Positions 1 to 64,000 of a DNA stretch of 64,000 bases are shown here, in pieces. The first letter of the stretch is position 1; every line of letters starts with the position of its first letter. The position numbers and the translations under genes were made by a program. Origin of the DNA: Chrysogorgia sp. JL179-B06 (Eukaryota > Cnidaria > Anthozoa > Scleralcyonacea > Chrysogorgiidae); contig JAYKKM010000217.1 in NCBI GenBank assembly GCA_035772405.1, positions 1 to 64,000 on the forward strand, in the 5' to 3' direction. The notes beneath the pieces were generated by a model. The model was not told where the DNA came from and made no database searches. It saw only the letters and a list, made by a program, of their open reading frames with translations.

Positions 1-789
1 CTTCCTTGGAAGATGGTGAATTGGATGGATTGTAACCAGAGATCAAGATGATTATTTTTTATGCTATCAGCCACTATAGGAACTAAGTAGAGGGAATATA
101 CAACAAAACTTCTGGAGCTCAGGGGGGGGAATAGACCAATTTGGCCATGGAGTGTGTGGTCAGGCATAGCCGAACTGAAAGCTCCGAGATGCACCTGAGG
201 GACTGTCCTATGGCTACTTTTATTACCATAGTTTGTCCAGTAGTTGTGATCCTTAGCATGGAGTTAAATGCACCGGTCTTGAAATAACTGGCTGCGATTG
301 GCTAGTACGTAAAGTTTATACAATTTTACTTGTATTACTGTAAATAATTATTGTTAAGGTTTTTACCATTCTTAATCAAGCATATGTCGGGTAACACTCT
401 GACTTAACTTGTTTTCATGTTTTTTGTGATCTTAATTGTTGATATTGTTAAAGGATCAAAGGTTTCTCCTGCTCCACAAGCAGTGAGTTAATAATTCAGT
501 CAGCCATTAGTCAATAGATGACCATCAACCAGCCCAATCTTCCATGCATGTATCTGACCAAATATATTCAGATTGTATTGGATTTTGAGAGGTATGACCA
601 AACGTTTTGTGATCATAATGTGAATGAGAGCACCCACACTGAAAGAAATTCTCCTGAATCTCTCTGCAGTAACAACATTTGGTGAAATATTTATCTAAGT
701 TTAATATAAGCATAAATCATGTATGGGAGGGTACCACAAGAGAGCACTCAAATGAAAGTCACATTTTTAACCCTCGCAAAATATAAACT
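1..789. other. AT-rich stretch, no gene recognised
   Basis: I see no convincing coding region, RNA gene or transposon end here. The short open frames lack recognisable motifs. Host intergenic or intronic DNA is the default reading, and it could belong to the gene whose HECT-like remnant follows. Confidence 0.4.
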
Positions 790-1480
790 ATCTGTAAAAA
801 TTTTACAGATGACATTGGCATTTTAGAGGGGATCAGTTTGACCAAGGTGGTCTAGCAAGGGAATTCTTCACACTCGTAACAATGGTTGGTCGAATTCACA
901 ACTTTCAGTCCAGAGGCATCACTTCAAAGTTTATATCCTTGAATGCTATGGTGTTTGAGGAAAGAGTATATTACTTAGCTGATCAAAATCTTTGTAATGT
1001 CGCTTGTGCATGTTGGCTCAGCACTAAAATGTCTCTTCAATTCCTGTTATGATGCCATTGTGAAGGAAATGGGACATCAAAATCTCAATGTTATTGCTTG
1101 AGGATGTTCCTGAATTTTGATTTGAGTTATTCACTTGAGAAATTAATGACAGCTCCCAATGTTCTAGCGTTCAAGGAGGCTACACAGATCTTCAATGAAA
1201 CCAAGCTTCATACCTATCTTGGACATGGCTGGTACGTTGCAGGTGATTGAAACAACCGCTGACATCCAGAATATTGCTCATGAAAACAATCAATTGGTAT
1301 GTTTTGGGCAGAGCACAATCAGCCTTATATGACAGTTTCAAAGAGCGGTCTATCATGAACATTAGGCGTACTGGTATCTATGTTGAAATATCCAAGTGTC
1401 TTCTGAGAAACGCATGTACTTCACCACCAGAAGAAACATTAACTGCAAGCTGTGTTGAATACGTTTTCGACGGTTAAAGC
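790..1480 (+). pseudogene. HECT E3 ubiquitin ligase-like remnant (G2E3-like)
   Basis: Translation of the plus strand, with frame changes, gives blocks typical of HECT domains. These are GGLAREFFTLVT near 850, NAMVFEERVYYLA near 942, then SCYDAIVKEMG, an EDVPEF-like block near 1100, and APNVLAFKEATQIFNETKLHTYLGH near 1155-1230 (read here as two adjacent pieces). In the family these lie in the N-lobe of the HECT catalytic domain, which transfers ubiquitin through a cysteine in the C-lobe. No C-lobe and no catalytic cysteine block are visible. In-frame stops occur around 1005 and 1098, and the reading frame shifts at least twice, so this is a decayed or retro-copied piece rather than a working exon. 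The closest resemblance is to the G2/M-phase-specific E3 ligase-like proteins expanded in cnidarians and fish. That assignment is by eye. Confidence 0.5.
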
Positions 1481-4400
1481 GTGAATCAGAGGGGTTCTAA
1501 AGGACGAGTGGTTTTGAAAAACCTCGGTCCTGTCCCACTGGCAGGATTTCTTGCAAGAATCTGAAGAAGATTCCTATTGTAATCGGTTTAAAGAAATTAC
1601 CTCGTCCCTGCGAGCTGCAATTTACAGAACATGTGTAGGATCTTTCTTGTGTAGTATACTTTCCTTCTTTGCCAGAAATGTGACATTTGAGTTTGTGCGT
1701 TCTGTCAGCGGATATTACAAGTAAAACATAAGAATGCTAAAACATTTACATATATTTACATAGAGGGGGTAAATATTGACCCCAATATAATAAAGGAGAA
1801 TTGGATGTTAATGCAAAATATCGGGGTTCGGTATTAATTCTCAACAACACAAATCAGTGAAATTTCATACCTTTAAAACACGACGAAAATTTGAATTATA
1901 GCACCATTCATCCAGTGTATTTCATTAGTAAATCTTGTTCAAGAGCAGTTTTTTTTAAATCCTTGTATAATCGATTTTTGTCAGGCCTTTTCCTAATTGT
2001 CCAGGTTAGTCTGGAAACATGGATGTATAGTGATGGTACCATAATTCGTTTACTATGTTTTTCCTACCTTCTGCTGCACTTGCTCTGCCTTTTTAGGTCT
2101 GAAAATCTTCGTAAAATCCACATAATTCGCGTTGGGAGATTATATCGGATAGTTACAAATTGCTTTCGAGCGAAAAACGCACGCATTGTCTTGAAATTTG
2201 TGGTATATACTTCATGGTAACCACTAGACCGGGTTTCCATCGTTTTTTTTATAAGGCCGTAACCCTAATCCTAACCTAAGTTTATAAGAATACAATATTG
2301 ATCAGTAATCTTGGTATTTCATCCACTAGGTGTTACCAACGCTTGTGCATTTGTTTTCAGATACGGTGAATATAAATATCCAGAGGTGCTTATACTTTGT
2401 ATTGCTGCCTACCAATGGGGGGGGATTGTGTATGAAGAAATATGTTTAGTCTATCATATATATTTCAAAGGCATCGGGAGTCATGATGGTGCAACATATT
2501 AAATGAATGACTTCATTTTATGAACTTTAAGGCACCAAGTGTAGGGATAATAGCCCAAATTTCAAATTTACAGGGGCTCCCTAAAAAAAATAGGGTAGTT
2601 TTAATAAAGCTCGTAATTTAAAAACATTTTGGTCTTTGTTTCATCAAAATCGGATTCCAGGCAATCAAAAGTTACGGCTTTTTGAATTTCGGAATTTTAG
2701 GCCCAATTTTTGAAGCCCATGGTTGGTAACGTCTAGACCTTTCATCCGGTTCACCACGAAATTTTCAAAGTTGATTGGTGACCACACCAAGCAACATGAT
2801 GTAACAGTTTTAAACAACTTACCGTTGCCATGGCAACCGTATGTCGTCATTGAATAGTAATAATTATGAAAGACTCCATTTGGACAATTTATTACACACA
2901 AAACAATTACAAAGCTTTGCACGACATGTTATAGCATCATTTTAAATAGTACTGGTTCATAAAATGATACAAAATTGCGTTACCATGGAAAACGCGACGT
3001 CATAATGTACATGGCCTCTAAATTATTACGTGTACCCCAGCTTTTTTTTCACCATAAAATACCTCAATTTTTAAAAAAAGAATCATGTACAGAAGATTAC
3101 TTTGTGATCCAAACTACCATAGATAACTTTTTCAGTTACCATTGGTAACCAAGTGACACGTCAATTATTATACATTCTTACTGAGAGTCCTGCTCATCTT
3201 TATTTCAAAGATTTTATTTTATTGATTTTTGACTGATTTTGGACAGTTTCCAATTGCTGTAAACACTGACAAATTCTAAAATAACTTTACATAGACCGTT
3301 TCCATGACAACGTAACACTCGTGACGTCACTGATGACGTCACACCATTGCTAATTTAGTTCATTTTAAGCATTTCGCCTTAGGAAAAAACAATTTTATTG
3401 TAAAAAATTTTACTGTCACAATCAATGATACAGTTTTGACAATAAAAACTCCTGAGCTATGTTGGAAACTGGACTGCTTGCTTTAATTAATAATAATAGT
3501 CATTTTCAACTTCTCCTGTCTTAGTGATTCAGTTGACAAAAGCCTGCATACATTGTTGAATCCGTCGATTACAGTACTTCCATTCCATATCACCATTGGA
3601 TCAATATACACTAAGAATAAAACAGTAGTCATTAATTCAACTAATTAAAACGTCCCATTTACCCTTAATAGTTCTGTTTATGTTTGTATTACCTTTTACT
3701 CGCACGCTCGATTCAGTTTTGATCATAACCAAATGTGAAACAAAAAAAATAGAGCAGAATTTAATATAAGTTGCACGGGTTAAATTTAGATTGCAATTAA
3801 CATATTTAATATTTCCATTCCATCATACAAGTTATTCTTAAATTAAATTTGAGACCTAAAATTAAAAAGAAAAGAATGTTGATTATCATTGGATTATTGG
3901 GGATTTATTATTATTTCACTTACTGCTTCTCTGCATTGATTGGTGTTTTATTTGAGACCTGAGCTAAAGATCACCTGAAGAAATTCTATTCATAAAATAG
4001 GATTTCAGAGGCGTTCCACCCTCCTGGCCCTCGTTCTTCAGCTCAGCCTCCTCACCCACCCACTCTCAAACTAAAACAGCCGGCAATGCAAAGCATCTGT
4101 ATTTCATTAATCTGTTGTATTATGTTGGAAACTTTCTCGCTGAAATGGTGCAAAGAGTGCTGTATCGCAGTCATTGTTCCAGTTAAATATTTCGATATCA
4201 TGACGCCAGCACTCTCTATTCGCAGCCATGGCCGCGAAGAGGGCTGTATTCAGTCATTTGTTCCAGGTTACGTATTTTTTTTTTTTTGTTCCCTATATCA
4301 TGTTACATTCCTAGCAGCATAGTTTAAAGTAGCCGCAAATCGTTATTTAAGTAGTCTTCAAATAAATTGAAGGTACATACTTCACATTCAAGACCTGCCT

Positions 4401-6139
4401 CGTCCTCATCTTCATTGTTCTAACTCTGAATCGGCAATCAAAGTTCAATTACAAACTCTGGGTTTATTTTGTCATCACTTTATCTTCTACAATGTGTAGT
4501 TCTCTGCCATTTTCCCACCAAACTGTGCTTCTTGCGTGTCATCTTCAACATCTTTGGGATATTTTTTTACCCAACAAGTCCTCTGCAGTCACAGGTTATT
4601 AATTTGACACTCATGGTATGAAAAATTATTTTACTGAGTCATAACCATCGTATTCTAATATACAGGTCAGAGATCCTGGTTATTTGTCATCGTTTATGTC
4701 AATGACAACACCTTCAAACCAGTCCAGTTTCATCATTCTCCAAAACAATGGTGAGAGACACGTTTTCCAAACAAGATTCTACTGGCACAACTATAGTTGG
4801 AATATTTTCATTTTGCTGACCATCCTTCTCAGTCTTTTTGCAGATATTCTATCATTGTCGGCTTTCTTTGACCGTCTCCTTTCCTTTTTTCCTCCAGCTT
4901 TTTCAACTTCCTTGCTGGCACGTTCTCTGTATTTTTCTTTTTATTCTGTTCCAACATTTTTCGCAAGATGGGATAAGTTTTCCCTCAGGACGACTTTGCC
5001 CTCAGACGACATTTGAAACACTTTTTTAATCTTTATGCTTTGCTCCTAAGCACTATCTTTCGGAACTGGATTCTGTGTTGTTGATGGCCATTTTTATTGT
5101 TCTTCGTTCTCTTTGCGTAATTTTTGGCAATCTGCCTCCATCAATGTCTTCCATTTGTGTTTCCACACGTCCACCAAGTTCTTCCACTTTTTGGACCAAG
5201 TCTTGCTTCAAGCATTCTCAACTTGGTTTTCTTTTCTCTCCTTTTACCTGAGTTACCATTGAAATATCTCGGGAGATCACCAATTCATGTAAATTTGACC
5301 TGGTCCAGACCACATTAAAGGCCTTGAGTTCCAAGATAAATCAAGCGTTTTTGGGAATCCTGAACGCGTTTTGTCCAGCCACATTTTACCCACGGAATAG
5401 AAAATTGTAAACCTCTTTATCATGCACTAATTTTTACCTCTGTTTGATTACGGAGATGTAGTTATGGGGTGACAAGAGTAATAAATGTCTGATGGTTGAT
5501 CTCCAGATCCTGCCAATACAAGGCCTGCGAAAGTCATATTGGGTTTGCCAAGAATAAATTTCATCCACTGATGTCGCTTCCAAAACTTTTGCAATTGGGC
5601 AAAATTACAGCTCAAGACGTGCAACAGCATGCGTTGCATCGCCTGTGTACAAAATTAACAATAAATACGGTCTTATGGAAAGTGAGTAACTTGAAATGAT
5701 AAGGAATAGTGCTGTTCGTAGTTATTCCACTGTGGGAGGAATAACCTACATCTGCCAAAAGTTAAGACTGAATGGGGGAAAGCAACCGTTTTTGCTTTCC
5801 ACGTCGTGTGAGAAGTTTGGAATGATTTGGATGATGATTATTAAGAACATTGTAAATTCTTAAAAATTTTAAGAGAAAACTTTCTTGCCAGAAGTTAATC
5901 TTAGGCTTTTTGCATATATAATTATTGGATTCTTAATATACTTGGATTAATCCATATTTTAATATTATTTATATTTTTACTGTATAACCTGTGACAGTAA
6001 ATGCGATGTGGCGTAAATAATTGTAGGAAACATTTGTAATTTTTACAGGACTTTTGTTGAAAAAAACAACCTTTAGGGTGACATGTAATTTCCCTTGAAT
6101 AAATATTCTTATTACTTATTATTATTATATTGCTTCATT
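1481..6139. other. Long stretch without recognised genes
   Basis: This AT-rich DNA has only short open frames (the longest is about 110 codons, at 1891-2220 and 4684-5016) and no motif I recognise. The minus strand of about 4700-5030 reads as a lysine/arginine-rich, coding-looking peptide, but I cannot assign it. No RNA gene, tandem repeat or transposon terminus stands out. It is best treated as intergenic or intronic DNA left of the retrotransposon-filled block. Confidence 0.4.
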
Positions 6140-7126
6140 AAGGCTTCAGAGAAAGAAATCCTTGTTTGGGAACTGTAATGGAGCTTGTTCCACAAAAACA
6201 GGCAATCAGATTTTTCATAAAGCCGGGTAGCAGGGGATTAGATGGACACCCCAAAAATCAATGCCTTGGATATCGAAACTTACGGCGCCAAATCGTTTTG
6301 TCGTTGTAATTGCACTCTGAGTTGCAATCTGAGGCAGGATTCTGGATGCCCAGTAGTTTTTCTGGATTTTTCCGAGCATCTTTAAAAATTCAGTGCAGCA
6401 TCTTACTTTTAGGTGGTCCGCCCCACCGATTTTTTTAGGGAGAGTCACGACCGATGTCGTGCTATTCCAAACACAATCATCCAAATCACTATATGACTGT
6501 TGAGCCATAGTGAAGGATTATATTCAAAGGTATGAGTTTAATTTACAAATATAGTTTAACAGAATATACAGTTTAGTACGTATATAATATATCTCACAGA
6601 ATATATAAAATAGTAATACAACAATATATATATGTATATTCTATATAATGAATAATATATATATAAATATATATTATATAGTAATGTAATAATATAGTTT
6701 AGTTTATATATAATTATATATTATATTATATTAAATATACAAATAAAGAAAGAAAGAAAGCATCTGCACGCGAAGAAAAAACGCTGGGACGAAAGCCCCC
6801 CACACGCAAACCGGTGCTACGCGCCTGTATGCAGGGACACCCAGCAGGAGGGAGGACGCCTTCTCGCCAGGGTTGAAACACCCCCCAAACCACCCAGCAG
6901 GAAAAAGGCACCTGCTCGCCAAGAACCCGAAGGTTCGAAGGTTAAGCCTGCCTCACTACCTACAGATAAAGACTTAGAGAGGGACGCCACTATGGGCGCC
7001 CGAAAAAATGAATGTAGTCTATCGACAGTGATAGCTCGTAGTCACAGTGTCTATGTTTAGGACTTAGCAATGGTACTAGCATGGATCTGTCAACACTGCA
7101 AGATCGATACTTTTTAGATAAGAAAT
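6140..7126 (-). mobile_element. U1-inserted Tx1-like LINE, copy 1: 5' UTR and start of ORF1 only
   Basis: On the minus strand the element starts right after the U1 target at 7127-7142. Its 5' UTR (7126 to about 6510) contains the AGCATGGATC box at 7078 and two AGCAGG/CCTGCT stem-loops at about 6842-6865 and 6893-6918. An AT-rich tract follows (about 6540-6740), then the ORF1 start at 6508. Homology with copies 2, 5 and 7 stops near 6140, where unrelated DNA begins, so the rest of ORF1 and all of ORF2 are missing. It lies head to tail downstream of copy 2, separated only by 16 bp of U1. Confidence 0.8.
6215..6508 (-). pseudogene. ORF1 N-terminal fragment of U1-LINE copy 1
   Basis: This 97-codon open frame starts with ATG at 6508. 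The N-terminus carries VWNSTTSVVTLPKK, also found at the start of ORF1 in copy 5 (52024). The block GIDFWGVHLIP matches the GFDFRGVHLTP block of the other ORF1 copies. In this family ORF1 is an RNA-binding chaperone-like protein with a C-terminal CCHC knuckle. Here the frame breaks before the knuckle, so no functional product is expected. Confidence 0.7.
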
Positions 7127-7142
7127 CTCGCGTCAGGTAAGT
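7127..7142 (-). repeat. U1 snRNA 5'-end target sequence between LINE copies 1 and 2
   Basis: On the minus strand this reads ACTTACCTGACGCGAG, the 5' end of the local U1 snRNA (nucleotides about 3-18), which includes the segment that pairs with 5' splice sites. It lies exactly between the 3' end of copy 2 and the 5' end of copy 1. It is the target site or target-site duplication of the LINE, not a functional U1 gene. Confidence 0.85.
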
Positions 7143-7155
7143 TTTTATTTTGAGT

Positions 7156-7199
7156 AGAATATTCGTATGTTCCAAGGACGTAGGTGCAATGAATATTCT
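7156..7199 (-). other. Conserved 3'-terminal stem-loop of U1-LINE (copy 2)
   Basis: An outer 9-bp stem (AGAATATTC pairing with GAATATTCT) encloses an inner stem. The hairpin lies about 13 nt from the U1 junction. The same structure appears at the 3' end of every copy that retains one. In some copies the inner stem sequence differs but still pairs (see the copies at 12361 and 20013). Confidence 0.75.
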
Positions 7200-7521
7200 A
7201 AACAGAGGGAGCCTACATAGCTGCCTAAACATGCTGAGAGTACGACTCCCACCCTCAAAAAGTGATCGTGGTTTACTTCACCAGTACAGACCAATTAAGG
7301 AGAGACCAGGGAAGGAGTTAAATTGATCCTAAATTAACAATTTTATCCCAACGCCGAGGCGAAGGGAGGTTTAAGTTAAAAAGGATAAAAGGTTTTAAAA
7401 AAGAGAAGTCAAGCTTCTCCCCATTAAAAACACCCAAGGACCCCCAGCAAGCCATTCTTTTTCAAAAATGGCCCGTCGGCATGGCGAAGAGTGCTTTGTG
7501 GCCTGTAGACACAGCAGGAAT

Positions 7522-7977
7522 TTAATACGCGCTATGACCACTTTGATATGGAGGTTTGTATTGAATGGCTAAACCAATTCGATATACCTTCCGGGTTGTG
7601 AAATCGGCAATATCAAGAGGCACGTCCAGAGAATTGCCAACAGCGAGGCTTGTCACATTGGTGCCACCCTGAAATTGACGCCATGCTTTCAATAGCTGCT
7701 GGTAAAAGACCCAAAGATGTAGAAGTAATGGCCTGTTAAAAGACCTTAGTCTTAACAAAGCGTCAAGTCGTAGGTTGAATGTGTGGAGAAACATGTGGCG
7801 GAAAAGGTCTTTCCACTTGGCACATGAGTCCGAATAAAACCGTTTTGAAACCACTGGAGGCGTAAGGCTTCGGCCTTGAGGCGGAAGTCGACAACACCAA
7901 AAACACCAAGCGACTGTGATGTTGTGACTGTTCAAACGGGCAACCAAGTCCCACTTGCCCCCCAAAAGAAAGACCAA
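7522..7977 (-). pseudogene. ORF2 C-terminal region, U1-LINE copy 2
   Basis: Includes the post-RT blocks shared by all copies, such as KWKDLFRHMF and YQQLLKAWRQFQGGTN. In intact relatives these lead into a CCHC-like cysteine/histidine region. An overlapping frame at 7932-8261 carries the piece just upstream (LSYQGRALIINALALSQIWH), so a frameshift lies near 7950. Confidence 0.65.
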
Positions 7978-8068
7978 ATGGCTTTGTTAAGTCTGGATGC
8001 CACCCATCCAGGCATAACGAAGACAGAGCAAAGATGCCATATCTGAGATAGAGCTAACGCATTAATTA

Positions 8069-8593
8069 TCAAGGCTCGTCCCTGATAAGAGAGGGTACGC
8101 TGTTTGCACGAAGAGAGTCGTTTCTCACCTTGACAACACGGGTTTCCCAAGTTGCCACAGCAGAGTCGGAGGCGCTGAGCACAGCCCCAAAGACTGGCAG
8201 ATCTTTTACCCACGACAAGCCGTGAGGCATGTCGGCACGGTGCTTCCAAGTTCCGATCCACAACCCCTTCGACTTGCCGCGGTTCAGCTTAGCGCCGGTG
8301 CCGATCTCGTACTGGGAGTACACATCGAAAACTGCAGGCAGTGAGGCGTCAGAAGTGATGATAATAGTAGTGTCGTCTGCGTAACATGAGCAGCGCAGCT
8401 CCTGCATCGAGTTTGGTAAGTGCAGGCCAGAGATGCCAGGCGCAGTGCGCAAGTTACATGCTAGTACTTCTGCGCACAGGACGTACAGCAGAGGCAATAG
8501 AGGGCAGCCTTGCCGAACCCCACGTGAGGGACGAAAAAAGAGAATGCCACAGCTCTGATCAGGAATGCCACAGCTCTGATCAGGTGACACCAC
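8069..8593 (-). pseudogene. ORF2 reverse transcriptase core, U1-LINE copy 2
   Basis: This 174-codon open frame contains RT motif B (GVRQGCPLLPLLYV), the catalytic YADDTTI box of motif C, and the downstream GTGAKLNRGKSKGLWIG block. Blocks conserved around the palm place it in the Tx1/L1-like group of APE-type LINEs. Compared with copies 4 and 6, the segment with motif A (LSLDQEKAFD) is missing just upstream, replaced by a short SCGIPDQ duplication. The enzyme would be inactive. Confidence 0.8.
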
Positions 8594-9726
8594 TCAGGAA
8601 ATCACTCCGAGGAGGCGGCCAGCAATCACATACGTAGCAATTTTATAATCTGCATTCAGCAGACTTATAGGATGCCAATTCTTGGTGTCCAAACGGTCGC
8701 CTTTTTTGTACAATATTTCCACGTCGTTGCGATGCAGATAGGCACCCGTGAGAATATGCAAAATTGAAGACCTTCACCAGCTCCGAGCCGAGAGTACTTC
8801 AGAAAGTCGTGAAAAATTCAATGGGGAACAAAGGAAACTGGTGTTTTTCCAGTTGCCATGCCTTCGGTAGTAGTTTCGCACTCATCTGTCGTGAGCAGGC
8901 CTTCACAACTTGCTTGTTCAGCTGGGGAAAGCCTCTTGACCAGCTTAGAAAGAAGGAGATCCGGAGCCGTTAAGTCACACTCATCTGCTGTAAAAAGTGT
9001 TTGATAATAAGATTGCCATACCTTAAGTATGGCAAGGGAGTCATGGTGTATAGCTGCAGTGGTGGGGTCTCTTACGGCAGATATCGATTTTTTCCATTGG
9101 TGCTTTTGTTCGAGGGAGAAGAAATAGGAGGATGACGTTTCCCCTTCTTCAGCCCATCGGCACCGAGCACAAACTTGTGCTGTCTGAGCTTCGCGAAGTT
9201 AAAAGGATCGAAGCTCCTGAATAGAACACATTTCAGAAAAATACAGTGGAGTCACCAGCGTCGAATAGGCGTTGTAAAGCCTGTAAACGACGGTTTAAAC
9301 GTTGCTTCAGCTTAGAAGCAGATAAGGCCTTTGTTTTGCAGTGGCTCCGGGTGATTTCACGCAAGTAAAAATTTGCCAATGTCCCACCAGTCAAGAGGGT
9401 TGTGGAAATCGCTCTCTTGTGATTTCCAAAAGGAACGAACTAGCTGGCAATACTCGGGTGAGTAGGGAAGTATTAAACTTCCAGGACCGAGACCCACAGA
9501 TGATGGCAGAGAAAAGGTGACCAAAAAATAACGGTGGTCAGTAAGAAAGAAAGGAAGGAAAATACTCGCTATCGGTTACATGTTCATGTAGGCTAATAGG
9601 TGCCCACACCATATCGATGGGTGAAGAACATTCTCCAGATGCGTGGTCCCATGAGAATGAACGAACATCAGGGTGCTGCGTTCGCCATACGGGTAGGTGT
9701 TGTCGAGAGAAGTGATTGCAGTGCCG

Positions 9727-10290
9727 TTACACTCTCTCAGCCAAATTGGGAGTTGCACGCTGATATGACGGGCGGGTGGCGCCGGTCGAGAGTTGGGTCG
9801 AGGATGCATTAAAAAGCAGGAAGGTAGGCAGGGCGAGGTCAATAAAATCTGGCAAGGAAGAAAGGAATTTATTCCTGTCCGGGTTCCGGCTAGGAGCGTA
9901 TAATGAGACGAAACGCACCTTGTCATCATTCATAGTTACCTCAGCCTGAACAAAGCGGCCGGCATCGTCACGCTTCACTTGTTCAAGCTGGTGGCGTGAA
10001 TTAACAAGAATAGCGGTGCCAACCCGTTTGTTCGAGATGGACGAAGAGGCAATCGCGTAGCCGGAGGAGGAAAACCACGCACGCAACGTGCCATGGGAAA
10101 TTGCGTGTGTTTCTTGAAGGCACACAATGTCAGGCTTCACGCATTGAAGCCAATGTATAAATGTGATACGTTTAGTGCGGTCATTCAGACCGTTAATATT
10201 AATTGTTAGTAGCTTGAACGTTAAATCTATTCGGGGTGCATGAATTAAGTGGGAGCGTCCGTTCCACGTCAAGGAAAGCAAAAGCATCAT
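9727..10290 (-). pseudogene. ORF2 APE-type endonuclease, U1-LINE copy 2
   Basis: Shows the apurinic-endonuclease-like motifs: ININGLND (catalytic Asn), VCLQETHA (catalytic Glu), SNKRVGTAILV and VSLYAP. In APE-type LINEs this domain nicks the target strand and so sets site specificity. Here it presumably recognises the U1 gene 5' end. The frame changes near 9830-9900, and the rest of the domain runs on in other frames to about 9600. It is the best-preserved endonuclease here together with the one in the fragment at 17.8-18.2 kb. Confidence 0.75.
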
Positions 10291-10992
10291 TGGCTAATTG
10301 CTCCAAAAAGGCCTCTTTCTGCATGGGAGGCATTGTCAGTGTCGCTTTCTTCAGAAGCATCGTCAGTAGCATCTTGGTCCATTAGCGAACCAAGGGCTGC
10401 TACAACCGTCACGCTCCCAGATTTTCGTGATCAGGCAGGACAATCGTGTCCACAGCCGGCTCGACAAGGGTAGATTCTACCGCTAAAGCTGTGGATACAA
10501 GAGGAGATGGCGACAAAAGCAAATGGAGAGACAGCTTCAGTGGAAGCTGGAGGGTTCTGCCAATAAAAGAGTTGAAGGTACAACTCCAGAGTCATAAGGA
10601 TTCTCCTGCGTGGGTGGACCTACCGCAGCAGAATCGTCACCACTATCATGTGATGAAAACATAGCGGGCGACAGGTCAGTGCTGAGTAAATCAGTACTTA
10701 ATAGTGGTGTTGCGACCGCAACAGAAGAAGGTGGTGTGGTGGTTTTGGATGGATCAGCCACACTCTGTGTTTGTAGTACAGGATCCATCTGGATCAATTG
10801 GATTCCTGATCCGACAGCTCTTCTAACAAAGAACGCTTGGATAGGTCTTCCTCACTATTAGTATCCCTTGTTGTCATGTCCTCCAAAGAACTCTCTTTGC
10901 AAGAATTGCAAGGTGGGAGATCTAGAGGGTTTGACACAACTGTAACCACTATTGAGTCACCAACGATAGTAGAAGAGTGATTGGGAAGATCA

Positions 10993-11760
10993 CTAGTTCG
11001 TGAAGGTGAAGGAAGCAGGTGGTTGTGTAGGAGGAGGTGGTGACGAAGGCGGTGGTGGAGGAGGTGGTGGAGGAGGAATTGTTGTTAGAGAAGGTCTAAC
11101 TTCAGCCAAAGCTTCATCACGAGCATTGGTTGTAGAAGCTACGTCTCCAACACCCAAAGAAGTACGTACGGAAGTACGAGGAGCAGCTGCCTTAGAGGCG
11201 TAAGACTTCCTTGGACATCGTTGCACCATGTGCCCGACCTGGCCACATCCAAAGCAAAATGTTGGCTGGTCCTTATATTTGATGCGGCATCGGAAACCCA
11301 CGATACGCAAAAAGGTCGGGATGTGTTCATTAATGCGCATGGTGACCATGCGTGTACCCGGACTGGATGTGGGGAAAACACTTAGTCGGCAAGTGTTTGA
11401 CGGTGGACACATGCCCGAATCGAGAAAGGGCTTCCTCGAAATCCTCATTGGGTGGACACATGCCCGAATCGAGAAAGGGCTTCTCGAAATCCTCATTGGG
11501 GAACTGTAAAGGTGCTTGTTCCACAAAGACCTTGGCGTCAGCTTTTCATAAGCCGGAGCGGGGGTTAGATGGACACCCCTAAAATCAAATCCGTTCATAT
11601 CGAAAGAACGGCGCAACTCAGTACTTCTAAATTGTTCATGGAGCTGCAGTTGAGGCAGGATCTGTATACCCTGAACTTTGTCTGGGCCAAGTGCCTTTAA
11701 AAATTCAAGGCGCACTACTTTAAATTGATCCATCCCAACGATTTTCTTTGAAAGAGACAC
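10993..11760 (-). pseudogene. ORF1 (RNA-binding, CCHC) of U1-LINE copy 2
   Basis: This 255-codon open frame starts SLSKKIVGMDQ. It holds the FDMNGFDFRGVHLTP block and a canonical zinc knuckle CFGCGQVGHMVQRCP (CX2CX3GHX4C). A proline-rich C-terminus (PPPPPPPPPPSSPPPP) ends at about 10993, with further ORF1 tail in other frames down to about 10540. A short direct duplication around 11395-11500 (repeated PNEDFEKPFLDSGMCPP-like units) interrupts the region before the knuckle. ORF1 proteins coat LINE RNA. This copy is close to intact but the duplication and missing N-terminus make function doubtful. Confidence 0.75.
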
Positions 11761-11769
11761 GTGCTATTT

Positions 11770-12332
11770 CACATGCAGAAGTTCAAATCGCTATATGACA
11801 TAATGAGCGATTTATTTAATATAGTTATATAGTTTAATATAATATAATTCCATTGACTGTAATGGAATGTAATATAATTTAATTTAATATAGTTTAGTTA
11901 GGTATAGTTTAGTATAGTTCAAATAAACTATACAAAAGAGAGACAAACACACAGTAGGAGAAAAAACCCTACTCGCTGGGGCTGAAGGACCCCACACACA
12001 AACAGGTACTACACGCCTGATACGCACAGGGAAACACAGCAGGAGGGAGGACGCCTGCTCGCCAGGGACGAAAACCACCCAGCAGGAAATGGGCGCCTGC
12101 TCGCCGAGAACCCGAAGGTTCGCAAGTTAAGCCTGCCCAACTAACTAACTAAAAACTATCTACAGAAATAAGAGTAAGAAAGAAGGACGCACTAGGGGCG
12201 CCCTTAAGAAAAATGAAGTTTGTCTGTCCTCAGTGACAGCTAGTAGTCAACGTACATACGTTATTGTCAAAAACCAAGCATGGATCTGTCAGTACGATGA
12301 GATCGATAATTACTAGTCACGAGATCGGAAAT
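11770..12332 (-). promoter_or_regulatory. 5' UTR of U1-LINE copy 2 with stem-loop array
   Basis: Contains the AGCATGGATC box at 12278-12287, about 45-55 nt inside the element, and stem-loops at 12037-12061 and 12080-12102 with perfect AGCAGG/CCTGCT stems. An AT-rich tract (about 11815-11935) precedes ORF1. The same order of parts occurs in copies 1, 5 and 7. Promoter activity is inferred from position, not shown. Confidence 0.5.
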
Positions 12333-12348
12333 CTCGCTTCAGGTAAGT
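12333..12348 (-). repeat. U1 5'-end target sequence between LINE copies 2 and 3
   Basis: Minus strand reads ACTTACCTGAAGCGAG, the U1 5' end with one change (C to A). It separates the 3' end of copy 3 from the 5' end of copy 2. Confidence 0.85.
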
Positions 12349-12360
12349 TTTATTTTGAAA

Positions 12361-12403
12361 AGAATATTCTGATGTCATAAGACATGCGTGCAGTGAATAT
12401 TCT
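12361..12403 (-). other. Conserved 3' stem-loop of U1-LINE (copy 3), covarying inner stem
   Basis: The outer stem AGAATATTC/GAATATTCT is kept. The inner stem is ATGTC/GACAT with an ATAA loop, whereas copies 5, 6 and the 56-kb stub have an ACGT-type inner stem. Both sides change together, which supports selection on the RNA fold. Confidence 0.7.
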
Positions 12404-12669
12404 TCACAGGGGGAGCCTACAAGGCTGCTAACTGTGCTGAGAGCATGACTCTCACCCCCAAAGTTGGAAACCTAGAATCCTTTTGACGGGAGAGCCAGCA
12501 GTGATCCTAGATAAAGACAAGGAAAAAGGAACCTAAAATTTTACTTCGCCCAGTGCAGACCAATTAAGGAGAGACCAGGGAAGAGGTTAAATTTATCCTA
12601 TATTAACTGTTATCCCGATGCCAAGGCGAGGGGAGGTTTAGGTTAAAAAAGATAAAAAGGATAAAAAGG

Positions 12670-12861
12670 TTAAAAGACTTCAACAACTGAGAATGGATTG
12701 GCAGATGGGACCGCTTGCAGGAGCTGGAAGTAAAGCCAGTTCAGAACGAACTGGGCAAAGGAGCAGTGGAAGAACAGGTGCTCGAGCGTTTCCTCGTCCT
12801 GTTGACAGAAGCACTTGGGGTCTATATTATGGTGTATAGAACACCATGAGAAATTTTCCAA
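12670..12861 (-). pseudogene. ORF2 extreme C-terminus, U1-LINE copy 3
   Basis: Reads CFCQQDEETLEHLFFHCSFAQ, split here as CFCQQDEETLEHLF and FHCSFAQ. The CXC...HX4C spacing is the zinc-binding C-terminal region (zf-RVT type) common in APE LINEs. The NWLYFQLLQAVP block is repeated in copies 6 and 7. The segment is in frame to the 3' UTR. Confidence 0.6.
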
Positions 12862-13138
12862 TTAAGATCAACAACAGTCCGATCCAAGCTGATCGCATGC
12901 AGTTGATTCCAGGTGGATTACCAATATAGGTCACCATAGGTCGGTTGGAATTTCTCGACGCAGTGAGGCGGCTTATGCTGGATGGAAAGACCCAGGCGAT
13001 AAGCTGACAACGTCGATAGTGCCGGCACTTTAAGGGGAGCATCACGACTTGCTCCAAGGACCAGGTGGTGCTCACAAAAACCCCCATCGAAGCGCCGCCA
13101 AGCGGAGAAGAGCTGCTTATAAAATGGTGGAAGAGGAC

Positions 13139-13936
13139 TTACCTGTCGTCTGTTAAAAGAGCTCTGCGACAGCAGCTTGTACACTTGTAGAACTGGCGGG
13201 AGAGCATAAGGTGGAACATCGCTTTCGACTCTGCGTCGGGATCCATGAAAAAAGCGACGGAACGAGGTCCCGCTTGCCCCCCAAAAGAAGGGCCAGATGG
13301 CTTTGTCGAGCCTAGTCTCTGCCCAAGGCCCAACGAGGCATTACAAAAAACAGCACACAGGTGCCATATTTGTGCAAGAGCCAATGTATTAATAATTAAG
13401 GGCTTGCCTTGGTAAGTGAGATTCCTACCCTTCCATGACGATAACCTCTTCTCTGCCTTCTCGATCCGAGGTGTCCATGTTTCCTTGGAAGAGTCGGAAA
13501 CGCTGAAAACGGCGCCTAGGATCGTAATGCGTTTGACCCAGTCAATACCTAGCGGAGTATCGCTACGGCCTTGCCATGCACCGATCCAGAGTCCCTTTGA
13601 TTTGTTTGTGTTGAGTTTTAGCGCCCGTGCCTTGCTCAAACTTACTGTAGACGTTCAGAACCGCTGGGAGTGATGAATCCGAAGAGACCACCACAGTGGT
13701 GTCATCAGCATATCCCAAAATGCGTAGTTCGTGTGCTAGACCTGGTATCTTCACTCCACAGATATCAGGGGCTGACCGGATGCTACATGCCAGTGTACCT
13801 CAGCACACAGAACATGCAACAAGGGAGACAGCAGGCAACCCTGGCGCACACCGTTAGAAGGGTGGAAAAAGACGACGACTGCCGACTCGATGTCAGTATA
13901 AAAAATAGGTACGCAATGCGTACATGTGACTACCAC
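13139..13936 (-). pseudogene. ORF2 reverse transcriptase, U1-LINE copy 3
   Basis: Three overlapping minus-strand frames carry GVRQGCLLSPLLHVL (motif B, 13751-13936), LGYADDTTVVVSSD (motif C, 13563-13754) and KSKGLWIGAW followed by SSWKGRNLTYQGKPL (13139-13639). Two frameshifts separate them. The domain begins at YTDIESA, so motif A is absent. Confidence 0.75.
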
Positions 13937-16329
13937 TATGGACAGTTATTATAAATATTTTATAAATGTGTTGCTAAATTGAACATGGCAAATACTATGC
14001 CTACATTTTTATATGGATTGTTTCCAAAATATAGCATCATCATAAACAACACCCTCAAATTTCATTTGAAGTGAACTTGTAAAGTTCACATGTAAATAAA
14101 ACATCTAGGGCTGGTTATACGAAGCCTGGATAATTCATCCACTGGATAAGTCCTAGCTAGAAAAGCAGCTAATCTACTGGTGATTTGACAGCTGGCAGAT
14201 CTAGGATTTTCCTAATGCCCCCAATTTTGGGAACCAAGGAATCGCAGCTGTAAAGTATAAGTTGTATGGAAAACAAGATATTTGGCTGTTTCGGCATATA
14301 CAAAAATGCATCAGGCATGCCTAGAAACACTAAGTAATAGTGTAATAGTGATTCCAACATGGACAGCCAGCCATCAATGGTAGAAACAGGTAAAAAAGAA
14401 GAAATGTTAGTGGCCAGGATTCTGAAATAGGGCGTCCAATTTGGGAACATGTCAGACAAAAGTGATGACACTCGTATAGGGGACCCTTGGAAAATATTTG
14501 AATTTTGGGTTAAAGTGTATTTCCAGAATTTTGAGAGCACTTTTGAGCAAAATATAACAGTCTTAAACAAAATTTTTTAATGGGGTATCTCATCATTTTA
14601 AATACATATTTTGGTCCAAATATGCTTATATTATCAAATATATAATGAAGCAGTAAATTAGTTATATTTCCATAAGATGCAGTGCAGATAATATTCATAT
14701 ATATTCTCCTTACAATTAAATTTGTAATTCAAGAGTTCAACAGAATTTACATCTTCAAGAGAAGAAATTCATAATCTGTGCAGTGAATTATTGATTAGAA
14801 GATTACTTCATGTCAACATCTGCGTAACGTACTAAAGATCGCATCAGACCCATTCAAGATTTTTAGTTTTGCAAGTTTGTGCCGGCAATGCTGTCATGCT
14901 TCTTCATTCAACTAGGACATTTTCACTCAACTAGGTACACTGTCAAATTGGTCAAAATGTCACATGTATGATAATATTGAAAATTAAAGCTATTTCTTTT
15001 CAAATATATTTAGTATATATATTTTAGGCAAATCATTGAGAATAATTTCTTTCTCCCCCAAATTTTTGGTGATCACTTTTCATTGTATGGCATCCAACGA
15101 TACCCGGATACACTTTCTGGCAATAAGCCTGCTCTGACCAGTGCCCCTAACAGGATCATTAGTACAACTCCGCTTTGGAGTTTCTTTGGAAACTATCTGT
15201 GATAGCGTACAAAATGGTTTGGTTTAAATACTTCACCAGCAATGACATTACCTTCAAAACTGAACAATATACAGTGTAGATCATCAGATGCAGTTGTTAA
15301 AGGATAACTTGTACATTCTCCACAGTCAGGATAGAACAAAGTAATATTTCTATTTCTGACAGAAGAGGAGAACGAGAATAGAAAGAAAGCTAGCTGATCA
15401 TTTTTTATCCTCAGAATTGGAAATGGCTTCCAATTCCTCTCCAGACCAAAATCCAAACTTTCAAACAAAACAGACAAAGGAAAACGTTTGTTTACACTAG
15501 TACATACCTTAAGTTCTCCTGTACAGCACAATACAATACAATACAATACAATACAATACACTACAATACAATACAATACAATACAATACAATATTGTATT
15601 GTAAGGAAAAGGTATGTGAAGCTCCTTGTGCTTTGCATAGATGGAATTAAATGACAGATTATAATAAAAATTGGAATTTAAAAAAAGATCAATGGATACC
15701 ATATCCCTCAGACTTCCAACAAGATAATTATCTCCTACCGTTGCTATAAAGGACACAGAGCTATATAAAACAATTTCCAGAAGCGTCAGATCTAAAATAT
15801 TAAGATATTAAAACAAGTCATCAGAAATAAAAACAGACACTAGAAGACTAATGTAACTTGATATGATATGTAAATACGGTGTTAATAAATGTGTGTTCTA
15901 TGAGTAATAATGTGTATCTTGGTTTTCCGCTTATGGTATACAGACACTACCAAATGATTAAACGAAGCCTTATTAAATAGTCATAACGTTTTATACTGTC
16001 AGTGCACGGAATGATGGTAAGAGCTTGTCTTCGACACACTTCGCTGGTTCTAGTGTATACCCGCGGCGCAGTTTATGATAATTTTGAACAAACATCAATA
16101 GGAAAGTAAAATGATCACTAAAGACAGATAAAATATAGATAAAAATATGTAATACGCTTACCTTTAATAGAGCGATAGTGGCCGGCTTGCTTCTTTGGCT
16201 CTTTGCTCTAGTTTGGCGCTTTGTTGATAACCGGCACGATCTAACGCGATCACTTCTCGAACACCTAGCGATCCTGTCGACATGTCACGATAACTGGCCG
16301 AGTATGACGTAATGAGGTCCAAGACAAGC
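13926..16329. other. Inter-LINE segment, no recognised gene
   Basis: The minus strand at 14169-14570 has a 133-codon frame without recognised domains. Its DNA near 14490-14560 resembles 57130-57210 (both end in ACACTTTTGAGCAAAA-like sequence), so it is probably an old interspersed repeat. The minus-strand frame 15193-15512 reads like coding sequence (FPILRIKND, FSFEGNVIAGEVF) but I cannot identify it. A pentanucleotide microsatellite lies inside that frame. The piece at 16160-16330 just left of the LINE fragment is unrelated to the LINE family. Confidence 0.35.
15526..15604. repeat. (ACAAT)n pentanucleotide microsatellite
   Basis: About fourteen near-perfect copies of ACAAT, with one CACTA variant, end in a short palindrome (AATATTGTATTGT). 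It reads as the repetitive LYCIV peptide on the minus strand, which explains the apparent 187-codon frame there. Confidence 0.9.
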
Positions 16330-16964
16330 AAGCAAGATCTCGCCGACATTAGTGGCTACCGCTAACGCGGTAGTCACAAAAAGGGTGACCCATTGACGGA
16401 AACTAGGACCGAAACCCATAGTTTCAAGAGTACGAGAGAGGAAATGCCAATCTACACGATCGAAGGCCTTCTCCTGATCAAGTGAGAGAATAGCAATAGT
16501 GAGAGTGTAGTCAATTAGGTCACGGAGAGTGGCTAGGTTGGCGGAGATGGTACGCCCAGGCACACCGCACGTTTGATCTGGGCCCCTGGCGACACGACGG
16601 ACGCGATCACCTTCAACAAACGCCCCGCAATTGCGTGGGTAGCCACTTTGTAATCGACATTAAGTAGACTAATAGGACGCCAATTCTTTGTAACAAGACG
16701 ATCGTCCTTCTTGTGTAGTAAAATAATAAGTACCCGCCGCTGTGATGTAGACATGCGACCGTGGGGAGTAAGAAAAATTGAGTACTGGGACAAGATCACT
16801 GCCCAGGATACTCCAATAGGTCCGGTAGAACTCGGCGGGGAAGCCATCAGATCCAGGGGTTTTACCAGACAGCATTCCCTGAAGTGCAACCTCGCACTCC
16901 TCCGTGGACAGGATTCTCTCACAAAAAGCAGACTCCTAGGGCAAAAGAACCTGCTCGAGTCCAC
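16285..16964 (-). pseudogene. ORF2 RT N-terminal half with motif A, LINE copy 4
   Basis: Frames at 16533-16964 and 16285-16563 include GKTPGSDGFPAEFY (RT fingers), RPISLLNVDYKVATHAIAGR, then ILSLDQEKAFDRVDW, in which the first D is the motif A catalytic aspartate. A frameshift separates the two frames, and the domain is cut off before motif B. Confidence 0.75.
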
Positions 16965-17088
16965 CTAGTAAATCATCGTGGATGGAAGGATCACATGAGC
17001 AGGCAGTAAAGAGCTCGTTGTAATAGGAGCGCCATACACTCCAGTGGGTCATGGTGAACGACACCAGTTGAAGGATCCTTAATCCCGG

Positions 17089-17620
17089 TCATGTTCTTTC
17101 TCCGTTGGTGTTTGCCCTCCAACGAGAAGAAATATTTTGAGGATATTTGTGTGCTCGGACTTGACCAGCTTGGGTAGTACGGATTTCATAGGCACGTAGG
17201 TCTTCCTGGATTGCACAGAACTCTATAAAAACCGAAGAGTCGCCGGAATCTAGCAATCGCTGAAGCTCCCGAAGCCACTGGGTTAAACGAAGCTGGGTAG
17301 CGGAATGGGCAACAGCTTTGGATTTGCAATAAGAGCGCGTGATCTCACGCAGGTAAAATGTACCTAAGTCCCACCAATTGAGTGGGTTCGAAAAATCCTC
17401 GGCGGCTTCCTGCGCCTGCCAATACACCCAAAAAAGACTGTACAAGCTCGCGGTATTCGAGATCTTGAATAGCAGAGGTATTGAACGTGCAGTACCCGGG
17501 ACCCCGATTCCCTGATGACGGAAGCGAGAAGGAAGTCGTGAGATCGCGGTGATCAGAAAAGGTGGAAGGATGGTATTGGCAATCCTTCACGTGACTTTGG
17601 AGAGCGATGGGGCGCCCCAA
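17089..17620 (-). pseudogene. ORF2 linker between endonuclease and RT, LINE copy 4
   Basis: The block NWWDLGTFYLREITRSYCKS and the following LQRLLDSGDSS match the linker of copies 2 and 6 (PDWWDKGKFCLREVTRSFCK in copy 6). The region is alpha-helical in character and conserved across this LINE family. The HRDLTTSFSLP frame upstream belongs to the end of the endonuclease domain. Confidence 0.65.
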
Positions 17621-17749
17621 ATCATGTCGATCCTAGAGGATACCTGTCCAGATGCATGGTCCCAGGAGAAAGTACGTTCTCCAGGATGTTGGATGCGCCA
17701 CACTGGGAATGTACTAGTGGCGGAGAGAAGAGACTGAAGGGCAGTTACA

Positions 17750-18213
17750 TTCTCAGCGGACATGTTGGGTGTTTACGTTGGTCGGATGGCGGATGACGTC
17801 GATCCAGATCAACGTCCAGGACCGAATTAATATCTCCGCAGAGAAAAGTAGGATATGCCAGGTCAATTAAATCTGGTAGTGAAACTAAAAATGCATTCCG
17901 GGAGGGGCGTAAAGTGATCTAAACCTTACACATAAGAACCTGAGCTTGGGTGAAACGTCCAGCGTTGTCACGCCAAACCTTTTCCAGTTCATGTTTTGTC
18001 GACACAAGAATGGCCGTCCCCACGCGTTTATTTGAAATCGAGGATGAACCAACCGCGTACCCTGAACCTGAGAACCAGGATCGTAAAGTGGAATGGGAAG
18101 CGGCATGTGTTTCCTGGAGACATACAATGTCCGCCTTCAGACATTTCAGCCAATGGATGAAGGTGACAGGTTTAGTTTTATTATTTAGACCATTTACGTT
18201 TAAAAGTTATTAA
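17750..18213 (-). pseudogene. ORF2 APE endonuclease, LINE copy 4
   Basis: The minus strand from 18213 reads LLNVNGLNNKTK, KADIVCLQETHAASH, SNKRVGTAILV and, further on, a GDINSVLDVDLDRRHP block holding the D-x-N motif. It is the most complete set of APE motifs in the window, with one in-frame stop near 17918. Confidence 0.7.
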
Positions 18214-19255
18214 ATTGAAGGCTAAATCTTAATTTGTGCATGTTAAAAAATTGCTAATGTGGAAGGACACATTAATAATAGAAAATGAGCAAAAAAGCTT
18301 ATTTTATCAAAAGGTTAACTGGCCTTGCCAGAAAGCGCCAACGAACGTTTACTCGGGGCATCTTCGATTTCAGATCGAATGGCCTTAACATCAGATGTGT
18401 TAGAAAAAAAGAGAAGACGACGATGAGTCGCTGTCCGACTCAGAAGGGGGCTCTCGACTGTCGTCTAGCGCCCTCATTTTTTCTGGAAGGGGACAGTGGA
18501 GTGGCATCAGACCCTGCATCGTTCAAACACTTTGTGACCCGGAAGATCTAGCTCAGTTGCGGACTGATTGGGATCAGCAGCTGATCCGACACGGTCCGGC
18601 AAATCGATCTTTGGAGGTTGTGGTGTGGGCAAAACCACATCCGGGCTTACAGTGTGCTGTTGCGGCGTTGGAATGCTCGCGGCAGCACCATCACCAGGGG
18701 GATCTGATGATGAAATACCATCAGAGTTCGCCATGGGCGTTTCCCTGATGATAACGGGAGTAACTGGGACAGGTGTTGCAGTGAACGGTCCAGTCCGGCC
18801 CAGTAGGCTCCGGGGGTGTGGCATCTGCCACAGGAAGAGATTCATCCTTCACCGGATCCGCATCAGTAGCGGTATCACCGGGGGTGGGTTTGAACCACCG
18901 AGAGATGCGTGGAGGGAGGTGGAAGATTGCTCAAATCCGGAGCGATCTCAGCCTCGTTTACGGGAGAGATGACAGCGGCGGTTGAAGTAGCCGCATTCAC
19001 ATCGGGGTTAATGTGCACCGTAACTGTTGTGTCAGATAGGGCGTCGTCATCCGGCTCAGATAGCGCCGAAGCGTCTGAGTCTTTATCATTTTGGTCGAGA
19101 AGAGTGCGCTTGGCATCTTCAGGATCACTATCAGTGGTGCTGACGCGGCCTCTATTCCTAGCCTTCAGGGCATGTCCTCATGTCCAGTATCGTGGACAGA
19201 GTCCAGCGCAGGAAGACCAAGGTTATTTGAGCGCCTTCAAACCAAAAGGCGGTTG

Positions 19256-19371
19256 GCCTACGACACAGAGTATTCCCAGGCGGTCACCCATCCAAGTACT
19301 AACTCCGCCCAACCAGACTTGACTGCGGTGATCGGACGAAACTGGTGTTTTCCTGGTGGTGTGGTCGTAGA
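19256..19371 (-). rRNA. 5S rRNA gene or pseudogene, array copy 1
   Basis: The reverse complement starts GTCTACGACCACACCACCAG and runs through CGTCCGATCACCGCAGTCAA to GTTAGTACTTGGATGGGTG ACCGCCTGGGAATAC and TCGTAGG, with a TTTT tract just beyond. That is the full 5S outline of about 117 nt, including an internal control region. The 5' region reads AGTTTCGTCCGATC instead of the GGTTCTCGTCTGATC of copy 2, so it has small changes. U1 copy 1 lies 465 bp upstream on the same strand. The downstream spacer is cut off after about 25 bp by LINE copy 4. Confidence 0.85.
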
Positions 19372-19835
19372 CATTTTCTACGTCGAATTGCGACGTGTTG
19401 CGTGAGTCGAATTCACAGTGGCGACGACAATCGGACGTGGGAGTATTAAGTTCGTCAGTGATGTGGTATGAGCGAATGTTTTCTTGCAAACGTGCCACGT
19501 GAAGGATCGATGCGAGAGTTGGATGGATGGCAGAAGTGACAGCTCGAAGTTTGGCGGTGGTTTTGTTGCGATCATTGCTGGCGAGTTGAACGACGGGATG
19601 TGATATTCGACAGATCGAGGTGTTGTTGACGATCGATGTGTGTTCGTAGCTTTCTCGTCGGCGTTGGTAGTTTTCGGATTCTTGTGAAATGAGTTGGAGA
19701 AAGGATGGGATGGATTCTGTTTGACGTAGGCATTTGTTGTTCGGTTCAACTGCCTGTCGCTCGAATGTTGATTAGGCGGCACTGTGAACTTCACGTAATT
19801 GGTTGGATTTGGTCTGAATGATTTGTTTTGGTAAT
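19372..19835 (-). other. U1-to-5S intergenic spacer, array copy 1
   Basis: This spacer is nearly the same at 43589-44066 and 55742-56218, and in part at 35946-36083. It begins after U1 with an AAAACAAATCATTCAGA-like sequence that fits the snRNA 3' box used for 3' end formation. An open frame of 162 codons runs through it but is not kept intact in the other copies, so I treat it as spacer, not a gene. Confidence 0.8.
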
Positions 19836-19999
19836 GAAGGCAACGAGCGCGAACGCAGGTCCCCACTACCAGAAATTATATGCTCGAGTTGCCCATATTT
19901 GGGGCAATCGCAGGAGTCAATCCAGTCGAAGTGCAATGAGAGGGCCTCATCCTGAGAGGACTCCCTATGGTGACCAGTGTCTCACCGCGTCAGGTAAGT
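19836..19999 (-). ncRNA. U1 snRNA, array copy 1 (near full length)
   Basis: The reverse complement reads ACTTACCTGACGCGG at its 5' end, the splice-site-pairing segment of U1. It then carries a U1-70K stem-loop region, ATTGCACTTC (the U1A-binding loop is AUUGCACUCC in vertebrates), CTGCGATTGCCCCAAATATG, the Sm site AATTTCTGG, and a 3' stem GGGGACCTGCGTTCGCGCTC. Its length of about 164 nt fits U1. The first two nucleotides (AT) are replaced by LINE sequence because the 3' end of LINE copy 7 abuts it. The native promoter is therefore displaced by 5.2 kb of LINE, and the gene is probably silent unless transcribed from the element. Confidence 0.93.
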
Positions 20000-20012
20000 T
20001 TTATTTTGAAAA

Positions 20013-20054
20013 TAATATTCTGGTGTCATAAGACATTTGTGCGATGAATATTCT
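20013..20054 (-). other. Conserved 3' stem-loop of U1-LINE (copy 7)
   Basis: The outer stem is AATATTC/GAATATT. The inner stem is GTGTC/GACAT with an ATAA loop, including one G-T pair. It is the same type as copy 3. Confidence 0.65.
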
Positions 20055-21266
20055 TCACAGGGGGAGCCTACAAAGCTGCTAACTGTGCTGAGAGCATGAC
20101 TCTCACGCCCAAAGATGGAAACCTAGAATCCTTTTGACACGAGAGCCAGCAGTGATCCTACATAAAGAAAGAAGGAAAAAGGAACCAAAATTTTTACTTC
20201 ACCCAGTACAGACCAGGGAGGGGTTAAATTTATCCTATATTAGCTGTTTTATCTTAATGCTGAGGCGAGGGGAGGTTTAAGTTAAAAAGGTTAAAAAGGT
20301 TAAAAAGAGAAGACTAGCTTCTCCCCAATAAAAACACCCAACAACCACCCAGCAAGCCAATCTCGCTCAAACAATTCGCAGGCCAGGGTAGTGGTTGTGT
20401 TTGGCAGCCTCTGTCTGCAAAATAAATTTAATGCAGGCGGATGCTGTCTTGATGCACTTGGCCTCATCCGGGAAGACGTTGTGAAAGCGTTAATCACATC
20501 GAACCACCCAAATTCGGTGTTTTACCACCACCAGCATCCACTTGATGACAGTAGGGATGGACTGCTTGCGAGCCCCAGTGATACCAAAAAGGACTTCAAG
20601 CACCGTGAACAGGCTGGCACCTGGGACTGCTTGCAGGAGCTGGAAGTAAAGCCAGTTCAGAATGAACTGGGCAAAGGAACAGTGGAAAAAACAGGATGAC
20701 CAATAAAGGTCACCATAGATCGGACTGAATTTTTTCAATGCAGTGAGGCGGCTTGTTCTGAGTAGATATATCCAGGCGATAAGTAGTCTGCGTTGATATT
20801 AAAGGCACCCAAAGGGGAGCGTCATGACTTGCTCCTAGGACCAGGTCGAATCCGCGAGTGCCCCCATCGAAACGCCGCCAAGCAGACAAGAGCTGCTTGT
20901 AGAAATGGTGTTAGACGACTGGTCAGTCGTCTATTAAAAGATTGCTGTGCTATCAGCCGGTACACTACGGTATTAAATTGGCAGGATAGCATTAAATGGA
21001 ACATGGCTTTCTACTTGGCATCGGGATCCAAAAAGAAACGACGGATCCACTGCAGGCGGAGGGCGTCAGCCTAGACTCGAAAGTCAACTATTCCAAATCC
21101 TCCCTGATGTCTATTACATACAAACGTTATGGCGTGCCACAAGGTCTCGCTTACCATCACAATAGAAGGGCCAGATGGCTTTGTCAAAGCCTAGACTCGA
21201 CTCATCGAGGCATAACAAAAACAGCACACAGGTGCCAGATTTGTGAAAGGGCGAGCATGTTAATAA

Positions 21267-21700
21267 TTAAGGCCTTGCCTTGATAAGAGAGATTGCGACC
21301 CTTCCATGAGGACAACCTCTTCTCCACTTTTCTCTATTCGAGGTGTCCATGTTTTCCATTGAAGAATCAGAGGCACTGAAGATGGCCCCAAGAATTGGGA
21401 TATGTTTGACCCAGTCAAGCCCTAGGAGTATCACTGCGGTCTTTCCATGCACCAATCCAAAGTCCTTTCGACTTGTTTTGGTTGAGTTTAGCACCTGTAC
21501 CTTTCTCAAATTTATCATAAATATTTAGGACGACTGGCAGTGATGAGTCCGTAGAGATCACCACGGTGGTGTCATCTGCATAACCCAAAATGCGTAATTC
21601 CTGCACAGGGCCTGGTATCTTAACTCCACAGATATCAGGGTCTGACCGGATGCCACATGCCAGTACTTCGGCACATAGGACATACAATAATGGTGACAGT
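21267..21700 (-). pseudogene. ORF2 RT motif C region, U1-LINE copy 7
   Basis: Carries MYVLCAEVLACGIRSDPDI, LGYADDTTVVISTD and the GTGAKLNQNKSKGLWIGAW block. Upstream, near 21720-21790, the RT fingers (ATRAIAGRLL) are joined almost directly to a VNGWT block, so about 100 codons with motif A are deleted. Frameshifts also occur around 21430 and 21700. Confidence 0.7.
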
Positions 21701-23574
21701 GGGCAGCGAAGTGTTAGAAGGGCGGAAAAAAGGTTGAGGTCCAGCCATTGACAATGACTGCCGACAACAAACGTCCTGCAATTGCACGGGTAGCCACTTT
21801 ATAGTCAACGTTTAAAAGACTAATTGCATGCCAGTTTTTGGTAATTAATCGGTAATCCACGGCGCTGTGACGTGGCTATACTGCTAAGATGTCCAGTGGG
21901 TCGTGATGGATGACACCAGTGGAAGGATCTTTGATTCTGCTCATGTGCTTCTCCCGCTGATGCTTTCCTTCAAGCGAAAAGAAAAATTTCGAAGATGTCT
22001 CTCCTTCCTCGACCCATTGACATCGCGTTCGGACCTGAGCAGCCTGGGCAGCTCGAAGTTCATAGGCGCGAATATCCTCCTGGATTGAAGCAAACTCAGT
22101 AAAAAAGTGAGCGACAGCTTTAGACTTGCTGAAGGACCGTGTGATTGCTCAAAGGTAAAATTTTCCCAAATCCCACCAATCCAGTGTGTTTGAGAAATCC
22201 TCTTCAGTTTGCTGCACCTGCCAGTACGCCCAGAAGGAACTGCACCAGCTCTCTATATTGGAGATCTTTGAGAATCGAGGTATTAAGTTTCCAATATCCA
22301 GGTTCCTGACTCCCTGAGGACAGAAGGGAGAAGGAAGCTATAAGGTACCGGTGATCAGAGAGAAGGAAGAATGGTAATACTCACAATCCTTCACATGGTC
22401 ATGTAGGGCAATAGGTGCCCAGATCATGTCAATCCGAGAGGATACCTTGCCGGAATTGGAAATGTACTGGTGGCGGAAAGAAGTGACTGAAGGGCAGCAA
22501 CACTCTCAGCAGACATGTTCGGTGCTTGACGTTGGTAAGATGGCGGGTGGCGCCGATCCAGATCGACATCCAGGACAGAATTAAAGTCGCCACAAAGAAA
22601 ACTAAGAAATGCCAGATCTACGAAGTCTGGTATAGACGCTAAAAATAGGTTTCAGGAAGGGTTGCGTGATGGGGCATAAAGTGACGTAAACCTTACATGC
22701 TCCCCCTCCATGAGAACCTGGGCTTGGGTGAAACGACCAGCGTTATCACCCAAACCTTCTCCAGTTGGTGTTTAGTAGATACTAAAATGGCCATCCCGAC
22801 TCGTTTGTTAGAAGTCGAGTTCAAACAACTGCAAAACCCGACCCTGAGAACCAGGATCTTAAAGTGGCATGGGAAGCAGCATGTGTCTCTTGGAGACAGA
22901 CAACGTCCACCTTCAGGCATTTCAACCAATGGATGAAGGTGACCCATTTAGTTTCATCGTTCAGACCATTTATATTAAGTGTAATTAAAGTGAACGTGAA
23001 ATCTTTATGGTATTAAAAATTAATAATCTGGAAGGACACATTAAAAATATATAATAGTAACGGAGTTACTATGGAGAAAGCGCCGACTGGCGCTTGATGA
23101 GGGCAAGTTCGATTTCGTTTTGAATGGTCTCCTGAGTCGGCAAAAAGAAGAGATGACAACGATGTGTCGCACTCGGAAAGAGGCTCCCGAGTTGGTTGGA
23201 CTTCTGGCAACTCAGTTATATTAGAGTGGGATGGTGGTGGGGGATTACCCCCACTGTCATTTCTCACTACGTGTTCCGAAAGATCCAGCGCCTGTGTTGA
23301 CTGAGTGGGATCAACGACCAATAGGGCGTTGTCAAGTAACTCAGTCGGTAGTATTAGGGTTGGTGTAGGAAAAACCGCATCTGGGCTTTCGGTGTGCTGT
23401 TGCGACTTTGGTATATTCGTGGCAGCACCAACACCAGAGGGATCTGGTGATGAAATACCATCAGAGGTCGCGATTGGCGTTTACCTGATGATAGCCGGAG
23501 TGACTGTGGCCGGTGTTGAGTGAACTCCTCAATGTGGTCGGATGAGTCAATAGGCTCCGGAGGTGTGGCTTGTT

Positions 23575-24121
23575 TCACCACAGAAGGGGATTGATCTCCC
23601 ACAGGTCCGCATCACGAGCGGAAGTACTGGTGGTGGATTCAACCACCAATAAATCCGAGGGGGAGAGCGGAAGGTTGCTCCTCAAGGACAGAGTCGAGTG
23701 GCGGAAGGTCAAGCTCCTCCAGCAGAGGCAGCGGGACTTGCTGAAACTTTTCGTGGTCGCAGGGTAGCAGGGGCGTCCAAGCGTTAGACGCCGCTCCAAA
23801 GACCACGTGCAATTCGCCATTGGCGCCCTCCAAGACACTGCGTGATGGCCATGGTCCATACTGAGGAGAGCCATCAGATGGGGAAACATCCAAGGTGGGC
23901 GGGGACGGTGTTTCCGTGGCCGGATGTTGCTCGGAGCGAGCTGGCTCTGAAGAGACCTTAGCTCGAGCTTCCTTGGTAATGTCCTGGGCTGGCGATGCTG
24001 TAATGACAGCAGTGCCAGTGAGTGCGGCAATGGCTGCATAAGTAGCTCTTGGTGGTTTTAGTGCCAGTGTTGAGAGCAGCAGTGGTACTATTCCCAGCAC
24101 CGCTTTCGACACTACGTCCAC
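23575..24121 (-). pseudogene. ORF1 C-terminal tail, U1-LINE copy 7
   Basis: Two overlapping minus-strand frames of about 154-160 codons follow the zinc knuckle. They encode a serine/proline/threonine-rich tail of low complexity (SPPTLDVSPSDGSPQYGP). The continuation to about 23040 has further frame breaks. Confidence 0.5.
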
Positions 24122-24668
24122 GATTGTTGCCGGATGTCATTAGTTTTACAGGGTAGCGTTGGACACTATGTCCGTGCTGTCCACAGCCGTAGCATTTGAT
24201 CGGCTTTCCGTCATAGTTGGCTTTACACCTGATGCCATCAACAGACACAAAAGATGGCAACGTGTCGTTGATGGTCATTGTCACCATTCGGGTGCCCGAT
24301 TGTATATGTGGGTAACCCTCTACCGGCAGATGTTTCACCGCGGTGATGATACCATACAATGCAAAAGCATCATGGAAAAGTTGGTTGGAAAATTGGAGCG
24401 GAGCTCCCTCGACAAACACCTGGTGTACGGCGGTATACGCAGGTGCTGCGGTTAGACGAACTTCCCGAAAGTCGAGCCCCATGATGTCGAAGTTGCGTCT
24501 CAGCTCCTTGGATGTGAATTCAATGCGGAATTGAAGACGCGGAAGGATCTGGATGCCCTTGACATTTTTTGGTCCGATGGCCAGAATAAAGTCGGCTCGG
24601 ACTACATTACGCTGTTGATTTCCAGCAATGCGTTGGGCAATGTGAACACAGATGTTGTGTTGTTCCAA
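23958..24668 (-). CDS. ORF1 (RNA-binding, CCHC-like) of U1-LINE copy 7
   Basis: This 236-codon frame contains VRADFILAIGPKNVKGIQIL, RRNFDIMGLDFREVRLT, GYPHIQSGTRMVTMTIN and the knuckle CYGCGQHGHSVQRYP. The last zinc ligand is Y where copy 2 has C, so the knuckle is damaged. ORF1 in Tx1-like elements binds element RNA during transposition. The ATG at 24668 lies 48 bp from an AT-rich tract, as in other copies. The N-terminus differs from copies 1 and 5 (VWNSTTSVVTLP), suggesting a frameshift near the start. Confidence 0.65.
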   Translation of the reverse strand: MEQHNICVHIAQRIAGNQQRNVVRADFILAIGPKNVKGIQILPRLQFRIEFTSKELRRNFDIMGLDFREVRLTAAPAYTAVHQVFVEGAPLQFSNQLFHDAFALYGIITAVKHLPVEGYPHIQSGTRMVTMTINDTLPSFVSVDGIRCKANYDGKPIKCYGCGQHGHSVQRYPVKLMTSGNNRGRSVESGAGNSTTAALNTGTKTTKSYLCSHCRTHWHCCHYSIASPGHYQGSSS

Positions 24669-24716
24669 AGTGGAAACTGCTTCGCATGAGCCATGATAGG
24701 AAATAACAGCAGATAG

Positions 24717-25080
24717 TTGGGTTCTCAGATGTATATAATTATATGGTTATATATTGAAATAATATATAAATATGCGAAGAATTATGCGATATATATATAT
24801 ATATATATAATGTGTGTGTGTTTATATATCCGAACAATATATAGACAACCACACACAAAACATATATATAAATATATATATACTAATTATTGGAATATTT
24901 GTGGTTATATATTAGGTATATATATAAAAACACAGACAAAATGTATACGGAATATAGATATATCGATGGGATGTATTTATACACTTAGACGATATATAAC
25001 ACAATTAAACGAACAATATTTATATATATTTCACTTATATGCAGGCAGAGAAAATATACGAAATATATATTTGTATAAAA
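24717..25080. repeat. AT-rich, TA-repeat tract in LINE 5' UTR (copy 7)
   Basis: TATATA runs with interspersed GTGTGT sit directly upstream of ORF1. Copies 1, 2 and 5 have a similar AT-rich tract at the same position but with different sequence (6540-6740, 11815-11935, 52030-52110). Confidence 0.75.
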
Positions 25081-25219
25081 GCACAGAATGTGCTAAAGAG
25101 TGTCACACACACAGGCCAAGCCTGATGCAATACAAAATAGGGGAAATCCCAGCAGCATGGAGGACGCCTGCTATTCAGGGACAATAACCCCCAAAATCAC
25201 CCAGCAGGAATCACCCAGA

Positions 25220-25820
25220 GCATTTTGCCTCCGTGGTGGAAGGTCGGCGAAGATGGCCCTGGGATTGGCTGGTCACATGACACCCAGAATTTCGGGTTGT
25301 TTAGATATGATAATTTTTGTGGTCTTTGTTCCATTTCCTTTGTCGACTTTGTTGACCTGAATAATTTAGAAACGTTCAATGCTCTTCAGAGTTGTTCATG
25401 TTAGCATCCGTCGGCATAAAAGCAGCTAACAAGCTTAATAATCCACCATACATCCATGGTTATCTCTTACAAAACGTATGAAGAAAACATATATCCAATC
25501 ACTTCTAATTTGCTGTAAAATTTGAAGACAGCATTCAGATTTAGATGAATAAATTATACTCGGCTGAATTAATTGAGTTTTATGACAAGCCAATCGGATT
25601 ATAGAAATGGACCAGCCGATCCCAGGGGTCATCACCTACCTATACTATCAAGTTTTGTGATTGGTTGATTCAAACAATAAAATCAACCACAAAGAAACCA
25701 ATGTCCTAACCCTATCACTTTTGTTCCATATAGCCAATCACAAAACCTGTTCATTTTAGGTGCGTATTTACTCGATCCCAGGGCCATTTTCCCCGACCTT
25801 CTACCGTGGAGGCAAAATGC
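25220..25820. mobile_element. Inverted-repeat DNA element, about 0.6 kb
   Basis: The left arm 25220-25265 (CATTTTGCCTCCGTGGTGGA and on) is repeated in inverted form at 25774-25819, about 45 bp with few mismatches. The right arm continues into CCCTGGGAACGAGGTTG. The left counterpart of that outermost part is missing because LINE copy 7 ends there. No protein is visible inside. It is probably a non-autonomous DNA transposon, and the MITE below sits inside it next to the right arm. Confidence 0.65.
25627..25772. mobile_element. MITE copy 1 (about 146 bp)
   Basis: Begins GGTCATCACCTACCTATACT and ends GCGTATTTACT. Imperfect terminal inverted repeats share TTTTGTGATTGG. It is flanked by a 10-bp duplication CGATCCCAGG (25617-25626 and 25773-25782). 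A second copy lies at 37060-37210. Duplications of 9-10 bp are usual for Mutator-like elements, but the superfamily is not proven. Confidence 0.7.
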
Positions 25821-25834
25821 CCTGGGAACGAGGT

Positions 25835-25869
25835 TGTAGCATACCCGATATTAAGCTGATAAGAACAGA
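25835..25869 (-). pseudogene. U2 snRNA fragment (about nt 35-65)
   Basis: The reverse complement TCTGTTCTTATCAGCTTAAT followed by ATCGGGTATGCTA matches the U2 copy at 52960-52993 with one change. Only about 35 nt remain. It lies between the 3' side of RLE-LINE copy 1 and the inverted-repeat element. Confidence 0.75.
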
Positions 25870-26192
25870 GATTTATTACATCAATGTTCAAAAGTGATGG
25901 GTCATAAAACGGTTTATGTGTAATATCGAAAATTCTAATCATGTGTCCTAGTGACTTCTTATATTGTATATCCTAAATTTGGGGTGTGTGCATTTATGAA
26001 AAGGGTAGTTACTCTCATGGGTTGTAGTATCTCCGACTAAGGCATGTGTCCGAATGACTGGCATGATTATAAAAAGGAGCATAGACAATGAAAAAAGGGT
26101 TAAAAATATAATTTAAAGTGTCTGTTCTTGTTTTTGAAAGATTGTTCACAGCACCGTGGTGCTGGCAGTCTCAGCGTTGGAGGCGCTGCAGT

Positions 26193-26706
26193 TTATGCCG
26201 AGGTGGTGGCGGTATACGTCATTAGAGTTGTACAGAAGAGGGATTTGTAGCTTCTAGTCATACCAAGGTGCCGTAAAACAGTTTCATTTGGAGGGAACCA
26301 AACTCTGAGTGCTCCGATGGCAAAGCCAAAGACTTCGCAAGTAAGGCCGTTCGAGGTGAAATGGTCTTTGAGCGGCTGGTACTTCTCAACTTTTAATTTG
26401 GCAGCATCGGCGAGAGCATCGGGACCATTCTCGAAAGGAGAGCAAACGTCGATTATGGAGACCCGGTTGGCTTCTTTAACCACAATGTCTGGTGGAAGCG
26501 AGAGTTGGCTGTCTGATAACTTCCCCGAAGCAGATGGCGTTGGTGAGGCGGTCGACTATCTTGTCGTGGCGCTGACGAATTGCTACCATGTTTTGGTTAC
26601 AATGATTTAGCACATGGGGTAGCGTTTCGTCAGATGCACAATGACGGCATCGTGGGATAATGGTGGACCACCTACTTTTGGGTGCATTCAGCGGCAAACA
26701 GTTCAA
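26193..26706 (-). pseudogene. CCHC knuckle and restriction-like endonuclease, RLE-LINE copy 1
   Basis: The frame 26476-26706 carries CRHCASDETLPHVLNHC, a CX2C...HX4C knuckle. The next frame, 26193-26483, reads VKEANRVSIIDVCSPFENG and then KLKVEKYQPLKDHF. The D...D plus K-x-x-KY pattern is typical of the restriction-like endonuclease of R2, R4 and NeSL elements, which nicks the target DNA. A frameshift separates the two parts. Confidence 0.75.
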
Positions 26707-27449
26707 CCTGGCTTTGTGGATGAACCTCCAATCCTGGAAGCGGAGGTAAAGGCCGGTATACTACCAGATGGAGCCATTTGCAAACAGGTCAGCGGCGAGG
26801 GCGACAGCGACTTTGCCTTGGTCAGGGAGGGCTTTTAACTGTTTTGCATAGGTGTTGAAGTGGTGCAGGCATCGGGAGGCGACTTTGGCAAGGATTGGAC
26901 CAGAGTCGGGTGAAGCGATGCTTGGCGAATCTGAGACTGGCATGGTAAACTGGATCTGCAGGCACCAGGCGACTTTGCGGGCTCGGGTCCACAACGACTG
27001 GGCACGGTATCGCATGCTCGTCAGTGTCGTCAGCGGCGGCGGAGAGGTAGTTGGCGATCAACGCAGGTGTTGGGTTGGATCTGGCGGCATGTTGGACAGT
27101 CCGGATCAGCTCTGCCTTGGCCACACCAGAGACAGTAGTAGGAGGCCGAGCGGTTAGGGAGGTTACAAATCTGTCTCAGGACACGGACGAGAGTCGAGCG
27201 GTAGTTGTCCAGAGATTTCTTTTTCGGATTTACAGCTCGGAGGGCGAAGGTTAGACAAACGAGCGGACAGCGTCTAGCTTTTGCCAAGGTGCCAGCGCCG
27301 AGTTGGCGATCTACGACGTTAATCTGGGCACTAAGGAAGGGAGGTCATTGCAGTTCTGGATGAGGCCAATCGGGACTCCCAGGTAGCAGTACTATTCTTC
27401 GTTATTGAGTGCTGCAATAACCTTGTCTTGTAAGACGAAGTCATTCAAT

Positions 27450-28062
27450 TCAAACTTGTTGGGGGAATCCTTCGAGTTCCTGAACGAGAGTGTGGCACAC
27501 TTGTCTAGACGGAAGGCGAGACCGAGCTGGTTGGCGGAGGTTTTGGATGGCTTCAGGTTTTCGGGCAAGGAGGACTAGGTCATCGGCGTAGGCGGAGATG
27601 GGAATTTTGTGGTGCTTGGCCGGGCCGGATCGGTTTCGTTGGGCAGCGGCTTTGGTGGAGCGGAGGGGGCTCATCGGGCAACCTTGCTTAACACCAGCGT
27701 TGTGCTCGTAGCACCCCTCACATGGAAAGGCATTTTTCTGCTCGGCCGAAAGGAGTTCATTTTCGATTGCCCATGCCGAGAGACGTTTGCCCAAGACACC
27801 CATGAGCAACTTGTACAAGCAGGACATGAGTGCAATGGGCCTGAAGTTATTGGTCATCATTGGTCAAGCCCTTCTTGTGTATCAGAATGATCATTGCGGA
27901 TTTCCACTCCGGCGGTACATCTTTCTGGTGGATACAATAAGAGAAGATGAGGGAGAGGATTTTGCCAGACGAGTCGATCTTCTTTAGGTGTCTGTATTCG
28001 ATGCGGTCGGGGCCTGGTGCGGTGTTGGAGGTCAAGCTAAGTTTGCGGCTAACTTCCTCAGA
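27450..28062 (-). pseudogene. Reverse transcriptase, RLE-LINE copy 1
   Basis: NTAPGPDRIEYRHLKKID and ALMSCLYKLLMGVLGKRLS (fingers) are followed by CEGCYEH joined directly to AGVKQGCPMSP (motif B), then SAYADDLVLLARK (motif C). Compared with RLE copy 2, about 80 codons containing motif A (WLDLRNAFGSIPH in copy 2) are deleted between CEGCYEH and AGVKQG. The enzyme is dead. Its upstream part is cut by the hAT element at 28062. Confidence 0.75.
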
Positions 28063-29756
28063 AAATAGTATCAAGACGAAGAACAGGATACTATTGCGAG
28101 GATAAATTACTTTATGATAACACATGGGCTGAAGAGGGAAGATGCTAATGATCGAGGAAAGTGGAGGAAACTGTCGTGGGGAACCACCGGCCAACCCCTG
28201 CGTAAGTGGGGAAAACGGCCGTAAAACGTCTGTTGTTGTTTTGTTGATAACATGATAACACAGAAACAACCTGTGTTCGGTGATATCAAACAAAATATAA
28301 ACTAAACTGGTAAAGCATCACTTGGATTGGTAGCCGGCCAGATTTTTCTGGTCAGACTCTGCCCCGAAGCGAAAATTAACAGTTATAAATTGTAAATAAT
28401 AATGAGAACGACAACCACAGTATGCTCGTGCTCGCCGCAAAAACGAAGAGAAGACTTAGCTAAGAAAACAGATGGGCTTCCTTATCGCATATAAACAAGA
28501 GAATATGCCACAAAGCCAAAATATAAACGTGCGCACGGATATGTACGGCACAGGATTTACAATATTATAATAGTGTAAGCGGAGTCAAACAGCCAAACGC
28601 GGGCTGAAGACTATAAGGAATAATAATATATATATAATATAGATAACAATTTAAACAAGGAGTCTACTAGCCAAACACGGGCTAGAGACTATAAATACAC
28701 GAATACTGGGAAACCTAATCGAAAGAAAGTGTTCGACTGGTTCGGTACTTCGCCTGTCAAGCAGCTAAAGTCTTCCAACTGTCAAACGGACAAACAAAAC
28801 GAAACAAACGACTTACGGGGGCAGATAGAGCTCAAAGATGCACCAAGCCTCCACCAGAGGGCAGCAACTGGTAGCTAAGATGTCGCGCTTTCCAGGCAGC
28901 CAAGCCTCTAAGCCTATGCTGCTACGGACGGATTTACGGACGGCGTTTCCCCTTTTGCCTGGTCCCCTTCTTCGGAGGAGGAGGACCCCGTTTTGTCTTG
29001 ATCCATTTCATCCTCAATTCCGCTGCATTCAGATGGCACAAGGACATGATCCGCCTCTTCATTTGCGCTTGTCTCTTTGTCTTATCACATGTGGCATGGA
29101 TGGAGCTCAGCAAGAAACCCCAAAGAGCTTGTAGATAATAAGTACAGGCCAGTATAACTATTCTATTTTCTAATCTATTATACATTATACCTAGGACTTT
29201 TCCACCTAGAGTAGAGTACTACTAGTAGACTGCTAAGTCTAAAGAGACTAGAAGAGAAATGTTCGATTAGTCTAATTTCAATCTCCGATTTTTTTGTTAG
29301 CCCACATCTTAACTGCCTTGTCAAATTGGAACTCTCCTATGCTTGGCCCCTCGATGACTAACCGCATGAGTCCATCTAAGGTCGGTTGGCTCATTCTATT
29401 GCGAAGATATGTTTTAATTATTTTCATTTGGGAGAAATCCCTTTCGCAATCTGCAGTATGAGGTGGAAGGACTCTATAACATGCAGCCAAGGACGTGATG
29501 ATTGGGAACACCCTGCGTAAACCCGCATCGGAACAAAGCTTTTCAAGGATTTCTGTTGCTGTTGCTGTTGCTGTTTTGCCATTTACAATCTTCAGGTGAT
29601 CATCAAAGTATTGTTTGAAAACGGCCCACTCCACAAGAGCATCTTCTACTGGGTATCCCCCAAATCTTTCAATTAACACTTTCACATGATCGTCTCCATA
29701 GTTCGTATCATCTTCTAATCCTTCGCCAATTCTTAGCATCTCCGGTTCGAATATGC
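28062..29756 (-). mobile_element. hAT-type DNA transposon, copy A (5'-deleted)
   Basis: It matches 33760-35250 along its whole length with small indels. The left end AAAATAGTATC pairs with GATACTATT a few bases further in, giving a 9-bp subterminal palindrome. The minus strand codes for the C-terminal part of a hAT transposase. On the right the match to copy B stops at about 29756 and RLE-LINE sequence resumes, so the transposase N-terminus is lost. It sits inside the RT of RLE-LINE copy 1. Confidence 0.65.
29278..29739 (-). pseudogene. hAT transposase C-terminal dimerisation region, copy A
   Basis: The 153-codon frame includes DAGLRRVFPIITSLAACYRV, PPHTADCERDFSQMKIIKTY and LRNRMSQPTLDGLMRLVIEG. 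This is the hAT dimerisation domain at the transposase C-terminus (the ERDFSQMKIIKT...RNRM signature). The stop is followed by copy-specific 3' sequence. The catalytic DDE part is absent. Copy B is longer. Confidence 0.8.
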
Positions 29757-30863
29757 TGATGGCGCAGCAAAGAGGTCCTCGTCGATGGCGACAGCAGGAA
29801 CATGCTCATCTAGAGCCTGCTTTCAGCCTCGTCAATGGAGCCCATGTATACTGGTGCGTCGACCGCTCGTTTTTTGGAATGCCTGTAGAGGGCAACGATC
29901 TTCGAAGCGTTGGAAGGGCCGGCCATGCGGAGGTCTTCCTGGTGGGGGTATATTGGTAGGAGGTTGGGCAGGTCGTCTCGTGGAGTTTGCCCACAATTAT
30001 TGGGCCATGTCTCTGGACTCGGTGGCGAAGGTCAGGCGATTGCCACAGAACTCTTCCCAAGAAAGATCGTGGGAGAAGATCTCTGTCCAGTTTTTCCGAA
30101 AAGCGTCTAACCGGAGTGTGGTTGCTTCCGGTGACATGGTGGTTTCAGTTTGAGGGTTGGTTTCTTGGCGTTCATCCTCTGGACTCGGTGGTGCCGGAAG
30201 CTGTGGTAGTGGTGGTTTGGGAGCTGGGCACGAAGGCACAGATGTGCAATTGTCAGGTCATGGCTGAGTCTGGTCTATCAGCTCGAAGGAGGAGACGTTA
30301 GGGCACATGGGTGCTCGAGACGTGTTGGGCGTTTCAACCAATTGAGGGGACCCACTGTATCCCTCAATGTCAGAGTCTTCTGCTAGAAACGGAAGTAGGT
30401 TACGTTCGATACGTGAGAAGAGTCGGTCAGCCTCACTAGATCTGTGGGACTGGCCGAAGAAGTCGCTGGCGACCGAACGGTGGGGTAGTCTGCAACGGCT
30501 GGGCTCGGCGATTGGTTGGTGCCTTGTATCTTGGGTGCCAGATGGTGGTGAGGACAGTGAGGCACTTGTGGATACAACAGGCGGAGGGCTGTTCGGTGAT
30601 ATCGGATTGGCGGCAACAGCGTACTCTTCCACAAACCTGGCCACTGTGGCAGATAGTGGTTCAGTTTGGGTGAGGAAGGTTGGGGAGAGCGTTGGCGATG
30701 GTAGGATCGGTTCTTCTTGCGGGTCATCAACCTGAACCGGCGTTAGCAGGCTTTCATTCACGGATAGCAAAGCGACTTGAAAACAAACTCGGTTCTTTTT
30801 GCAGGTCATCGACCTGAACCGGTGGTGGCGGGTTCGCGGTGGTGGAGGTATCCACAGGGGCAA
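29757..30863 (-). pseudogene. Proline/serine-rich N-terminal region, RLE-LINE copy 1
   Basis: Frames 30258-30863 and 29997-30239 are rich in Pro, Ser and Thr (PAPKPPLPQLPAPPSPEDER). Near 30090 they include FRKNWTEIFSHDLSWEEFC, which matches the FNQELPWEAFSDLC block of RLE copy 2 at about 40020. Such low-complexity linkers lie between the zinc fingers and the RT in RLE LINEs. Frameshifts break it. Confidence 0.55.
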
Positions 30864-30869
30864 ATAAAT

Positions 30870-33015
30870 AATTTAATGAACCAATATTGCAGCAACAGCT
30901 GAATTACATTGGGAAACTAGCTACAAAGATACTATGTCTATAAATTACATGATCGTACTAGAGCAGATATAAAAGACTTCCTAAATCTATCAGTATGATA
31001 ACGAGGTTCGATAAATAGTCGTTTATGTCTTAGAGAATATCTTGAGTTGACATTAAAGGTGGGTAGTAATTGATGCAACCTATGCGTACGATCGTTCACA
31101 ATGGACTTAAACAGTTTTTCGCAGAACACACTGCGACGATCAGCTAGCGTGGGGAGCTTGCAGGTTGTTAGACCATCACTGTATGCTACACCAGGTCCCA
31201 AGATGATACGAATGGCACGTTTTTGGATACGCTCCAGATCGTCACTGAGATATCCAGGCAGGGCGTAATGGAAAACGGGCGAGGCATATTCCACAACACT
31301 ACGAATGCACGTACAATAAAAATAGACAATGTCCTTGGCGGAAACTTTAGCGCGCTTCAGTTGTGTAAGAAAGTACATAAGTTTAGATGCCTTTTTCACC
31401 ACAGAGTTGACGTGACAGTTCCACTTAAGATCATTGCTAATAATAATTCCCAAAACCTTGACTTGCCTAACAAGTTCGAGTTCTTTGTCATTAATGGTCA
31501 ACAGTGGACATTGAGTTACCGATTTGGAAAATTGTACACGCATTTCTTTACACTTTCTTTCATTGAGCGTGAACCTTAAATTGGTTGACTGGCTATGGAT
31601 ACTGTCAGCTACTCTTTGCATGTCGCTTGCACACCCCTTCAGGACGACTTCTATGATTGTAAGGTCGTCGACATATTTCCACAATTTGACACCGCTGACA
31701 TCTAGATCATTGATCATCAGAAGGTAAAGCCAAGGGCCTAATTTGGTGCCTTGGGGAACTCCTGCAGGAACGGGACACCAATCAGAGTAGAAACGACCTT
31801 CTAATTTTACTCTCTGCTGGCGACCAGTAAGAAAATTGGTTACCCAAGTTGTAACCCAACGTGGTAGGTCAAGAGTTAGGAGCTTTCCAACAAGGATTTG
31901 ATGGTCGATGAGGTCAAAAGCTTTACGAAAATCGAGTAAAGCCATCCTAACAAGAGAGCCGTTACAATCCGTCGAGGTTGTGAGATGGTGAATCATACTA
32001 ATGAGGGCATGAGTGGTCGAAGACTTTGGCACAGTACCAAATTGACGTGGGTCTACTTCCGCTAGCATGGCTGGCTTGATGTATTTTTCGACTACAACCT
32101 CTTCTGCCATTTTTGACAGAATGGGAGTCAGTGAAATAGGTCGTAGATGATTATCAACTTCAAACACAGGCTTTTGCTTAGGTAAGGGTACAACATCGGC
32201 CATTTTCCAAGATGCGGTAGTTGGCATTCGCGGAAGGAAGCATTGAAGATGTCATTAACGGGCTTAGCTAAAACATCCGCGTTTTCTTTAAGAATCCAAC
32301 TCGGAAGACAGTCGGGTCCAGGCGCTTTCGAAGACTTTAAGTGCACTAACTGTAGGAAAACAGAGTCATCAGTGGAAACATCTTCCAGCGTCGCTACCTC
32401 AGTTGGAGAACAAGGTTCGTGTCGTGAAGATAGTGGCGAAAAGGAAGCCATTGGTGATAAAAAAGCTTGATTAATACGGTTGGCCAAGTTAGTAAACTGA
32501 ACACAAGGAGAAGAAATCCCATCATTGACATTGTTCAACAAAAGGCGTAAATCATTCGATGGTGAGATGGGGTCCATTCCACTCAAGGATTTTACTTGTT
32601 TCCACCAATGTTTGGGCTTAGCCTCCTTTAAGTGGCACACTTTTGATTGGAAAAAGGCATCACGACATTTCTTCCTCTCTTCATTAACACGATTACGAAG
32701 AACCTTGAAAAGGGCTACGTTGCCATTTGCGAACGCTTCTTGGCGCTGTTTGACGAGAGCTTTAAAATGCGGAGTTATCCATGCAGGCTCGTTAGAGCAG
32801 GACTTCAAGCATTTTAGAGGTAACAGGATTTCCATGCCGGTTCGAATGATCGTTTCGAAAGTTGCAAGCTTTTCTTCACAACCGTGGTGGACATCAAGGA
32901 TAGACCAGTCGATTTCTTTGACAAAAGCGCTAAAAGCAGCTCTGCGACTAGCCCGTAAATCTCTGATCTTGCGTGTAACTTTCTTTTTGTCAGACAGACT
33001 TCTTGATTTTGGTTA
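30870..33015 (-). mobile_element. CR1/L2-like LINE, 5'-truncated, inside RLE-LINE copy 1
   Basis: The minus strand carries a 5'-truncated ORF2: a region before the RT, the RT, and a C-terminal domain. The 3' end near 30870 shows AT-rich ATTATTTATTTG sequence of the kind found at CR1/L2-type 3' ends. No endonuclease remains. It splits the N-terminal part of the RLE LINE, so it is a younger insertion than that element. Confidence 0.7.
30938..32835 (-). pseudogene. ORF2 reverse transcriptase of CR1/L2-like LINE
   Basis: The frame 32835-32128 (ending ASFRECQLP) and the 429-codon frame 32227-30938 overlap and differ by one frameshift near 32225. RT motifs are complete: SKAPGPDCLPSWILK (fingers), LLDFRKAFDLIDH (motif A), AGVPQGTKLGPWLYLLMIN (motif B), WKYVDDLTII (motif C, YVDD), and VLGIIISNDLKWNCHVN (motif E region). 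The C-terminus RAIRIILGPGVAYS resembles jockey-like and CR1-like polymerases. With one frameshift this is the best-preserved RT in the window and may be recent. Confidence 0.85.
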
Positions 33016-33698
33016 CTGTTACGTGGTCTGTTACGTGGTCTGTTGTCTTCGAGGACTAGGCGGAATGGTGTGTTACCAATTGGCGAGGCCACGGGGGGTG
33101 AGGCTGGCCAGTTTGTACGATGCGGAGTCCGACGGCGCTTGCGGGAAGGTCTGGTTTGTGGTGGTGTCTGGATGGTTTTGGGCTCATCAGCAAGGAGGGC
33201 GTGCACCGGACACTGGCGTGGGAGCACATAGGTGGTCTCTACAGGCGTGGAGACGCTCTCTTCTAGAAGAGATGTAGTGGTGTCGCATTGGTGGGTGTTG
33301 CAACTACTGATAGATTCGGCGACTGTTCTATACGGCGATGATGGGTTGTTGTCGGGCTCTGCGGCAAGGATGGAGGCCAACGTGCACTGGCTAGGAAGCT
33401 CGTATGTCGAAGGTTGGACGACTGAGGCGTTCGGCGTGGAGGTTGACTGTGACACGGACTCGGTACTCACTGGTGATAACGCTGGTTTAACCTCTGTTTG
33501 GAGGCGTGCCTTGCAATGGGTGTAGTGGGTGGAAGCAGGTTTAAACTGCTCGTGGGGTTTGCCACATGCGAGGCACGTCGGTGTATTAACACGCAGAACA
33601 TTGTGTACTTTCCTCACGTGTTCGCGGCCAGAGAGAGGACAAGACGCATTCTCGTACGGTATCGTACATACTAAGGTAATTTCCTCTTCCTTGCTCAT
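33016..33698 (-). pseudogene. Zinc-finger N-terminus of RLE-LINE copy 1
   Basis: Starts MSKEEEITLVCTIPYENASC at 33698. It holds CPLSGREHVRKVH and CLACGKPHEQFKPASTHYTHC, which look like cysteine/histidine DNA-binding fingers typical of the N-termini of RLE LINEs. A Pro/Ser/Thr-rich part follows. Near 33015 the frame passes into the inserted CR1-like LINE (KRKLHARSE). The 5' UTR is cut short by hAT copy B about 60 bp upstream of the ATG. Confidence 0.6.
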
Positions 33699-33759
33699 GT
33701 TATGAGCGAGGTGTCGTTGGGAAATTGTATTTACAATTACGGTCTTTCAGAGAGGAGAT

Positions 33760-35470
33760 AGAAAATAGTATCAAGACGAAGAACAGGATACTATTGCGAG
33801 GATAAATTACTTTATGATAACACAGAAACAACATGTGTTCGGTGATATCAAATATAAAATATAAACTAAACTGGTAAAGCATCACTTGGATTGGTAGCCG
33901 GCGAAAATTAATGGTTATAAATTGTAAATAATAATGAGAACGACAACCACAGTATGCTCGTGCTCGCCGCAAAAACGAAGAGAAGACTCAGCTAAGAAAA
34001 CAGATGGGCTTCCTTATTGCATATAAACAAGAGAATATGCCACAAAGCCAAAATATAAACGTGCGCACGGATATGTATGGCACGGGATTTATAATATTAT
34101 AATAGTGTAAACAAGCGGAGTCAAACAGGACGCGGGCTGAAGACTATAAGGAATAATAATATATATATATATATATATATAGATAACGATTTAAACGAGG
34201 AGTCTACTGGCCAAACACGGGCTAGAGACTATAGGTACACAAATACTGGGAAACCTAATCGAAAGAAAGTATTCGACTGGTTTGGTACTTCGCCTGTCAA
34301 GCAGCTAAAGTCTTCCCACTGGAAGTCAAACGGACAAACAAAACGAAACAAACGAGTTACGCTAAGATGTCGCGCTTTCCAGGCAGCCGAGCCTCTAAGC
34401 CTATGCTGCTATGGACGGATTTACGGACGGCGTTTCCCTTTTTGCCACCAACTGGTCCCCTTCTTCGGAGGAGGAGGACCCCGTTTTGTCTTGATCCATT
34501 TCATCTTCAATTCCGCTGCATTCAGATGGCATAAGGACATGATCCGCCTCTTCATTTGCGCCTGTCTCTTTGTCTTATCACATATGTGGAATGGATGGAG
34601 CTCAGCAAGAAACCCCAAAGAGCTTGTAGATAATAAGTACAGGCCAGTATAACTATTCTATTTTCTAATCTATTATATATTATACCTAGGGCTTTTCCAC
34701 CTAGAGTAGAGTACTACTACTAGACTGCTAAGTCTAAAGAGACCAGAAGAGAAATGTTCGATTGGTCTAATTTCAATCTCCGATTTTTTTATTAGCCCAC
34801 ATCTTAACTGCCTTGTCAAAGGGGAACTCTCCTATGCTTGGCCCCTCGATGACTAACCGCATGAGTCCATCTAAGGTCGGTTGGCTCATTCTATTGCGAA
34901 GATATGTTTTAATTATTTTCATTTGGGAGAAATCCCTTTCGCAATCTGCAGTATGAGGTGGAACGACTCTATAACATGCAGCCAAAGACGTGATGATTGG
35001 GAACACCCCGCGTAAACCCGCATCGGAACAAAGCTTTTCAAGGATTTCTGTTGCTGTTGCTGTTTTGCCATTTACCATCTTCAGGTGATCATCAAAGTAT
35101 TGTTTGAAAACGGCCCACTCCACAAGAGCATCTTCTACTGGGTATCCCCCAAATCTTTCAATTAACACTTTCACATGATCGTCTCCATAGTTCGTATCAT
35201 CATCTTCTAATCCTTCGCCAATTCTTAGCATCTCCGGTTCGAATATGCTGAATGCTTCAAACACACCACTGTCAACAAATCGGTCGTTAATGTTCGCAAC
35301 TAATTTATCCAGGAATGGGCCCTTTACATCTTTTACGAGCCGGGCTTTTGATTCCACTCTGCTTGAGCTATCCTGCCTCATACCTCTTTGATATTTTATT
35401 TCAATACCGGATTCTTCCAGGTTTTTGTATGATGATGCTGTGAAATGATGGGACTGGGTACAAGAAACTA
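33760..35470 (-). mobile_element. hAT-type DNA transposon, copy B
   Basis: Shares the subterminal palindrome (AATAGTATC ... GATACTATT, about 33764-33796), the AT microsatellite and the transposase C-terminus with copy A, and extends further into the transposase. The right end is uncertain, somewhere beyond about 35400. It lies immediately 5' of RLE-LINE copy 1. Confidence 0.6.
34773..35381 (-). CDS. hAT transposase C-terminal half, copy B
   Basis: A 202-codon frame without stops. MRQDSSSRVESKARLVKDVK and LDKLVANINDRFVDSGVFEA lead into the dimerisation domain with AACYRVVPPHTADCERDF and IIKTYLRNRMSQPTLDGLM. The frame is shared with copy A but has about 50 more N-terminal codons. The start is probably not the true protein start, since hAT transposases are usually 600 or more residues. 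The BED finger and the DDE catalytic part are not seen. Confidence 0.75.
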   Translation of the reverse strand: MRQDSSSRVESKARLVKDVKGPFLDKLVANINDRFVDSGVFEAFSIFEPEMLRIGEGLEDDDTNYGDDHVKVLIERFGGYPVEDALVEWAVFKQYFDDHLKMVNGKTATATEILEKLCSDAGLRGVFPIITSLAACYRVVPPHTADCERDFSQMKIIKTYLRNRMSQPTLDGLMRLVIEGPSIGEFPFDKAVKMWANKKIGD

Positions 35471-35945
35471 ATTAGGTATGGTAAGGTTATATAGATAATA
35501 CAAAGTAAGTGCCAGGTGGCGATACATCTAGGAAGATAAGACTAAAGAATTACAGAGATATAAAGTTACGAAATAATAAAATATGTTTACATGTCTGTGC
35601 CAGAAGTGGATAATTATTTAGTTATCCACTGTGTAGTTAAGAATATGAAAATGAACAGTGCTAGGATGTAAATTTAAAATAGATAGTGCTTCTTCGGCAA
35701 GGTCAACGATAGCAAGTTCAATATTACTAGAGAATAGTTTATAATCAGAAAGGTTTGTAAAAATATTGTTCGGAATAGACTGTTCGGAGGGTTTATAAGC
35801 AGCGAAGTCTTTAGCAGAATTAAATAGGACTTCTTTGTCAATGAGAGTTTCAGCAGAGATGACGGAGAGGAAATTATCGAGAGGATTTCGGTTTAGATTA
35901 GAACATTCAAGAAGGTGGTAGTGAACAAGGTCGGAAGCATTTGAG
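35471..35945 (-). mobile_element. Unassigned repeat, possible LINE 3' end, breaking the U1-5S spacer
   Basis: The minus-strand frame from 35945 to 35618 reads LVHYHLLECSNLNRNPLDNF and FNSAKDFAAYK, resembling the zinc-binding C-terminus of an APE LINE. The spacer homologous to 43.6-44.0 kb stops sharply at 35945. Near 35505 the motif GTAAGTGCCAGGTGGC recurs, also found at 37752. Confidence 0.4.
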
Positions 35946-36083
35946 AAAGGATGTGATGGATTCTGTTTGACGCAGGCATTTGTTGTTCGGTTCAACTGCC
36001 TGTCGCTCGAATGTTGATTAGGCGGCACTGTGAACTTCACGTAATTGGTTGGATTTGGTCTGAATGATTTGTTTTGGGAATGA
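35946..36083 (-). other. Truncated U1-to-5S spacer, array copy 2
   Basis: Matches the first 140 bp of the spacer after U1 in the other units, including the 3'-box-like AAAACAAATCATTCAGA. The remainder and the 5S gene are missing from this unit. Confidence 0.75.
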
Positions 36084-36230
36084 AGAGGACGAGCGCAAAC
36101 GCAGGTCCCCACTACCAGAAATTATACGCTCGAGTTGCCCGCAGGAGTCAACCCAGTCGAAGTGCAATGAGAGGGCCTCATACTGAGAAGACTCCCTATG
36201 TGATCAGAGTGCCTCTCGCATCAGGTAAGT
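36084..36230 (-). pseudogene. U1 snRNA pseudogene, array copy 2
   Basis: The reverse complement has the 5' end ACTTACCTGATGCGAG, the U1-70K loop region with TGATCACATAGGG, ATTGCACTTCGACTG, the Sm site AATTTCTGG and the 3' stem. About 17 nt covering one arm of stem-loop III (the CAAATATGGG region of copy 1) are missing. A retroelement 3' end of a different family abuts its first nucleotides. Confidence 0.85.
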
Positions 36231-36320
36231 TTTTTTATATTGATTACTGGGTGTCTAGGGCTCTGAGGGCCCAGAGTGCATGGACTACCCAGGTCCTCTT
36301 TTTTATTTGAAATCTAGTTA
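36231..36320 (-). mobile_element. 3' end of a second U1-inserted retroelement family
   Basis: Directly upstream of U1 copy 2, at the same junction used by the Tx1-like LINE. The sequence differs: a T-rich run, then a stem-loop formed by CTGGGT/ACCCAG outside and GCTCTG/CAGAG inside (36249-36292). The lack of the AGAATATTC hairpin shows it is not the common family. How far it extends to the right is unclear. Confidence 0.5.
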
Positions 36321-36330
36321 AAACAATTAA

Positions 36331-36391
36331 CATGTATACCTAAGGGACCTAATGTATACCTAAGGGACCTAATGTATACCTAAGGGACCTA
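36331..36391. repeat. Three 20-bp tandem repeats
   Basis: The unit AATGTATACCTAAGGGACCT occurs three times in a row (the first begins ACATG). Confidence 0.9.
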
Positions 36392-37059
36392 TTACTTTTG
36401 GCCCCTAAACTGAGACAATGAAGATATACTAAAACTAGAATAGCGCTCCGTAGAGATGACGTCATCAAGTATCGATGTTTGTCCGCTTTTACCCATAATT
36501 ATTGCGGCCATAACAAAAGAAATAGCTCATTTGCAATCATTTGTGAGTCAAATTTGGTTTGTTTGTCTGCTTTTTGAGCTATTAATAGCAGCCAGACTAT
36601 ACGCTATTGCAATAGTGTAAACCAAGCTAAAAGGACTACAAAGGTCCTTAACTAGGTAAAAACACTATAAAAACGAACTAAATAATATGTACATGGCTAA
36701 AAGTTTATCTAAAAGTTTATCTAAAAGTTCTAAAACGTGGTACTGTCAACGGGTGAGCCGGCCCGACCATGGTAAACCAGAGGCAATTGCATTGTTTTAG
36801 TATGCGGCCTGCTATATTAGTAAACCAACCCACGAGGAGTATTCTTCTTTCAGACTATTCTGCAACAGGTCGGTGTGTTGGCCAAAGGAATTCCAAAAAA
36901 CTAAACTAAAAAAACACGAAACATACATACAAAATGCGAGCGTACAGGCTCGCAAGAGCAAAATAAAAAACAGTTAACGTGAACAAAAAACCAGCGACCC
37001 GGACGGCGTTGACCAAGCGACGAGGTATTATGCGCGAACAACGGTAAATTACCGCCAGG
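36392..37059. other. Segment without recognised gene, probably part of a U1-inserted element
   Basis: No open frame above 60 codons and no known motif. A short AAAAGTTTATCT triplication lies at about 36696-36726. It is flanked by the U1 junction at 36231 and a MITE at 37060, so it may be the body of the second U1-inserted element or its 5' UTR. Confidence 0.3.
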
Positions 37060-37210
37060 GGGTCATCACCTACCTATACTATCAAGTTTTGTGATTGGTT
37101 GATTAAAACAATAAAACAATAGATCAACCACAAAGAAACCAATGTCCTAACCTAACCACTTTTGTTCCATATAGCCAATTGCAAAACCTGTTTTTGGTAC
37201 GTATTTACTG
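37060..37210. mobile_element. MITE copy 2
   Basis: About 85-90 percent similar by eye to 25627-25772. Flanked by an 8-bp duplication CCGCCAGG (37052-37059 and 37211-37218). Both copies end next to CCAGG. Confidence 0.7.
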
Positions 37211-37315
37211 CCGCCAGGTCATGTAATACCAGGAAGGGCCCCAAGAGCAGTGTTAAAGGTTAGCAACCTAAGCATGGATCCACCACTCGCTGGGCCAGAA
37301 AACGATACTACCCGA
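37211..37315 (-). mobile_element. 5' end of a U1-inserted LINE
   Basis: Directly follows the first 18 nt of U1 (37316-37333) on the minus strand and carries the AGCATGGATCC box at 37271. It is the 5' UTR start of a Tx1-like copy that was cut by the MITE. It resembles the 5' end of the U2-inserted element at 43.25 kb (both have AGCATGGATCCACC). Confidence 0.6.
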
Positions 37316-37333
37316 CTCGCGTTAGGTAAGTAT
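37316..37333 (-). pseudogene. First 18 nt of U1 snRNA, split by LINE insertion
   Basis: Minus strand ATACTTACCTAACGCGAG, with one change (G to A) in the conserved ACCUG. The native upstream promoter region is still attached (37334-37674). The LINE begins right after. Confidence 0.85.
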
Positions 37334-37677
37334 GAGTTTCCCAGTGACGGCTGTTTGAATTTGATTGGTTAATATGATTATCATGCATGTGGGCAAACGG
37401 TGAATTCTAGCGTGGAGATGTTGTTGGTGAAAGCTGTATGTTATGGTGGTGCTGGACTTGCTGATTCTACGCGATTGCGATGTGGTTATTCTTAAAGCTA
37501 CTTACTTTGTGGTAGTCGGTCGTAGAATCCACCCCGAACTGTCGATTGTTGGTTATATGTTTGTTGTGGATTTGCATCGGTACTTATATGTTCGAGTTTG
37601 GTGTTGGAAGGAATAAGAAATATGAATCAGTGGAATAATTTCGTTATTTTGTTGTTGTTTTATTTTCATTGTGATGT
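37334..37677 (-). promoter_or_regulatory. U2-to-U1 spacer with U1 promoter (PSE-like)
   Basis: Homologous to 52503-52846. On the minus strand, TTCACCGTTTGCCCACATGC lies about 55-72 bp before the U1 start. Its position and sequence fit a proximal sequence element, the SNAPc site of snRNA genes (vertebrate PSEs also contain CACCGT). No TATA box is seen, as expected for a Pol II snRNA gene. Confidence 0.6.
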
Positions 37678-37736
37678 GTGGCCGTACTCGGAGGTAGTGC
37701 GATACCGAGACAACCCGTGGCCAGGGCGAAGCAAGC
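37678..37736 (-). pseudogene. U2 snRNA 3' fragment, array copy 2
   Basis: The reverse complement GCTTGCTTCGCCCTGGCCAC followed by GGTTGTCTCGGTATCGCACT matches the last 59 nt of the U2 copy at 52847-52905. The 5' two-thirds are missing. It ends sharply against RLE-LINE copy 2. Confidence 0.85.
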
Positions 37737-38072
37737 ATACATATCTACAAGGTAAGTGCCAGGTGGCATTAAAGTTACAGGGAAAGAAAGAAGAGGCTGG
37801 CAAAGAGAAAATTAGGTTGCCTCTATTTCAGGCGGGAGTCTAGAAAGTAGTCATTCTTTTGTGACTGATGAAGAAGGAAAGAACTATAAACTAAATTACT
37901 CATGCAAAGTTCGATTTAATAATAAATTGTTGATCAATTAGTGTTTATGGTTCTACGGCAGCTTGGAGGTCATTGACGGTGTCAATCCCGAGGTGCTGTC
38001 TGTATAAGGCGGTGGAACCTTGGATTACGTCAGTGCAACAGAATTTGCAGAAGAGCTTCTTGTAAAATCTTG

Positions 38073-38609
38073 TCATTCCAAGCTTTCGAACGACGATTTC
38101 GTTGGGCGGATGCCAGGTTCCAAGGGGCCGAACTGAGCACTCTTTCCAAGGGTAAGAAAATGTTGTTTGAGAGGCTCGTATTTTGTCAGTTTCCGTTGGC
38201 CAGCTTCGTTGAAGGCATCAGAGTTGTTTTCGAAGGGACAGGTGACGTCTATAATTGTGACTTTGTGGTCTTCTTCGATAACGATGTCCGGGCGGAGGCG
38301 GATGTGTGATTCTGGGACACAGCAGTCGGTGGTGATAGTTCCAAAACGGCGGCGTTTGTAAGGCGTTCTATGATATGCAGAACCGTTGGCGTAGAGGTCT
38401 TCGGCGAGGGTTCGGGCCACCTTACCCTGGTCAGGAAGGTCCATCAGGTCATTGGCGTGACCGTTTTGTATTGATGCATGTAGGTATCTGCAGGCTTTGA
38501 CGGGGGGGACAGCCTCATTGTCGGCGTCTTCAATGGTGGCGGGGACCAGCTTCCTTAAAGGTAATGCCAAGGCATTTGGTTGCCAGGAGGGACTCGTTGA
38601 TCTTGTCAA
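38073..38609 (-). pseudogene. Restriction-like endonuclease domain, RLE-LINE copy 2
   Basis: This 178-codon frame includes LRPDIVIEEDHKVTIIDVTC with PFENN, then QRKLTKYEPLKQHF. The PD...D...K-x-x-KY arrangement is the restriction-like nuclease core used for target nicking. The C-terminal stop at 38073 is probably close to natural. Upstream, the cysteine-rich knuckle lies in another frame or is lost. Confidence 0.75.
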
Positions 38610-39816
38610 GGTCGTTAACTAGGGGCTGTACCAAATTCTCCACGTTGTCGAAGTTGTGGATAACTCCTATAGGTACCTCAAGGTACCTATAGTGATCCTC
38701 CTCATCCAGGATTGGCATGGGGTGGCCCTGGACCGTGCATTCATACATCTCGATTTTTCGGGTACAGCTCTTTTCTATTGGAGTTGGTGAAGGAGAGGGA
38801 GGCTGACTTGTCCGGGCGGAAGGAAAGGCAGATGGTGTTGGCTGCTTCAGACACAGCATTGAGGACTTTCTGCAGTCGGGCTCGGTGTCGGGAGATTATT
38901 ACGAGGTCGTCGGCGTAGGCTAGGACTGACATCGGTCGTTGGTGGTGGAGTGTTGGGCCAATGGCTTCAGCGGTGGCTTTGGCGTGGCGGAGAATCAGTT
39001 CTATGGAGAGGTTAAACAGGATGGGGCTGAGGAGACAGCGCCTTGTTTAATGCCAGCCAAGATTGGGATAGGGTCAGTTAGTTCATCTCCAGTGCGGACT
39101 TGGGTGAATGAGTTGGTATACATGTTGGAGATGAATTGAACGAGGTCCGGTGGTGCGCCAATGTGGGTGAGGGTGGTGGTAAGAGCTTTGTGGGGGATGC
39201 TTCCAAAGGCGTTTCGCAGGTCTAACCAGGCCCATAAGACGTTCTTCTGGTTTCTTCGGGCATCTCCAACGAGGGATTGGAGCAGGAATGAATGCTTGTA
39301 GCACCCCTCAAAGGGGCGGTCGCTCTTCTGCTCTTGGGAGAGAATGTCATTGGAAATGGCCCACCGCGTCATTTGTTTGGCAAGGACTCCCATGAGAACC
39401 TTGTAAATACAGGACATGAGCGCGATGGGTCGAAGGGTCATCGGTAGCCTCTTTTTTGTGGATCAACACTAATGGCGGATTTCCAGGCGTCGAGGACGTC
39501 GCGATGGGCATGCAGTGTTGGTAGATGAGTGTCAAGATCTCTCGCAGCCCGGGTCGATGGATTTCAGATGCCGATATTCGATGCGATCTGGACCCAGGGA
39601 GGTGTTTGCGCATGAGCGGATCTTGACTTTAATTTCTTCAGGACCGGGGGCCGTGGAAGAGGCTATCGTCGGGTAGAGCGGTGGGGACGTGAGCGCTTGT
39701 TGCAGGGCAGCGGTGTCACATGGCTTGCGGGCAAAGACTTGGGTGAAGAAGTCTGCAGCATTCTGCTTCATTCCACTGTAGAACGGGTTGTCTGGTTTAA
39801 GGATCTTTCGTGCCAC
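38530..39816 (-). pseudogene. Reverse transcriptase, RLE-LINE copy 2
   Basis: Frames 39816-39532 (SSTAPGPEEIK), 39441-39001 (RPIALMSCIYKVLMGVLAKQ, CEGCYKH-equivalent FEGCYKH, motif A WAWLDLRNAFGSIPH, motif B start AGIKQG), 38932-38741 (motif C LAYADDLVIISRH) and 38859-38530 cover the RT. At least three frameshifts and a duplication near 39600-39660 break it. Unlike copy 1, motif A is present. Confidence 0.75.
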
Positions 39817-40290
39817 ACGCAGAAACGAGTTCTTATAAAAGAGTTGAATGCGTCGGGCTTCAGCTCTGTCAAAGCGTGGGCGGAAGTGGCCATGTGGACG
39901 GTCAGGTCGGCCGGAGGTCTGGTGGGGTTCTGATGGGATGAGGTTAGTGCCAATTCGCGGCCACGTTCGGCGAACTCCAGACAGAGGTCAGAGAACGCTT
40001 CCCACGGCAGCTCTTGATTGAACTGGGCCACCCAGTGGTCACGGAACTCTTTTCGAAAGGCGGTATTATTCGTACCGTCGGTGGTCGCTTGGGTACCTAT
40101 GTTATGTCAGGTTTGTCTCGGGCGGAAGACGCGGCTCGCGGTTGTGACGCTGCAGAGGAGGGATCTGGGGCGAGGGGCCAAAGTAATCGCTAGCTCGAGG
40201 ATGGTGAGTGGAAGGTCGCAGGAGCGGAGGTTGAGGGGTAGGTGAATCGGCACGGTCATCGGGTGACAGCGTGGGGTATGTTGGAGAAGC

Positions 40291-40704
40291 TCACGGATGT
40301 ATTGGGAAGGTGGAGGTGACGCTGGAATGGCATCCAGGTGGAAAATACCATGGTGGGAGGCGAAACCGGGTGGAGATGTATTGGGAACTGGGAGAAGGGA
40401 GTCGGGTTTCCCAGACGGATCGGGCCGGTATGTAGGACGAAACTTTCACTAACTTCGCAATTTTGCTCTGTGCCTGATGGGGAGGCAGGTTGGAAGGTGA
40501 AGTTGGAGTCAGGGGTGATGTGGAGGAGAGTTCAGGCACCAGTGGGAGGTCGAGGATGGTCGGGACAACTTCGACAGGCATCCGGCCACCTCCGGAAGTG
40601 CTCAGACTATGGAATGGGCCAAGGAGAGGATAAATCAGTCGTGGACTCGAATACTGTTCAACAATGCGTACCGGGGAAGGATGAGAAGATGAAGATCTCA
40701 ACAC
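40291..40704 (-). pseudogene. Proline-rich region, RLE-LINE copy 2
   Basis: 137 codons rich in Pro and Ser with no recognised domain. Its position between the zinc fingers and the RT equals that of the proline-rich region in copy 1. Confidence 0.45.
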
Positions 40705-40869
40705 GCGACGTCTGGGAGGGCGACTATTAAGACTAGGAGTAGCGCTGCAGGATAAGGAATCCGGTTGGGAATCTTCAGATATCTTGAGAGAGGAGTAATG
40801 GCTGACATGATCGCAGACGAATTAGGGCTAGGCGGGGCAAATTTGGAGGCTTTCTTCTTTGAAATGTTA

Positions 40870-41199
40870 TGGTCGCAACTACATGCATGATGACAGATCT
40901 GGTGCAGGGAAGATTTTTATTGCAAACTGAGCAATGACCAGTGGCCAGAAGAACCGTGTTGGGGTGGACATTTTTAAAATGATGCTTGAAACCAGGAAAA
41001 CCGGCAATAATGTTGTTACATATACAGCATTGAAATTTCTTCCCCTGCGGATATCAGCGAACAACCGATACAGATTTAACCGAAAGATCATAGGAAGATG
41101 CTTAGCACTGTGAACAGCCAAACCACCTTGAGAAGACATCGAGTACGAGCACTTGCGGCACTTGAACTGATGACAGCGAGAGTTAGTTAATAGTTCCAT
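40870..41199 (-). pseudogene. C2H2 zinc fingers at the N-terminus of RLE-LINE copy 2
   Basis: The first frame has FKCRKCSYSMSSQGGLAVH with SAKH, a classical CX2C-12-HX3-4H finger. After a frameshift near 41045, FQCCICNNIIAGFPGFKHHF with KNVH and then CSVCNKNLPCTRSVIMH follow. Multiple N-terminal fingers are typical of RLE LINEs and bind the target DNA, so they could contribute to U2 recognition. Confidence 0.7.
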
Positions 41200-41210
41200 A
41201 ATTAGACGTG

Positions 41211-41939
41211 ACAGATAGGGGAAACCCCAAACATACTACAAGTTTAAAAACAATGTAAATTCGAACCAAACACGATAAAAGTTAAATCAAAATGCAAAGA
41301 AAGACAAAGCGACGTTCATTCGTTCGGTGATAAGCCACGACAGATAATATAATCTTATCCGGAAGTCACGCATAGAAAACCAGAATAAATGAAAGCAAGC
41401 ATGACCAGGTAGAAGCAAATCATACCAGGATAGAGGATAGCCAGGCGGTTATAACAACAAAAAGAACGAGACAGGAGAGTAAAAATCCGGAGATACTGTC
41501 AGTTGTTGTTGTCAGATTGTTGTTGCCATGATATGAGAAGCTTGAATAACAAGCACGGCAAAACCAACCGTCAAAATACAAAATGATGAATAATTCAAAT
41601 TTAACTTGGCTAACAAACTTGAAACTTGGAGGACAGTAGGTAACAATAAATCCAAGAACAACTATAGAGTATGGAATGGCAAATAGGACCAACGGCAGAG
41701 AAAATCCAATATTACAAAAGGACAGCCAACAGCCGAGGCGCATAATTCACAATGCGGGTGAGCGAGAGGAATAATTCTACCACTGCGGGTGGAGACAACA
41801 TAAGGGAACGGTGTGAGAGACAAGTGAGCATAGTGGAGTGGATCGTAGAACGATCCCGCATGCCAGGGTCCAAAGAGGAGCACACAACAGGTTCCAAGGG
41901 GGCAACAGAGCGCACAACCTCAGTTGTTCCAACATTCTC
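41211..41939. other. Junction segment between two LINEs, no clear gene
   Basis: A 107-codon minus frame (41420-41743) is hydrophobic but not recognised. It may be the 5' UTR of the RLE LINE or the internal part of the Keno-like element. I see no terminus. Confidence 0.3.
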
Positions 41940-43324
41940 AACCACGGGGGGTCCGGGCAAGATTCACCCAACACCACAACAGGGGCAGGAGATGGGACCC
42001 CAAACGAGGGGGCAGGCGATGGCGCGGAGAACGAGCGCGAACTCTGGTAGCTGGACCTGGGTGCCCTTTTACAAGAACAGCTGAAGCTCTAAGGGCGGCC
42101 AGGGGTCGTTTGACGTCGGCGTCATCGGCCTCCTTGTTGTCATTGCCCATGGCAGCCAAACCTGCAAAGGAGTTGGTCATGGCAATGGGATCAATTGATG
42201 GTAATTCGTTTTTCGGCGGGGGACAACAGTCCAACCATCTGCCCGGGGGAAGGGGACGGAGGGAGGGGTAAGTTAACCGCTGGGGCAGGAGACTCATCGT
42301 CGGATGACATCTCGAGATCCCGTGCCAAGGAGAGATCAAGAGCGATCTCCGCCTCAATCTTCTTGTTAAAGGCAAGAGAGCGAGCCACGGCCGCAGAAAA
42401 AAGCGGCAGCGGTGCGTGTGTATCTGGCGCCAAATTGGCGCCCCTAGTACTACCCTCTTGAGTAGAGGGAGGTGCAACCAGGTGTTCCGTCATGGCACCC
42501 GGGCGATCTGGACAAGAGTTGGATTCGTGGCCCTGTCGGCCGCACCGAAAACACGTGCGGGTTTGGCCGTGGCAAAAAATGTTGCAGGGAAAACCCTGCA
42601 CATGAATATGAGGGGGCCGCCGAATGTCCATAAGGCATGTCGAATGGCAGATCGTAATCCCACATGAGTATTGGAGCTTAAACACTTCGCCATACGAGAT
42701 AACGTAGTAGCCGGGCGATGGGGACCCATTTCTTCCATCATTTCTTGGAAGAAATGGGCGTTAAGACTACCGGATGACCACGGCAGGACAGCCCAGTATG
42801 TAGGAAGTCCTCCAGCCTATTGCCAACAAAAAGGTCTACACACTCGAAAGTTGCTAGATAATCAGCAGGGAACTGTTTTTTTCAAATTCTCTGCCAATTC
42901 GCAGAACGTGACACGCGGTTTATTTAACAAAGAAAGCGATGGGAATACCCCAGTCGCCTTCAGGTTCGAATATGGCGTTGCCATATTGCAGACCGGACAC
43001 ACAAGAAAAATAAATAAATAACTCACGAACCAAACCAAACCATTGAGACCCGAAACGGGAAACAAAGGCACACACCCCCTACCGAAAGGAAAACCAAATG
43101 ACGGCCAACACACGAGAGGCGCAGGATATACTCCCATGGAACTTGGGAATAGGTATGTGCCGACCAAGCGCCCAAACCACTTGTCTGAACAGCCAAGCGT
43201 TGATACAACTCGTAGATGACTGTGTGGGTGTTACTGGGCTAGCAGCGCCAGAGCATGGATCCACCCACAGCAGTCCGAACAATCTCGAAGAACTCGAAGT
43301 CGACTCACGAACACCACGGTATCG
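41940..43324 (-). mobile_element. Keno-like LINE inserted in U2 (5' UTR and ORF1 retained)
   Basis: The minus strand starts directly after U2 nucleotide 25 (43325). A 5' UTR with AGCATGGATCC at 43252 leads to ORF1, whose CCHC knuckle lies at about 42560. ORF2 is not found. Tx1-group LINEs of the Keno type are known to insert in U2 genes. The shared AGCATGGATC box hints that this element is related to the U1 family. Confidence 0.65.
42191..42685 (-). pseudogene. ORF1 with CCHC knuckle, U2-inserted LINE
   Basis: This 164-codon frame includes ITICHSTCLMDIRRPPHIHV, QGFPCNIFCHGQTRT, CFRCGRQGHESNSCP (canonical CX2CX3GHX4C) and a tail with LPLPPSPSPGQMVG. A block upstream in another frame (42862-43000) reads NKPRVTFCELAENLKK, probably the N-terminus. 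ORF1 binds element RNA. Frame breaks make it a pseudogene. Confidence 0.7.
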
Positions 43325-43349
43325 CTTAGCCAAAAGGCCGAGAAGTGAT
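43325..43349 (-). pseudogene. First 25 nt of U2 snRNA, array copy 3
   Basis: Minus strand ATCACTTCTCGGCCTTTTGG then CTAAG, against U2 ATCGCTTCTCGGCCTTTTGGCTAAG, with one change. U2 is cut after the A-A-G that precedes AUCAAG. Confidence 0.9.
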
Positions 43350-43470
43350 GCCGACCTTTATTTTGAAAGCCTAAAAAACGAAAAACGGTGTCCAAAAACA
43401 AGCGGTTCCGCTGGCCGTCACCTGCCGAGCGCGGGCGCTATTTCAGCGCGTTCAAACCAAAAGGCGGTTG
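43350..43470 (-). promoter_or_regulatory. 5S-to-U2 spacer with U2 PSE-like element
   Basis: On the minus strand GACACCGTTTTTCGTTTTTT lies about 50 bp before the U2 start. It shares CACCGTTT with the U1 PSE-like element. The spacer opposite end contains the 5S terminator TTTT. Same spacer at 53415-53530. Confidence 0.6.
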
Positions 43471-43588
43471 GTCTACGACATGGAGTATTCCCAGGCGGTC
43501 ACCCATCCAACTACTAACTCCGCCCGACCAGACTTGACTGCGGTGATCAGACGAGAACCGGTGTTTTCCTGGTGGTGTGGTCGTAGAC
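43471..43588 (-). rRNA. 5S rRNA gene, array copy 2 (complete)
   Basis: The reverse complement starts GTCTACGACCACACCACCAG and includes AACACCGGTTCTCGTCTGAT, CACCGCAGTCAAGTCTGGTC, TTGGATGGGTGACCGCCTGG and TGTCGTAGAC, followed by CCTTTTGG. The 5' and 3' ends pair over GTCTACGAC/GTCGTAGAC. This is the best 5S copy here. The region CAGTCAAGTCTGGTCGGGCGGAG differs from most animals, where AAGTTAAGC is usual, so function is not certain. Confidence 0.9.
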
Positions 43589-44066
43589 ATTTTCTACGTC
43601 GAAATGCGAAGTGTTGTGGGAGTCGAATTCGTAGTGGCGCGGAGTTGGTATATGTAAATCAATCGGACGTGGGAGTGTAGTATTCATGAATTCGTCAGTG
43701 AAGATGTGTGAGCGAGCGTGCCGCATAAAGGATGGGGCGAGAGTTGGATGGATAGCAGAAGTGAGAGCTCAAAGTTGGCGGTAGTTTTGTTGCAATCGTT
43801 GCCGACGAGTTGGACGGGATGTGATATTCGATAGATCGAGGTGTTGTTGATGATCGGTGTCTGTGTTCGTGATTGTAGCTTTTTTGTCGTCGTTGGTAGT
43901 TTTCGGATTCTTGTGAAAGGAGTTGGACAAAGGATGGGATGGATTCTGTTCGACGTATGCATTTGTTGCTCGGTTCTACTGGCTGTCGATCAAATGTTGA
44001 TTCGGCGGCACTGTGAGCTTCACGTAGTTCGTTGGATTTGGTCTGAGTGATTTGTTTTGGGAATGA
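43589..44066 (-). other. U1-to-5S spacer, array copy 3
   Basis: Aligns with 19372-19835 and 55742-56218, with scattered substitutions and small indels. Contains the 3'-box-like AAAACAAATCACTCAGA just after U1. Confidence 0.8.
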
Positions 44067-44209
44067 AGGGGACGAGCGCGAACGCAGGTAGCCACTACCA
44101 GAAATTATATGCTCGAGTTGCCCACATTTGGGGTAATCGCAGGAGTCAACAAAGTCGAAGTGAGAGGGCCTCCCTATGTGATCAAGAGTGCCTCTTGCGT
44201 CAGGGTAAC
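44067..44209 (-). pseudogene. U1 snRNA pseudogene, array copy 3
   Basis: The reverse complement keeps CACTCTTGATCACATAGGG, CGATTACCCCAAATGTGGG, the Sm site AATTTCTGG and the 3' stem. The 5' end reads AGTTACCCTGACGC instead of ACTTACCTGACGC, so the splice-site-pairing stretch is damaged, and about 30 nt around stem-loop II, including the U1A loop, are deleted. It cannot act as U1. LINE copy 6 abuts it. Confidence 0.88.
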
Positions 44210-44222
44210 TTTTAGTTTGAAT

Positions 44223-44266
44223 AGAATATTTGTACATTCCGAGGACGTACGTGCAATGAATATTCT
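44223..44266 (-). other. Conserved 3' stem-loop of U1-LINE (copy 6)
   Basis: AGAATATT/AATATTCT outer stem. The ACGT-type inner stem has one mismatch (TACATTCC against GGACGTA). Confidence 0.65.
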
Positions 44267-44675
44267 AAACAGGGGGAGCTTACAAAGCTGCAAACCTAGA
44301 ATCCTTTTGACGCGAGAGCCAGCAGTGATCCTAGATAAAGAAAGAAGGGAAAAGGAACTAGAATGGTTACTTCACCCAGCACAGACCAATTAAGGAGAGA
44401 CCAGAGAAGGGGTTAAATTTACCCTACATTAAACTAGGAACGTTCCTGAAGCGAAAATCGCAACGAGCTGACCAGATACGGTGTTTCACCATTTGTAGCA
44501 TCCACATTATGACTTTAGGCATGGAAGCCTTACGTGCACCCGAGAAGCCAAAAAGAAGTTCTTGGACAGTAAAGGGTGTGGCATTTGGTAATGACAGAGT
44601 GAGTTGATAAAGTACCCAATTCATGAGGATCTGTGCGAATGAGCAATGGCAAAAAGATGTTCCAATGTTTCTTCG

Positions 44676-46123
44676 TCAGATTCGCAAAAAGCATTTAATC
44701 TCTATGCGGCGGTATCCGAAAGATCGGACCATCCTCACCGCAGCGTACAGAACACTGTGGGCAATCTTCCAACTCAGGTCGATTGCGCTTCGTTCGAGCG
44801 AGAGCATGTGAATCTGTTGCCAAGTATCTGGCCAGTAAAGGTTACCATATATGGGGCGGAACTTTTCCTCACAATGTGGAGGTTTGTGTCTGATGGCGAG
44901 TGCAATGTGGTAAACCTTCTGAGTAGTGAAGGCCTCGATGTTCAGAGGCACATCTCTGGAAGTACCGATTTTTAGCTGGGAACAATTGGTGCCACCTTGA
45001 TGGGAGCGCCAGGATTTCAAAAGCTGTTGATAAAAAGGCGGAAGGCTTTGTAAAGATGTCCGCTTAAAAGACTTGAGCCTCAGTAGAGCATCAGGTCTTA
45101 GATGAAAACCACTACCTAACAGGTGGCGGAAAAGGTCTTTCCACTTTGCCCCCGAGTCAGAAAAAAACCTTTTGAGCCACTGGAGCCTCAGAGCATCAGC
45201 TTTAAGGCGGAAATCGACCACTCCAAATCCCCCTGCGGACTGTGTTGTGGTCACAGTTCGTCGTGCAACCAGGACCTTTTTGTGAGCCCAGAAGAAAGGC
45301 CAAATGGCTTTGTCAAGTCTGGATGCCACCCATCCAGGCATGACAAAGACCGTCACGTGTCAAGTGCCATATTTTGGATAGGGCAAGCGAGTTTATGACA
45401 AGAGCTCCCTGGTAGGAAAGATTCCGTCCTTTCCAGGAAGAAAGCCTTTTTTCCACCTTTGTAATGTGGGGTTCCCAAGTTGCCGTTGAATAGTCGGAAG
45501 CGCTGAGGACAGCCCGAAGTACCGGGAGCTCCTGTACCCAAGTTAAACCGTGGGGGTATCTGTGCGGTGTTTCCACGCCCGATCCACAATCCCTTTGACT
45601 TGCTACGGTTCAACTTTGCACCGGTGCCGATCACATAACTCATACACCTCAAAGACTGCAGGCAGCGAGTTATCGGACGTAACAACAACTGTCGTGTCGT
45701 CCGCACCGCAGTTCTTGCATGGAGTCTGGCAATCGAAGGCCGGAAATTCTAGAGGCTGTATCCAGGTTGCAAGCAAGGACCTCTGCGCGCAAGACGTATG
45801 GGAGAGGTGACAGAGGACAGTCCTGTCGTACTCTTCAAGATGGACGAAAGAAAGGTGACATCCAGCCATTGATGATGACTGAGGTTTCGACGTCCGTATA
45901 AAAAAAGATGAATCCATTGACGGAAGCTAGGCCCAAAGCCCATTACTGTCAGAGTACGTGCCAGGAAACCCCAATCGACAAGGTCGAAAGCTTTCTCCTG
46001 GTCTAAAGAAAGAAACGCCACCAGGAGTTGGTGTGTTTCAGCCAAATCAATGACGTTATGCATTTCGCTCAAGTTTTCCCCTATCGTCCTTGCAGGTATG
46101 CCACACGTTTGATCGGGGGACAC
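44676..46123 (-). pseudogene. ORF2 reverse transcriptase, U1-LINE copy 6
   Basis: Frames: 46123-45749 with DQTCGIPARTIGENLSEMHN and motif A FLSLDQEKAFDLVDWGF; 45706-45313 with GTGAKLNRSKSKGLWIG; and 45356-44676 with MPGWVASRLDKAIWPFFW, GGFGVVDFRLKADALRLQWL and NIEAFTTQKVYHIALAIRHK. The motif C region is degraded: near 45700 the minus strand reads ADDTTVVVTSD but preceded by a deletion (PCKNCGADDTT). It has motif A but several frameshifts. Confidence 0.75.
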
Positions 46124-46351
46124 AACCGAGGAGATTACCCGAAGGAGGTGCCAATTCTTGGTTTCTAAACGATCTCCCTTTCTAAACGATCAGCCAACGT
46201 CACTGAGGTGGAAAGTGAACCATTAGAATAAGCATAGTTGAGCATGACTGCCAGGTCCGGGCCGAGAGTGTCCCAGAAAGTGGAGTAAAACTCAATGGGG
46301 AAACCCATCCGAACATGGTGACTTGCCTGTAGCCATACGATCAGCAGCGAC

Positions 46352-46921
46352 TTAGCATTCTTTGGGTGTAAGAAGCCCTTCACAGCTCATCTGTCCCTCT
46401 GGAGAAAGTTTCCTCACCAGTTTCGAGAGGAGGTCCTGCACGGTTAGGTCACATTCCTCAGCCTTGAATAAATCTTCGTAATACTCTTGCCATATCTTCA
46501 ATATGTCAAGAGAGTCGTGGTGTACGACCGAAGCGGCAGGATCTTTGATGGGCGACATATTTTTCTCGCGGTGTTTCTTTTCCAATGAAAAGAAATGGGC
46601 AGTGGATTTTTCCCTCTCCTCAGCCCATCGACACCTGGCACGTACTTGAGCAGCTCGAGCTTCGCTGATCTCGTAAGCGCATAAATGTTCAGCGAAGACA
46701 GAAGAGTCCCCAGCGTCGAACAGACGCTGCAGGTTTAGCAACCGCCGATTTAGATGAATCTTCAATGCAGATGCCTCTAAGGCTTTTGCCTTACAAAAAC
46801 TCCTCGTCACTTCGCGCAGACAAAATTTCCCCTTATCCCACCAGTCTGGAGGGTTGGGGAAATCCATTTGTTGCGTGCGCCAAAAGATCCAGAACGATTT
46901 CACCAATTGACAATACTCCAT
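46352..46921 (-). pseudogene. ORF2 linker region, U1-LINE copy 6
   Basis: A 189-codon open frame, long for this window. PDWWDKGKFCLREVTRSFCK, LLNLQRLFDAGDSSVFAEHL and YEDLFKAEECDLTVQDLLSK are conserved with copy 4. It joins the endonuclease to the RT fingers (GQMSCEGLLTPKEC). The charged helical middle resembles the equivalent region of other Tx1-like ORF2 proteins. Confidence 0.7.
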
Positions 46922-47199
46922 CTCCTTGAGTATGGAAGTATTGAGCTTCCAATACCCAGGCCCAATGCCAATGGAAGAGTGAAAGTGACCATAAGGTACC
47001 TATGGTCTGTAAAAAAGGATGGATAGTATTCACTATCCTCCACATATAATTTGAAATTGATTGGTGCCCAAACCATGTCAATGCGCGAGGAGCACTCCCC
47101 TTTTCAAGTCTATTTAAAAAACGCACATTCCCGACTGACTGTCCTGTTCGGTGTTACCGGAGAACCCGGCAGCGCAAGAATCAGAAATGGTGCCAAAAT

Positions 47200-48452
47200 C
47201 ATCATGATAAGAAGGAAGAGGAGTATTTTCGGGGGTGCATGCAAAAGCCCCGGTTATCACCCTCATCTTCAGGCCAGATTTCGTGACCTGGAATATTCTG
47301 GTCCGTAGAATCAACCTGGGATGGAGGTTGACAATCTGTGGTCCCCGCCGTGGAAAGAACGGGTGGCACGATACGAGTACGCACTCTGCGGCGTATCTGA
47401 ATAGGTATTGTTGCTCCAATGGACGTGGAGCAGCAGTACCACCACATGTAAGTGAAACCTCGACCTAGGTCAAGGAAGAAAGGATTTGCGTTAGTGTCCG
47501 TATTGGGCACTGTAGTCGGAGCTTCGTTTACCGCGGCAGCAGTAGGGGGATGGATGAGGGAGGCGTCCGCATTTACATTTACACATCTACCGTCGTATCA
47601 GGAATCGATTCCTGATCGGATGGAAGGTCGAGTAGCTGGCTTGTCGTCTTCATGGCTAAAATGAAGGAGCCGTTTTGTCCCTTTTGGCGCCATGTCCTCC
47701 AGTGAAACCTTAGTGGAGGAATTGCATGGAAGATTGGTCGCTATAGTGACCAAAAGGATGTCATCCTCTACCCTGGAGGTCCGATCTACTGAGGGTTCCT
47801 CACAGAACAAGGAAAGTAAATCTTCACCACTCCAAGATGGTGTGGTGGTGGGGGAGGAGGCGGCGGCGGCGGTGGCCTCGTGTCCGACCTAGCATCAGGA
47901 TGAAGGTCAACAGCAGGAGCAGGAGATGGAGGCATATGTCCGCCCAGGAGCTGCTGAGCAGCAGCAGGAGCTGCGATGGAGGCATATGTCCGCCCACGAC
48001 AGCGTTTAACAGTGTGGCCTCATTTGCCACACCCAAAGCAGGTGGTCGGCTGATCTTTGTACTTGATCCGACAACGATAGCCTGCTATTTTGGTCGGGAT
48101 GGATTGCGCAATGTGCATGGTGATCATGTGGGTACCCGATTGAATGTTTGGGTAGCCCTTTACAGGCAGGTGCTTAACAGATGCAACTCTGCCGAACGGC
48201 GAAAGGGCTTCCTTAAAAGCATTATTTGGGAACTACAGGAGAGCAAGTTCCACAAACACCAGCGTTAGATGTTCGTATGCAGCTTCTGGGGTTAGATGGA
48301 CACCCCGAAAATCATATCCTTGGACGTTAAAAGCCCTACACAGTTCCTCAGATTTAAATTGGACACGGGGCTGCATTTTGGGCAGGATCTGGATGCCCAG
48401 GATCTTTTCCGGGCCAAGCCGGGCCAAGTGCTTTGAGAAACTCAATACGCAC
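47200..48452 (-). pseudogene. ORF1 remains, U1-LINE copy 6
   Basis: Near 48233-48450 the frame has RLGPEKILGIQILPKMQPRV, AFNVQGYDFRGVHLTPEAAY. Near 48000-48060 the minus strand reads QPTTCFGCGK, a start of the zinc knuckle, in another frame. A short direct repeat of GGAGCTGCGATGGAGGCATA-like units lies at 47920-47995, comparable to the duplication in copy 2. The tail is Ser/Pro-rich. Confidence 0.6.
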
Positions 48453-48462
48453 GTTTTTGAGT

Positions 48463-48506
48463 AGAATATTCGTACGTTCCGAGGACGTAGGTGCAATGAA
48501 TATTCT
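48463..48506 (-). other. Conserved 3' stem-loop of U1-LINE (copy 5)
   Basis: AGAATATTC/GAATATTCT outer stem. TACGTTCC/GGACGTA inner stem with one bulge. Confidence 0.75.
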
Positions 48507-49623
48507 AAACAGAGGGAGCCTACATAGCTGCTAAACATGCTGAGAGTTCGACTCCCACCCTCAAAAAGTGATCGTGGTTTACTTCACCCAGTTCAGACCA
48601 ATTAAGGAGAGACCAGGGAAGGGGTTAAATTTATCCTACATTAACTATTTTATCCCAAAGCCGAGGCTAAGGGAGGTTTAGGTTAAAAAGGATAAAAGGT
48701 TAAAAAGAGAAGACCAGCTTCTCGTTGCTAAAATACCCTAGGGATCCCCCAGCGAGCCACTCTTCTAAAAGAGTTCGCGCTGTTCTGGCCATCTGCACTT
48801 GGCGGCCGTACCCAAGTACGGGCCGTACGAGCGTCTTGTACCCAAAAGAATGTACTAGTCGGGACGCGGTGTACAGAATGCCGTGCGCGATTTTCCAGTT
48901 AAGGTCGATTACAAACCGATCTAACTGGACCGTATGCAGTTGTAGCCATTGTAGCCATTGTAGCCATGTGGATGGCCAATAGAGCTCCCCGTAAACTGGT
49001 CGGAACTTGTCCATGCAGTGCGGTGGCTGACTGCGACACGAAAGGCAAGTGTGATAGGCCTTCTCTGTGGTCATGGTGGTGATGTCCAAAGGGACCGCTT
49101 TACGAAGGCCAAGGACTAATTGGCCCTCATGAAACCCACCATCCAATTGTCTCCAGGCGGTTAGGAGTTGTCGATATAAAAACCTGGAAGTGTATTTTTA
49201 AAAGACTGTCGAAATGATCTTTGAGTCAGCAAATTGGTGACAGAAACTGAAAATGCATGGAAAAACATGTAACGGAACATGTGCTTCCATTTTGCCTGAG
49301 AATCGGACAAGAAGCGCCGAGACCACTGCAGACGTAGTGTATCGGCCTTCGTTCGGAAGTCTACAATACCGAAACCACCTGCTGACTTCGTACCAAAAAC
49401 TATACGACGGGCAACAAGGTCTCGTTTACCCCCCAGAAGAAGGGCCAGATTGCTTTGTCCAATCTGGATGCGACCCATCCCGGCATAGTGAAAACAGCAC
49501 ACAAGTGCCATATCTGGGAAAGTGCCAGAGCATTAATGATGGTATGAAAGGGTACGCCCTTTCCAAGCTGCCAGCCTCTTTTCTACCTTAGCGACACGCG
49601 GCTCCCACGTCTACGTATCGTAG

Positions 49624-50241
49624 TCAGAGGCGCTGAGAACTGCACCGGGCACAGGTAGATGTTTCACCCAAGCTAGGTCGAGCGCGGCGATTCTTACATG
49701 CCCCCAGCCACAAACCTTTCGATTTGCTGCGATTTAGCTTGGCGCTTGAGTCTAGCTCAAACTGATGGTAGACTCGCAGGACTGAGGAAAGCGAGGCGTC
49801 GGTGGTAATGACAATCGTGCTGTCGTCCGCATACCCAGAACACCGTAACTCCTGTGAGGAACTGGGTAGTTTGATGCCGGTGATACCAGGGGCAGCCAAG
49901 GGCTGAAAGAATGGTGAAGACCAACCATTAATAATCACGGCGGACTCGATATCCGTGTAAAATAAGGAGATCCATTGCCGAAAGATCGCGCCGAATCCCA
50001 TTGCTTCGTCATCACGCCAAACCTTTTGGAGCTGATGGTGTGAGGCGACAAGGATGGCAGTACCTACTCTCTTATTGGAGATGGACAAAGACGCATACCC
50101 AGAATCTAGAAACCAGGAGCGGAGGGTTGTGTGAGAAGCGGCATGTGTCTCCTGTAAACAAACAATATCCGCCTTCAGACATATCAACCAATGAAGAAAT
50201 GTTATGCGTTTTGTACGGTCATTCAGACCGTTAATATTCAA
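49624..50241 (-). pseudogene. ORF2 fused endonuclease and RT piece, U1-LINE copy 5
   Basis: This 205-codon open frame reads MNINGLNDRTKRITFLHWL, KADIVCLQETHAASHTTLR, SNKRVGTAILVASHHQ, then switches within one codon to RT sequence AMGFGAIFRQWISLFYTDIE and SGYADDSTIVITTD. An in-frame internal deletion removed the rest of the endonuclease, the linker, RT fingers and motif A. Motif B is also shortened (FFQPLAAPGITG). The fused frame is open but cannot be an active enzyme. Confidence 0.8.
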
Positions 50242-50282
50242 TGTAATTACCGTGAACGTTAAATATGTTGAGGTAAAATTAT

Positions 50283-51564
50283 CTATGAGGATGCAGACGT
50301 TTCCGCCTGTGCCATTGAAAGCGTTGATTCCAGATGGGCTGAAATCTCTGCAGGAGTTGCCCCATCCTCATCACTTGAAGAATCAGTGGAGCTACTATCA
50401 GAGTTCGAAACCAGCTGCAGAGGTGTGATGAGTGGCAGAGAGGAGTTATTTCCATCATTGAGTTCCAACTCAAACTCATGATGGCTGCTACAGCCATCCT
50501 CAGTCCACACCTCATGACCAGGAGTCTCCTCGTCACTACAGTCAAGGATGATTGGGTATCCCTTACTATCCCCGACGGATGGAAAAATAGGGGGAGTAGA
50601 AGTGGACTCTGACTTAACATGGACGTGCAATGCGGGTGGCCCAAGGGACGCGATAGACGGCGTTGGAGGAATAACTCCGCTTTCAACCGGGTCCTGCAGC
50701 GCATCGGGTGATGTCGCAACAGAACAGACATTCGTCATGTCATAAGATAATACTTGGGGACTCTGGCAATTCCGCAGCAACAATTTCACCTACCGATGGA
50801 GGCGCAGAGTCCTTCTGGGTTGCTGGGATTGGGGAAACATCTGGGTTTATGATGACAGGAACTGTGGTGTCAGGAATGTCATCAGCCGACAGAGAAGATC
50901 GATCACCATCAGATTTCTGCCCATACGAAAAAGCGAGAAGAGGCTTTGTGGCCGTCTCGATGTCGCTATCTCGGTTCATAGAACGTTTCTGTCCTTTTGG
51001 GGCCATCTCTTCTAAATTGTGGACTTCCGATGGAGGTGGAAGATCCAATTTTGGCAAAGGGTCGGACGTCTGGAGAACCCGACCCGATGTGGGTGTATTA
51101 AGGGGATGGGGCATGTGCCCCGGCTCAGATGTAGGTGAGCTTGCTACATGGGAACTCCGAACATGGGAGTCCACCGCGATGGCTGTGGTGGATATTGTCA
51201 TGATAATAAGGCCCCGTTGGGACCAGGTAGGACACTACGATTCCCCCACTCAGAGGTGACATCCGTGCTACCTGCTGTCGCGAAGAGTAGACAGAGTTGT
51301 AGTGTCTACAGCAGCATTTTTCGTAGAGGAAGGCTTCTTTGCTTGACTGCTTTGGTCAAAGCAGCTGGTCCACGGGCGAAGACCTCGTCAAGAAGATCAG
51401 GCGAGCTAGCTGAAGAGGAAGTGTCTTCCGCCGTGGATGGGACGGGCGAAACTGCGGCCCTAGTGGGCTCGCGGTTAGTCGGTATTACGTTTGCTACTGC
51501 ATTCGAACATGACCGACGGACACTTCGCTTGGGGCAATCAGACAACGGAAACCGGCAATGTTAA
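50283..51564 (-). pseudogene. ORF1 C-terminal region, U1-LINE copy 5
   Basis: Frames at 51306-51545, 50740-51201 and 50283-50789 encode a Ser/Pro/Thr/Asp-rich tail (EDTSSSASSPDLLDEVFARG; STDSSSDEDGATPAE). Near 51510-51560 a CPKRSVRRSC remnant marks the end of the zinc knuckle. It is low complexity with no other domain. Confidence 0.5.
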
Positions 51565-52024
51565 TAAAAACTGGGATCGGTGTCTGTACAATCATGGATA
51601 CCAGGCGAGTGCCAGATTGGATATGGGGGTAGCCTTTCACAGGGAGATGTTTCACATGGGTTACGCGGCCATATTTAGCTAACGCCTCTCTAAATAGGTC
51701 GTTAGGGAATTGGAACGGCGCTGCCTCTACAAAAACCTGCGAAAGGGACTCATATGCGGAGCGGGGGACAAGTTGGACTCCCCGGAAAGCAATGCCAGTT
51801 AAATCAAAGGAACGCCTCGAGTGTCGCGATTTGAATTCAACTCGCCCATGAAGATCAGGAAGAATTTGACAGCCAAGGACGTGTTCCGGACCGATAGCAT
51901 CAATCAGATCCTTATGATAAATGGCAGGTTTATCCGTACCTACTAATCTTTTTGGCAGGGTAACCACCGATGTAGTGCTGTTCCACACAGCGAAATCATC
52001 TATAGTAAATGTACCGAAAGGCAT
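51494..52024 (-). CDS. ORF1 N-terminal part, U1-LINE copy 5
   Basis: 176 codons from the ATG at 52024. VWNSTTSVVTLPKRLVGTDK, FDLTGIAFRGVQLVPRSAYE, APFQFPNDLFREALAKYGRV and GYPHIQSGTRLVSMIV show the ORF1 core. The frame ends where the zinc knuckle would start (SEVSVGHVRMQ), so a frameshift damages the knuckle. It is the most complete ORF1 N-terminus in the window and defines the family start. Confidence 0.7.
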   Translation of the reverse strand: MPFGTFTIDDFAVWNSTTSVVTLPKRLVGTDKPAIYHKDLIDAIGPEHVLGCQILPDLHGRVEFKSRHSRRSFDLTGIAFRGVQLVPRSAYESLSQVFVEAAPFQFPNDLFREALAKYGRVTHVKHLPVKGYPHIQSGTRLVSMIVQTPIPVFINIAGFRCLIAPSEVSVGHVRMQ

Positions 52025-52076
52025 GGTACTATTTAGATGATATGTTATTTATTTAGGAATTTTAGAAATTTGTATT

Positions 52077-52080
<4 letters not shown>

Positions 52081-52109
<29 letters not shown>
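52081..52109. repeat. (AT)n microsatellite upstream of ORF1, LINE copy 5
   Basis: About 14 TA repeats within the AT-rich tract that precedes ORF1 in this family. Confidence 0.9.
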
Positions 52110-52111
<2 letters not shown>

Positions 52112-52484
52112 TTAATTTACAATAGTGTACAATATTTCCCTAAAGCAAGCGGGAAGAATAGACACAAACACACTAGGTCTGCAATAACTAGAAAATCTAG
52201 TGAAGACAATTAAGAAAATTCGTCAAAGACGAATAATCCCCAAGCCACACAGCAGGAAAACGGCACCTGCACACCAAATAAGCAGGGAATCCCAGCAGGA
52301 AACCGACGCCTGCTCGCCATGGAAAAGGACCCCCACCCTGCAGGAAATAAGCGCCTGCTCACCCAAAAGAAAGATCAGAAGAAAGGGCGTCACACAGGCG
52401 CCCTTGCGAAAGGAAAATGGAAAGTGGAAACCAAAAAGCGGTCAACAGTGACAGCTAACAACCACCAAGCATTTAAAAAAAATA

Positions 52485-52502
52485 CTTGCGTCAGGTAAGT
52501 AT
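52485..52502 (-). pseudogene. First 18 nt of U1 snRNA, split by LINE copy 5
   Basis: Minus strand ATACTTACCTGACGCAAG, a perfect U1 5' end with AT start and ACTTACCTG. The intact U1 promoter region lies directly upstream and the LINE 5' UTR directly downstream. A transcript from the U1 promoter would therefore begin with U1 and continue into the LINE. Confidence 0.92.
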
Positions 52503-52846
52503 GAGTTTTCCCGGCGACAGCTGTTTGAGTTTCATTTATTAATATGATTATCGGGCATGTGGGCAAACGGTGAATTCTAGCATGGAGATGTGGTTGGTGA
52601 AAGCTGGATGTTTTGATGGTACTTGATGTGCTGATTGCACGAGATTGCGATGTGGTCATTCTTAAGCTACTTACTCTGATCGTCGGTCGTAGAATCCACC
52701 CCGAACAGTTGATTATGTGTTTGTTTTGGATTTGCATCTGAGTTTGGTGTTGGAACCGGGTAAAACAGGCTTGGTGATGCTGCATCTGTTGGAAGGAATA
52801 ATAATTAGTGGAATCATTTCGTTATTTTTTATTTTCATTGTGATGT
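52503..52846 (-). promoter_or_regulatory. U2-to-U1 spacer with U1 promoter (PSE-like)
   Basis: The minus strand TTCACCGTTTGCCCACATGC ends about 50 bp before the U1 start, the PSE position. Homologous to 37334-37677 at most positions, with changes outside the element. Confidence 0.65.
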
Positions 52847-53414
52847 GTGGGCCGTACTCGGAGGTAGTGCGATACCGAGACAACCCGTGGCCAAGGCGAA
52901 GCAAGCTTCACAATCCCATGGCCGAGGTTCAAAAATCAGTTTAATATATGAGCTAGGCCTAGCATACCAGATATTAAGCTGATAAGAACAGATACTACAC
53001 TTGATCTTGTTTTGTGTGTCTCACCCATGGCAGAATGGCCGCGTGTGATGGGCGAACCGGTCGCAGTGTGTGCACTCATGTCCCTCACTAGGCTTGCGAG
53101 CCTGGCAAGCCCGAATTGGAGGGGGGCCTACAGTTAAACGTCCTTTCCGAAAATTTAACGTCAGTCATGACGCCTGTTTAAAGTCCAGGGGACAACTGGG
53201 CATTTTCACGCCAATGCGGGGACACCTGCATCCTTTACTGAATGGATCCGCAATGACGCTACTAAGTACCGAAAACGTTTAACGTCCAGGGGATGCCGTT
53301 TTGCGTCCGTAGACGGATCACTCCCCGACCAGTGGCTCACATTCATCTCCAGACGCAGGAGACTTAACGGGTCTTAGACCAAAACGGGTCTTAGCCAAAA
53401 CGCCGAGAAGCGAT
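52847..53414 (-). pseudogene. U2 snRNA gene split by a 381-bp insertion, array copy 4
   Basis: The minus strand carries U2 nt 1-25 (53414-53390, ATCGCTTCTCGGCGTTTTGG then CTAAG), a 381-bp insert (53389-53009), then U2 from AAGATCAAG to the 3' end (53008-52847). The second part has the branch-point-pairing GTAGTATC (52991-52998), TCTGTTCTTATCAGCTTAAT, a Sm site in AACTGATTTTTGAACC and the 3' stem-loops ending near CGAGTACGGCCC. Apart from the insert it is a nearly complete U2. The bases AAGA occur on both sides of the insert. Confidence 0.9.
53009..53389 (-). mobile_element. 381-bp insertion in U2 with a zinc-finger-like C-terminus
   Basis: Flanked by AAGA on both sides, a probable 4-bp target duplication. 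Its 3' part reads HECTHCDRFAHHTRPFCHG followed by a stop on the minus strand, a CX2C...HX4C-like finger. The 5' part is GC-rich with no other frame, so it is probably the 5'-truncated 3' end of a retroelement that also uses U2. The family is not identified. Confidence 0.55.
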
Positions 53415-53530
53415 GCAGACCCTTATTTTGAAAGCCTAAAAACGAAAAACGGTGTGCAAAAACAAGCGGTTCCGCTGGCCGTCACCTGCCGAGCGCGGAC
53501 GCTATTTGAGCGCGTTCAAACCAAAAGGCG
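53415..53530 (-). promoter_or_regulatory. 5S-to-U2 spacer with U2 PSE-like element, array copy 4
   Basis: The minus strand CACACCGTTTTTCGTTTTTA lies about 50 bp from the U2 start. The 5S end and TTTT terminator lie at the other end. Confidence 0.6.
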
Positions 53531-53550
53531 GTTCCCATCCAAGTACTAAC
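53531..53550 (-). pseudogene. 5S rRNA 3' fragment, array copy 4
   Basis: Minus strand GTTAGTACTTGGATGGGAAC. After this, about 40 nt of the 5S 3' end are deleted and the spacer starts. This is the other half of the 5S piece at 55666-55741, separated by an L2-like LINE. Confidence 0.85.
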
Positions 53551-53799
53551 TAACTAACTAATAACTAATGAACTTTATTCAAAGAAGGTAAATACATCTA
53601 TTACAATAGTATTCTGCCTGATGGCCTTCACTGAAAGAAAATAGTAATATTAATTAAAAATACATAAAGTAGGATTATTGACTACAGTTACAGGTTAGTT
53701 GATATTTACATTTTGTACAAGAAAACTATTCTAAATGGATTGCATTTTCGTTTTGTTCAAGAAAAACGTTTTTTAGAGCTTTTTTGAAGTTAGAAATGG

Positions 53800-54141
53800 T
53801 CATATTATATCAATGTCTTTTAAATAATTTGGTAGAGAATTAAACAACATAGCTCCACTGTATGAGATTTTTGTTTTTCCAAATTCGCTTAATATGTTCC
53901 GAACTTTCAGATCTGTTAGTGAAGATCTTGTGCTTACACTATGCGCTTCATTAACGAATTGGAAAAGATTATACAAATTAGTTGGAGCTTTGTTCTTTAA
54001 AAGACTGAACACCAAAATGAGTTTTCTCATTTTAATTAAGTTTGGTATTGGAATCCATTCAAGTTTTATAAATAACTTAACTGAAGGGTCGTAAGTAGTT
54101 GCTTGCAGTATAATGCGAGCTGACCTTTTTTGTAATTTCAA
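53800..54141 (-). pseudogene. ORF2 C-terminal region, L2-like LINE
   Basis: MKLQKRSARIILQATTYDPS and LVFSLLKNKAPTNLYNLFQF, then a FGKTKISYSGAMLFNSLPNY block. This RIIL...WIPI...LLKNKAP...Y-R-L-x-NSLP pattern is typical of L2/CR1 C-termini. In frame to a stop at 53800. Confidence 0.75.
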
Positions 54142-54213
54142 AAGATCGTTGAGTCTCTCATTAGAAGCATTGCCCCAGACAGTACAACAGTATAGAAGGT
54201 AAGGATAGATAGA

Positions 54214-55105
54214 TTAATGATTCATAGAACATAATACGAGAATGATAAGGTAGATTTTGGCGTATTCGTTTAAGTAAAAAAGCCTTTTATTTATAGTTTG
54301 ATATATATTTGTTATATGATCATTCCATTGAAGTAAACTATCAAGGTAGACTCCAAGGAGTTTAGATGATTCTACCTCTTCAATCATTTCATTGTTTATT
54401 TTAACATTGAGCTTTTCCATCTTATCAAATTTTCGTTTTGAGAATATCTTTATACTTTTGTTTTTTTTACCAATTAGAGACATTAGATTTGTATTTACCC
54501 AATTTGATACTTCTTTGATATCATTATTCAAGTAAATATTTAGATTCGTTACTGATAGACTGGAAGCTACCAGTGTAGAATCGTCTGCAAAAATTAATGG
54601 TGTTGTATCACTTTGTTGAAGAGGAAGATCGTTAATAAAGATAAGAAATAATAGTGGTCCTAAGATTGACCCTTGGGGGACACTGCAATTTACCGGCAAT
54701 GAATATAATAAGATGTCTTAAATTTAACTTTTTGGCTTCGATTTGATAGATATGACCTGAACCAGTTTATTGCAAATGTTAAATTATATCAAAATGCTTT
54801 CGAAAAATCAAGTAAGATTAATCTGCAGATTTTGCCCTTTTCGATCGACTTTAATAGGATTTCATATAGTGATTCGCTCTGAAACCATGTTGATATTTAG
54901 TCAAAAGTCCATGACGTTGTAGAAAATTATATGAGTTATTATAAACATGTCTTTCTAGTATCTTAGAGACAATTAAAATGGATAGTCGTCTAAAGTTTGA
55001 TCTATCGGATGCTGAGTCTATGTTTTGGTGTAACTCTAGCTTCTTTCCACAACGAAGGAAAAATACTGCTGCTGATATTACATAATTTAGTGAGTGATTT
55101 AGCAA
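54214..55105 (-). pseudogene. ORF2 reverse transcriptase, L2-like LINE
   Basis: The frame 54851-55105 has SNFRRLSILIVSKILERHVY and LLTKYQHGFRANH (fingers). The frame 54214-54699 has PVNCSVPQGSILGPLLFLIF (motif B) and LIFADDSTLVASS (motif C, FADD), then SKLLGVYLDSLLQWNDHITN. The motif A region lies between them in degraded sequence with frameshifts. Confidence 0.75.
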
Positions 55106-55667
55106 TGGAAGGAGCTGCTTCTTTCACGAAAAATGCGTCAATACCATCCAACCCAGTAGCTTTGTTAACATTTAGATTATTTAAAAGTGTAAGGACTGTT
55201 TCTTCAGTTATAAGAGGTATACTAAAGTTAATATTTTCAGGAATATGCGTATTAATAAATATTTTTAACTTTGTCAAGTCTATTTGAATATTAGAGGGTA
55301 TTTTTTCCCTTGTTTCTTGAACTATATTAACAAAGTATGTGTTAATAATCTCATGATCAGAGTATTTTACATTATTTACAATAAGAAATTCAGTAGACGT
55401 GTCTTTATTGATGCAGTTTCCTTGAATATTTTCCAAAGCACCTTAGGATTTGTGATGTTATCATTCATTTAAGAGTTTGGTATAATAATTTCCCTTAGAT
55501 ATACGAATTTCTGTGACAACTTTGTTTCTATGTTGCTTATATAATAGCCAGTCTCCCTGATGATTGGTTTTCTTAGCTTGTTTTAGATATCTATCACACA
55601 GTTTTATATTTGTTCGTATGTCTTTGGTAAGCCAACCTGGCAGGCGCTTTGATTTTACTCTTTTCAC
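55002..55667 (-). pseudogene. Pre-RT region, L2-like LINE
   Basis: RVKSKRLPGWLTKDIRTNIK and LLYKQHRNKVVTEIRISKGN, then YFVNIVQETREKIPSNIQID and NLNVNKATGLDGIDAFFVKE (RT finger A-T-G-L-D-G-I motif). It continues toward the RT after a frameshift near 55460. No endonuclease remains, which fits 5' truncation. Confidence 0.7.
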
Positions 55668-55741
55668 TAACTCCGCCCAACCAGACTTGACTGTGGTGAT
55701 CGGACGAGAACCGGTGTTTTCCTGGTGGTGTGGTCGTAGAC
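55666..55741 (-). pseudogene. 5S rRNA 5' fragment, array copy 4
   Basis: The reverse complement runs GTCTACGACCACACCACCAG, AACACCGGTTCTCGTCCGAT, CACCACAGTCAAGTCTGGTT, GGGCGGAGTTAGT, then the LINE. About 76 nt of 5S are intact. Confidence 0.88.
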
Positions 55742-56218
55742 ATTTTCTACGTCGAAATGCGAAGTGTTGTGGGAGTCGAATTAGTGGCGCTGAGTTGGTA
55801 TATGTAAATCAATCGGACGTGGGAGTGCAGTATTCATGAATTCGTCAGTGAAGATATGTAAGCGAATGTTGTTTTCGAACGTGCCGCATAAAGGATGGGT
55901 GTGAGAGTTGGATGGATGGCGGAAGTGACAGCTCGAAGTTGGCGGTAGTTGTTGCGATCGCTGCCGACGAATTGAACGACGGGATGTGACATTCGATAGA
56001 CTGAGGTGTTGTTGATGATCGGTGTCTGTGTTCGTGATTGTAGCTTTTTTGTCGTCGTTGTAGTTTTCGGATTCTTGTGAAATGAGTTGGACAAAGGATG
56101 GGATGGATTCTGTTCGACGTATGCATTTGTTGCTCTGTCGATCGAATGTTGATTCAGCGGCACTGTGAGCTTCACGTAGTTTGTTGGATTTGGTCTAAGT
56201 GATTTGTTTTGGGAATGA
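55742..56218 (-). other. U1-to-5S spacer, array copy 4
   Basis: Aligns with 43589-44066 and 19372-19835. Same 3'-box-like sequence next to U1. Confidence 0.8.
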
Positions 56219-56360
56219 AGGGGATGAGCACGAACGCAGGTCCCCACTACCAGAAATTATACGCTCGAGTTGCCCACATTTAGGGAAATCGCAGCTATGA
56301 GAGGGCCTCATCCTGAGAGGACTCCCTATGTGATCAGAGTGCCTCTTGCATCAGGTAAAT
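56219..56360 (-). pseudogene. U1 snRNA pseudogene, array copy 4
   Basis: The reverse complement has TTACCTGATGCAAGAGGCAC, TGATCACATAGGGAGTCCTC, CGATTTCCCTAAATGTGGGC, the Sm site AATTTCTGG and the 3' stem. About 26 nt including the U1A-binding ATTGCAC loop are missing, and one base of the 5' end is changed (ATTTACCTG). It cannot bind U1A normally. A LINE 3' stub abuts it. Confidence 0.88.
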
Positions 56361-56421
56361 TTTTATTTTGAGTAGAATATTCGTACGTTCCGAGGACGTA
56401 GGTGCAATGAATATTCTAAAC
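56361..56421 (-). mobile_element. Last 60 bp of U1-LINE, extreme 5' truncation
   Basis: Contains only the terminal hairpin (56374-56417) and the T-rich end joined to U1. The upstream flank (TTTCTTTACTATTAC) is unrelated. Such stubs are the signature of aborted target-primed reverse transcription. Confidence 0.85.
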
Positions 56422-56509
56422 TTTCTTTACTATTACTTTCTTTCCCTTTCGAAGAGAGGAAGAAACATAGTCATTCCCGCAAAAGGCATGCATTCCCAAT
56501 AGTGCTTTA

Positions 56510-57090
56510 TTTTTCTGCATTTCCCCAGCATTGCCATTGTCAATCAAAATCTGCACATCAAGGAAGTCGTGTCCCAGAAACAAGGCAACAATGTCGATGT
56601 CACCAGGACCATGACAGATTGACCAGGTTGCAGTGGACTTGCACGAACAAATGCAATGAGTTTGGTGTCAGCTTCCTCATGATCACTCTTCAGCTGACGC
56701 GATACAACTGCGTCATGTTGGGTAATCTTCTTACATTCGATCTTGTTCTGACGGTCAAACTCGTTGCGTTTGTTTGTGCAAGTCCACTGCAACCTGGTCA
56801 ATCTGTCATGGTACGGTCACCATCTGGTGACATCGATATTATTGCCTTGTTTCTCGGACACGACTAACTCGATGTGCAGATTTTGATGGACAATGGCAAT
56901 GGGAAAAGCAGAAAAATTATCGATGTAACATCTTCCGAGTTGAAGAATGACGCGTTTGTCAATCTATTTGCTTCTCTCGCTGACGAAGTCGCATGACCAC
57001 ACAGTGAATTAGTGCAAGGATTAGAAAGGTTTGTCTGCTCTCTTTATGGCCATCCACGCAACCAGGATTTGTGAAAGGGGGGTCGTTTTC
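56510..57090 (+). pseudogene. Remnant of an uncharacterised 'EADTKL' family gene with inverted duplication
   Basis: The plus strand from about 56745 reads VKLVAFVCASPLQPGQSVMV, RSPSGDIDIIALFLGHD, then DNGNGKSRKI, KNDAFVNLFASLADE and, in another frame, GLERFVCSLYGHPRNQD. The minus strand of 56512-56770 repeats the earlier part (SDHEEADTKLIAFVRASPLQ, PGQSVMV), so the segment is duplicated in inverted orientation. The family, with EADTK...SPSGDxDI...LERFxCxLYG, is common in cnidarian proteomes to my recollection but has no named function that I know. The gene resumes at 59795. Confidence 0.55.
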
Positions 57091-57269
57091 ACCAGATTAA
57101 CGACGATTCTCTAGGGGGTTCTGGGGCATGCACCCCCGGAAATTTTTTGAAATTTGGGTCTCTAAAACGGCATTTCCTACATTTTGAGGACACTTTTGAG
57201 CAAAAACGAAAGTCTTATTTTTAAGAAACATTTGGCCCAAATGAGATTAGACTTGCATTTTAATATTGT

Positions 57270-58190
57270 TTGAGAAAACGTTTGGTAATTTGGAAGTGTA
57301 AATTAGGTGGGCACAGTTTTCTTTCAGGTTTTAAACGTTTAATTGTGCTTGACCTGACTGACAAATATGTGAATCCTGGCAATTTCATTGCACTACTGAA
57401 AGAATTTGCAGAACATGATCCTATACTCAAAGAACACTTGGAAAATCCACTACAAAAAAACGCCCAATATACGCATTGGAAAAGTCAAAATGAGCTTATC
57501 GAGATAATTGGAAAGCGGATTATCCAAGCATCGATCATTGAAGAAATCAACAAATCTGGCTTTCATGCAGTACAGGCTGATGAGGTCACAGCATCTAACA
57601 ATGAAATACTTTCCATCTGTGTTCGCTTTGTTGACAATAACAACAACATTCGGGAAGAATTTTTAGAATTTATTGATCTTGACAGGATCACTGGTGAAGT
57701 AATAGGAAACACAATGATTAAGTTCTACCAAGAAGCAGGACTTGAGGTTAGTGACCTGCGAGGCCAGTGCTATGATGGAGCCGCCAATATGCAGTCGGAA
57801 AAGAAGGGGGTCGCATCGGTAATTTTGAAAGTTGCTCCACGTTCTCCTGTTATGCACTGTAATAGCCACAATCTCAATCTTGTTCTGGCTTCAAGTTGTC
57901 AACTAACTACCATACAGAATATTGTTGCAGAGTTCAAAACTGTGATCAATTTCTTCAACACAGCACCAAAGCGAGAGAGCCTTTTAGAACACATAGTGCC
58001 GAAAAATTGCCACCGTGTCAATACTCGGAAAGTTCTAATTTCATTGTGCAAAACACGTTGGAGCCAGAGAGATATTTCATATGAACATTTTTATCTAGCT
58101 CTACCGTTCATTGTGACAGCTTTTGAAGTTGTCAATGGCTCATATGGCAACATGGAAGAATTTCCAAGGGCAAAGCAACATCGTTTCTGA
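57270..58190 (+). CDS. DUF4371 domain of hAT-like (ZMYM1-type) protein
   Basis: A 306-codon open frame, the longest plus-strand frame in the window. It includes DLTDKYVNPGNFIALLKEFA, IQASIIEEINKSGFHAVQAD EVTASNNE (the catalytic D of hAT-like RNase H folds), VSDLRGQCYDGAANMQSEKK (the GxCYDGAxNM signature) and PVMHCNSHNLNLVLASSC. These are the hallmark blocks of DUF4371 in hAT-derived proteins. The first codons (MRKRLVIWKC) look non-homologous, so the true start is lost. The frame shifts near 58165. Confidence 0.8.
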   Translation: MRKRLVIWKCKLGGHSFLSGFKRLIVLDLTDKYVNPGNFIALLKEFAEHDPILKEHLENPLQKNAQYTHWKSQNELIEIIGKRIIQASIIEEINKSGFHAVQADEVTASNNEILSICVRFVDNNNNIREEFLEFIDLDRITGEVIGNTMIKFYQEAGLEVSDLRGQCYDGAANMQSEKKGVASVILKVAPRSPVMHCNSHNLNLVLASSCQLTTIQNIVAEFKTVINFFNTAPKRESLLEHIVPKNCHRVNTRKVLISLCKTRWSQRDISYEHFYLALPFIVTAFEVVNGSYGNMEEFPRAKQHRF

Positions 58191-58725
58191 AAGCGGTAAC
58201 TGATTTTGGCTTTATTATCGGTACTGTTGCTCTCTACAGGCTTCTCCATCCACTTGCAGGTATCACAAACAAGTTGCAGGGTCGGTCCATTGACATTGTC
58301 AAGGCTTACTTGGAGATTGATGGATGTATTGCTGATCTGAAAGCTGTCAGGGACACCATTAACACTGAAGTTTATCTACAGTCAGGCTGAGAGAGTGGCT
58401 GCAACACTCAGAGTAGAACCACAGCTTCCTCGGCTAGCCAAACGCCAGATGCATCGCGATAACCAGCCAGCTGACACACCAGAGGAATACTATAGAAGAT
58501 CGTTAGCTATTCCTCTTGTAGACCATCTGATTTCACACATGGAGACAAATTTCAACAAACTGACGATGAAAGCTACAAAGTTGTTGTTTCTTGTCCCTTC
58601 TCTCATTTGTGACATTAACGTTGACGCTGACATAACTGTCTTTGAAGATGCTGTAAATCTTTACCGTGATGACCTGCCCAATGAAAATGTTGTTGATATT
58701 GAGATTAGAATGTACTCTAAAATAT
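58191..58725 (+). pseudogene. C-terminal continuation of the hAT-like protein
   Basis: After a frameshift the plus strand reads KAVTDFGFIIGTVALYRLLH, GRSIDIVKAYLEIDGCIADL and, after another break near 58390, RVAATLRVEPQLPRLAKRQM, YYRRSLAIPLVDHLISHMET and VEIEIRM-like VVDIEIRMYSK. It ends at the inversion breakpoint near 58715. The hAT dimerisation domain that should follow is missing. Confidence 0.7.
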
Positions 58726-59438
58726 TGGCATATTTCTCATCTCGATCATTTGTATTTTTGTCAACGATATTCGGAAGGGTTTGCTTGGGATTCTCAAATC
58801 TTGTTTTAAATGTTTCTGCATCAAGGAATGCTTTCTGGTGGTATCTAGTTTCAATATGACGATCTTTTTTCTCCTTTATTTGGTGCCACTGCTTACAACT
58901 AACATTTACAAAACTGTTCATATTTGCATTCCTTTTGTCAGCAGGGACAAATAGAGCACAAGCGATACAATACACAGAATCTTCGCTCTTACTGTAAACA
59001 AAGCTCTTGCTGTCGAGATACATTTTGTTGCATGACCTACTGCATCCATGGAGTTGGGTTTTTGGAAATTGGAATTTTTCTGGTGGTTGATAGTGATTCG
59101 TCAGAACGGCATATTTGTGCTCTGCTGTCATGTTTTTTTAGAGTTTTTGTCAATGAACTCTCTTTCTTCAAAACTTGACCAATGTCAAAACATGATGATG
59201 ATGAAACAATATTGGGATCATTGACAGTGTTTGTAACTTCCATGGGTTCCACTTGATTTGCCTGGTCCCCTTCATGAGTGACATCAGACTCAGTGCTCCC
59301 TGACTCATCCACCGGCTCTACAAGTTCACTCGAACAATGAGATTCTTCCGTATCATCTACTGACTTGCTTTTCTTCGAAGTTGAATCAACTCCGGATTCT
59401 TCGTCAGCGCTGCGCTTTAAAAAGTTCCTTATATCCAT
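58716..59438 (-). pseudogene. N-terminal half of the hAT-like protein (TTF-type zinc finger), inverted
   Basis: Starts MDIRNFLKRSADEESGVDST at 59438, a start typical of these proteins. A Ser/Asp/Glu-rich low-complexity stretch follows, then (after a frameshift near 59110) YQPPEKFQFPKTQLHGCSRS, YSKSEDSVYCIACALFVPAD and KDRHIETRYHQKAFLDAETF. The C...CxxC...H...H pattern is the TTF zinc finger that binds transposon ends. It ends at about 58716 with NDRDEKYANILE. Confidence 0.75.
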
Positions 59439-59794
59439 ATTAACCTCAAGTATTCCACCCAATCTAGCGAAATATCGAATCGTGGCATCGTGCTCGAAAA
59501 ATTCGTATAAAACAAGATGGCCGTGCACCAATCTCGTCGTTCCCAGAGCCTTCCGGTCGCGCACGGAAATTTGTCAGTCCCGAGCCCTCGGCCACATCGG
59601 CATGAAATTGAAACAAGATCGTGAACAACGTAACAAGATCGTGACAAACCCTTTTGCAAATTTTATAAATTTGGAGCTTTATATAATTCAAGTTAACAAA
59701 ATCAAAATAGTGCTGTACCCCCAAAATTTTCCCTCGTGCCTCCAAAAGGGGGCGGTCGCACCCCGCCCGGCCCCCCTCGTTGCGCCCTTGATCC

Positions 59795-60155
59795 ACGCCT
59801 GACATCAGTCAACGATGCTCGACGGAAAGTCTTCTGGCAGAAATTCAACAAGGATCATAAAATCGTAGACCTTAGCCAGCTGATGCCTCCATGTGAAAGC
59901 AACCTGCATTACCACATCACGAGAACAACTTATGTTGCCTTGCTCTTTCGACAGGCAGACCACCTGGTAATTAATTTAGAGAGCCCCGAGAGACATGGAT
60001 GGGACGCAGATGGAAAAGTGGTTTGGAATGACGTCTCTTATCCAGATGACATGAACGAGCTGCTCTCTTAATGAAGAAAGTGAGGAGTTTGAATGTGATG
60101 AATTCGAATTTGAAGATATGGATGTCGAGATCGAAGACATCAGTGAATTTTGAAA
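59795..60155 (+). pseudogene. C-terminal part of the 'EADTKL' family gene
   Basis: ISVNDARRKVFWQKF, QLMPPCESNLHYHITRTTYV and a GWDADGKVVWNDVSYPDDMN ending are the usual C-terminal blocks (VNxAR...LPPxxxxLxxHxxRxxY...GW...W). A stop at 60069 is followed in another frame by an acidic tail (EESEEFECDEFEFEDMDVEI) ending at 60155, so a frameshift near the end is likely. It continues the gene interrupted at 57090. Confidence 0.6.
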
Positions 60156-60666
60156 AACGATATGACAAACTTACCATAGTTATTCTAAATAACGTTTATT
60201 TTATTTGCGTTTTTTTTTCAAGATGCCGGTACCGCAGCCATCATGAAAATATCGGGCAGGTAGGCCATGGATACGAAGTTATGACGTTAGCTGGACCCAA
60301 ATGAGATAATAAGCGCTCTCAGAACGTCGTTGAGTGTTTTAACAATTATTTATGCTGAATCTCAGATCCAAACGTAGGTTACGAGGGCGCTACTTAACAC
60401 CAAAACGAGGTTTAAAATGCCCAAATTTGCCACCTGATTTTCAATTTGGATTCAATGTCCTATAATTTATTGCAATTGGTAACTTTTATCACATTTACCA
60501 TGTAGTAACAATGCTGTTTTCTCAATTTGCACCAAAACGAGGCTGAAGGCCCTGTTAATTCCCCGTATAACATCGATTTTTGAAATCAGGGCACCAAACT
60601 TGACCAAAAACACTAACTCCCATAAATTCCCTCCTCGGGTGACGACACCCCCCATCTCTTCCTGGA
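60156..60666. other. Segment without recognised gene
   Basis: No domain, RNA gene or repeat boundary that I can identify. Confidence 0.4.
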
Positions 60667-61105
60667 CTACAAGGCGAAGGGAGGTTTAAGCTAAAAAGGA
60701 TAAAAGGTTAAAAAGAGAAGTCAAGCTTCTCGCCATTAAAATCATATAATCGGCGTTTAGAAGACTGATTGGCCGCCACCCTTTTTGCAGAGAATGACGA
60801 TAAGACCACAGCGTTGTTTTGTGGATAAGCGCCCATTGGAATGAGCGAAATTTAGCACATTGACCAGGTCTGAGCCGAGGATATCCCAGAAAGTCCGATA
60901 TAATTCAATGGGAAACCCATCCAGACCTGGTGTCTTGCCATTGGCCATGCCGAGGGCAGCTGGCTCACATTCGTCAGGAGTAAGAAATCCTTCACATCGG
61001 GCCTGGTCATGTACGGAAAGCTTCTTTACCAATTTCGAGAGAAGCCTATCTTGTACAGCTGGATCACATCGATCTGCAGTAAACAGGTTAGCGTAGTATA
61101 GGTAA
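60667..61105 (-). mobile_element. Tx1-like LINE fragment, copy 8
   Basis: The 3' UTR piece 60668-60745 (AAGGCGAAGGGAGGTTTAAG etc.) is fused to the RT finger region 61032-60757. The minus strand reads SVHDQARCEGFLTPDECEPA, ALGMANGKTPGLDGFPIELY and RTFWDILGSDLVNVLNFAHS. Everything between RT motif A and the 3' UTR is deleted. It is not next to U1. Confidence 0.75.
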
Positions 61106-61229
61106 TATTTGGCATTTCACTCGATCAAACTACATGTTGAAAGGATTTATGGTGAAGGAAAATTTCGAGTGTTGGAATACATACATTTTAAGACCAAACC
61201 GGGACCAGTTGCGAAAAATGCAACTTATT

Positions 61230-61304
61230 GGCCTTCCGGTAGGAATTGAACCCGCGATCCTGCGTAGTATGCCTGCCAGATCTACCCCTTGACTAACTTT
61301 CCAC
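61230..61304 (-). other. tRNA-like sequence (possible SINE head)
   Basis: The minus strand has TAGTCAAGGGGTAGA (A-box-like) and, 40 nt on, GGTTCAATTCC (B box). The acceptor stem does not pair well and no clear anticodon stem forms, so it is more likely a tRNA-derived SINE or a decayed tRNA than a working gene. Confidence 0.35.
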
Positions 61305-62256
61305 TAATGACTATGGAATGCCTCACTATCTAATGCCTATTGGACACTTCAATGTAATACCTGATGACAATGATGGCTTTGATGACATTTCATCCAATGC
61401 TAAAAATTAAAACACAAAGTTAGATAACTTGTACCTATGAATGGTTTTAGAAGTATTGCATTATTGCTGATAAGTCTTACAAACCCTCATCAACCTTCTT
61501 TTCTGACACATAACATCTTTTTAACAATTCCCGTATCTTTGTTGGATAGTTCAAGGCTTTGGCTTTTTTACAATGGCAATGACAGAAAGCATGACCCTGG
61601 AGGAGATAGGGGACAAATATTTGGATAGTTGATTTTTCCAAACATTTTCAATACAACAGGCACTTTCCACATACAAGAGTGTATCTTAATTTCCCATGAA
61701 TGACATAATTGTCCACATCCTGCAGAGAAAATGAAAAATTGTATCTTCCTGATTATCATACCTACCACATTCAATTTACCAGGCTTTAATTTTATACTAG
61801 AAATACTTTCTGATTTAGATTACATAACTGTCCAAAGGCTGTCTTCTACAGTGGAAGAAAAGTGTCAAAAATATTCACGAATTGGGGCATTAACGGTGGT
61901 TCTACTGGTTGTGAGCCAACGTTAATCAACATCAAAACTGCCTGCAAAAATTACTTTAATTTGCAAGAAATGGAGTGCAATATATTTACCGGAGAAAGCC
62001 TGGCTATCGTACACCAACATCAACCAGATAACTAACTGGAAAGTTCTCCATATACGCTTCATTGCTCAGTCGAACGAAAGTGCGATCCTACGCTCAAGAA
62101 GTCCAAAATTGAAGTTTCATTGGGCCCTATACGTCCATCGCCATTGCCTTAAAAAATCGCCGCATCTGTGCCACTTAGTGCCCTGCTTTAAATTGGGAAG
62201 CTCGTTCGCCAGAAACGAGGGGTCCTATGGTTGTTGCATACTGTTGTTCAGAACAC
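61305..62256. other. Segment without recognised gene
   Basis: Only short frames. The left part of the DIRS-like remnant may extend to about 62170 in other frames (GERASQFKAGH). Confidence 0.35.
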
Positions 62257-62610
62257 CTAGATAGAAAAAGCAAGAACTTTATCAAAATAGAAAAAACCGC
62301 TCCATTGCATACCATGAATTTCCCAGTTATCTGGGTGCACTGGAACATTTCTGAAAACTGAACGGATATCGGTTTTAGCAATAAACGTGCCTTTGCCAAG
62401 TTTAACTAACAGGTTAATTGCGTCATCAATTCTGACATATTGAAGTGAATAATCCGCTTTCGGAATGTTGGCGTTAACGCTATGAAAAATTGTACGCCAT
62501 TCATTTTGGGACAACGCCAATCGTATAGATTTGTAAGTGTGGAAATTTTGGAGAACTAAATGGGCCAACTGTTCGGCCAAGTAAAACTTCTTTTGAAAGA
62601 TTACTTTCAA
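62257..62610 (-). pseudogene. DIRS/YR-type retroelement reverse transcriptase fragment
   Basis: NANIPKADYSLQYVRIDDAI, NLLVKLGKGTFIAKTDIRSV and FRNVPVHPDNWEIHGMQWSG. The KTDIRSxFRNxPVHPxDWExxGMQW pattern is typical of DIRS-like and related tyrosine-recombinase retroelements in cnidarians and fish. Motif A (TDIRSVF) is present, but the YxDD motif is not reached. The frame ends at an in-frame stop soon after FDKVLAFSI. Confidence 0.65.
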
Positions 62611-63752
62611 TAATGTCGGGTAATGACATTGCGGATTTTAGATTGTGCGAAAACCGAAACGAAACCCCTGAAGTAAGTGCGTGACAAAAGCTTTATTTGG
62701 GTGATTAAAAAGTTCAGTCTGCCAACGATCAACATTCACGTGTCTTTATTCTACAAGTATTCATCGACGTTGTCGTCGTTTATCAGATGCATTAGTAAGC
62801 TTGGCGTCGTGTACGATCATGGAGTGTGTTCTGTTGCAGCTGGCTTTGTTACATTGGTGCTTATAGTTGCAAGGTTCGGTTGCACAGCAATAGTTGCCGT
62901 TCAAATTCCGGCGTAAGGAATGTGTGACTAAACCTCACAACGGAGAAATATGGCCCGTTTTTACGAAACATGAAGGAACAATTGAAACAATCCGAAACTT
63001 TAGTATTATTACTAAGTTTTGGAATCAGAAAGATGAGCGAAATTTCAGAAAAAATTATTAAATCTTAGTTGGTTAAATTACAATTTAGCTTGTGATATGG
63101 GGTTCAGCTTCTGTGACTGGCAACCAGTCGTTTCGCCACGAGTCATTTCGCCAACGTCCTGGGTCGATTCGCCGACGTGACATGGCGTCATACGAAGCAT
63201 GGATATTAAGCTACCAATGTTTGTAGAAAATTACTGCAGTAGCCCAGTAGCACAAAAAGAAAAAATCTTGTGATATTTGACTGTTGAGGAAATTCTACTT
63301 GAGTCATTGCTTGTTTACTAGTGAAAGATGGAGAGCTAGCTTGCGGGTTCACTCTATGAATCATCACTTATTGTTTTCAAGTGCTCGACCGAAGTTCATG
63401 TAAATCCCAGTGGTATTACTAACAAAGTGCTAGAAATATGATTGATAACTTGTTGTGTATACAAGCCTTTATGGAAAGACAGTTTTTTGTATTTCCAATC
63501 GGCAATGCTAAATCGTATGAAATGCACAATTATGAATTCCTAATGGACGATGTATGTTTTGTCAATACAATAATGACCTTAAGATGCGGCCGTCTGTAAC
63601 GCAACGTACATGTATGACGTGAGCGAGCAAGGAATCGGGAGTGAACGGCGTATTAAATGTGGGAAATTCAACATTAAGATCTGTCTCTCTGCAAAGTAGA
63701 CAAATTTATATTCGTACATGTTTATAATTATGTATAGTTCAGTTTATATCAA
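62611..63752. other. AT-rich segment without recognised gene
   Basis: No convincing coding sequence. A short repeat of TCGTTTCGCC, TCATTTCGCC and TCGATTCGCC lies at about 63128-63172. The rest may be the upstream region of the HARBI1-like gene. Confidence 0.4.
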
Positions 63753-64000
63753 ATGGTATCGTTAAATGCGGTTCAAGAACTACTGCTTTTAGAATATGAT
63801 CAAGGTTTATTAAGTGTTGAGGAATTTCTTGTGCTTTATGATCTCAATACATCAAAAAACTTGACGTATCCTTACTGGGAATACAAGGAGTTTTCTTTGG
63901 CAGATAAAGACGAAAATGAATGCAAAAGCCAGTTTCGTTTTCAGAAAAATGATATTCCACTATTGGCTGAAGCTCTTGGAATACCAGCATTTTTTTTTAA
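63753..64000 (+). CDS. HARBI1-like (PIF/Harbinger) transposase, N-terminus, open at window edge
   Basis: An ATG at 63753 starts an 82-codon frame that is still open at the edge. LLLLEYDQGLLSVEEFLVLY is followed by CKSQFRFQKNDIPLLAEALG and IPAFF. The FRFxKxDIPxLAEALGIP block is the N-terminal hallmark of HARBI1-like DDE nucleases before the DDE domain. There is no intact neighbour, so I cannot say whether it is a domesticated gene or an active transposon. Confidence 0.6.
   Translation, partial: MVSLNAVQELLLLEYDQGLLSVEEFLVLYDLNTSKNLTYPYWEYKEFSLADKDENECKSQFRFQKNDIPLLAEALGIPAFFF

Follow-up and report, generated by a model that had tools for sequence, protein, structure and literature searches.

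The octocoral Chrysogorgia sp. JL179-B06 carries retrotransposons that interrupt its U1 snRNA genes at one fixed position, and we conclude with high confidence that these elements belong to the APE-type, L1/Tx1-like non-LTR retrotransposons and have the U1 gene as their specific target. The 3' tail of an element joins U1 nt 3 and its 5' end comes after U1 nt 18, so that nt 3-18 are present as a 16-nt duplication. Insertion thus hits the very sequence with which U1 recognizes 5' splice sites, which lies within the duplicated stretch and is conserved across eukaryotes. U1 thereby joins the short list of RNA genes that serve as retrotransposon safe havens. LINEs that target other RNA genes are known; we found no literature report of one that targets U1, in agreement with an earlier sequence-only reading of this DNA, which knew of no described U1-specific LINE.

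Element ends meet U1 at a single position in the window

The window, by which we mean the whole stretch of 64,000 nt that was analysed (JAYKKM010000217.1), is a degenerate stretch of the U1-5S-U2 gene array, and a near-identical copy of it is present on contig C275. It contains eight element/U1 junctions, all on the minus strand, which share one U1 position and lie without exception in U1 orientation; the repeated abutment of LINE ends on U1 described in the sequence-only reading is thus borne out. ACTTACCTGACGC occurs six times in the window at no more than one mismatch, against 0.06 expected. Both of the 5' junctions that had been placed after U1 nt 1-18 read so, ATACTTACCTGACGCAAG at 52502-52485 and ATACTTACCTAACGCGAG at 37333-37316 each being followed by element sequence. 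The five 3' ends that had been reported are all present as well, with 0 (7142), 1 (12348), 2 (19999), 5 (44209) and 3 (56360) mismatches to ACTTACCTGACGCGAG in the adjoining 16-mer; being five and three letters off, the 16-mers at 44209 and 56360 are decayed versions. A further junction, at 36230, had been overlooked, and the target proposed at the time, U1 nt 16-18, holds for the 5' (top-strand) junction only, the 3' end joining U1 at nt 3.

Along the minus strand, a LINE 3' tail fragment, G (56361-56421), abuts a mutated U1 that reads from nt 3 on (56219-56360; independently called by Rfam at 91.6 bits over 56219-56362). Beyond a U2 gene (52842-53040; Rfam RF00004, 131.2 bits), whose first ~20 nt are replaced and whose 5' part is not U2 sequence, U1 nt 1-18 with the U1 promoter upstream (52485-52502) forms the 5' half of an interrupted U1. 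LINE copy E (48450-52484) begins there, after nt 18; an internal deletion joins its endonuclease to its reverse transcriptase (RT), and its 3' end is rearranged and has no U1 junction. Copy D (44210-48449) has lost its 5' end within ORF1 and has its 3' tail on a decayed U1 that reads from nt 3 on (44067-44209), for which the Rfam call at 44067-44212 reaches 57.9 bits, under the gathering score of 69.5. A 5S rRNA gene lies at 43470-43588. The next 5' half of an interrupted U1 (nt 1-18, 37316-37333) had been taken for a LINE junction; its partner is the junction at 36230, and the 1,085-bp insertion between them, element F (36231-37315), contains no ORF of 150 aa and has the U1 16-mer on both sides with one mismatch each. 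The head of F resembles LINE 5' ends and its tail does not. U1 resumes from nt 3 at 36084-36230 (independent Rfam call, 110.4 bits over 36084-36232).

Copy C (20000-24746) likewise has its 3' tail on U1 from nt 3 on (19838-19999; independent Rfam call, 101.6 bits over 19838-20001), and is followed by a second 5S gene (19255-19372) and by copy B (12349-18932), which is interrupted by other sequence. The 5' ends of B and C were looked for in the window and none was found. The remaining copies follow one another head to tail, each separated from the next by the U1 16-mer: one 16-mer (12333-12348) separates B from copy A (7143-12332), and another (7127-7142) separates A from a further LINE, of which the 5' part with the start of ORF1 is present (6215-7126). 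The junctions at 7142 and 12348, previously listed together with those into U1 body, are therefore both tandem, reading tail, U1 16-mer and 5' end of the next element. Copy A, of ~5.2 kb, retains both ends and has ORF1, endonuclease and RT in broken frames; it is indeed flanked by the duplication claimed for it, although the two 16-mers agree at 15 of 16 positions rather than at all of them.

Preference for U1 across the genome

Tallies were extended to the host genome (781 Mb) with two 3'-tail probes, an A-tail and a C-tail type, the best 40 matches being scored for each. Sixty of these 80 matches join U1 at nt 3 (26/40 for the A-tail and 34/40 for the C-tail probe), 19 lie elsewhere and one is rearranged; of the 60, 42 run into the U1 body and 18 into the U1 16-mer and then another element. 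Element F was found at U1 in all 12 places read (13 matches). Insertions mostly at one position, as expected of a site-specific LINE, are thus found genome-wide, in accord with the U1-specific insertion proposed from the window, and the preference for U1 is strong but not absolute. The proposal of a single family did not hold: the elements form a group of subfamilies in which no fewer than three types of tail occur.

The 5' side gives a similar picture. Among the best 40 matches of a promoter probe, 26 are interrupted at U1 nt 14-18 and 14 continue into U1, one of them only partly, and represent unfilled sites. Of 25 matches to the 5' leader (contigs C9-C236), 21 begin at a distance of 52-76 nt from where an exact U1 16-mer starts. 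Exact strings were also counted: AAA followed by U1 nt 3-15 occurs 117 times, against 3 for a reversed control; AAA followed by nt 3-26, 69 times (control 0); and U1 nt 1-15 with one promoter letter, 362 times (control 0). Since recombination can multiply copies within arrays, these junction tallies do not say how many insertion events took place.

Such multiplication could in principle account for the whole pattern, if unequal crossing-over of the U1-5S-U2 array had amplified one or a few chance insertions into U1 along with it, without any target specificity. The 69 exact junctions of tail with U1 body are indeed confined to 10 contigs, with 29 on C382 alone. Nevertheless, three or more types of tail and several of 5' end converge on the same U1 nucleotides, the 18 tandem junctions require repeated insertion, and a U1 motif is common to the off-target copies. 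We therefore reject amplification as the sole cause and regard it as very improbable.

A different account would have the element ends carry a U1-derived piece instead of targeting U1, in the manner of SINEU elements, which have snRNA-derived heads. Most copies examined do have U1 flanks, as this predicts. However, the flanks do not stop at the duplicated 16 nt but read on into promoter or body of U1; unfilled sites are also seen, and in all 19 off-target copies the tail is followed by something other than the U1 16-mer. We consider this account extremely improbable and reject it in favour of insertion into U1.

Off-target copies and the proposed mechanism

The sequence-only reading would have been undermined by 3' ends at unrelated sites, an outcome that is seen in part. 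Nineteen of the 80 scored matches do lie off U1, yet these sites start with the same bases as the U1 target: most begin AC(T)(T), nt 4 being C in 16/19, nt 5 T in 12/19 and nt 8 C in 10/19. Of eight off-target copies fetched with upstream DNA, six have no clear duplication; in two copies the pre-insertion site can be read, as CAT^ACTAAG and GAT/CAT^ACTTCT, compared with CAT^ACTTAC in U1.

We infer a bottom-strand nick by the endonuclease at 5'-...CAGGTAAGT^AT, from which the RT, bound to the 3' hairpin described below, would prime cDNA synthesis (target-primed reverse transcription); the top strand would be cut after U1 nt 18. A 16-mer with one flank would probably be enough to serve again as target, and the host U1 promoter may drive transcription of the element.

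Specificity might instead come mainly from pairing of the RNA tail, or of read-through U1 RNA, with the nicked target, the endonuclease being only loosely specific. The off-target flanks match U1 outward from the junction for varying lengths (AC, ACT, ACTT, ACTTACC), as microhomology would, although a preference of the endonuclease predicts the same motif. Upstream of the cut, where pairing would exert no selection, the two readable pre-insertion sites agree with U1 too (CAT, GAT), though two cases are few. We regard specificity by pairing as unlikely.

More tentatively, and as a possibility that we would not yet favour, the endonuclease may be specialized on the genomic complement of the 5' splice site. 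The bottom-strand site in U1, CAGGTAAGT^AT, is an ideal splice-donor sequence; additional recognition, of U1 nt 11-18, would thus be needed to spare host donors, and off-target insertions would be expected antisense at donor-like sites. An element placed after nt 18 would use the U1 promoter, and its RNA would begin with the splice-site-recognition sequence of U1.

Element structure and coding capacity

One on-target copy, L050, was fetched whole. It spans 6,053 bp between two 16-nt duplications and ends in the tail AAAATAAAA, so that it has both the A-rich 3' tail and the target site duplication of a LINE. Each of its ORFs is split into two overlapping pieces. ORF2 encodes an APE endonuclease and an RT (PF03372 and PF00078, above cut-off in the ORF2 pieces of L050 and in a related protein, P0001, one of the close relatives P0001-P0015). 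Of 39 copies scored, 21 have a full-length ORF2 free of stops. No Pfam match was obtained for the ORF1 pieces of L050; ORF1 of copy A has a candidate CCHC zinc knuckle, CX2CX4HX4C, read by eye.

A conserved hairpin ends 11-12 nt ahead of the end of the tail. By itself, RNAalifold yielded a weak consensus limited to the outer stem (-2.67 kcal/mol). We drew the inner stem by hand from the same sequences on which pairing was then counted. In this inner stem 89.0% of cells are paired, compared with 84.6% in shuffles (0/500 as high) and no more than 49.5% when slid; cells changed on both sides number 16, against 8.0 in shuffles (0/500). Two of the five measures do not surpass shuffles, namely pairs changed on both sides (373/500 as high) and further pair types (346/500). 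At pair 24-42, 13 of 20 rows are unpaired; the compensations amount to few events, being confined to two subfamilies.

Relationship to known elements

Among solved structures, the best match of P0001, a relative rather than a protein of the window, is LINE-1 ORF2p (E 1.7e-80, residues 4-881), as for the Tx1/L1 superfamily; its best R2 match is much weaker (E 8.4e-19). With the APE endonuclease, this would fit a Tx1 kinship. LINE-1, the nearest solved relative, is not site-specific.

In a 2015 paper, Keno and Utopia (U2) and the Dada DNA transposons (U1 and U6) are the sole snRNA-gene targeters named. Keno, a Tx1-group LINE with a fixed site in U2 genes (PMC4640811), shares with the present elements an APE endonuclease and a fixed snRNA-gene site, whereas the on-target junctions read here are in U1. 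Utopia, according to section 6 of the same source, also targets an snRNA gene and forms tandem insertions, but it has a restriction-like endonuclease and is specific for U2. Dada-U1 transposons occupy a fixed site in U1 genes as well (PMC3706591); they have a DDE transposase, a 6-7 bp duplication and another U1 site (GCGAAT/GCGAAC), in contrast to the RT and APE domains and 16-nt duplication found here.

The best reading, by analogy, is that these elements would inhabit U1 arrays much as R1 and R2 inhabit rDNA. R1 and R2 reside in the tandem multicopy 28S rRNA gene array beside intact units, and R2 has another type of endonuclease; the target differs here, and the setting, a tandem RNA gene array with intact units, is alike. 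The host retains at least 268 intact-start U1 genes (exact-string count, genome-wide; control 0), many of them in a U1-5S-U2 repeat unit of 1.47-1.49 kb, so that insertion damage would be tolerable, as with R1/R2 in rDNA. The case also illustrates how a host can bear a heavy load of insertions in an essential snRNA gene alongside arrays of intact copies.

A search of genome contigs returned one distant relative, L001, a LINE with its tail on U2; viral contigs contained no relative of P0001 or of alignment A1 and no match to a generic U1 pattern. In an RT tree of 60 rows, built from L050, L001 and database relatives that bear no element name, the U2-inserted lineage of L001 is distant from the U1 lineage. 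No named Tx1 reference appeared among the best 120 of 3015 matches to L001, which may be of the Keno kind. The U1 elements provide a natural endonuclease whose multicopy target is conserved; this bears on the evolution of target specificity in LINEs, the U2-inserted and U1 lineages being far apart, and on site-specific gene insertion.

The window contains in addition an RT ORF at 30938-32227 with Pfam matches to RVT_1 and ALKBH8_N. It belongs to a different LINE type and was set aside from the U1-inserted group.

U1 genes in the window are interrupted at a fixed position

The minus strand of the window carries broken units of a U2–U1–5S gene cluster. Rfam places U2 at 52842–53040, U1 at 36084–36232, 19838–20001 and 56219–56362, a fourth U1, under the gathering score, at 44067–44212, and 5S at 43470–43588, 19255–19372 and 55619–55741, all on that strand. 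Every one of the four U1 genes, 44067–44212 included, lacks its own 5′ end. Four junctions (44209, 36230, 19999 and 56360) lead from a foreign A-rich tail into U1 beginning at nt 3, and at two others (52502 and 37333) the promoter and nt 1–18 of U1 give way to foreign sequence. The junctions at 12348 and 7142 are tandem, so that elements are stacked: U1 nt 3–18 (the U1 16-mer) lies between the tail of one element and the 5′ end of the next. The 16 nt at the junctions differ from ACTTACCTGACGCGAG by 0–5 letters, and ACTTACCTGACGC with at most one mismatch is matched six times in the window, as compared with 0.06 expected. An element joins U1 nt 3 at its 3′ end and follows nt 18 at its 5′ end, in U1 orientation, duplicating nt 3–18; because one A is common to the tail, the duplication is 15–16 nt long.

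The LINE copies A (7143–12332), B (12349–18932), C (20000–24746), D (44210–48449) and E (48450–52484) belong to one LINE group and have diverged from each other. Their layout is ORF1 followed by ORF2, which encodes an endonuclease (Pfam PF03372, 9727–10290, minus strand) and a reverse transcriptase (RT; PF00078, 8069–8593, minus strand). Copy D is without its 5′ end, and in copy E the segment linking endonuclease and RT is gone. Element F (36231–37315) is only 1,085 bp long and contains no ORF of 150 aa. When three LINE ends were tried against it, its first ∼55 nt resembled LINE 5′ ends, scoring 33–34 vs a maximum of 21–22 in 500 letter shuffles; its tail differs from LINE tails.

The window also contains two copies (28252–29759 and 33814–35251) of another repeated stretch, 88–96% identical, a DUF4371 ORF at 57270–58190, and a different LINE with RVT_1 and ALKBH8_N at 30938–33698. 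RT pieces at 38.7–39.5 kb and 27.4–27.9 kb are alike, the former lying upstream of a U2 fragment. The U2 genes next to U1 are altered as well: in the window copy (5′ end at 53040) and in all seven retrieved loci (L003–L009), different sequence, partly an A-rich tail, stands in place of the 5′ end of U2. Replacement points vary (GTATCTGTTC, ATCTGTTC, CTGTTC, GATCAAG and AAGATCAAG), and several elements aimed at U2 may be present alongside the U1-targeting ones.

Junctions across the genome

The 781-Mb assembly that contains the window (contig C217:1–64000) was searched with element probes. Probe A, 150 bp from the tail of copy A, has 40 listed matches (of 202 candidates): 26 abut U1 nt 3, 13 lie elsewhere and one is the rearranged window copy E. 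With probe C, the tail of copy C (40 matches of 132 candidates), 34 join U1 and six do not. The 60 on-target junctions comprise 42 into the U1 body and 18 into the U1 16-mer followed by another element. Probe F, for element F, gave 13 matches; the 12 that were read join U1, and the 13th, a duplicate on contig C275, was unread. The window region recurs almost unchanged at the end of C275 (99% at 7143, 100% at 20000 and 36231), so matching places in the two are not independent; without the C275 duplicates, the counts at U1 are 25/39 for probe A and 32/38 for probe C. This likeness reflects either a haplotig or a recent duplication. The sequence-only reading, that a LINE family inserts at one U1 position and always in U1 orientation, was right on the element and its target, both in the window and genome-wide (60/80 A- and C-probe matches, 12/12 read for F).

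Exact searches gave 117 occurrences of AAAACTTACCTGACGC genome-wide vs three of its reversed control, and 69 of AAAACTTACCTGACGCGAGAGGCACTC, on 10 contigs, vs none; as both strings contain only three tail A, a small number could be U1 starts altered by mutation. The C275 copy of C217:1–64000 lies near 6.28–6.31 Mb. On contig C460, COX1 repeats at 19.0 kb and is 96–97% identical to COX1 of Coelogorgia palmosa and Ellisellidae, which places the host among the octocorals.

On the 5′ side, 26 of the 40 matches to a U1 promoter probe (of 399 candidates) are broken at nt 14–18 (24/38 outside the window and two inside), the inserted sequence being unrecognised in one of them (L104); the other 14 continue into U1, L102 only partly. 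Within contigs C9–C236, the reach of the exact-string listings, fixed distances separate 21 of the 25 element 5′ leaders from an exact U1 16-mer. Exact promoter–U1 starts number 362 genome-wide, of which 268 have the intact 27-nt start (controls 0) and the remaining 94 stem from interrupted genes or variants of U1. Many intact U1 copies are in tandem, spaced by ∼1,494 bp on C164 and ∼1,466 bp on C382; one C164 unit has U1, 5S and U2 all on one strand.

Off-target sites share part of the U1 target sequence

Nineteen off-target flanks match U1 at nt 3 in 18 cases, nt 4 in 16, nt 5 in 12, nt 6 in 10, nt 7 in nine, nt 8 in 10 and nt 9 in eight; agreement is gone at nt 10 (3/19), nt 11 (0/19) and nt 12 (6/19). 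One-sided binomial p-values for nt 3–10, assuming base rates of 0.3 (A/T) and 0.2 (G/C), are 5e-9, 3e-9, 0.003, 0.03, 0.08, 0.002, 0.02 and 0.95, the A at nt 3 not being independent of the tail A because the flank start was placed by eye at the tail end. Eight off-target copies, ∼6.4 kb each, were retrieved, and a clear duplication was absent in six. The pre-insertion site is readable in two: in one, a 5′-truncated copy, 10 nt are duplicated (CATCAT^ACTAAG); the other sits in a satellite whose sibling units read GAT/CAT^ACTTCT. At the same place U1 reads CTCAT^ACTTACC. Two off-target tails lie ∼0.5 kb apart on one strand at C478:2002932–2003604.

Coding capacity, tail and mechanism

One copy in locus L050, of 6,053 bp, lies between two 16-nt duplications, with another LINE tail before it and a good U1 (150.4 bits) after it. 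Its ORF1 (169 + 378 aa) and ORF2 (399 + 875 aa) are each split in two. When P0001, a database relative of ORF2, was searched against the genome, 21 of the 39 copies scored (of 11,911 candidates) spanned residues 2–1183 without a stop. Open-ORF2 copies sit at U1, for example C382:1863817–1867359, whose tail (L061) joins the U1 body. A hairpin is possible in the conserved last 60 nt of 22 aligned tails (20 distinct); two of its pairs are altered on both sides in seven sequences each and a third in two, with mixed controls.

U1 nt 3–11 pairs with 5′ splice sites, so the strand that would be nicked reads CAGGTAAGT^AT, a splice-donor consensus. We propose that the element would be transcribed from the U1 promoter and its 3′ hairpin recognised, that the endonuclease would nick the bottom strand of U1, priming reverse transcription, and that the top strand would be cut later. 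According to PMC4176376, 3′ stem-loops of this kind in the zebrafish LINEs ZfL2-1 and ZfL2-2 are bound by ORF2 protein.

Relationship to known elements

A protein query made of copy A ORF2 pieces joined with X had 290 relatives (E ≤ 0.001) in the 8000 candidates scored. The top one, of 1,183 aa, has both endonuclease and RT domains and matches 61% of the query at 60% identity. P0019 and P0054, from the octocoral Paramuricea clavata, are the sole species-named entries among 120 relatives listed, and P0001 is closest, among proteins of solved structure, to LINE-1 ORF2p. The RT tree was built from 60 of 61 selected rows (59 of 240 database relatives, L050 and L001), P0007 being dropped as too short. 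L050 clusters with P0001–P0003 and 11 more relatives (100/100), and long branches separate this group from the lineage of L001, a locus from a bivalve-symbiont assembly in which a LINE tail joins U2 ahead of GTATCTGTTC.

In PMC4640811, Keno and Utopia are reported to insert at the same U2 site, and the only snRNA-gene targeters reported up to then are these two, Dada-U1 and Dada-U6. L001 has the same target gene, U2, as Keno and Utopia. A U1-specific LINE was not found in the literature searched, which comprised titles, abstract starts and some passages, with Repbase and most subscription papers outside it. Judged by these searches, the element type is known and its target, U1, is new; the specificity is strong, not absolute. 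L001:1–5340 is labelled as a gamma-proteobacterial symbiont of Taylorina; it looks eukaryotic because a LINE is joined to a U2 snRNA gene on the contig.
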